Source: Echinarachnius parma
Lineage: Eukaryota > Echinodermata > Echinoidea > Clypeasteroida > Echinarachniidae
Direction: 5' to 3'
Assembly: GCA_037951105.1 (NCBI GenBank)
Contig: JBAMJV010005536.1
Span: forward strand, 58,018-122,017
DNA: 64,000 nt
This document shows positions 1 to 64,000 of the stretch, in pieces. Numbering within the stretch: the stretch's first letter is position 1; the number at the start of each line of letters is the position of its first letter. A program made the translations under genes and the position numbers. The notes below the pieces were generated by a model. The model saw nothing but the letters and a program-made list of their open reading frames with translations, ran no database searches and was not told the DNA's origin.

Positions 1-18300
<18,300 letters not shown>

Positions 18301-18620
18301 CTTGGCTGGCTTACTTTGTTGCCTTTCAACCTGTTCGGTTACGCCCTGAGAAGCGACTTCCGGATATGTCACCGGTAGGGATTCCCAGATTAGCATGAAA
18401 TTGTTCTCATTAATATGAAAAAATAATCAATTCTACTACCAATTCTATATTTCGTCGTTATATCCACTTAAGGAATAGGCGTATAGCACAACGATGAGTC
18501 CAGATTTAGTAGATTGAATTTGATGATTCCAAGGAGGCTACAATATCGCACGTAATATCGTACAATGGCGGCGTACTGCATAAATTCAACGTACGCCTAC
18601 AGATGACGTCACCACCTCCA
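18301..18620 (-). promoter_or_regulatory. Rab11: Rab11 promoter / 5' UTR region
   Basis: Seen upstream of the Rab11 ATG, read on the minus strand: an ETS/GABP-type CCGGAAGT (plus 18356-18363), a YY1-like word GCCGCCATT (plus 18564-18572, AATGGCGGC) and a perfect CRE TGACGTCA (18604-18611). No TATA box is obvious. This set is typical of housekeeping promoters. The transcription start was not located and the assignment is an inference from position and words. Confidence 0.6.
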
Positions 18621-19088
18621 TCGATATGATAAATCGGTACGGTGGTCATATGGGTGGTGGTCGTGGGCGTCGCTGGATGCAATTTTTACCCTGGATACGC
18701 CCTTATTTAAGTCCCACATTATCCCCGGATTATGAAAGCTTTATTATTCTTATTTCATAATTTGAAACTATGAAGAATGGATTTGAATCTACATGAACAA
18801 TTATTATAGTATTAGTACAAGTCATGTAGGCTATTACGGTGTCGGAGAGTACAGAATAGGGGTGACAATTTGTTGCGGTTTTTATTGTTGATATTGGTGG
18901 TACTGGTAGCAGGTAGAGAATTTTTTTTTTAGATGTCCATTTGAGTTTGAGTACCGGTAATCACGTCATTAATGAGACAGGAGTAAATATCAACATTTAG
19001 AAGTGAACAATTACGATACAATGGCCTGGCCAGTCCTCAGTCCACTGAACTATAATAACATAATTATTATATCAGTATTCAAGTATAC

Positions 19089-19122
19089 CAAGGAGGTAGT
19101 ACCGGGGTAGTACCTCCTTGAG
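19089..19122. repeat. Short perfect-stem hairpin
   Basis: CAAGGAGGTA, a short loop and TACCTCCTTG form a 10-bp stem around GTACCGGGGTAG. It stands alone without an obvious terminator or RNA context. Likely a small foldback or fortuitous. Confidence 0.5.
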
Positions 19123-20730
19123 TATCATGCGTGAGCTTGATGATTGCCGGGCATGCATTGTGTATACTTCTATATAGTTTCTTCACCTTTTTGTTGCAAA
19201 CTAATTGGATGCATGCATACGCCAATGCCCATTATGGTTATATTTGTACAAGGTGTAGATTTTCCAGGATGAGCAGATGTATTCTCATAATCGGCAGTCG
19301 AAACAGACAGTTTATAAATCGAGATAAATCGGGATACAATATAACACACGGAAGGGAGGGGGTGGCTTTTACTTTCCTTCATCCGGCCCGAAAGGGGGGG
19401 GGGGGGGCAGAGCGCAATTACCCCCCCCCCCCCCTCCCACTAGCCACTGTTTGTAAACAGTATAATAAGTATTATTATAGGGACTATTTCAGCCAGATGT
19501 GTAGGCTACTAGAACCAAGTCGGACACGGATAAAGCAAATAAATCAGGGGCGTAACTATACAGGGGGAATAATCATTGCCTATAAGACAATAACAACAAA
19601 TATATAAGGGGGACATTTTGCAAAAATAACCCCCCCCCCTTCTTTAGCCTTTGCTACACACTACACCTCTGAACTGGATCAGGGGGGGGGGGGGGGGGTA
19701 TATATCTGCCGCGTCATCCTTGAGTGTTTAGTGGCACTATTTTTTTCTTTCTTTCAATTCTTTTTATTGATCCATAATCAAACAATATCATATCATCATA
19801 AACATCAGAACAATGTTGATCATTCACATGGCACCACACTGTACATTATGCACAAGGTACGAAAATACACCGCGCTGGTGGACTGTACCAAAACGGAAGA
19901 AGAAGAAGAAGAAGGATGACATAATCATACATTAATCATATAATCATAATCATCTACATCACATGTAAATAAAACAATTAACCTCACAATAGTAAGGAAT
20001 AAGGATCATCTTTAAAGTCGAAGACTTACTTGGCACTATAATGATAAGGACATTTTCGAGATCATGCCTGGGACTTTGTTGTGAAATTGTATACACACTC
20101 ACGTAATGCAGAACTTGTGCAGAGACGTGGTTTTATAATTTTACAAATTTGATGTGATTCTGTACGAAAAATTAGAAATCCATCTAGAAACATAATTGAC
20201 TAACTATTGGAAAATAGAAATAGAGATTTGGCCCTTACATTACAACATCAAACAAAGTTTAACACTTCGGATATAAATCATGTGTCAATGTGAAAACCGT
20301 TCATGTAATTTTGTGTAACTATCAAAAGAAAGAGCGAGAGGAGAGGGCGCTATACAGTCAATCGACATCGAATTGTTTGAATGCTCGTCACGCTGCAGAT
20401 CGTTTAGAATGGGAATTTTTTAAAAATATATTTTTGTTTTTGTTTTCAATGATATTTATTTTCTTCATTCCTTACATACAAACAATAACAAAGTAATCAG
20501 TACATAACATAATCAGCAGGTTAACATAATATACAGCATTTGATTTTACATTCAGATCAAATACAAATTAACTTTTACATCAAATAAAGGTATTATGACC
20601 ATTTAAATTATTGAAAAAATAATTGACAATACAGATCAGCATGAATGAAGAAAGCATGTATCCATAAAAAAGAAAAAGGGGGGAAATAAAAGGGGACAAA
20701 TCATAGCCCCCATATAAAAACCACATAAAA

Positions 20731-22243
20731 GCACTGCATCTCTTAGGGGGGGGGGGGGGGGGGGGTGACCCCTCCGAGCACACACGAAGCCTGAGGGCTC
20801 CCTGCATCTCTTAGGGGGGGGGGGGGGGTGACCCCTCCGAGCATACACGAAGCCCGGGGGCTCCCCGTATCTCTGGGGGGGGGGGGGGGGTGACCCCTCC
20901 GAACATACTCGAAGCCCGGAGGCTCCCTGCCTCTCTTAGGGGGGGAGGGGGGGGGGGGGGGGTGACTCCTCCGAGCACACACGAAGCCTGAGGAATGCCT
21001 GCATATCTTGGGGGAATGACCCCTCCGAGCACACACGAAGCCCTGGGGCTCCCTGTCTGCATCTCTTGGGGGTGGGGGTGACCCTCCGAGCACACACGAA
21101 GCCAGGGGGCTCCCTGTCTGCATCTCTTGGGGGTGGGGCCCCCCTCCGAGCACACACGAAGCGCGAGGGCTCCATGTCTGCATCTATTGGGGTCGGGGGG
21201 GGGGGGTGGGTGACCCCTCCGAGCACACACGAAGCCAGGGGGCTCCCTGTCTGCATCTATTGGGGGTGGGGGTGACCCCTCCGTGCACACACGAAGCCAG
21301 GGGGCTCCCTGTCTGCATCTATTGGGAGTGGGGGTGACCCCTCCGTGCACACACGAAGCCAGGGGGCTCCCTGTCTGCATCTATTGGGAGTGGGGGTGAC
21401 CCCTCCGTGCACACACGAAGCCAGGGGGCTCCTTGTATGCATCTCTTGGGGGTGTGTGGGGGGGGGGGGGGGTGTGTGACCCCTCCGAGCACACACGAAT
21501 CCCGGGGGCTCCCCGTATCTCTGGGGGGGGGGGGGGGGGGGGTGACCACTCCGAGCACACACGAAGTCTGAGGGCCCCCTTCATCTCTTTGGGGGGGGGG
21601 GGGGGGGAGGGGGGTGACCCTTCCGAGCATACACAAAGCCTGGGGCTCCATGCATCTATTTGGGGGGGGGGGGGGGGTGACCCCTCCGAGCACACACGAA
21701 GCGCGGGGCTCCCTGTCTGCATCTCTTGAGGGGGGTGACCCCTCCGAGCACACACGAATCCCGGGGGCTCCCTGTCTGCATCTCTTGGGGTGGGGGTGAC
21801 CCTCCGGGGGCTCCCTGTCTGCATCTCTTGGGGATGTGGGGGGGGGGGGGGGGGTGACACCTCCGAGCACACACGAATCCCGGGGGCTCCCTGTCTGCAT
21901 CTCTTGAGGGTGGGGGGGGGGGGGGGTGACCCCTCCGAGCACACACGAAGCCAGGGGGCTCCCTGTCTGCATCTCTTGGGGGGGGGGGGGGGGTGACCCC
22001 TTCGAGCACACACGAAGCCCGGGGGCTCCCTGTCTGCATCTATTGGGAGTGGGGGTGACCCCTCTGAGCACACACGAAGCCTGGGGGCTCCCTGTCTGCA
22101 TCTCTTGGGGTGGGGGGGGGGGGGGGTGACCCCTCCGAGCACACACGAAGCGCGGGGGCTCACTGTCTGCATCTCTTAAGGGTGGGGGGGGGGGGGTGAC
22201 CCCTCCGAGCATACTCGAAGCCAGGGGGCTCCCTGCATCTCTT
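20731..22243. repeat. G-tract minisatellite, about 23 units of about 60-75 bp
   Basis: Each unit is a variable G run (up to about 20), then TGACCCCTCCGAGCACACAC, GAAGCC, (A/C)GGGGGCTCC and CTGTCTGCATCTCTTG. I count about 23 copies; the one near 21799 is internally deleted. Units near 21273, 21335 and 21397 are almost identical (62-bp period, CCGTGCAC variant), showing recent local duplication. Unit length varies with the G run. No gene is implied. The G strand should form quadruplexes. Confidence 0.92.
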
Positions 22244-23312
22244 GTGAGAAATGTGAGAAATTATTTGTCTTGATTAACTTGTTTGACTGATGAGTACAAT
22301 GTCAGTGACAAAGTCTTGGAGATTTCTAAGCAATTTTGTCTTTCTTCGGAAACAGTGTTACAAAAAGACAAAACTGATTTGACATGACTGTCTCCATAAT
22401 GCCAACCAGCCAGCTCAATGCACTCAATGGTTTGATAACGTACCGCGTCCTTTACGCACACAACGAAAGCTGTAACGTGTAAGCAATTCTAGGCCAACTT
22501 TATTTTGAGAGCGTCTACACATGAAAGTATAGGAGTTGTGTTATTTATGGGTATATTATTTGGAGGCGCACATGAGCCAAAAGCTCCGGGTAGTCATTTA
22601 TTTGTATTTGTTACATGTGTTCATAAATCGGTACTCTCTTCGATGCACCAAGTTTCTGGCATCTATATAGGCTGCCGGTCTAATGTTAAATGAAATTAAA
22701 AGCTGCCCAGATGTGTTTGTTTTCTCAACGTCGGCTTTTAAGTCCCGCCTGAACAAGATAAGGTCCGGAGACAAAAATCGGCAATATTGCTATTTTCTCA
22801 GATTTAGTCGAGCGCCATCTCTAGTGTATTCTATACTTTATTAACGAGTTGTTTTCATCGATATTATACTCGATGGTTGTTTTCCACCCCGCCCACTTAC
22901 TATAAATACTTGTTGAGCTTTCTTTCTGAAAGACATTTAACATTTATATTTCCACGGCCCTTATTCATCAAAATCATTACTAGCTTAGTTTTAACCTAAA
23001 TCTATTGTTGAATGATAGGGCTCAGTAAGCTACACAAAGTTTTCGTAACAATTATAAAGTCAATAGTTATCTGAGATTATGAGTGTATATTACGTACCCT
23101 AGTTAGAGACTAAACGGACCTCGTGTTACATACGTATCCCTATCATGCAATATATAATTAGAATGAAACTCTAAGCTAGGGCGGTTGTTTGAATGTGTGC
23201 CCAGGCGTAAATCATAATAAGTTGATGGAAGCATACGCATATATGCATACTTTGAACTGTGATATCAATTTTTAAATTCAACGAGTTGTTGAATTATAAT
23301 ACCGTTGTGATA

Positions 23313-23540
23313 TAAAGCCCTCTGCAAACAGAGCCGACTCGACCCGATCCGACTGGTTTTCATTCGGATCGGCTCAGTTTTCAGTGCCTCGCGACACACA
23401 TTTTGCCAGTCGAGAGACAGTCGGATGCCAGTTGGGGCCGATTCAACACGATGAATCGGCTCCGACCGACCGGGCCCAACTATAGCCTGATTGAAACTAG
23501 TCGGATCGGGTCGAGTCGGCTCTGTCTGCGCCGGGCTTTA
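23313..23540. mobile_element. MITE with about 41-bp GC-rich inverted termini
   Basis: The left end runs TAAAGCCCTCTG then CAGAGCCGACTCGACCCGAT; the right end is its mirror, ATCGGGTCGAGTCGGCTCTG then CGGGCTTTA. The element is 228 bp and markedly GC-rich beside AT-rich flanks. TA at both borders allows a TA duplication, but this is not proven. Confidence 0.82.
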
Positions 23541-24892
23541 CATGAACACGATGAAGGGGCTAATAAAGTAGTAACGAGATTCTGTATTTTCGCAAAGGTA
23601 TGGCTTCCCCAATTTGTAATCCTCTTCGCACCTTTAACACTTTCCAAATATTATATTCGATATCTGTAATATGGGATTTGTCAGTCAATTTCGTAAGTTG
23701 GCCACACGTCGTATTCATTTTGTGTGCATTCAATTTCACCGATTTTGTTACCGCAGCTTTATTTTGTAGTTCAAATTTTTTTTTAGCATTTGAATTCATA
23801 AACGATCATTCGAAAACACTTTCTATTTCGGAAAATTGTTTTTCAATTTAAAGCGAGAAAATTCGTGAAAATTCCGTTGGCGAAATTGAATGCTAATAGC
23901 GTGCTTTTTAAATTGAATGCTATAAGTGCTAAATCACTTGACCGAAGAGCTAAATAGAACGAAAGAAATACAATTTTGAACGACAGCTTCATTTCGCGAA
24001 TTTGAATGAACCGTTTATCAATACGAATGAAAAGATACTTGTTATTACTAAATACATGAAAATAATAGATTAACGGTACAAATAGTCATCGCCAGACTAA
24101 ATATGAATTTCTTTGATGGCTCGATATGCTCTGTAACACACCGTGCTAGATTCACGATATTTATTTGTTTACCTGTTTACTCTTATATGCACATGGTTAC
24201 CCATAAACCATTTTTGTTTTCTCTCTCAAAAGGGACAGGTGGGAACGATTTTCATCGTGACGTCAATGGAATATCAAACCAACCAACTGTAAATAAAGTC
24301 CACAAAATATTCGCCGAAAATATAACTACAAAATATTGTACTAGTAATAGGACATGTATAGGAGATATGCGGGACGTTGAAAACGTAACACTACTTTATA
24401 GTTGTCCATAATTGTCAGCACAACGGTACGATTGATCACCAGTCCTGACCTTGTATTTGCAAAGACAATTGGAGCGGTGTTCGCCATAATTATCATTTTT
24501 TTCATAATTATAACAGAAATTAATAACAACATGAAACGAAGTACAGTAACTATACGGATTTAGTTTGTAAAAACCTTTGAAATTGAATCTAAAAAGTATA
24601 GACAACTTTGACATATTTGGATGAAATTATTTTATTAGTCTGTGAAAAGCATTATACCGGTAAAAAACAAACACAATTTCATTATATTCGCCGGATAAAT
24701 TTTAGTGCGATCTAACATGATAATCATACATGTATCATATTTAAGAATCGCACTTAAATGTATCTGGCATATATACACAATAAGGCTTGCTGCAAATAAT
24801 GAACCCATTGCATGTGGCATGTAGAGAAACTTATTGGGTCCTGTATTTTACTCTGTGGGGATTGCAAAAATCTAGTTAAAAAAAACAATAGG

Positions 24893-25455
24893 TTAAAGGT
24901 AGTGTTGAGTATTGGTATTTCCCGAAGTGCCCCCCGATATTTTTTTGTGAAATAATGACAAACTGACTGTCAAATTTGAAAGAACCTACAATTTTAATGA
25001 CATAATAAACTTTATTTGATCAAAATCGGTTCAGAAACGGCTGAAATATCCATAAATATATTTGTTATTCAAAATAGTTCACACCGGACATCACCGGGCG
25101 ATATTTAGACTTTTTAGAAAAAAAAATTAAAATGCTTGAAGACTACTTTGAAAAAAATCTGAATAGGTTTTTAAAAAGTCGTTGATGATATCTCTATTGA
25201 ATCATTATTTTAACAAACATTAAATGCACAATTTTGTATGAAAAAAAGGCTAAAACCAATGTGTTTTTTAAATAGCGCCCTCTTGAGTTGTAACGGCTCT
25301 TTTTGAATGAAAACAGGGGTTTTACTTAGTCGTTTGTAATTGTAATTGTGTATACTTTTCGAGCATGGTGAAGTTATAACTATTACTTTGTTCCGTAATG
25401 GTGCAGGTGTTGGTTACTAGCGTTAAGTTTGACCAATACTCAACTATACCTTTAA
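24893..25455. mobile_element. MITE family C, copy 2
   Basis: TTAA borders with inverted ends AAGGTAGTGTTGAGTATTGG and CCAATACTCAACTATACCTT. The body aligns with the other copies (for example CGGTTCAGAAACGGCTGAAA, GCGCCCTCTTGAGTT). The central hairpin is replaced by a non-palindromic stretch. It is the most diverged full-length copy. Confidence 0.85.
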
Positions 25456-26057
25456 GTTAATCGGGCATAATTTCTTGAAAAGGCAGGCACCACACCCAGT
25501 TCTATGGTTCAAGGTTGATTTTAAGGGATTTTATGTTCCATATCACGCCACTTCTAGTTATTTTCGGTTGGTTGCGCCGTATCAATAGATGCATTCAATA
25601 TTCAATAAGCAAACACATCAAATAATGAATTAGTCTGTATTATGGTATAGTTTGTTGACGTGATAAAGTAATATACGGATCATTAATGGCTAGATAATCG
25701 CTGCATTGGTGATAATATACAATTCAGTCAGATTATTAAAATATACAAGTACTGTACAGAGTGTCCCAGATAAAACGAAACCGGATTTCATGGCAGAAAT
25801 TTTCTGTCATAATGAATGATTTCTTTGATGAGATATACATAAATGAAAAGCTCTGTGTCTCTTCTTTCATTTGATGTACAACTTATGACACATAATTCAC
25901 GTATGACTGAATTAAAGCAATGGAAATTGGTGTTTCCAAAATTCCATTCCTTTATGATTGCAGAGTTCATATAGGTAGTAATAAACCACTGTCGTATGGT
26001 TATTTATTAACGATTTCGTGATAATTGTTTCCTTTTATTTTAGATAACTTATGAATG

Positions 26058-26632
26058 TTAAAGGGATAGTTGAGTTTTGGTATAGAGGGCGCTACACAAA
26101 ATAATTTGGTTGTGAGATAATGAAATACTGAGTCTCACATTTGAAAGAGCATACAATTTTAATTACAGAATAAACTTTATTTGATCAAAATCGGTTCAGA
26201 AATGGCTGAAATATCCATAAACATAACCATTTGTAATTATTGTGGGACCCCACAATTATTCGATAATTTTGAACCAGCCGTTAAAATATTATTTTAAATG
26301 CTTCCTATTTTCCAAAATTTACAAAAGAGGTTTTTAAATAATTCTGGTTACCTCTCTATCTAATCACTATTTCAACAAAACATCACATGCACAATATTTT
26401 ATTTTGAATGGTTGAAACCAATGAGTTTTTAGAGAGCGCCCTCTTGAGTTTGAACGGCTCTTTTTGAATGATAACAGACTTTTTACTTAGTCATTTGTAA
26501 CTTTGCATTCCTTTCGAGCATGGTGGAGTTATAACTATTAGTTTGTAATGTAATTGTGCAGGTTTTGGTTACTAAAATTCAGTTTGACCAAAACTGTACT
26601 CTATTTAATACCAAAACTCAACTATCCTTTAA
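26058..26632. mobile_element. MITE family C, copy 3
   Basis: TTAA at 26058-26061 and 26629-26632. The termini AAGGGATAGTTGAGTTTTGG and CCAAAACTCAACTATCCTT are inverted. A central TGTGGGACCCCACA palindrome sits at the same place as the ATTTGGGGCCCAAAT hairpin of copy 1, although its sequence differs. Confidence 0.9.
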
Positions 26633-27414
26633 TTAGTGTAATATTGATTTGACACATGGTTAGAAGAAAGTGTCCGAAAAGGAAGAATAATCTCATGGTT
26701 TTAGATATGAAACGAATTTAAATGTGGACAACATTAATTCAGGTGTATATAAACAAATTGTTTGACAATAATATCGAAAAACGAATTGCAGTGTCAAATC
26801 GATTGAATGTACAGGTGGAGTATCAAAATCAAGTCTTATCAACGACGAAATTTAATGCTCTTATACAGGGCAATGTATATAGAAAACACCACACAAAAAT
26901 AGATTCAATTTGGAGAATATAAATATAACGAAAATGACAGCTAATTTGCTGATTTTTACAGGGAAACTGGAAAAAGCCCTGGAAGCTTCCCGCTGAGACT
27001 CCCAACATGCCAAACACATGTGAGTTTTTATTATGAACCCACCATTACAACTTAATGATAATTACATAAAATATTATAATTTTTTGTTGGCGAACAAATT
27101 CTAGAGCGATCTCCCCAAATAAACTTGAATATTACTTGAAACAATAATTTACGTCTACCCCACTTTAATCATCTAATCATCTAATACATTGAACAAACAC
27201 GACACGCCTAATATACAAACGTTTTTGTTTGTATTATTACCACAACAATAGCGTTGCTAGTCTTCTTGCCGTTTTATGTTCAAGGGCGGAGATTAAAAGT
27301 TCGGTACTGGTAGAAAAACGTATGAAATATTACGTGACAGAATACTACCTAGATATTATTGGGAACCAAAAAACGAGGAGAAAGTCCAATTATACTGAAG
27401 TGCCTCGGATATCG

Positions 27415-27622
27415 CAGGCCCGTAGCCAGGATTTTCCAGGGGAGGGGGGGGGGGGGGGGCAACAAGACCAATTCTTTCCTGAGACCACTGGTTTAGATCC
27501 CGTTTAGATGACCGAGACCGATGAAAAGTGGACCCGAGACCGACAAAAAGGGGGAGGGGGAGGGGGGGGGGGGCGTACGTACCCAAAGCATCCCCCCCCC
27601 CCCCCCCCCTGGATACGGGTCT
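27415..27622. repeat. G/C-tract repeat element fragment
   Basis: GGCCCGTAGCCAGGATTTTC, then G runs, and on the right C runs followed by TGGATACGGGTC. The two sides are loosely inverted. The repeated word GAGACCGA.GAAAAG near 27510-27545 is a small internal duplication. It is one of several G-tract elements in this window. Family unknown. Confidence 0.45.
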
Positions 27623-28612
27623 AAAACGTATCTTGCCACGCATTAATAAAACATGATAAAGTTAATTATATCTAGTGCATTGTCCGGGGATGAGGAAGGG
27701 GTGGGGTGGGGTTCTTGGGGGAGAGGGTTGGAGACAAGGTGGCAAATTCCATCATGTAGAACCCACCCCCCCCCCCCCCCCCCCCCCACACACACATGGC
27801 AACAAATTAAACATCAAAATAGGCACTACAACGTAAACCTGTACTTCAAATTTAGAAGGCAATTTTAAAAAAAAATTGTATATAATATGCAATTGCGAAC
27901 AAAAGCCCACCAGAGCCTTGGTGAAGCTCCGGAAGGCCAATCAAGTGGTTCGCTGCAACTCAAAATAAAAATAAAATATCGGAACATAAGATAGGAATAA
28001 CATTAATTCACTAAAAAAAAAGACTTAGCATTTAACAATCAAATTTTGGATAGGAGGTGAGCATGTACACGCCCTTTAAAAGCTTGGAGACCAGTGTCAG
28101 AGATGTTAATTAATTGAAGGAAAAACATCGAGTAATTCCCGACAATCACCGTGAGCAAAGAGAAATATTTTGTGTCCATTTAAAATGAGATTTCTCTAAC
28201 TGACGTTTTACAATTGTGACTATTATTCAACAAATCTGAATGCTATATGAATCAAATAATTAATGTTTTAGTTACTAACTGAAAGTGATGGGTTCTTGGT
28301 ATGATTTATAATCCTCCAAAATTTTTGTTCGAACAATCTCAATTTCATATTATAAGTGTTACCATGATGACAATCAAAACTGCGACTTGATGTTGATGTT
28401 TTAGTAAAACATGAAACGTAGTATAATATTGAACATAAGGTTGACCTTGAGCAACCTATTTACCATTAATGATAATGATATCAGAAACCTCAACAGACAT
28501 GGATGAACAAAATACATAAATCCCTTGTGATATGCAAATGCGCCCTTTCATAATACATCCCTTCACCCCCCCCCCCCCCTCTTGTCGCTCAATCTTGTTG
28601 CTCAATATAATA

Positions 28613-28779
28613 CAGTGGCGTAACTAAGGGGGGGGGGGGGGGGAGGCACGGGGGCACGTGCCCCCCTTATAATATGATAACAATATAAGAGGAAAATCTG
28701 TATTAAAATAAAGAAAAACATAAGGTGTGCCCCCAATAATTTGCGCCCCCCCGATCAGTCCGACCACGCTACGCCACTG
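28613..28779. mobile_element. hAT-like MITE with CAGTGGCGTA ends
   Basis: CAGTGGCGTAACTAAGG with a G run at the left, CACGCTACGCCACTG at the right. The flanks ATATAATA and ATATAAAT share 6 of 8 positions, a decayed 8-bp duplication. CAGTGGCG-type ends are common for hAT. The interior has a GTGCCCCC word and no gene. Related ends lie at 10750/11626, and a fragment with GGGGCGTAACTA is near 19553. Confidence 0.7.
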
Positions 28780-29304
28780 ATATAAATTGTATTGTCACAA
28801 GATAACACAGTAATGCATAAGCGCAAACTGCAAAAGGCGTATCCCAAGCAATGCATGCTTGAATAAATAAACAAAAATGTATGAAATATTATGAGTACAG
28901 AGCAAATATGTAAACACGCCTTTTCATTCTCTTCTGTCATTTTGACCGTATCGTTTATTTCTACACCGAGCACTGTAGTACAAAGCAAGAACAATAAATG
29001 CCATTGGGTGTGGTCCGCTTTGGGTTTGCATTCAACAGTTGTATTTATTGACACAATTGCGGCATTTTCTCTCGATCTCTCTCTCTCCCTCTCGCATTCA
29101 TTTATTGATTCGCCATTGACTGTTCGGAGCATGCATATTGTATGCTTTCTTTGGTATACACCGATATTTTTTGTTCACCATCGAACTCCATTTTATTCTG
29201 CTATTCGTTGAAATCTTATCAATTATCATTAGCTTTAGTTTTGTACATGTACATAATATAGTTAGAAAGCAAATGTATCCGATGATCGGGGTAATAATAA
29301 TAAT

Positions 29305-29380
29305 TGTAAAGCGCTTAGAGATGATTATCAATCGTGATAGGCGCTATATAAATAGAGGATATTATTATCATTATTATTAT
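29305..29380 (+). repeat. Solo SINE/LINE 3'-tail fragment
   Basis: GTAAAGCGCTTAGAGATGAT, GATAGGCGCTATATAAATAG, then an ATTATTATC-rich tail. It is nearly identical to the tail at 8408. The 5' part is missing. Confidence 0.65.
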
Positions 29381-30855
29381 GTCAATATCAAATGTAAAAT
29401 GTGTGATTATAGTGGTTTGGTGATGATCGTGTAACATGTATAAATAATTATATTCCATATGCTGGAAGATTATAGGCCTACTTTATATTACTAATGTTGA
29501 GTGTCGTAAATATTAACATAATATAAACACTCTGTTGGCGTGTTGTATAATTTCTTTGAAGTGTGGTATATTAAATCAAGTTAATGTAATATCAGCATCA
29601 TTACATTGCTACTAACATGTATATCTATGTATTCGATGTATAGGCTATTATAGATGTTGGTGTTGGTGAAGGTGTCGGAGGTGAAAGTGGTTTTATAATA
29701 GTGGCGTGGCGAAAGTTGGGCTTAAACGATACTAAATGTAAATGTATAATAGTGACAAAATGAAAGACGAAATGTTAACATTAGGGTTTACACCATAGAG
29801 TTATATACTAAAAGAACTCTATGGTTTACACACACCTAGGTATATAATGTGCATGTTATATGCAACGACTTCAATCTGAGATCCCATCCCAACTCCCAGC
29901 ATGAAGATGAGAAGATTATAATTTAGAATTATATATCAGATTATAGTATTGATTATAAACAAAATATCAATGCATCGGCTAGTGTATTCGTTGATTTCCT
30001 TGAGGAAAAAACCCCAAAGAATAAAATGACAGAACTGCATGCACTGATCGCAACATTCAGTTCCTATAATAAACCGACTTTTACATTTAAGTTGACAGGA
30101 GTCCTTTTGACATTATGTCCCCATTATGTTTGTGCAGGAAGAATAGAAGTGGCGAAAGCTCACAAGCTACCGATATGACAAGCAGACTCACAATGGAATA
30201 AGGTTTGCTTGTTAGCCGTGGAGTCTTGAGGAACACAATAGTTTGGTGTGTACACCCCCAATTTACTCTGCGAAACCAGCGGGTCGACACTGTGTATACA
30301 CTTAGCACATTGTACGAACGCTACACGTGCTGTTTTTTTGTATGTATACTTTGCAAATAGTTCCAGAAAAAAAGAAAAAGAAAACTTTATAGCAGTGACA
30401 ACATTATTAAAACTATTATACTGTACGATGTATTGAGTTTGTGCGTTGACTCGATCATGGGCGAACTCAGTCCGAGTTGCAGTATACATCATACATACAT
30501 GTACGTACTGATTAAATAGGTTGGGATCCGTCTTTTCCCCCTTTTCCCTATTTCCCTTTTCTTTTCTTTTTTGTTGCATGAATAACGCCAGAAGGGAGGC
30601 TAGCCGTCCATGGTGCACCCCACCCATTTATAGCTGCATTGTGACACAATGGCATGAAATTTCACAAAAGCGCCCACGCCCCTCACTCGGCTTTGGTATG
30701 TGTGAAGCGTGACGTGTGTATGGAAGGCAAGTTGTGTCTAAATTTTAACGGACTTATAATGATAAACATCATCGTTTTCAAAACTACCGGAGGGGGAGGT
30801 GCAGCCCCTAACCCCCCTCCTCCCTCCTACGCCTATGATTCGACTACCATATGGC

Positions 30856-31283
30856 TTAAAGGGGACCACCAGGCAAATAACAACACATACTTATATGTTT
30901 TAGTACCGTTTTGTGACATCAAAAAGATACCCAACGTTTCGCAAAAGGTTGTGTAATTCATAAACAAAGCAATTAATTACCACCACTTACGGAACCACTA
31001 TTATTTCCTGGTTCCGTACGGGCCAAACATTTGCGAGTGCGCCAATGCTATTCACGGATACGTTTGGAGACAATAGCATCCCGGACGATTCGTTCGCTCT
31101 GGACAAAGTTGTCTCGTATAATTATGCAGACCCGTGAACGTGTGCTTTAGAATGATGCGTTTTCCAATTATATATTTTTTTTCTTCCTGGAAACATAATT
31201 GTTGTGAACTTGTTGATGGAATGGACTCAAGATGTTACCTTTCATTTATAAGAATATTATGTGTGGGTGATGGTACCCTTTAA
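30856..31283. mobile_element. MITE family D, copy 2
   Basis: TTAA at 30856-30859 and 31280-31283. The ends AAGGGGACCACCAGGC and GGGTGATGGTACCCTT are imperfect inverted repeats. It aligns with 6224-6553 and carries about 90 extra bases near 31130-31220. Confidence 0.85.
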
Positions 31284-32339
31284 AGCAAAACAAAACAGTA
31301 TTGGGAAACATCCCCCCGCACACAAAAATTAAAAATATGCTTTCATCATCTACAACGTGAAAGAATATATCATAACTTAGATGTGAATGTAATGATGTGG
31401 ACAAAAACTGCTTTGAAATTGACTAATTGAGCATTACAAGGTTCGAACTAAAACGATCTTTGACACAGTTCAATTTAACAGCGTGCGGAACCGCGTATAT
31501 GCTGCGTGCAAAATATTATGCTAGAGCATGGTGTTCATGGTATATGCGGGGGGCTTATCGATATCTCCAGCTCAGCGCTAGTGACGCGGATAGGTGCGAA
31601 CGGGCGGTGAATTTAGGCAAAATTTCACTGGCGTGCATAAGTTATTGCATTTCCACCAACATTTTCTGCATTTAACGATATTAAGGTTCATATTTCACCA
31701 CACAAGCCCTTCAAAAAAAAAACTCATTCAACCATACAGATCAATTATTTTGGCCGATATAGATGTTTTCAGTATTACTTTCCCCAATAGGCTTTAACAT
31801 CACAAGGGGTTCATAATTTTTTTAAAAGTGTTATAAAGTCAACATGCAGAGTGACTATTTTGACATTCGCTGCCTTTCATACAAATGCGTGCATTCTCTA
31901 TCATATATCACAACACGCCAGACATTACGCTACGCCTCAATGGGTGGACTTCGGATCGGCTTGCCAAGGGAGTAACGATTTAGTGACACGTTCTGAGCAC
32001 AGAATCATAATATTCCATTGATAACATCGCAACTAGTTATGTTCATGCGTGTACATGAGCCGTGTATCACATATTAGAGTTTATATCAACATATTTATAT
32101 TAATGGTTGTACAAATCCTCAACTATGTTTATTATTTCTTTAGCCAAGATTGGAACTTTGAGTTGCAAACTTTGTTGAATACCTAGTATAGCGTCTTCGA
32201 GGAAGACGCAGTGGCCTGTGGAATTCTCCGATACAATAGCGAGTGACGTAACGCACTATTGTAACCTCACTCAAAAGATCCTAAGGTCTTCTTTTCTTTA
32301 TCTATTCTTCGCAAGATCGACACAGTGGGTGGACCGAAG

Positions 32340-32514
32340 CTTGGTGTTGCCATTTTGATGTAAGACTTGGACAAAATAAGTCCCATCAGTCATGATTGTC
32401 GTTATAGTGATGAGTAACGAATTTAGAGGAGAAAGAGCAAGACGATGTTTTTAAGGATACTCGAACAAGACGAGGACGGATGAGGTTGCTAGTCGGACTA
32501 GCATATCGCCAGCG
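32340..32514 (+). promoter_or_regulatory. Probable 5' UTR / core promoter of the Reeler-mucin gene with upstream ATGs
   Basis: No TATA box is seen. An initiator-like TCAGTC is at about 32386. Upstream ATGs include one opening a 20-codon frame at 32393 and one at 32479 whose frame overlaps the main start. If transcribed, these would dampen translation. The start site is not proven. Confidence 0.35.
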
Positions 32515-32773
32515 ATGGTGATACCGGTAGTACGGGCGCGACGGGAACCGTCCCTTCTGCGATGGTTCTTCTACGGGACGGTGGTCCTGTTGCTCGCCGG
32601 AGCGCCCGGCGTCCATGTCGATGGCTACCCATCTGGGGCACCTTTACAGGCGTGTGAGGACATGATGCCATCTCATGGGACTGGTGTTTCTCCCCAAAAC
32701 GGAACCAATGGATTACGCATTTCGTTAACGACCCGCATTCAAACGACAAGTAATAAAGGAACCATGGTCTTCG
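32515..32773 (+). CDS. Reeler-mucin exon 1: signal peptide and start of Reeler domain
   Basis: The ATG has G at -3 and +4. The n-region RARREPSLLR is followed by hydrophobic WFFYGTVVLLLAGA, a secretory signal. Then GYPSGAPLQACEDMMPSHG matches the canonical Reeler opening (YPSGA..xC..MxPxHG). The donor is GTAAAT after TTC G, phase 1. The next exon is 10 kb away. Confidence 0.88.
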
Positions 32774-35700
32774 GTAAATATTCCATTAGATTATTACTGC
32801 AAATAAAACAAAAAATAGCGCAAAATCACTTTTGAAATTGTCTATAGAATATGTAGCAGGAGCATTATTAGGCCTACAATTTTTGAATGATTAATGCAAT
32901 TTGGATTCATAAAATTAATGGGTGTATGACACTCATCTCATTTGTTTATAAGCACCACTTAAAGTTTGAATAAACACCATATAATCAAATACTCTCCTGT
33001 TCATCAGCTCTCATCATCTATAGCTCCGTTAAAGCCCCCATCTCCCTCATCGCATCCTCCTCCCTAACTTCCCATAATCATTCTCATCATTTCTATACAT
33101 CAACTTTCCTCACCATCCCCTTATCCAGTCTACCCCTCTTGTACGTCATCAGCTTATTATAATTTCCAGTCGTTTCTCTATAGATCTGCAATAACCTCGG
33201 TAATAACCTCGGTAAAAAAAACGTTTTAATGGAAACTATTATTATTTCGTGCATTGTTTGATAACTGAGGGGGGTAGTAAAACTTCATCGATCTTCTTCT
33301 TCTTCTTCTTCTTCTTCTTCTTCTTCTTCTTCTTCTTCTTCTTCTTCTTCTTCTTCTTCTTCTTCTTCTTCTTCTTCTTCTTCTTCTTCTTCTTCTTCTT
33401 CTTCTTCTTCTTCTTCTTCTTCTTCTTCTTCTTCTTCTTCTTCTCCTCCTCCTCCTCCTCCTCCTCCTCCTCCTCCTCCTCCTCCTCCTCCTCCTCCTCC
33501 TCCTCCTCCTCCTCCTCCTCCTCCTCCTCCTCCTCCTCCTCCTCCTCTCCCTCTCCTCCTCCTCCTCCTCCTCCTCCTCCTCCTCCTCCTCCTCCTCCTC
33601 CTCCTCCTCCTCCTCCTCCTCCTCCTCCTCCTCCTCCTCTTCTTCTTATTTCTTTTTATTCTTCTTCTGATTAATCTGCCTCCTTCAATCCTGAAGATTC
33701 TTGCAGTTCTAACCCATTTTGTGTCTTGACGTGCATGTCTTTCCCGTGATCCCTATAGATGCAGAAAAGGGTTCACGGAAAACATCCCGCCCACGGGTAG
33801 GACGACCCCTCAGCTAGAAGATAAATAGAAGTCCCCATATGATATAAGACAAATCAAATCTCATGCACGAACAAAAAGAACGTGTCTACTATTTGATTGA
33901 AAAGAAGAATGTAAAAGCATGAGTGCACTATAAAGTAGCACCTGCTGGAATGCTCCCCAGGGAGTGGAGAGAGTGCACAATAAAGTGCGGAAGTGTACGC
34001 AATGGCCGGGTTATAACAAATAATATTAGATGCACGTCCCTCTGGGATAACAGAGCAAAAGAGCACTAAAGAGGCTAACCTAGATTAATAAGATACCAAA
34101 CAAAAATGGTGTTAATTAATCCAGTTAATTAGTTCATCACATGCACATCACAATCAAATCAAAGTGACAAATTAATCTGCATGTTGTTTGTGGTCGCTTG
34201 ACTGTTTTGTTGCGTAAAGCCTTTAAAGGTGATATAATCATGTCTTGGTACAGATGTTACACAAAACCCCAAACCACCTTTTTAAAATTCACACACAAGG
34301 TGTAAATATTCACGAGTAAATGACAAAGAACGGCCCCGAAATATTATGTTACGCCCCTAACATTCGCGTATGTCCTATTTTCGTAATTTCATCTGTAAAC
34401 TATCAATAATCTGTAAAAAATCATTTAAAAAACAAACATATATTATAATATGATTGAAACATTTCGTATCATACTTCTATTATTAATAAGGCGTATCATT
34501 CATAGTAGAATATAATCATTGGTTTGGTAATACTAATCGTGCTCATTATTAAGTTCTCAGGCGATAATTATGTACAGTTCACTAGAATATTATTTATTTA
34601 AAGCCAACAACTGACAAGCGATATGAAACGGGGGCTGAAGCATCGTTTACATATGGGATACCAAATGCATATCAAGCATGATTGTGTCATAGGCCATAGT
34701 GTTAAATTTTACTCCACTATTTTTTGTTAGGGAGGAGCTCGCGCCAGCTGCACCATGCATTTTTATGCTGGCTACGCCAGTGAATTAGCGGAGTGAGATC
34801 TCTTTTGAATTGAATTGAATTGAATTGATCTTTATTTCCATTTCATGATAATATTGTCATCATTATTTACATAGCGGAAAACGGGGTCCAAACAAGTATC
34901 AAAAAATGAATGACATGTATACATTGTGAATATGTGGGGGGTAATACAAAGTCACATTTGACTTAAGGCTTACCAACCCCATGAGAGTATAAACATACAT
35001 TCAGAAAGAAAAAGAACAGCGTAAGAAGAATTAATAATATAATATTTTTTTTGATGGAGCGTCGGTTTTCAGAATGAGATGCGGCTGCGTTTCAGTAAAC
35101 TCGTATATAGTCCAGAATCAACGTTTCAAAACGCGTTTCACGTATCTGAAAAGATTGGCCTGGGCTAGACAAATTAGATTCTGAGATTCTGAGCTAGACA
35201 GGACGAGTGTATACAGTAAAACCATATGCGTAGGAGGTGGGGGAAGGGGGGGGGGGGGGGGCTGTAGCCCACTGGAGTTTTGAAAACGTCCATATTCAGG
35301 CAAAATGCACCTCAAATTCTGGCAAACCATGTCATATTCGGGCAAATCCATGTCCTATTTGGGCAAATCCGTATGATATTTTGGGAAAATAAAGTCATAT
35401 TTGGGCAATGTAAAGTCATTTAATATACATGTACATTCAGGCAAACTCATGTCATATTAGTGCAATAAAACGTAATTTTCGGGCAAAACCGTCCAATATT
35501 CAGGCAAAATCATGTTATTACAGGACTAAACTATCAAAAACATATCATTTTCGGGCATCATAAAGGCGAAGACCTTTTTAATATTGTTAAAATATTGTTT
35601 TTTTGTTTGTCGGGTAAAAATGGGGAGGATAATTTGTTCGGGCAAAAGACCTCAGCCCTAGCTCCCCCTTGAGAAAAGTGTGATCCTACGCCCATAATTA

Positions 35701-38700
35701 GAACACACCCAGTCACGGTTCGGGATGAATGAATTCGTGAGAAATATGACGCGCATCATTCCGAGTCCGATCAATCAAAATTGTTCGATGAAAAAACAAA
35801 GAAAACAGAGCAGAATTCGTGTTATCACATACAGTATACAAAAAAGGGTATAATTTCATCATCGTTCACTTTTGTGAAGCCATCGATATGATACACTAGT
35901 GAACTGCATTAAACGCAGTATATATAAATTAAACATGTGTGTGTGTAAATACAAACTATAAACATTATATCGTTAATAACATATTTAGTATTATAAACAT
36001 ATATTATATAAAACAAATCGTAATCAGTGAATTCTTCTTCCTAGAGATATATGAAATGGAATCATGATTTTACACTGAACCTCAGGACAAAAATGTAAGA
36101 GTACCTTGATTTTTTTTGTGAAACCATCAATATGATAAAATATTGAACTGTATTAAACGCAGTATATATAAATTAAACATGTTTGTGTGTAAATACAAAC
36201 TATAAACATATACAACAAATCGTAATCAGTGAATTCTTCTTTTAAGAGATATATGAAATGGAATCATGACAACATTTTACGAATACCCTTATTTTAGAGA
36301 AACTTGAACATTGAGGAAGCAACGAAAATATGATATTGCCAACTGCAATATGTAATATTGGCCCATGCCGATTGTCCCAACATTTGTGTTTACTTTTGTT
36401 TTTGTGGTATCATGTATGTCAATACGCGTGTCATATAACTTTGTGTATGAGTTTACCCTTTAACATGTTATTTTGATCCTTCTATAGAAAATTCTCCATG
36501 AAATCCGTGCGTGATATGTTCAACAGCACACCGAGAAAAAATATTCGAGATCCGCGCCCCCTTTGTCAACATCAAATCTGACTGTTTGGCGCTTGTTCAA
36601 TGTTTCGGAAACATAATAAAATGCGGAAAATTACGGCCGCCACTTTTGTTCGATAATCCATACGTACGCATTTTGACAATTGACAATGAAATTCCATTAT
36701 TTTTCAACCAGGGTCTCTTTCTTTCGTTTCCTTTCATCACGCTCAAATTTACTCATTTGTCAAGGGCTCAAGGTCATGATAACATTTGAATGCATTCTTT
36801 ACTAGAACCTTGCGTAGATCGTAAATAAGGAAATATTCAACTCCTACACTATTTTTTGACATTCATATGAATTGATATCAACAGATGGACATAATAGATC
36901 ACCGAAATAAACCATTGTATATCAACCCGTCGTCAGTTATTGCACATTTCAACAAAGTTACTAGATCTCTTTAAGTCATAACTAACATAGTTTCGGTGCC
37001 AATGACAACATATACATATACATGTACAGTATATACGGTAATATAAATTAAATCATTATTTACTTAAAAGGATCTAGTAACTTTGTTGGCAAGTGCAAAA
37101 AGTGATGAGTGATTAATAAAATGTGTATTGGAGTTATCTGATAATTATGTCCACAGAGTACTGTGTGAACATTTCACGTTAATTTAATGTTTTTTGGCTG
37201 AGATATGAGCAAAAAAGCAAAGAGATATTCATTCATTAACTCATTGTACTTTACTTTGTACACGGATGAATGGATCCCGTAGACAATTTCATACAGACAC
37301 ACTTCAATCGTAAATATCTTTTGAACGAAATGGAAATTTGACAAACCGAAACCTGCCCCGTGCTTTTATTGTTAATATGAATATGATAAGGTATATATGA
37401 GAGAATCATTAGGGTTCCAAGTAAGTTTTGAGGATTTGGACAATGTTACCAAGTCCCTTTAAGTCACAACTAACATAGTTTCAGTGTAAATGACTTCATA
37501 GTATAAATTCAATCATTATTTATTTAATATGTTAAGTGGGCGATATATGATTGGCCTTCTACATCCGTGTGATCATATCGGTTGGTTTAATTAAATGCTA
37601 TTAAAATAGGTTCACATAATTATTGAAGAGCTTAGTTCCAAATAGTGCTAAATCCACTTTCCTTAAAAAATAAACTTAAATATAATTATCAGTATATATA
37701 GATAAGCTACGTAGCTATCTAGATAACCACATTTGAGGACAAATTTCTCAATCAAAATCAAAATATGGATCGTTCCATTTTTATATTCCTATAGGCATTT
37801 GTACGAAGTTGGACAAAGAAACCTGCCTTTCTCTAAAAATTGAAAAAGTGGATTTAGCGCCTTTTGGATTTGATCTCTAAGCAACCTCTTGAAAGGTTCT
37901 AAGAGTTTGATAAACATGATAAAGAGTAAGTAATGTAATCAATCATTCACACATTGGATATTAGTGATTTGTATAGGGACAAATATACTAGAAACACGAT
38001 CGTATTATGTTTATTGACTATAAAGTATATTGATAGGAAAATCATTTTGCTTATATATTATTTGGCGCGTTATTGACAAATATTTGAATATATTATACTA
38101 AATTTAATGCGATGATATTATTCAAAAATATATGTATTCCATACCTGTGTGATTATTTTCTAAAAATCATTATATGTTGGCATGATACTGTCGCGAGGAA
38201 CCATATATGAGTATATATTAGAATTGAGTGACTAACAAACATTAAACAAACCAGGCCTTATAATAATCAGCAACAAAACGAAATACGTCCGTACGGCAAT
38301 ACAGCATATACCTTCATACACTGACAGACAATATTGTGTTATTACCCACCCCCAGGCCTACCCCCATTAAAATATGAAAGTTAGACAGTAACAACTTATT
38401 AAACAGGATGCGAAATATAAATGATTCTATGGACGCTAAATATTTTGGTACACGTTCAATTAATGATAATTTTGGCATACCCGAAGATATAAAACCCTTA
38501 TAAAAATATTTTAAAATTATTTAAATCAATGAAAAACATACGTTTGCATGATTACAGGTTCTAAACATTGAATATTATGATGACGACTTTTTAGTATGAA
38601 CCTTTTAATAATACCTCACAAATACAGTATCAAGAGAATACCTAAAGTAACCATTACAATCCCATGCCTGAAACGATTTGAAACCTCCTGCATATACATT

Positions 38701-41700
38701 TTAAAGCAGTATACGGACATGTAATTTAACAACTGCTTATGGTTCTTTGGTATTTAATCATCGAACACATGATTATATTGCTTCACCGTTTATCTATCTA
38801 AATACATTACAAATGGTTTGAAACGACTTCAAATATTAGTATAATGAATATCTTTTGTTATGCGGCTCTTTAATAAGTATTACACATTTATCAAACACAC
38901 AATATTAAGTTGTTCCTACCCTTTATACTCCTGATTACATCAAAATGTTATTAACGATTTCTGACATTCCGAATGAATAATATAAAGTAGTATTAAGATA
39001 TCAACTTTAATGGCTATATGAGCTGTTTGATTTTAAATGAGTACATGTCATCGAACAACTTTACACTTTATCCAACTGAGTACATCAAATAATTTAATAA
39101 TCCATTAAAATGGTTCGAAACAATTTCAAAAATGCTGACTGAATATTTCAAATTAGTTTAAATATAAAACTTTATAATGGCTATAATAAAACCTCTTATT
39201 ACATTATATTATGGCTTTTTGATATGTAATACAGGTTACCAAACAACGTTGAATTGTTCTTAAACTCTATCCACTTGAATACATTAAATTATTTAATAAT
39301 CCATTAAATTGGTGCGAAACAATTTCAAAAATTATGATTGAATATCTCAAAGTAGTTTAAAGAATTACAATTTTAAAAAGGCTATGGGACAACATTGAGT
39401 TATTTCTACTCTGTATTCACCTACATTCATTAAATGGTTTAACAATACATACAAATGTTTTATAAATAATTTCATATATTCTGAATGAATATTTAAAGTT
39501 GTTTCAAATCATAAATTGTAATGACTATACTCATGGTTTGTTGGTATGTAATACAAATAACCAGACAACGTTGAGTACTGTTATTCCCACACATTATCCA
39601 CCTGAAAACAGTCAAATTTGGTTTAATGATACATTTAAATGTTAAGAAACAATCTTAAATAGTCTTATACTGAATATATATAAAGCAATTTGTTGATATA
39701 CACTTAAATTGCTATATGGCTCTTTAATATGCAATATCGTTTACCAAACAACGTTTAGTTGTTCCTACACTGTATTTACCTACATACATTCAATGGTTCA
39801 ATAATACATGAAAATGTTTTGAAACAATATCAAATATTCTGAATTAATATTTTAAAGCAGTCTACGATCTATATAAACTTTAATAGCAATATTATATTAT
39901 GGCGCTTTAATGATACTAAGATTATCAAACGTACTCTATTGACACGACGGGTGTGTCGGGTTCAACGTGTGCCCTGAATGTTTGCACAGCCCGATGGGTC
40001 GTCCCGGAAAACAAACCCAATAACGAGATCATTATAATTATGTACCTCAAGCTAGGGTTCAAATTCTGTTTTGAGCTTTAAGAGTTTCTTATAATGACTT
40101 ACCTTTAGGATTGGTGATTTTACGTATGCACCACAAGCACATGTGTGGATAGTTATATGAAGTTTTTTGTTGTTTAAAGATTGTTATAATTTTTGTATTA
40201 TGTTCTAATTAATAACCCGAAATTGCGGTTCAAATTCTGTGTGTATAGGTCTTAAGAGTTTAATAATAACTTAACTGGTGGTTTATGTAAGCAGCACAAG
40301 CACATGTGTGCATTTATATCAAATACTGTTTTACAGATTGTTATACTTTGTTATACATGAATATGACTTAGTTTTAAGGTAGATTATTATAATTATATCT
40401 ACCACTATCTGAATATGTGTTATTATATAGTCACAACGTTAAATTATTACTATATGGCGAGACAAAGGAGTACTATACCCGAAACTAGAGTTTGATTATG
40501 TTATATATTATAGTTTTTCATAATTAATATATGTTCATGTGTACCTCTGGTATATTCATACATGGCTTCATCAAGTTTAATCGCATAGCTTCGGAATACT
40601 GTATGTGGAACTCAAATTCACACTATTATATTCACTCATTTTTATACTTTATACATTTAGTTTTTTATGGTTTAATGTTAAGAGTTGGTTACATCTTGAA
40701 ATACAGGTGAGCATGACTTTGCACACATATAGAAAATACATCGTTTATAAGATACCATATTCATTTTGAATTCCCTAAAATCACATTTAACCGTTTCCTA
40801 ACATTATCTCAAACATACTTTCTGAGGGTTTGATTTTGTGATTTAATATAGTCTGTGGCAATCCTTAGTAATGTTTGACCATTCGAATAACGGAAATAAT
40901 CCTTATTCAATGATTATGATGCCAACAATTGGTAGTATTAGTAAACTCGATTAATTAGTTATAATGTCTTAACTACTTTATTTAAACAATGTTAAGTACT
41001 GATAGTCATATATAGACGTACTAAAAAAGTGCATGTATTATAATATTAATAGTTCGTGCAAGCTAAAAAGTGCATTATGTTTAAACTTTAAGTTTCAATT
41101 ACAATCATGATGACTTTTCCAAATGGAATAATAACTGTAATATATCATAATTATATTTTGATCGTGGATAATATGAAACGTAAAAAAGTGCAATGAGTAT
41201 GAATCTATATAATTCAATCACAACTGTTATGTTTTTTTGTCGATTCGAATCGGGTCAGGATTGGTAAACAGTGACCACCTGTTACAACCGGCAGCGGAAA
41301 CTAACGCATTAATGTGTCGATAATCAATGACAGGACTATGTTGCTAACATGGTGGATGTTTCACAAAGATTCTAAGTGAAACTGAATTCTTAGTTGGACC
41401 TAACTATTATGGAAGGCCATTTGTAGTTGGAATGAAAACTTGTCAATAGCCCAAAATACAAGTACTTGAGATATCCGACAAACAAATATGAATTATTTTA
41501 AGGCTCCTGGATAATAATAAATAACACTGATTTTATCAAAATGTATGCCTTTTCAAACGAACTGTCTCAATCATTTTACACAGAAACTAACAGCTCTCCA
41601 TAATCATGATAATGGTTAGGTCCAACTTAGAGATAAGTTCAACTTAGAACTGTTTTGTGAAACGCCCCCTTGGTATAGTATGTATATGGATACACAAGGC

Positions 41701-43195
41701 CGCGACCTCAATCAATCCAATTCCCTTGATACATACTATTTGAATGACATACGTACAGGACTTTTAGGGGCGATGAAATAATTATCATAATTATCATAAT
41801 ATTACTTATAAATTACAATTATTCTAAAAATAAGAATCTAACTCGGGCGAAGGATAATTGTTCTAGTGATGATCCTGCTTAATTTCTGACATTGCTCTTA
41901 GTATTATGCATTCGCTCTATTAGATGCACCATGCATCATGGAGTGTGTCTTTCCTCTGCATTCGCTGTATTAGATGCATCATGCATCATGGAGTGTGTCT
42001 TTCCTCTGCATTCGCTGTATTAGATGCATCATGCATCATGGAGTGTGTCTTTCCTCTGCATTCGCTCTATTAGATGCATCATGCATCATGGAGTGTGTCT
42101 TTCCTCTGCATTCGCTGTATTAGATGCATCATGCATCATGGAGTGTGTCTTTCCTCTGCATTCGCTCTATTAGATGCATCATGCATCATGGAGTGTGTCT
42201 TTCCTCTGGACCGATCTTCTCTTCTTCCAATATATATTTTTTTTCTTTCTTGATATTTGTATTTGTTCAAAACAAAATATGTACTATGCATATAAACAAA
42301 CAAAATAACAAGATTCAAATATATATCTTGTATACAAAAAAGTAATTACAATTAGTAGGTTTAGTGTTAACCTTAGGGAATAAAACATTTTCCAAGAAGA
42401 ACTCAAAAGGCCTAATCATAATGCCAATTTCTTAAAACGCAGGACTACTTCAAGGGGTTTCTGATCCAAGCTCGTCATCTTGGGGGCAGCGAGGCGATCG
42501 GGCAATCGTACAAGATGAAGACATAATACTAATCAGACAATAATGTATGCGTCATAATATTGCACTTATCATTGTATAGTGTATTTCTTCTATGCAGTGA
42601 CGATAAATAGTAACCAAACGACGCAGGATTACTTCAAGTGGTTTCTGATCCAAGCTCGTCATCTACATTATCTAGGGGGCAGCGATGCGATGGGGCAATC
42701 CTACAACATGCTAATAATTATATAATATTGGACAATTCTACACGAAATAATACAATAACATAATTATACATTTATCATTTGTTTTTTCTGTGTTTGCAGT
42801 GGCAATACATGGTAACCAAACAACGCAGGACTACTTCAAGGGGTTTCTGATCCAGGCTCGTCATCTAGGGGGCAGCGAGGCGATCGGACGCTTCTACAGG
42901 AACAGCGGGTCCATACTGTTTGGGCAGCAGGCCCTCGAATGCTTCGGGAACCGGAGGTCAGCTATCACGCATACGAGCAACGAGAACAAGCTAGCCGTCG
43001 GAATGAATTGGTATTCCGGAAGTAATAGCGACCTCTCGGATCTCGTCTTCGTGTGAGTAGCATTGGCAAATTCGTTTCAACCCTTAAATAATGATAATGG
43101 TGTAATAGTAATAATGTTTACTACTGCTATACAACTACAACTACAACTGCTTCTACTATAATACTACTACAACTACAACTACAACTACAACTACA

Positions 43196-43259
<64 letters not shown>

Positions 43260-43299
43260 TACAACAACAACAACAACTACTATTACTACTACAACAACA

Positions 43300-43383
<84 letters not shown>

Positions 43384-46300
43384 GTTGACTACTTCTACTG
43401 ATACTATATACTGCTACTCATAATGTAATACCACTAATAAGAACAACATCAACAACAATAATATGCGTCAGAAACATTTAAAACCATAAAGCGTGTCATA
43501 TAGAAGATACAGAGTAGAAGCAAATTTAAATTCATATCTATATATTTGTAGTCCTAATATATTTATCAATACCTGACTGAGACCGTAATACTCTTTTCTG
43601 GACTATTTATACCGACACACGTGCGTAATCACTATACGTGGATTATTGTTCCAAGCTAGGTCAGTTGTGGGAAGGTGTCGCATTTGACGGAAATGGTGTG
43701 GAATAACAAACAAAATAGATATATAACAGTATGATATTCCATAAAGCAGAATAGAATAACATGAAGCGTGTCTGTCAATCAACTTCACGTGGGGCATGTT
43801 CACATTATCGTTCTAAAAGTATTGTACGACTTATGGGACCTTTAGTCGTTCACATTATGATCTTAGATGCATGAAATACATCATATATGTACGACATTGA
43901 ACGAAATGTTGTTTGAACAATATAAACACCCTCCCCTTCAAAAGCACTATATATACGTTACCAATGCTACTATACACTGACATACACATTGAAGTGTACA
44001 TAATTATAAAGTATAATACGTTAATGTATTTGGTTAATTTACTTTATAGCTAGTCACAGGTTTAAAACATTTGTGTTCGGGTTTTTTAAATTCTCGTTAC
44101 TGTTCGAGGGATGAATGTGTTTATATCGCCAATTTTTTTTTTAGTCTCTTTTTATCGAGGATGACAGTGAGTTAAACGATCATATGAAAGTATAATACGT
44201 TAATGTATTTGGTTAATTTACTTTATAGCTAGTCACAGGATTAAAACATTTGTGTTCGGGTTTTTATTAATTCTCGTTACTGTTCGAGGGATGAATGTGT
44301 TTATATCGCCAAATTTGTTTTAGTCTCTTTTATCGAGGATGACAGTGAGTTAAACGATCATATGATAGTGATACAAGACGATATTGATAATCATGATAAT
44401 AGTGACGATATGATGACGAAATAATGACGTTAAAGTTAATGGTAATAATAGTGATGTTTGTTTATTTGTATAGGTCTAGGTTGTTTATTTGTCCAGTCTT
44501 TTGCGTTGGTTGATCAGCTAGTATGTTTGTCTATACTTTTCGGCTCCTCTGTGCCTCGCTGGTCATTATTTTATGTGTGATTGACAAGTAAAACCTTTTT
44601 AAAAACGTTGGTATCATTTTATGGAAAGACAGTTATCATGCATTTTTTGTGTGTGTGTTACAGTTGTCCTTGTGTTTGAGGCTAAGACAATAGACACTAC
44701 CCACATTAAAATGTCTAATTTGAGATCAACTTTCAACGATCTTTTTAAAAAGTCATGCTTCCTAACTACGTCCATTATTAACAAAATTTAGAGTTTACTT
44801 AGCATGCTTAGTTCTTTTAGTCAATATAATAAAATTTAATAACTTGTTAGAATCATCATGAATTATGCATTGATAGCCTGCCTATGAACCAAAATGTGAC
44901 AAACATGCAAATAATGTATCCAAATGGATTGGAATTCTTCATCGATTTTGTAATAAAAACATCCCGCCTACGAAATACAAAGACAATTAGATCATTCACC
45001 GGTATAATTACATGGGTGTGGAGGCGGTGCCCAACAAGTTATAATTTTGGATCATAATAAGGCGGCTTGTGCGCGGCTGCACATGTGTCATGTTAGCATT
45101 GACCCACATTTAGAACAACAAAAACGTTATAAATATCTTATTGCCACTCCTAAATTTGCAAACATAATCATTATACATAAATACACAATGTTGCATGTGT
45201 GGGGCTGTACAGGTTTAGAAGCTCCTCATAATTATGTCATATTTTGTTTCATGGGCATAATCTGTGTTCTACATAATAATAATAATAATAATGTATACAG
45301 ACAAAGGAAGGGCTGGAGTCTGGTCAATGGTAGTGATTTGCGTCATAATATTATAAAGAGCTTTATTTCAGAATGCGCTAAATCCATTAAAAAAAAAATC
45401 AACTTTGGAGAAATTCGCGTCTATTTATCCGACTTTGTACAATGGGCATGGGAGTACAAAATTGTTATTCTTCATAATGATTTTGTTTCTCATTGCGCAT
45501 TTTGAGTTAAGATTAGCCTATTAATGCACACATTTCGTTTACTCAATTATCTATGGAAAGTGGACTTGGCGTCTTTTGGAATTAATCTCTCCAATATAAT
45601 ATGTATACATATATAACACAAAAACAACGAAGACAAAAACAAAATTCACCTGCTGCTAACGTTATTCTGTTGCAGATCAATACTAGTACCAGCTTGTTTT
45701 GGAGGGATAAATGTGAAACTTGCTGAAGGTTAGGTTATTAATTATAGCGCCAAAAACAAAACTTTTTCTTCCTGCCTGCAATGACAGTTACCGCCCCTTT
45801 CCAAAAATAAATATTATGTTAACACTATACAAACAAAAGGATATATATTTTTATTGTGTTTAATTGTAATGAATTAATACAATTGTTCATTTTATCCTGT
45901 GACCTGTCTTTATTTTCTGAATGCACTTAAATCTGGTGTTTAGTGATATCTATCTCGATAACTACTCCAAAATTGTATTTCCAAAGAAATGAAACGTCCC
46001 CTCATTCTTATTCAGCGTTAATTTGTTATAATCGTTTCATTTTATTTAATTTCATTTTGCTACACTATTTTGATACAGTATAATCTCCGCTCATTTGGGT
46101 AACATTTAAAGGGCCGGTACACAATGTTACAGGGGTAGGTTTGTCCAAACATTTCCTAAAGAGTCCTTCACCATTTAATCTGGTACACCTGATAAAAGGG
46201 TTAAATATATACCGCGTGCACCAACAAAAAAGAGTCATAAGTATAATTGTATTGAGCTAGTTTTAGTTTCATTTACATAATAAAGTCCTAACATACCTGA

Positions 46301-49300
46301 TAATAATTGCTGCATGGTTGTGCGTAAGCCAGAACCATGACAAAGCTAATACAAGTTCAAAGTTGCAATATCGTTTCGATATCGTGCTATTGATTTGACT
46401 GGGGGGGAAAGGGTGATAGATCACGCCTATAAAACAATGATGAAAGCACACAATAAACTCTAGTATAGCGCACACAAGCACCGGGCGACAGTCTGCTAGC
46501 TGCTGCATGAGCAACACGTTTATTATTATATTTTTCATCGCGTTCATTTCGGTTGAGTAAACAAGCCTCGCCCATGCACCAATCACCATTATGTTGGTGC
46601 GCGGTATTTACATTACCAATTTGGACAGAATTATGATATAGAAACAATATTCATTTTGGTTGTTCTGAATGACCAGAAAGTTCTAAACCAGGAGGACTAT
46701 AACAAATAAAACGCTAATATGTCAGGCATCGGAGATCACGGCGTATATACATGTATATTGTTCCCCCTTTCATACGGTAGGATAATTGATATCGCACCCG
46801 AACATATAATCGTAAAAAATAGAACTATAAAAACTAATTCAAATTCAGTTAGGCATTGAGAAATGCAATTATTATCAATCATATACGACATACAATTCAT
46901 CATAAATAATATACATCGAACACAAAGAAACTTTTGAACTCTTCCCTTATAATAATTGTATAAGCTGTGTACATTGTTGTATGAAATTAATCAATTGCTT
47001 TTCCATGCAAGTATAATATTATACTTTTATTTGTAAATTACCTGCATATACAATGTATAGAACGATGTACAAACTCAAATTCCTATTATATAGACGAATT
47101 TTGATGGTGAACTTGTATACCTAAACTTATTTGTGCGATATCATCGATATTTTAACAGATTAGTATTCATAACATCAATGATAGCTTTTGATAAATGTTT
47201 GTTTTCTTGTATTCGTGCTGTAAAAATGACAAGATTGCCATTTTCATTATGTATGCAGAACAGTTACAGCAATTATGTAATTCATGCTTGCTTAAATCAT
47301 GGTAACTGAAGTCTGCAATGTTGGATTTTATCTCCAAGAGCTTTATCATAAAAACAAACCTTATTTTTAAATTTATATTTCACATTTCCTTCCAGTGCTA
47401 CCATCGTCCAATCAAAAGACGTATTCTGGGTGAATGTGACGTCCGACGTCCTCTTTCCGACATCAACTACTCCGCCACAGAGAACGCCATCTGAAACGAC
47501 GACAACATCACCGAGAATAACGCCGTCGATGACGACACCGCCGACGACGACGGTGGCAGAGATGACGAGCGAATCAACGACTCTAGCAGCAAAAACCCCA
47601 TCGCTGACTCCCGCGGAAATGTCAACAACCACAGTAGCAGCAGCAACTCCGGCCGCGACGACTAAGCCCGCCACGAATGCCCCCTCAACTACTGATTCAA
47701 CAACTACAGTAGCAGCAGCAGCAACTCCGGCCGCGACGACTAAGCCCGCCACGAAGGCCCCCTCAACTACTGATTCAACAACTACAGTAGCAGCAGCAAC
47801 TCCGGCCGCGACGACTAAGCCCGCCACGAATGCCCCCTCAACTACTGAGCATCTGAGCACCACCACAAAAGCAACAAAGCGACCTCGAACTACGAGTGCG
47901 TCTACCACTGTCAACTCCAATGCTACCAACGTTACCACAATAGATGTGACAACGCCAAGTTTTTCTACCAAAGATACCACAACTTTATCCACAACATTGT
48001 TAGCTGCAACTACAGCTGACATAAAAACAACAGAAAGCCAGACGACCGAGCGAGGAAAATTTACCACCTTAAATAGTACAAGCACGGCAACAAATGCAAG
48101 CACTACCACCGTTGCTACAACTGAAGCTAGTACGAATTTCACAAGCGATACACCTACTGAAAGCGGTGCAAATGCTACCAGCCCGTCGGCGACTGAAAAC
48201 AATACGAATTTCACAAGTTTGATAACAACTGCAACCAGTACGAAATCCACAGTCGATGCAACAACTAAAAGCAGTACCATAATTACAAGTACTGAAACAG
48301 CGAGCAATGCGACAGTTAATTCAACCGCCACAACTACTGTGGCATCAACTAACGCTACAACTGCAGCAACACCATCTGTCTCTCGGGAGACTACAACATA
48401 CGCTGCAAATGTTTCTACTACGGAAAACGGAACCGATAGTAATACAACAACTCCTTCATCTTCTGTTACAACAGACTTTTCGTTGTATACCACAACCATT
48501 ATGAATGGGACAACCGAGTGGCCAGCCGACAACTTTACCGCCGTTACTAATGTGACCGATGTGTTGCACAGCACCACACGCTCAGGCGATAACTTGACTA
48601 CAACTCAAGTGGCTGCCACTCGAAATGCAACGTTGTCTCCCGAGTTCACGACATATTCTTCCACGACGTATACTAGAAACGTTTCGTCGACTCAATCAAC
48701 TACTAGCAATGTAACAACTGAAAATCCTACTAATGTAACTAGCAATAATTCAACTATTGTAACAACCATATATCCTGCGAATATAACAGAGAATTCAACT
48801 ATTCTACCAACCGAAAATACAATGAATACGACTGAAAGTCCTACAAATACAACAACTGGTAATTCTGCTAATTTCACAACGACTGAGATCACGACTTTGG
48901 TCGCGGCACCCACAACCGTAGGAACAACTCCGAGCACAGTCCTGACAACACTGTCGACGACGCAGATGGTAACGCGGGACAACGCAACAACATTACAGGA
49001 GAACGTAACAACATCGCAGATGACAACACAGGATAACGCAACAACGACGCAAGCCACAACGAGTTCCTCTCCGAATTCCACGTCGGTCGTTGCAACGGAG
49101 AGACCAAGAACGACGGCGAGCAGTTCAAACAATTTTACCACGACGGATGTCGTGACCACTGATGATGAGATGCTAACGAATTTCACGGTGATTTATGTAA
49201 CGGACAATTTTACGACCGGACAAACTCCGGATGATACGAGTACAGTACCTTCGACATCGGTCGTTAATGTTACAGATATTGTTACGGAAATGACAACCAG

Positions 49301-52300
49301 TATGACAAGTCCTCCGTCAACTTTGAGGCACACATCTAATCCGTCGAATGTCTCTACAACAGTAGAATCACCCACTACTATAGAAAGTACTCTTCCTTCA
49401 AACGGAACGGAATCGCCGAGCACGAACGCATCCACGGTCTTGACTTCCACGACGCGTTTTACAACAACGTTGCCGCCAACCACCGCTGATATCACAACTA
49501 AAATGGAGACAAAACCAACTCCTACAACAACTGAATTACCTTCAACCACGACCGCCGCAACACCGCGAGAGCAAACGGTTGCGACAACTCGCGCAACGAC
49601 TACATTGTCAACAACGGTTGCCGCAACTACGCGAGAGGCAACAGTTGCAACTACCCGCGCCACGACTAGCGTACCAACGGTCGCAACAACAACGCCTGCC
49701 GCAACTACGCGAGAGGCAACAGTTACAACTACCCGCGCCACGACTAGCGTACCAACAGTCGCAACAACAACGCGAAAGACACCGATGGCGACAACTGATC
49801 AACGGCAAACCACCAGCCAAACTGTTGCTACCACTTTAGCGGCAAATGCGACCACCAAGGCTACGACCATTGTCTCGACCACCGTGGAGTCTACCACGCA
49901 ATCGACGATGATGACCACACGATCAGAGACTCGTGGTACGACGAGGAGAGTGACCCCCGCACAACCTCAAGTGGCAGGTATAATACCTTTTTTTCTTTTG
50001 AACATGTCATGTTTTGACATTTAATTGGTATTAAAAATAGTTCAATATAGGTAAATGGAAGCTACTGACATTCGGCAATAAAAACACATGGTCAAAAGGG
50101 AGAAAAACACACACAGGGAGAACAATATAATTATATGAATACACAACAAAATAAAGTAAGCAAAAATTGTTTTCTACATTACTCACGTTTTAAAATTCAT
50201 TACTACTTTTTAATGTGTGTTATGTATGTATTAATTTATATTTCTCCTCATGTATCTATTTGTGTAATTGTATAAACTTATTCCTTCATTATTTGTTTCA
50301 CAGAAGCAGACAATGAGGTGATAGTTCGTTTCAGGATAACTAATCTGAATTTCACGGACGACCTCGACCAACCGGGCTCTCCCGCGTTCATAGATCTCGC
50401 TAGAGAAGTCGAAAGTATTGTAAGTACATGAACCGTTAACCCTTATTATTAAATGTACGTGGTAATTAAAGGGGTATCCCACTGAACGGCGAACGTTTGC
50501 GAACGTTTGCGAATATAGCAAATTTGGGATTTCGCCAGGATTCGTTAAAGGTTGCAAAAGGTTCGTTAACGGTTGCAAGAAAATTCGCAAACGGTTTTAA
50601 TTGTCGCAAACAGTTTTTCTTGTCGCAAAGAAATTTTGGACATGTTCAAAATTTCTTTGCGAATTTATTTTTTCGCAAACAGTTGCAAACGTTCGCAAAC
50701 GGTTTTAAGACGGTGTCGCTAACGTTCGCCAATGCTAGCGATTACATGACCATATGGTTCCTAAATGCAATCGACCCATTGAGCGGCGAATGCTTACGAA
50801 CGTTTGCGAATTTTGGATTCGCCAAATTTTCTGACAAATGTTGGCAAAAATCAGGGTGGCAGAGGCAAACCCTGATTTTCGCTAACATTCGTCAGAAAAG
50901 TTGGCGAATCCAAAATTTGCAAAGTTCGCTAACGTTCGCAAACGTTCGCCTCTCAGTGGGATAGCCCCTTAAGGGTTCTATTAACTATCTTGACATGCGT
51001 TCAAACTGACAAATAGTTGATAACATGACTGTGTTGTTCTGTAATTTGATTGATATGTCCACTGAGTGATGTGTGAAAATTCAATGGTAAATTAATGCTA
51101 CTTGTCCAAGTAATGAGCTAGAATATTGATATTTAACAATACAATGCATTTACTTTGTAGTTTGTACACAGTTGAAAGCCTCCCAAGGAGACATGTAAAT
51201 CTGAATATTTCAGTCATATATTTGTTTTATTATAGAGATTTAGAACTTCGGAAAGCCAAAACCTGTTCCATGCTTATATTGATAATGCAAGTACAATGAG
51301 ACATGGCAGAACAGTTTTGTGGATTTGGGCAATGTGAGGATAGAAATATGGAAAACTAAAACAAGAATGATGGTAAATAATAATAAGAGTGAATTATTAT
51401 GTTGTGCATTATCCATCAACAGTCATGTAGTATGGTGCCCAAAATGCTCAGTTGTAAAAATCCGGGTAAAATCGTCAACATTAAGATACATATTACCTAC
51501 TACAAGAGGTAATACAGTCAGAATTATTACATTGTAAAGCGCCGTGAATTCATACCTTTTGTTGTGTTAACAAAAAAAGCATAGGACAGGTTTGGTTGTA
51601 TCAAATTTCCATTTCGTTCAAAAGCTATTTACGGATATGAAATTATCTACGGGACCTTTTCAGCCGTATACAAAGTAAGTGCAATGAGTAAATGAATATC
51701 ACTTTGCATTTACGCTAGTTTCTCGGTCAAATAATATCCAATTAACTTGAAATTTCCACACATTACTTTCTGGCCATATATCAGATCACACCAATATACT
51801 TTTTATTAACCACGCATCACTTTTTGCACTTGTCAACAAAGTTAATAGATCCCTTTAACACACGTACCTGCTTTGACGTTATTTATTTGTAATGCTTTGT
51901 CGCCTATATATTTTAATGGTATTTGTGATGTATGCTTTTTTAATGTCTGCATACTATTTTGAAACTACGGATTGTTGTTGCGATTCTTTTTTTGCAATAA
52001 AACCGAACTTAAATTGAATTGAATTGAAATGAATTATAATTATAATTATCACAGATGCGTGCCGTCTATGCGGACGATGACAACCCTCCTAGCAATGTCA
52101 CCGTTGTCCGATTCTCGTAAGTCTTTCTGAGTAGAATTAATGTTTACATGCTAGTTCATATTGATGTGATTATCATTTAGTTGTTCTGAATGTTGTTGAA
52201 ATAGTATATACAACTCATATTTAAAGTAATTGTAAAGGTCCTTCGTATACTGACTACTGTTCATAATACAGGGTTGCCCGTCCCCCCCCAAAAAAAAAAC

Positions 52301-55300
52301 GGAACGGGGTACTTGCCATAATAACTAAACATGATGACTATAGGTTCCCGGGATATGGCATCTTTGGACAAGTAGTTTTTTTGTTTTAGGACGTCTTGAG
52401 TGAGACCATGTCGGGTTCCCATTTGTGTCAATTTTTACCAAGTCAGTGCCTGATAAATCGCACTTCCTGCCCGTCATAGCAACGAACAACTATGCCCATC
52501 CATTCGGCACACAGCTGAATGCACACTAACAATGGCGCGCGTATTGCTCGTTGCTCGTTGCTCGTTGTTCGAGTATCGGTAACTCGCGTTAACATGGTTA
52601 CGGTAGCTCGTGTTACATTTTGACTTTGTCCGTGGGTCATGTTTCATAAAAAATAAAACAAATTATAGGGTCTCAGAACATGGAAATGTTAATTCTAAAA
52701 ATCTTAAATGATGCTATGGTATTCAGTCATCTTATTTGGAAGAAAATGCTAACAAAAAGATTGTAAACAATTAAGAATAAACACAAACCAAAATTACTTA
52801 TATGTAGTCAAATATTTACAGTTTCATGCATGGTTTTAGTTTCTCCTTTAATAAGGAACCCGAGGCGGGCCTTGTGAATTAAAATTAGTGATCTTTATAG
52901 ACAAATGATAGACGGATGGTCCCCGCAGCGGGTTTGACAGTAATGTATTTCAATGTATTTCCATTTCAGACGGGGTAGTGTAATACCCGAAGTCAAGTTG
53001 ACGTTTCCGTCGAGTCTGAACGACACTGAGAAGAATTCAGTGGTCCAAATCCTCTACAACGATGCCGAAGATGGTCAGATCGGCGACTATTCGGTCGACG
53101 GCGTCTCGGCAGTGGACGAAAATGGTAAGTTGTTGAATATCTGTTTGTGTTCGCAGCGTGTCGATACTGTTCATGTTTTACACAGTAATAGTAACCTATA
53201 TTGTATAACCATTCAACGAAAAATAATATGCTTTCATAATAATATGAACCATGAATATATACATACATCATTTATGGAAAGCGAATTATATCATAGTATG
53301 TTATTAAGTTATGGTATCAGGACTCATTTTCACAATAACTATATCGCTGATCAAATCGTCTCTTTTTCCCAAATGCAATGATCTAGCAAAAAATAATTAA
53401 GTGCATACTTTATCCCTTTCTTTTGTGATTGTCAGGTATTTATCAGCCTGTGGACGACTGCGTTTTGAACCCGTGTCCCACTGGCCGAAACTGTCTTGCC
53501 GACAGCTGTTCCTACTTGTGTGGTAGCAACCAGGACTACTGTCGCAATGGCGGCACGTGTGATAACATCGCTAGTGATGATGGCAGCCGGACCTTTGCAA
53601 ACTGCACGTAAGAATGCGATATAATTCAAATAGTTATTTATGTTATATGGCTCAGTCAAAAAATGCTTTAATACACTTTTTCTAAAAATTTAAAAAGAGG
53701 TAATAGTTATTGATGATCTATCTATTTAATCATTATTTTAACCAAACATCACATGCACATTTTTGTATTCAAAATGGCTGAAACCAATGATTTTTTAGAG
53801 AGTGCCCTCTAGAGTTTTAACGGATCTTTTTTTTAATGAAGACAGGCTTTTTGCTTCGTTGTTCGTATTTGTATACACTGTTCGAGCATTGTGGAGTTAT
53901 AACTATTAGTTTGTATAGTTTGCAATGTTATGGTGCAGGTTTTGGTTACTAAAATTCAGTATGACCAAAACTGTATTACCCTTTTTATTGTTGATAATTG
54001 AACCGTTTTTTACCATTTACCATTTGAAATTTCATTGATACACATTTGTGCACACCCTAGTTTTATATTTCACCTCTCGCCAAAATGTAATGCTCACTTC
54101 ATTAGAATTAACACATTTATTTTTTTATAAATGTATTTTATATATAATATTTGTTTATATTTTCTTTGAAAACAGATGTGCAGAAAATTACGAAGGATCC
54201 CGCTGTACAGTAAAAGTAGAAGTACCCGATGGAGAAAGTAACGGAAACAGTAAGTTTAAACTTTAAAAGCACCAGCATAGTTACTATTGTTAAAGCGATA
54301 TAGATGATGATGGTGCATGACGACGACGATGATGATGATGATGATGATGATGATGGTGATAAGGCAAAGCACAATTAAACAAATACCCGATTTTAGCCTA
54401 CATGTGATTTAGTTTTTTCAAAAATTCAAAAATAAGATGTTTTATGGTGTCGATATCATTGTTTGATGGTTGGTGGGTGGGTTGGTGGTGGGCTTGTTGG
54501 TGGGCTGGCGCTAGCTGGCTGGCGCTGGCTGGCTGGCTGGCTGGTTGGTTGGCTGGCTGATGTATTCATCTTTGAATTAATTTTGATATTGACATTGACA
54601 TATTTACGATTTGTCTCCTTTTCATGTATTAATTCAGACTTGTTTGTCAATTTGTTCTAGTTAACCTGCTGATCATAATCCTGGCCTCCGTGTGCGGAGT
54701 GCTGGTCGTCGTGGTCTTCACCCTTATCGTGGTGGTCGTGTTATGGTGCAAGCGCTCGAGACGTAAAAAGGACAAAAGGTAAGGCATATCAAACGTGTTT
54801 AAATTCATTTCATTTATTCATTCATTTCAGATAAAATACAACGGTAAAAACAATTAGTGTAAACATTGACAGGTATTTGCATTTGAAGCAAAATGCTTTT
54901 TAATGGCAAACCCATGTTGACAAAATGACAATATTAAAATCGAGACAAGAAAATATTGATATATATACTACTTTATGTTCATTTATTTCATTTGTTTCTA
55001 CTGATTAGTATCAATATCTTCTAAATATGATACGTGTTATATATATGCAATCTGCAATAATTTTCGGGATTGAAGTAGGGACATTAAAAGAAAGATTATT
55101 TACATGTACAGTATATGGGTTCAACAATGACAAAATTATTATACATCGTACACATTATATGAAATTTTGCACTTGGATATCATGTATTTATTTCAAGTAA
55201 CTGATTAAAAACAATGAAAGTGCCCTTAGATGATTATTAGAAGAAATAGTGCAATGTTACAAATAAATTCAAGTACGTGATGCATTACATTTTGGGGGGA

Positions 55301-56423
55301 ATAGATGGATATGTACTATTTTGGGGGTGGTTCCGCTTACAGAGGAATGCATGCACAAACAAGTATCAAGTCTAAAATTATGTTTTCAACCATAGCAATG
55401 TGTTCTTGTTCTTAAATTTCATTTATAATTAGGTTTATGGTAAAATGAACTGCAAAATCACCAGCGAACATTAATTTCTTGTTAGTTTTACCTGTACTTT
55501 AAATTTCCGTTAGATCACGGTTGTGCAGTTGAGATCATATTCTAAAGTAAATACATCAAAGTCCAAAGACATTTTCTACATTGACTTCTACTTCGAATAT
55601 CCCTGGGATTATTTTCATGTTTAAAAATTGTATTCCCAAAGCATAACATTATTTTATAAAGAGGTTCACGTCTACCCTTACTATTGATTCATTCCATAGA
55701 ACGATTGATTCTGATCCCGAGCGTATCGAGGAGATGCTAAAGTACCGGAAGGAGAGGAACGCGGCCAGAGCCCGGCGCGAGGAGAGTGCGTCATCCAAGG
55801 ATGGGAGTATGGCGTCCTCAGCAAGTGGAATTATCGTGCCGATCATGTTTGCCAGGCCGACGCCTCTGGAAGCCAAGCTCCCACGGGAATTTGTCGTGAT
55901 CGAAAATGTCGAGACGAGCAGCGGGAGCGAGTTCTATAACACGGACTCGGACTCGGACTCGCTGAACTTCCATCCGCGACTAAGCCAGGGTGGGGCGAGG
56001 TTCCCGCAGTTCGACCAGATGCATGGCAGCATCCCAGATGTCGTCGGGCCTGCTGCCGACTATGAAATGGACATCATGAGCCGAGGTAAAGGCACTGCCG
56101 CAAGCGGTGGCGGCAATGGGGACGACGGTGATTCGCGCTCGATCACCAGCGGCAGCACCCGGATGCGACGCTCAGTCAGCTTCAGTGACATGCAGCAGGT
56201 GATCTCGGACGACAACCGCATCGGCTTCGAGAACTTTAGCTTCGGCAATGACGCCGGGCCTGGGAACAGTAACTTCCAGGTACGGTGGGACTTCAAGGTC
56301 GGCCGCCAAGATTCGGCCGATGACAGCGAGTTAGGCGCAGCCACTCCCGACCCCGGCGGTGGCAGGAAGAAGGTCGAAGATGAGGGAGGTGGCGATACTA
56401 GCGGGGGCGAATCAGCCGCATGA
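32515..56423 (+). CDS. Reeler-mucin-SEA-EGF transmembrane protein, 10 exons, 1,504 residues
   Basis: Exons: 32515-32773, 42800-43052, 47396-49977, 50304-50419, 52055-52116, 52970-53124, 53436-53607, 54176-54249, 54661-54778, 55700-56423. All borders are GT/AG and the 4,515 nt stay in one frame. Order: signal peptide (1 to about 36), Reeler domain (about 37-185), Thr/Ser/Pro mucin region (about 190-1030), SEA domain (about 1035-1142, with GSVIPEV at 1093-1099), Cys cluster plus EGF (about 1143-1210), transmembrane helix (about 1227-1254) with a KRSRRKK stop-transfer, and a 250-residue tail. Likely a heavily O-glycosylated surface mucin; SEA domains commonly self-cleave at G-S and hold subunits together. 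Reeler domains are extracellular and occur in reelin, spondin, ferric-chelate reductases and insect immune proteins. I know no named orthologue with this whole order. The exact start and possible alternative exons are untested. Confidence 0.9.
33292..33640. repeat. (TTC)n(TCC)n tract, about 350 bp
   Basis: About 50 pure TTC units (33292-33443) change abruptly to TCC units (to 33638) with one CTCCCTCTCC interruption near 33546. It is an uninterrupted polypyrimidine strand on the coding strand of intron 1, so triplex/H-DNA is expected. Translating it gives only Phe/Ser/Pro homopolymers. Confidence 0.95.
35222..35695. mobile_element. Element with ATGCGTAGGA ends and internal 30-bp repeats
   Basis: The left ATGCGTAGGAGGTGGGG and right GATCCTACGCCCAT are inverted. 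Inside, a motif like CATGTCATATTCGGGCAAAT recurs about nine times with drift between 35285 and 35520. A G run follows the left end, as in other elements here. Class unknown. Confidence 0.6.
35876..36270. repeat. Tandem duplication, about 244-bp period
   Basis: The words AAACGCAGTATATATAAATT, GTGTGTAAATACAAACTATA and AATCGTAATCAGTGAATTCT occur in the same order at about 35911-36045 and 36155-36255. Copy 2 is shorter by a few internal deletions. No gene. Confidence 0.85.
37064..37462. mobile_element. MITE family G, copy 2 (undisrupted)
   Basis: TTAA at both borders. Ends AAGGATCTAGTAACTTTG and GTTACCAAGTCCCTT. The interior has GTGCAAAAAGTGATGAGTGA and GTTCCAAGTAAGTTTTGAGG, both shared with the copy at 60792. 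An end fragment in the opposite orientation lies at about 36930-36973, and a short flank (TAACTAACATAGTTTC) is repeated on both sides (36980 and 37465). This is the empty-site reference for the nested copy at 60792. Confidence 0.8.
37627..37882. mobile_element. Imperfect foldback element J, copy 1
   Basis: AGTGCTAAATCCACTTTCC at the left pairs with GTGGATTTAGCGCC at the right, with outer AGCTTAG..CTAAGC. Related to 45357-45593. No coding sequence. Confidence 0.6.
38560..39910. repeat. Degenerate AT-rich tandem array, about 8 units of 135-200 bp
   Basis: Each unit carries in order AATGGTT(T/C)GAAACAATTTCAAA, GAATGAATATTT.AAAG, TTTAATGGCTAT, (G/C)TCTTTAATATGTAATAC, ACCAAACAACGTTGAGTTGTTC and CACCTACATACATTAAAT. 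Anchors of the first word are at about 38811, 38945, 39109, 39308, 39453, 39637 and 39810; a weaker unit is near 38670. Identity between units looks low, so the array is old. Confidence 0.75.
39940..40012. other. Isolated GC-rich palindromic patch
   Basis: CGACGGGTGTGTCGGG and CCCGATGGGTCG lie about 45 bp apart in otherwise AT-rich DNA, with GGTTCAACGTGTGCCC between. It sits exactly at the right edge of the degenerate array. It might be an old tRNA-like or transposon end; I cannot assign it. Confidence 0.35.
40066..40390. repeat. Tandem duplication, 162-bp period
   Basis: GGTTCAAATTCTG, TTAAGAGTTT, CACAAGCACATGTGTG and AGATTGTTATA recur in order, starting at 40066 and 40227. The copies have diverged but are collinear. 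Confidence 0.75.
41358..41663. mobile_element. Foldback MITE with GTTTCACAAAG ends
   Basis: The left GTTTCACAAAGATTCTAAGT and right TTAGAACTGTTTTGTGAAAC are inverted. Inner GTTGGACCTAACTATTATGG pairs with TAATGGTTAGGTCCAAC. No TTAA border was found. No gene. Confidence 0.75.
41909..42208. repeat. 50-bp minisatellite, six units
   Basis: Six head-to-tail 50-bp units start at 41909, 41959, 42009, 42059, 42109 and 42159. The unit runs CATTCGCT(C/G)TATTAGATG, then CATCATGCATCATGGAGTGT and GTCTTTCCTCTG. Only two sites vary: C or G at position 9 (order C,G,G,C,G,C), and one A-to-C-type change in unit 1 (GCACC for GCATC). Near identity means recent expansion. Confidence 0.97.
42436..42512 (+). pseudogene. 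Decayed copy 1 of Reeler exon 2 (5' half)
   Basis: AGGACTACTTCAAGGGGTTT, CTGATCCAAGCTCGTCATCT and GGGGGCAGCGAGGCGATCGG match 42826-42886 almost base for base. The match breaks at GGGCAATCGTACAAGATG. It lacks the exon's first codons and any donor, so it cannot encode a Reeler fold. Confidence 0.88.
42598..42712 (+). pseudogene. Decayed copy 2 of Reeler exon 2 (5' half, acceptor kept)
   Basis: Preceded by a plausible acceptor TCTATGCAG, then an open frame VTINSNQTTQDYFKWFLIQA and RHLHYLGGSDAMGQ. A 9-base insertion (His-Tyr-Leu-like) and Gly-to-Trp lie in the core. The homology stops at the same point as copy 1, then runs to a stop without a donor. Probably non-functional. Confidence 0.85.
42800..43052 (+). 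CDS. Reeler-mucin exon 2: core of Reeler domain
   Basis: Acceptor TGTTTGCAG, donor GTGAGT. It encodes VAIHGNQTTQDYFKGFLIQA, RHLGGSEAIGRF, ALECFGNRRSAITHTSNENK and WYSGSNSDLSDLVFV. FKGFLIQAR, the Cys before the SAITH segment and the W-Y/DLVFV stretch are standard Reeler features. Two decayed copies of its first half lie directly upstream (42436 and 42598). Confidence 0.92.
43145..43383. repeat. (CTA)n/(CAA)n microsatellite
   Basis: Long pure CTA runs at about 43196-43258 and 43299-43383 are separated by CAACAA-rich patches and preceded by alternating CAACTA. Located 90 bp after the donor of Reeler exon 2. Confidence 0.95.
44008..44365. repeat. Tandem duplication, 179-bp period, high identity
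   Basis: 44008-44186 is repeated at 44187-44365: AAAGTATAATACGTTAATGT, GTTCGAGGGATGAATGTGTT and GATGACAGTGAGTTAAACGA occur in both. Differences are a handful of substitutions and short indels in T runs, so it is recent. Confidence 0.95.
45357..45593. mobile_element. Foldback element J, copy 2
   Basis: AATGCGCTAAATCCATTAA at the left pairs with AAAGTGGACTTGGCGTCTTT at the right, followed by AATTAATCTCT. Resembles 37627-37882. Diverged. Confidence 0.5.
47396..49977 (+). CDS. Reeler-mucin exon 3: Reeler end plus entire mucin domain
   Basis: A single 2,582-bp exon. It opens with VATIVQSKDVFWVNVTSDVL, which completes the Reeler fold (FWVNVTSDVL is typical). About 840 residues follow, dominated by Thr, Ser, Pro and Ala with almost no Cys or aromatics: a classic PTS domain for O-glycans. 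N-glycosylation sequons (NVT, NAT, NFT, NTT) are frequent in the middle, so mixed N/O glycosylation is likely. Tandem subrepeats occur at both ends. Donor GCAG|GTATAA. Confidence 0.93.
47620..47850 (+). repeat. Mucin tandem repeat 1, three units of about 75-78 bp
   Basis: Three near-identical in-frame copies encoding TTVAAATPAATTKPAT(N/K)APSTT, with the nucleotide word CCGGCCGCGACGACTAAGCC identical in each. Copy 2 has an extra GCA (one more Ala). High identity points to recent slippage or unequal exchange, so copy number is likely polymorphic. Confidence 0.92.
49558..49790 (+). repeat. Mucin tandem repeat 2, three to four units
   Basis: In-frame units of about 60-70 bp encode EATVATTRATTSVPTVATTT-type segments, with shared words CTACGCGAGAGGCAACAGTT and CGCGCCACGACTAGCGTACC. 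Thr/Ala/Val-rich with regularly spaced Arg, so more basic than repeat 1. Confidence 0.88.
49978..50303. other. Reeler-mucin intron 3
   Basis: 326 bp between the mucin exon and the first SEA exon. AT-rich; no repeat or site recognised beyond the splice borders. Confidence 0.8.
50304..50419 (+). CDS. Reeler-mucin exon 4: first part of SEA domain
   Basis: Encodes EADNEVIVRFRITNLNFTDD, then SPAFIDLAREVESI. The pattern of a beta strand (VIVRFRITNLNFTDDL) followed by a helix ending LAREVESI is the standard SEA start. Acceptor TTTCACAG, donor GTAAGT, ending in phase 0. Confidence 0.9.
50466..50972. mobile_element. MITE family K (TTAA target, GAACGTTTGCG repeats)
   Basis: TTAA at 50466-50469 and 50969-50972. 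Inverted ends AAGGGGTATCCCACTGAACG and CTCAGTGGGATAGCCCCTT. The subterminal word GAACGTTTGCGAA and its complement recur about ten times, and TTTGGATTCGCCAA / TTGGCGAATCCAAA form an inner inverted pair. No gene. Confidence 0.9.
51030..51858. repeat. Two opposed partial copies of MITE family G
   Basis: The plus-oriented part (about 51030-51340) has ATGTCCACTGAGTGATGTGT and AAAGCCAAAACCTGTTCCAT. The minus-oriented part (about 51560-51858) ends CACTTTTTGCACTTGTCAAC, then AGATCCCTTTAAC. Together they form a long inverted repeat inside intron 4. The left copy lacks its start. Confidence 0.7.
52055..52116 (+). CDS. Reeler-mucin exon 5: SEA middle
   Basis: 62 bp encoding MRAVYADDDNPPSNVTVVRF plus a split Ser. 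It continues the SEA fold up to the strand before the cleavage motif. Contains one N-glycosylation sequon (NVT). Acceptor ATTATCACAG, donor GTAAGT, phase 2. Confidence 0.88.
52117..52969. other. Reeler-mucin intron 5
   Basis: 853 bp. A repeated TTGCTCG word (52551-52567) and a GTTAACATGGTTACGGTAGC region are present. Otherwise AT-rich; no transposon or RNA gene recognised. Confidence 0.7.
52970..53124 (+). CDS. Reeler-mucin exon 6: SEA cleavage motif and end
   Basis: Encodes SRGSVIPEVKLTFPSSLNDT, then VVQILYNDAEDGQIGDYSVD. The F-S-R-G-S-V-I segment corresponds to the FRxGSVVV autoproteolysis site of mucin SEA domains. The catalytic Ser (1094) is kept, but Pro replaces the usual residue two positions after the first Val. 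Cleavage is therefore possible, not certain. Confidence 0.9.
53125..53435. other. Reeler-mucin intron 6
   Basis: 311 bp between SEA exon 6 and EGF exon 7. AT-rich, nothing else recognised. Confidence 0.8.
53436..53607 (+). CDS. Reeler-mucin exon 7: Cys cluster and first part of EGF module
   Basis: Encodes VDDCVLNPCPTGRNCLADSC and SYLCGSNQDYCRNGGTC. The first five cysteines form a compact Cys-rich segment; the later CRNGGTC is the EGF signature. The EGF module is completed by the next exon. Acceptor GATTGTCAG, donor GTAAGA, phase 2. Confidence 0.9.
53660..53985. mobile_element. MITE family C, 5'-truncated copy
   Basis: Matches the right half of family C: AACATCACATGCAC, GAGAGTGCCCTCTAGAGTTT, TTCGAGCATTGTGGAGTTAT, GGTTTTGGTTACTAAAATTC. 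The left terminus is missing and the right terminus is damaged (CTGTATTACCCTTTTT). Lies in intron 7. Confidence 0.8.
54176..54249 (+). CDS. Reeler-mucin exon 8: end of EGF module and stalk
   Basis: 74 bp encoding TCAENYEGSRCTVKVEVPDG. With NCT of exon 7 this gives C-x-C-x8-C, the EGF C-terminal pattern (CxCxxxYxGxxC). A short acidic stalk, EVPDGESNGN, follows. Acceptor TTGAAAACAG, donor GTAAGT. Confidence 0.9.
54250..54660. other. Reeler-mucin intron 8 with two simple repeats
   Basis: A (GAT)n run at about 54318-54360 and a GGTT/GGCT tetranucleotide tract at about 54465-54560. The strand-wise G richness of the second is unusual next to the acceptor of the transmembrane exon. No other feature. 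Confidence 0.85.
54661..54778 (+). CDS. Reeler-mucin exon 9: transmembrane helix
   Basis: Encodes about 28 hydrophobic residues (LLIIILASVCGVLVVVVF, TLIVVVVLWC) followed by KRSRRKKDKR. A strong single-pass type I anchor with a basic cytoplasmic stop-transfer. Acceptor TTGTTCTAG, donor GTAAGG, phase 2. Confidence 0.93.
54779..55699. other. Reeler-mucin intron 9
   Basis: 921 bp, AT-rich. I see no transposon ends, exon or RNA gene in it. Confidence 0.7.
55700..56423 (+). CDS. Reeler-mucin exon 10: cytoplasmic tail and stop
   Basis: 241 codons plus TGA at 56421-56423. The tail is Ser/Asp/Gly-rich. It starts with a charged helix (ERIEEMLKYRKERNAARARR). It also has an acidic Ser run (DSDSDS) suited to CK2, a basophilic kinase/14-3-3-like RMRRSVSFSDM, and tyrosines in EFYNTD and DYEMDIM. 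No known domain was recognised. GC content is clearly above the flanking introns, as expected for coding sequence. Confidence 0.9.
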
Positions 56424-57067
56424 CGGTACGCGCTGCCATCACCAAGCTCTCTTATCTTCTACGAGGAATCCCCTTTGCCTCGCTTGCCAGCAAACCTGGC
56501 CGATACATACTTCTAGAAGACCCCTGCTGCACAAACAAGTTACTCTTGATCAGATCACGTATAAGTCGCCTGGTGACCAATGGTTGTCAAGTACCTGTAA
56601 ACTTATGCTTGATTTGATCAGTTGTAAGAGTTGTGCAACAGACCTTTAGTATGTGTGTTTTTCCATTCGGCAAATTGTTTCGTGTTTCTAGATATTCACT
56701 CTTCACTCACTTCTAATACTAACCCAGCACTGTTCTGTTTGCATGCTTGTCTTATTGTAACTTCTTTTTAAAAAATCTGTTTCACCACACTAACAATTAC
56801 ACCAAAATTATTAACTTCTTTTTAGTTTTATTCATTTTACTTACGACGTGTTTTACCAAATACTCTATAATTGTATTATTAATATTTTATTACTATTTTT
56901 GTCATTTAACTTTTCAGTTAGGTTTATGTATAAATATGTGTTAATATAATTATATTATTACCATTTTATTACTATTTTTCTTTTAATTCATATTTAAGTT
57001 TTATGTAGTAAATATAATTTGCTTTAATTATTAACATTCATAATAATGAAGAACAAAATTTAGCTTT

Positions 57068-57073
57068 AATAAA
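57068..57073 (+). terminator. Candidate polyadenylation signal AATAAA
   Basis: First canonical AATAAA after the mucin stop codon, about 645 bp downstream. Two more follow at 57140 and 57156. Any of them could end the mRNA. Position only, no cleavage evidence. Confidence 0.45.
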
Positions 57074-58428
57074 GAAAAGTATTTTTAATAAGTTTTCAAT
57101 AACGATAATACTAATCATAATAATAATAATAATGCGAGTAATAAAGCAAGTAGACAATAAAATAAAGTATTTTTAAAAGTTCACTTAATAATCAGGATTG
57201 AAATAATGTTGAACCTTATTTGTTACAATTATTAAAAAGACACAAAGGCCAAAAGTCAAAAATTCCACCACAAGCAAGCAAACAACAGTGAATTCCAAAA
57301 CAAAAAAATTACAGCAATGTCAGGCAAGCGAAAAACTGAAGACCCTTTTCGCTGATGCCACGCAAACAAACCGTTACACAGCCAGACTAAGGGGATAAGA
57401 GCGTGATGATGGCGGCACAGCCAAATTCACTATCTTCACCAGAATACAGTATTATTACATTGATAAGTGTGTATACATATGATATGTGTGTGTTTGCTGA
57501 TTGGCCCAAACTTCTACACTTGTCTTGCTTAAAATGTTCTACAAGATCAGTTTGTATTTGAATTTTTTTACCGTCAACCAAGTGAAGCCAATAAGCCTCT
57601 TTTTCAAACATATTTTAAAAACCAATATTCAGAAACAAACTTGAGGTTATGCTTTTTGTTGAATAACTGACAGTACCAAACATATCTTTTTTCAATAATC
57701 AAATGTTATAGATTTGTATTTTTGTTTATCACCCAAAACTTTTTTTTGGTTTTTGTCTTGAGTTCGTTTCTGCGGAAAACAGCTACTTACTTTGTTCTAT
57801 ATACTGCATAAGTCGCTAATTCAATTTCATCGATTCGTCATCGTCAAAATCAAAATTCATTTTATTCTGGATGGTAATATTTCATGCCTACATTTTTTTC
57901 CCCAAATACATATGGCTTCACATTATAGCAAGGCAAGTGCCGAAGACGGCTGAAAAAGGGTACAATCAGCGAACATAAATATGTTTTCATTTATTTTCAA
58001 ACCAAATATTCCGTCCACAGTAATAATTTCATTTTCACATTGGTGCTATAATACAGTAGAGAACATTTTAATCGGAATACAGCTTATGAAGAGTTGCTGC
58101 AAACGCTTGCAATGTAATGTTCGTATACGTACCCAGATACTATTCAGTCTTGTTTATGCATGTTATTTGACCAATTAAGTTATCGGATTAATTCGCATAT
58201 TAAACCGTATGATGGTTTATAGTAATGTTATAATTTAAATAAAAAAATAAACATACATGTACATTTTAATTATAATACCATGAATACCCAGACATTACAT
58301 TCATCCGCACATCTGCTTAAATTTCAAAAGTGAATAAAGATTGATCGCAAAGACGCACAATCATAACACAGTGTGGGAGTGTCGTGGTATATTATACAGT
58401 TGTGAACTGGTGGTGGAGGGAAGAGCAC

Positions 58429-58551
58429 GGAATGTTCCACTCCTGAGGGATTTTAAATGCTATTGAGGGAAGAGTAAATAAGTCCCGAGACGTAGTCGAG
58501 GGATTTATTTTCTTCACGAAATAGCATTTTAAATCCCGAGGGGAACATTCC
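58429..58551. repeat. Long imperfect palindrome
   Basis: GGAATGTTCCACTCCTGAGG then ATTTTAAATGCTATT pair with AATAGCATTTTAAAT then CCCGAGGGGAACATTCC. A stem of about 36 bp with a 50-bp loop. Likely a small foldback element. Confidence 0.75.
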
Positions 58552-58654
58552 ATGATTTTCCCGACAGCAAAGTTAACAATTGTTTTATCATCTGATTGGC
58601 CGGTTAACAGTGCCATGTAACATCCAAAAATGTTACATGGCAGCTGATGTACTG

Positions 58655-58760
58655 TATGTACTAAGTCAGGTGATAATGGTTCATGTCTGCGTCTTTCGAT
58701 ACGAAGGTCGTGGATTCAATACCCTACTCAGCACGTGCGTGTTTAAAAAATAAAAAAATT
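58655..58760 (+). mobile_element. Possible tRNA-derived SINE head
   Basis: TAATGGTTCATGTCTGCGTC, an anticodon-like stem CTTTCGATACGAAG, then GGATTCAATACCC resembling a degraded box B, followed by an A/T-rich tail. A different head from the SINE at 5880. Weak. Confidence 0.35.
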
Positions 58761-60902
58761 TTTAATAGCAAGACACTTTATCTGCATTGAACATTTGTAT
58801 TTTATACTTGCATTGTACGTTTCCGCGTCGGAATAGAAATTATAGATAGATGGCCCAATATACATGTGTAAATGATTATAATAGTTAAAATTATTAATGT
58901 TGTCAATGTAATGCTGCCAATAAATGCGAGCTGAGTGAATTATGTGCATGGGGTGTTGCAATTTTTTTAGCAATATTGTTTTCTTTGAAAGGTCAGGAAA
59001 TAATTGTGTACCTCGCATTTCGTGTTCTCACCTCGGATATGAATACCCCAACGTTTGATTGAAATTAGAAAAGTAAAAGTCTTGGATCTGTAAGCTTTGT
59101 TTTCAAATAATTATTACAAACAAAAAAACATTTCACAATAGTGTCGCATCGTATACATCAATTTAATTTATTCTGCATAAATATTTACGAATTTGTGCGA
59201 CAAGACTCGGATCAAATAAGCGGAAAATATGGAAAGATATATACGAAAACGTGTTCTATTTTGTATTTTTTATTAACAATGGAACCAATCATAAGGTAGT
59301 GCCAGTAACAACCGCCACACACAACTTTTGTCAACGATTATTATAAGGATTTTAGACAGTTTTGGCTAACGATATTTGTGTTCATAATTTATATATTGTT
59401 TCGCATAAAATTATGCCATGTATAATGACCCATTGATTTGCATAATTATATTCAGATACATAATGACTATTCACAAACCTTTATGTTGGTTGTAATAGCA
59501 TGCAAAGTTTAATTGTTATGAAGTTTATAGAATTAAAGCTGGTTGAATAAAAACTATTACCGTTCTTCAAACGTTTCATATACGCGTGTAGCTAATGAAT
59601 AATAATCTTTCTAAATTAGGTCGAAATAACATTTTGATAACAATATAGCCTGGATGCATTGAAGCAATTCGTTAACGATTACCTGTAACGTATTATCGTA
59701 ATAATAAAGTGTGGCATTCAACGTACGTAATTGATGTAGATTAATGTTAAAATATCATATCGCAATATTATTCAGTAACTATATCCTCCAGCACCTTCGT
59801 GACTCATGTATTGTATGTTATTCTTCTTAATCTATTCACTATACACCCTATTATGAATTAGAATTAAAACAATTACAAATATCTAATTCACATGAGCAAT
59901 TAATGTGAGATAATCAATTAACTATATATATTTGTTGGTAATTAAGTAGTTTGAATTACATGAATTATTATGCTAACTTTACGAAAAATTATCTTTATAT
60001 TATTTTTTTGTGTGTATTTGCATCACTATCTTCACTATGTCTAAAAATGAACCAGTAAATTTACTATCTCTTCTCTTTTTTTAGGTTTCCCGAAAGTTGT
60101 AATTGTAATCAATATATTTGTTTCCATAACTATAACCCTTGGAGTATCCCCACTCCCCAATTCATAGACATAACATAACTATGACAAAGCACGCTATGTT
60201 GCCGTAAATAATAGCTTAGTCTTTTGTAGGAACATATTCTACTCTTAACACTCCAAACGTGAATAATATTGCCCTTTTATACTAAGCTATAATGTTCGTA
60301 GTAAAATCATAGTCATGTTATTTATCAAAATGTACAATACAATGTAATAGTTTCATTATTGATCAATATTTCTATCTAAAACAAAAAAGTGGTATATATT
60401 GAATTACAGCGGCATATATATATATCGGGCATTCAAAAAATTGTATTGTCCATTGTATACAAACTGTTTTCCTATGATGACCATGTTTTTAAGAGAAAAA
60501 TACATTTTTAAAACGTGGAGTAATGAATTATGAATGCAGGTAACAAATTATTTATGATAATTCTATTGTAGATTATGTGCATAAAGTATACAGACTAACA
60601 TTTTAACTTTTATTATGTGATATGAATGTAAACAATATTTTACAATAAAATACGAATAAATTATTTGAAAGAAATGCAATATGCAGCAAGTTTTTCAATC
60701 ATAAAGTGACGTAAATATCGAAATGTTGAATGGTGTTATATATTGAATAATGTGAATGACTTTTAAATGGATATTATGTTCTTTAACATGTTTAAGGGAT
60801 CTACTAACTTTGTTGACATGTGCAAAAAGTGATGAATGGTTGAATATTATTGTGCATTGTTGTGATCTGATATGTCAACTAAGAAAGTGTGCAAATTTCA
60901 AG

Positions 60903-61444
60903 TTAAAGGTGCACCTGTAAAGTGTCTGATATTGGCCGAAATGACATTTGAGACTTTAATCCTATACCAAAATTATTGTAAGATATGTCTGAATGATGTA
61001 TGATAGTTTCATTGAAAAAGAACACTGCTTTCCTGGTTAAAAATTTGCGTCAGTTTTACAACTAAATACAGAATGACGTTTATGAAGTTTATGACCGTTT
61101 ATAAACGCTCTTGAGCTGAATGATTATCAATGATAGATATCTTCATACTAAAGGGGCATTTGAAAAGATCTAAAGGCCTGGTCACACAGGACACGACTAG
61201 ACCCACGAATGCAGTACGCATTATAGTACGAATCGGTAAAAAGGTAGAAATCGTACACGATTTGCCAACGATTTCTATCTTTTTACCGATTCGTACTAAT
61301 GCGTACTGCATTCGTGGGTCTAGTCCTGTCCTGTGTGACCAGGACTTAACCTTTTTTCTTTATTATTCTCTTACCATAAGCTAAACAACATGGTAGAACA
61401 AAGTAATTTTTGTGGAGTTCGACACTTTACAGGTGCACCTTTAA
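60903..61444. mobile_element. MITE family A, copy 3 (nested in G, itself interrupted)
   Basis: TTAA at 60903-60906 and 61441-61444. Ends AGGTGCACCTGTAAAGTGTC and GACACTTTACAGGTGCACCT are perfect inverted repeats, the best preserved of the family. Interrupted at 61174-61346 by MITE B. Confidence 0.93.
61174..61346. mobile_element. MITE family B, copy 1 (PIF/Harbinger-like, nested in A)
   Basis: 173-bp almost complete palindrome, ends AGGCCTGGTCACACAGGACA and TGTCCTGTGTGACCAGGACT. The 3-bp TAA on both sides is a target duplication; the empty site ATCTAACCC is seen in family A copies at 1255 and 7150. TWA duplications are typical of PIF/Harbinger. It can fold into one long hairpin. Confidence 0.92.
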
Positions 61445-62236
61445 ATAGTAATGAGCAAAAATGCAAAGTGATATTCGCCAATTCATTGCACTGACTTTGT
61501 ACATAGTTATAGCTATCAATATAGATAACTAGTTATACATCTGAACATTTCAATCATACACATCTTTATAACGAAAGAGTAATTTGGAAAACTGAAATCC
61601 GTTGCATTCTTCTAATGGTAAAACGAATGCAATGAGGTATGTGAGAACCACTAGAGTTCCAAGTAAGTTTTGAGGATTTTCACAATGCTACTATAGATCC
61701 CTTTAAATACAATGGGTCAAGTGATAAGAGAGTGAGGGCAACAGTAAAGGAGACACACAATAAGATTTATTTCAATTCGTAGTTGAATTTATTTAATCAT
61801 TGTGACAAATCCCTACAAATATACAAACGGGGTATTCAGTGAGGGTTATACAAAATATGACTGAATACACAATTATCATTTACATATATGTACGTATGAT
61901 TTAACCCGTTCCGTTCTCAACATTTAATTCGCATTATACCAATGGAGCAAATTGATGTCACAGTATAATATCTGTATTGGTATTTCATAAAAATTTACAT
62001 TTTCAACTTTGGAGCAGTCGAACATTTCGGAGGTAAATATTTTGCATTATGATCAGAAGTTTAAAATTTTCATTTTTTATTGTCGCGTATAGTTATAGAA
62101 AAATACGAACGTGACAGACATAATAATTATTCAGACGTTTTAAATAATGAAATAGTCTGTTTTGGTCTTTACATTACCATCCCCAAATCAAAACCAGACC
62201 GACACCAAATCGACGTCATCCCGAATTTGTCGGTTA

Positions 62237-62408
62237 AGGCCTGGTCACACAGGACACGACTAGACCCACGAATGCAGTACGCATTAGTACGAATCGGTAA
62301 AAAGGTAGAAATCGTACACGATTTGCCGACGATTTCTACCTTTTTTACCGATTCGTACTAATGCGTACTGCATTCGCGGGTCTAGTCGTGTCCTGTTTGA
62401 CCAGGCCT
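62237..62408. mobile_element. MITE family B, copy 2
   Basis: 172 bp, TTA duplicated at 62234-62236 and 62409-62411. Ends AGGCCTGGTCACACAGGACA and TGTCCTGTTTGACCAGGCCT. Differs from copy 1 at only a few positions, so both are young. Confidence 0.93.
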
Positions 62409-62465
62409 TTAGGTGTAATTTTGGGTTCGATCTTGTCGATGTGACTAGGGATAATTCAATATTCT

Positions 62466-62805
62466 AAACGCAACATTTCAACAACAAAAATGCGCTTCAA
62501 ATACAAGTTGGCTTTTGCATAACAATAATGGTGTATAATAAATATTCGATCACTGGATCGTCTGACGTTTGCGATTTTGAAAGACCACGAAGAGGACGTA
62601 GATTAGGACGAAGAAGACGAATGTTTACCAATTTGAAGATACTCAACGCAACGCTCTAAAAATATGCTTTAAATACAAGCTGGCTTTTGCATAACGATAA
62701 TGGTGTATGATAAATATTCGATCACTGGATCGTCTGAAGTTTGCGATTGCGAAAGACCCCGAAGAGGACGTAGAATAGGACGAGGAAGACGAGGACCATG
62801 GCCAA
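62466..62805. repeat. Tandem duplication, about 172-bp period
   Basis: Two copies share TGGCTTTTGCATAAC, AATATTCGATCACTGGATCG and GAAGAGGACGTAGA. Each has a short open frame starting ATGGTGTAT that encodes a peptide with ERPRRGRR. No Reeler, Rab or other domain is seen and the 3' ends differ, so coding is doubtful. Confidence 0.8.
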
Positions 62806-62938
62806 GTACATTGCGTTACCCTCCGCATCTGAGGAGTTAAAGCAAGAAGACAAAGACAAAAACCATGACAACTTTACAGAGCAGATTTAGGGAGATTTAG
62901 CTACATACAGAACCGTGTTTTGTTTTGTTTGAAGAAAA

Positions 62939-62963
62939 CGGGGGGGGGGGGGGGGGGGGGGGG
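62939..62963. repeat. G homopolymer
   Basis: A run of about 24 G. One of at least ten G or C runs over 9 bases in this window (others near 2821, 10783, 19389, 19683, 27443, 27770 and 35245). Confidence 0.95.
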
Positions 62964-63001
62964 CAGGGCAACATACATGTACTAGCCCTTCTTACTGTGA
63001 C

Positions 63002-63537
63002 TTAAAGGGATAGTTGAGTTTTGGTAGAGAGGGCGCTAGACTACTTTTTTTTTTGTGAGGTAATGAAAAACTGAGTGTAAAATTTGAAAGAGCATAATAT
63101 TTTAATAATAAAATCATCTTTGTTTGATCAAAATCGGTTGAGAGACGGCTGAAATATCCATAAATATAACAATTTGTAATAAACCTGGGGCCCCAGGTTT
63201 ATTAGAGAATTTTGAACCAGCCGTTAAAAATTCAAAAAAATGCTTCCTCTTTTCAAAAAGTTACAAAATAGGTATTTAAATAGTTGTTGGTTATTTCTCT
63301 ATCTAATCACTATTTCAACAAAGCATCACATGCACAATATTTTATTCAAAATGGTTGAAACCGATGAGTGTTTAGAGAGCGCCCTCTTACGTTTTAACGG
63401 CTCTTTTTTAATGATAACATGATCTTTACTACGTAATTTGTAATTTTGTGTTCCTTTCCAGTTATAACTATTAGTTTGTAATGTAATGATGCAGTACTGT
63501 ACTCTCTCCTTATACCAGAACTCAACTATCCCTTTAA
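63002..63537. mobile_element. MITE family C, copy 4
   Basis: TTAA at 63002-63005 and 63534-63537. Ends AAGGGATAGTTGAGTTTTGG and CAGAACTCAACTATCCCTT are inverted. The central hairpin is AAACCTGGGGCCCCAGGTTT. A full-length copy with a small internal deletion on the right. Confidence 0.9.
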
Positions 63538-64000
63538 TCGTTAAATTGGAATACTGTCGTTTACTTTGTATGATAATTGTTTTAATAATAATAATAAATC
63601 ACGGATCGGGTAGGTAGGGCTTGTTTGAGAGAGACGGATACATTATAAAAATGTCTGTTTACAATATCTACATATGAAAAGTTTAATATATACAATTAAC
63701 CGTTAAACACACAATATTGTGTTCTCAATACTTAACTCCTTACACATTTATAAAGGTTTTTTTAAGATAAACGATAAAGATAAAAGTATAACATATTTTC
63801 TCATTATATTCATTGTTTTTTTTTTATAGCAGGTTTCATCGCAATTTTCTCACATAATAAACATGGTTTTTATAGTTAACTAGAAGGCCGACAAAGTCAG
63901 CATACCCACGCCTCCCATTAGCCCTGTTCTACCCCTTCGTCGGCCTCAACCCTGTTTTGCTTACCGATGCATCCTAAAAACATAGTGATCAACCGTTGAA

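Follow-up and report, generated by a model that had tools for sequence, protein, structure and literature searches.

Whether a single gene joins a Reeler head to a transmembrane mucin, and what such a molecule might do at the cell surface, is the question raised by the window, the stretch of 64,000 nucleotides of Echinarachnius parma that was analyzed in this study. The first-pass annotation had proposed ten exons spliced in one frame into 1,504 residues. Rebuilding of the splices bore this out, giving GT-AG boundaries at 9/9 introns, 0 internal stops, and entry phases of 0-1-2-1-0-2-1-2-1-2 for exons 1-10, with the reading frame of 1,504 aa ending at a TGA stop codon at 56421-56423. The exons of the Reeler-mucin gene are as follows.

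Exon 1, 32515..32773, + strand: start codon, signal peptide (by eye), and first part of the Reeler domain (YPSGAPLQAC...)
Exon 2, 42800..43052, + strand: Reeler core; phase 1 in, phase 2 out; 43.6 bits alone
Exon 3, 47396..49977, + strand: last Reeler strands to approximately 47432; 840-residue T/S-rich mucin region at approximately 47457-49977
Exon 4, 50304..50419, + strand: first part of SEA
Exon 5, 52055..52116, + strand: middle of SEA
Exon 6, 52970..53124, + strand: remainder of SEA; joined to the end of exon 5, forms RFSR-GSVIP, the G/S boundary lying at 52976/52977
Exon 7, 53436..53607, + strand: Cys-rich segment and first part of EGF
Exon 8, 54176..54249, + strand: end of EGF and juxtamembrane stalk
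Exon 9, 54661..54778, + strand: transmembrane helix and basic stop-transfer segment
Exon 10, 55700..56423, + strand: cytoplasmic tail to the stop codon; no Pfam family

The order in the product is signal peptide, Reeler, T/S-rich region of 840 aa, SEA, EGF, transmembrane helix (TM), and tail of 251 aa. This is the order that the annotation had given, and it was recovered by Pfam for Reeler, SEA, and EGF, by hydropathy for the TM, and by eye for the signal peptide. The annotation had also called for an HMM scan of the spliced protein, in which PF02014 (Reeler) and PF01390 (SEA) were above cut-off, as was EGF (PF00008) when scanned alone. At the level of sequence, the predicted gene model is thus confirmed as real, with slight doubt on exon 1.

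Domains and mucin region of the predicted protein

The signal peptide, called by eye, stayed below 1.6 in the 19-residue hydropathy scan, and a leader resembling that of exon 1 precedes YPTGAP in two other Reeler genes, on contigs C547 and C3944. Only one peak exceeded 1.6, at approximately residues 1221-1258, corresponding to the TM and followed by a basic segment. The SEA domain covers residues 1039-1133 and profile positions 5-105 of 106, with 46.7 bits and an E-value of 3.9e-12. EGF spans residues 1171-1209 and profile positions 1-32 of 32; it scored 17.0 bits in the long query, under the cut-off of 21.5, and 23.5 bits (E 6.7e-5) when scanned alone with the Cys-rich piece.

By eye, the SEA sequence RFSR-GSVIP is similar to known SEA cleavage motifs, and when set against GSVVV it has Pro instead of Val at the fifth place, which makes self-cleavage less sure. 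Among the solved chains nearest to the SEA domain, 5/6 were mucin entries (MUC16 and MUC1), with weak matches (E 0.2-0.78) that aligned SEA residues 8-47 only.

No Pfam family matched the 251-residue cytoplasmic tail, and within this genome a 242-residue piece of it had a strong match only on the window contig (C5530) and on contig C2423. A weak match to the tail query on C12099 (25%, E 0.11) has two stops inside and overlaps the TM and the tail start. A match on C6248 (32%) was set aside, being an EGF-TM frame with neither SEA nor Reeler by Pfam in the scanned piece.

The annotation had described the region between Reeler and SEA as rich in Pro, Thr, and Ser. A T/S-rich stretch of 840 residues is indeed present, with 34.8% T, 11.4% S (46% T+S), and no Cys; the claim fails for proline, which is low (6.5%). 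Short tandem arrays lie within the mucin exon at 47622-47848 and 49542-49773. In the mucin region, 41 of the 50 Asn residues lie in N-X-S/T sequons, compared with a mean of 21.4 (sd 3.4, maximum 33) in 2,000 residue shuffles of the same region. As the sequons, which span residues 346-988 (approximately 47919-49853), are outside both tandem arrays, array amplification does not explain their excess. An excess of approximately twofold is unusual for a mucin rod, and the simplest reading is that the rod would be densely N-glycosylated beside its O-glycosylation.

Reeler head, second gene copy, and exon 1

The Reeler domain covers residues 47-183 and the complete profile (1-131 of 131), with 82.1 bits and an E-value of 6.6e-23 (cut-off 21). 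Exons 1+2 scored 60.7 bits, exons 2+3 scored 66.6 bits, and only exons 1+2+3 reached 82.1 bits, which corresponds, over the 43.6 bits of exon 2, to a gain of 17.1 bits from exon 1 and of 23.0 bits from the start of exon 3. Exon 3 begins with ATIVQSKDVFWVNVTSDVL, which is the end of the Reeler fold, and continues stop-free into the mucin region. The mucin exon encodes the final Reeler strands, worth 23 bits, so that a single exon contributes to both head and mucin. The annotation had named separate transcripts for exons 1-2 and 3-10 as the outcome that would contradict it; this arrangement is unlikely because the Reeler end sits at the start of exon 3, and it was rejected on the Reeler score of that exon.

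The genome search gave 34 Reeler matches, and the Reeler genes on C3944, C547, C10285, C4135, C587, and C12609 were inspected. In 6/6 of these, as in the window, an identically placed Val codon marks the phase 1 start of the core Reeler exon, which ends in phase 2. A third exon, carrying FWV, was also seen in the C547 gene, and the first exons of the C547 and C3944 genes place the leader directly before YPTGAP, with a phase 1 donor, approximately 7-8 kb upstream of the core exon. As exon 3 holds the Reeler end and the core exon has the phases of the six inspected Reeler genes, it seems that the mucin region expanded within the final Reeler exon. If this is true, the gene would be an example of a mucin rod growing within the last exon of an existing domain.

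Exons 2-10 are also present, in unchanged order, on contig C2423, without internal stop or frameshift, with AG before 9/9 exons and GT after 8/8 exons that have a donor. Its identity to the window is approximately 97% over most of 44776-59443 and 89-96% in aligned parts farther upstream. C2423 is probably the other haplotype, since other contig pairs (for example C1441/C2536, among the SEA matches) show the same doubling; a recent duplicate is the alternative.

The mucin exons (2.58 kb) of C5530 and C2423 show 11 mismatches over 2,585 columns, in addition to two indels of 3 bases. The synonymous and nonsynonymous differences between the two copies numbered 5 and 5 in the Reeler part (pN/pS 0.29), 1 and 10 in the mucin region (3.7), 0 and 0 in SEA, 1 and 1 in Cys/EGF (0.27), 0 and 1 in the stalk/TM, and 7 and 4 in the tail (0.17), or 14 and 21 over all codons (0.51). 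The mucin value of 3.7, from 1 versus 10 differences, shows no constraint in that region. Intron mismatches in the aligned parts were 3.2-3.5% for introns 1 and 2 and 0-2.1% for introns 3-7 and 9; intron 8 yielded no columns under the alignment filter, although its region does align between the contigs. Because introns 5 and 6 beside SEA are nearly identical too, the unchanged SEA says little.

As a separate observation, introns 5, 6, 7, and 9, within 52117-55699, diverged by 0-0.94% between the contigs, compared with 2.1-3.5% for introns 1, 2, and 4 and the 3' flank, and 1.4% for intron 3. The low intron divergence at 52117-55699 is possibly due to recent sharing or gene conversion.

Of the nine junctions in the model, the first has the least support, as exon 1 was not found on C2423 and its region is single copy in the assembly. 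Exon 1 was not found in C2423:44001-124000, which includes 41.8 kb upstream of the point where the two contigs cease to be collinear, and tblastn there with three Reeler N-termini (window, C547, and C3944) gave nothing below E 0.5. The same three queries in C5530:43001-122017 found exon 1 as the only convincing Reeler N-terminus (E 9e-31, 8e-5, and 4e-5). Collinearity starts abruptly at 34414, opposite C2423:85849, inside intron 1 between exons 1 and 2, and a long microsatellite at 33292-33639 lies upstream of this point. On C2423, repeated TTTACCCA-type units stand just upstream of the break. The break at 34414 would be accounted for by a structural difference between haplotypes or by misassembly of one of the two contigs; it puts exon 1 at some risk but not the Reeler-mucin-SEA order.

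The model might, in this part, be an artefact, with exon 1 taken from another Reeler gene by misassembly at the microsatellite and the true first exon missing. C2423 is collinear only downstream of the microsatellite and a second copy of exon 1 was not found, both of which point in that direction; however, the phase, the intron position, and the 17-bit Reeler gain all fit exon 1, C5530:43001-122017 contains no N run, and the three Reeler N-termini pick exon 1 alone in it. We therefore consider an artefact very improbable, and even then the order Reeler core, mucin, SEA, EGF, and TM holds on two contigs.

Related genes, known proteins, and possible function

The genome (1.2 Gb, 14,790 contigs) was searched with profiles exon by exon, and the best candidates were scored. 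The SEA matches numbered 30 at E up to 1, of which 18 were above cut-off, and among the best candidates scored only C5530 and C2423 appeared in both the Reeler and the SEA lists.

Two genes share parts with the window. The gene at C547:27501-37500 has a Reeler domain with the same intron places and phases, and differs in that numerous EGF-like exons come in series after the Reeler, many of them with a T-rich linker at the end. Two of these EGF-like exons scored 29.6 and 21.2 bits by Pfam (cut-off 21.5), and SEA, a mucin exon, and a TM were not found among the ORFs of the 10 kb read. The gene at C9555:40001-54000 (minus strand) shares with the window protein the first half of a SEA domain, though weak (22.9 bits, under the cut-off), then a segment rich in Cys (38% over 52 residues, E 0.012) and a TM-like segment; it differs in having PAN and two HYR where the window has Reeler and mucin. 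The order read on the minus strand, unspliced, was PAN, HYR, HYR, weak SEA, Cys-rich, and TM-like, and Pfam gave no EGF in the Cys-rich piece. The Cys and TM exons of this gene may be duplicated.

The annotation had set the two classes apart, with no Reeler head in known transmembrane mucins and no SEA or long PTS in Reeler proteins. The order itself is supported, although the contrast was somewhat overdrawn, as the parts recur separately in the C547 and C9555 genes. On these sequence comparisons, the Reeler-mucin gene seems to bring shuffled parts together in a new way more than to represent a novel type of molecule.

The SEA-type transmembrane mucins (MUC1, MUC13, and MUC3/12/17) have in common with the predicted protein a T/S-rich region carried by a single large exon, SEA, one TM, a cytoplasmic tail, and, in the MUC13 and MUC17 types, EGF; by eye, the signal peptide and a GSV-type motif in SEA are similar too. 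The window protein differs in its folded N-terminal Reeler head, in its 251-residue tail outside any Pfam family, and in a mucin region that is T-rich instead of P-rich, with many N-glycan sequons. Based on the tested features (T/S-rich region, SEA, EGF, and single TM), the predicted protein belongs with the transmembrane mucins, to which it adds a single element, the Reeler head. F-spondin, reelin, and FRRS1 also carry an N-terminal Reeler, with other domains downstream; they are not known to have a SEA or a mucin region.

The secreted Reeler defence proteins (Noduler, BmReeler1, PcReeler, and LvReeler) are similar in that a signal peptide (called by eye in the window protein) is followed by one Reeler. 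According to passages of PMC12113285, Noduler and the LvReelers are short, with the Reeler making up approximately the whole protein, whereas the window Reeler tips a membrane mucin. It occupies 137 of 1,504 residues, and a TM is present, unlike the Noduler type, in which the Reeler is nearly the whole of a secreted protein. The binding and inhibition of Vibrio by shrimp Reeler proteins, as well as microbial binding by crayfish and insect Reeler relatives, are also given in these passages (PMC12113285). The HEG / MUC13 pair shares the PTS region, EGF, and TM with the window protein; in the relevant part of PMC1552070, HEG differs in having no SEA, and neither HEG nor MUC13 is described with a Reeler.

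In a search of literature text, with animal protein databases outside its range, the Reeler and SEA domains co-occurred only in a dystroglycan review. Passages from papers that name both the Reeler domain and mucin describe no Reeler-headed mucin, and a sponge paper, in its relevant passage, names a Reeler gene only (PMC6208332). Among the matches listed for the broader membrane-mucin literature, the term Reeler was absent, and the matches listed included no study of membrane mucins in echinoderms. The Reeler-mucin order as an undescribed one is thus uncontradicted by the literature text searched, and an unnamed predicted protein of the same order may well exist in public annotations.

Concerning function, the features are consistent with a single-pass transmembrane mucin whose Reeler head, set on a glycan rod, would be cut at SEA and shed on binding, with the tail reporting the event; we regard this reading as plausible, although a little short of probable. 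The rod of approximately 840 residues, rich in Thr/Ser and N-glycan sequons, would hold the N-terminal Reeler away from the cell. SEA may be cut during folding between G and S in GSVIP, or just before GSVIP, at RFSR, by a furin-like protease, the sequence RFSR-GSVIP making either route possible. Such a cut would leave two chains, non-covalently joined. On contact of the Reeler head or the rod with a bound microbe, the matrix, or another cell, the load would pull the chains apart and the rod would be shed with its cargo, while the membrane stub with its Ser-rich tail might report the shedding. The scheme would amount to the releasable decoy of MUC1 plus a protein binding head; the surface rod or pathogen barrier proposed in the annotation is likewise inferred.

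The literature supplies precedents for the separate steps. In MUC1, SEA is cleaved at the Gly-Ser bond of GSVVV, after which its two parts remain bound until disrupted, as stated in a passage of PMC9564314; GSVVV likewise appears as a SEA cleavage motif in part of PMC6954182, where the SEA of human GPR126 is described as cut by furin in the same loop and the cleaved SEA domains of other proteins as holding together until force is applied. Passages of PMC6491460 report that the MUC1 ectodomain can carry off bound bacteria as a releasable decoy, and that microbes contact MUC1 mostly via its glycans. A capture rod that can be shed is suggested because MUC1 shows SEA cleavage and decoy release and Reeler proteins bind microbes.

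Because proteins of the matrix and of neurons contain Reeler domains as well, the binding of microbes is just one of the options. The molecule could be an adhesion or matrix-sensing mucin, in which the head binds matrix or glycosaminoglycan and the SEA-EGF-TM base passes load to the tail, with microbes uninvolved. A PDB search with the single Reeler sequence gave 0 matches up to E 1, and a three-sequence Reeler profile matched only the F-spondin (Spondin-1) Reeler among solved structures (3/3 matches, E 6.2e-4 to 1.2e-3). These matches fit a matrix role, as do the hold-until-force behavior of cleaved SEA domains (in the passage of PMC6954182 cited above) and the snail shell protein SMP1, which is said in part of PMC11401363 to carry a matrix-binding Reeler domain. 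However, the F-spondin chains were the sole solved matches, so that matrix binding is not singled out by them, and a long glycan rod suits a barrier at least equally well; we find the matrix role possible but somewhat doubtful. It would be improbable, in our estimation, that two products arise from the gene, with retention of intron 3 yielding, besides the full membrane form, a secreted Reeler-mucin that ends at a stop at 50022-50024. The ORF at 47352-50024 is open across the exon 3 donor, and this donor (CAG/GTATAA) is, by eye, the farthest of the nine from the GTRAGT consensus, but any retained intron is expected to be read through to a stop close by.

Building on the capture rod cut at SEA, heads such as Reeler and HYR might be interchangeable on a common SEA/Cys-rich/TM base, and the window gene would then encode a self-releasing pattern-recognition mucin, in which a gripping head, a trapping glycan rod, a breakable joint, and a signalling tail are combined. 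We consider this wider proposal unlikely, though not far-fetched. If true, a mucin with its own protein head, the head being related to microbe-binding proteins of arthropods, would link mucus barriers with pattern-recognition receptors.

Other features of the window and genome

COX1 on contig C14600 reads PRMNNMSFWLIPPS under table 9 (AAA Asn, ATA Ile), whereas these places become Lys and Met under table 5. The mitochondrial code is of the echinoderm type, although table 14 (flatworm) agrees with table 9 at those COX1 places, so that the code by itself is compatible with either phylum; the COX1 protein would fit an echinoid.

An interspersed repeat of approximately 430 bases at 30856-31283 was found on at least 38 other contigs (best 40 of 9,543 candidates scored), with 87-93% identity in the best match per contig. 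Similar open peptides, SPDLV.TVH.LPCNI.G.YMALL...FAVGKIMECSPRD.KCYFVKK, occur on the minus strand at 58392-58715 and at L025:8775-9017 (minus, in the C9555 region), and this common peptide is perhaps a mobile-element remnant or a repeated gene. On the minus strand at 20636-22260, a proline-rich unit that recurs gives long open frames that overlap, probably a tandem repeat and not a gene; a match of the Reeler first-exon motif at C5530:79980 (minus), in this repeat, was plainly chance. Within the Reeler-mucin gene, intron 1 holds six copies of a 50-base unit at 41907-42208, and intron 2 holds two copies of a 179-base unit at 44008-44369.
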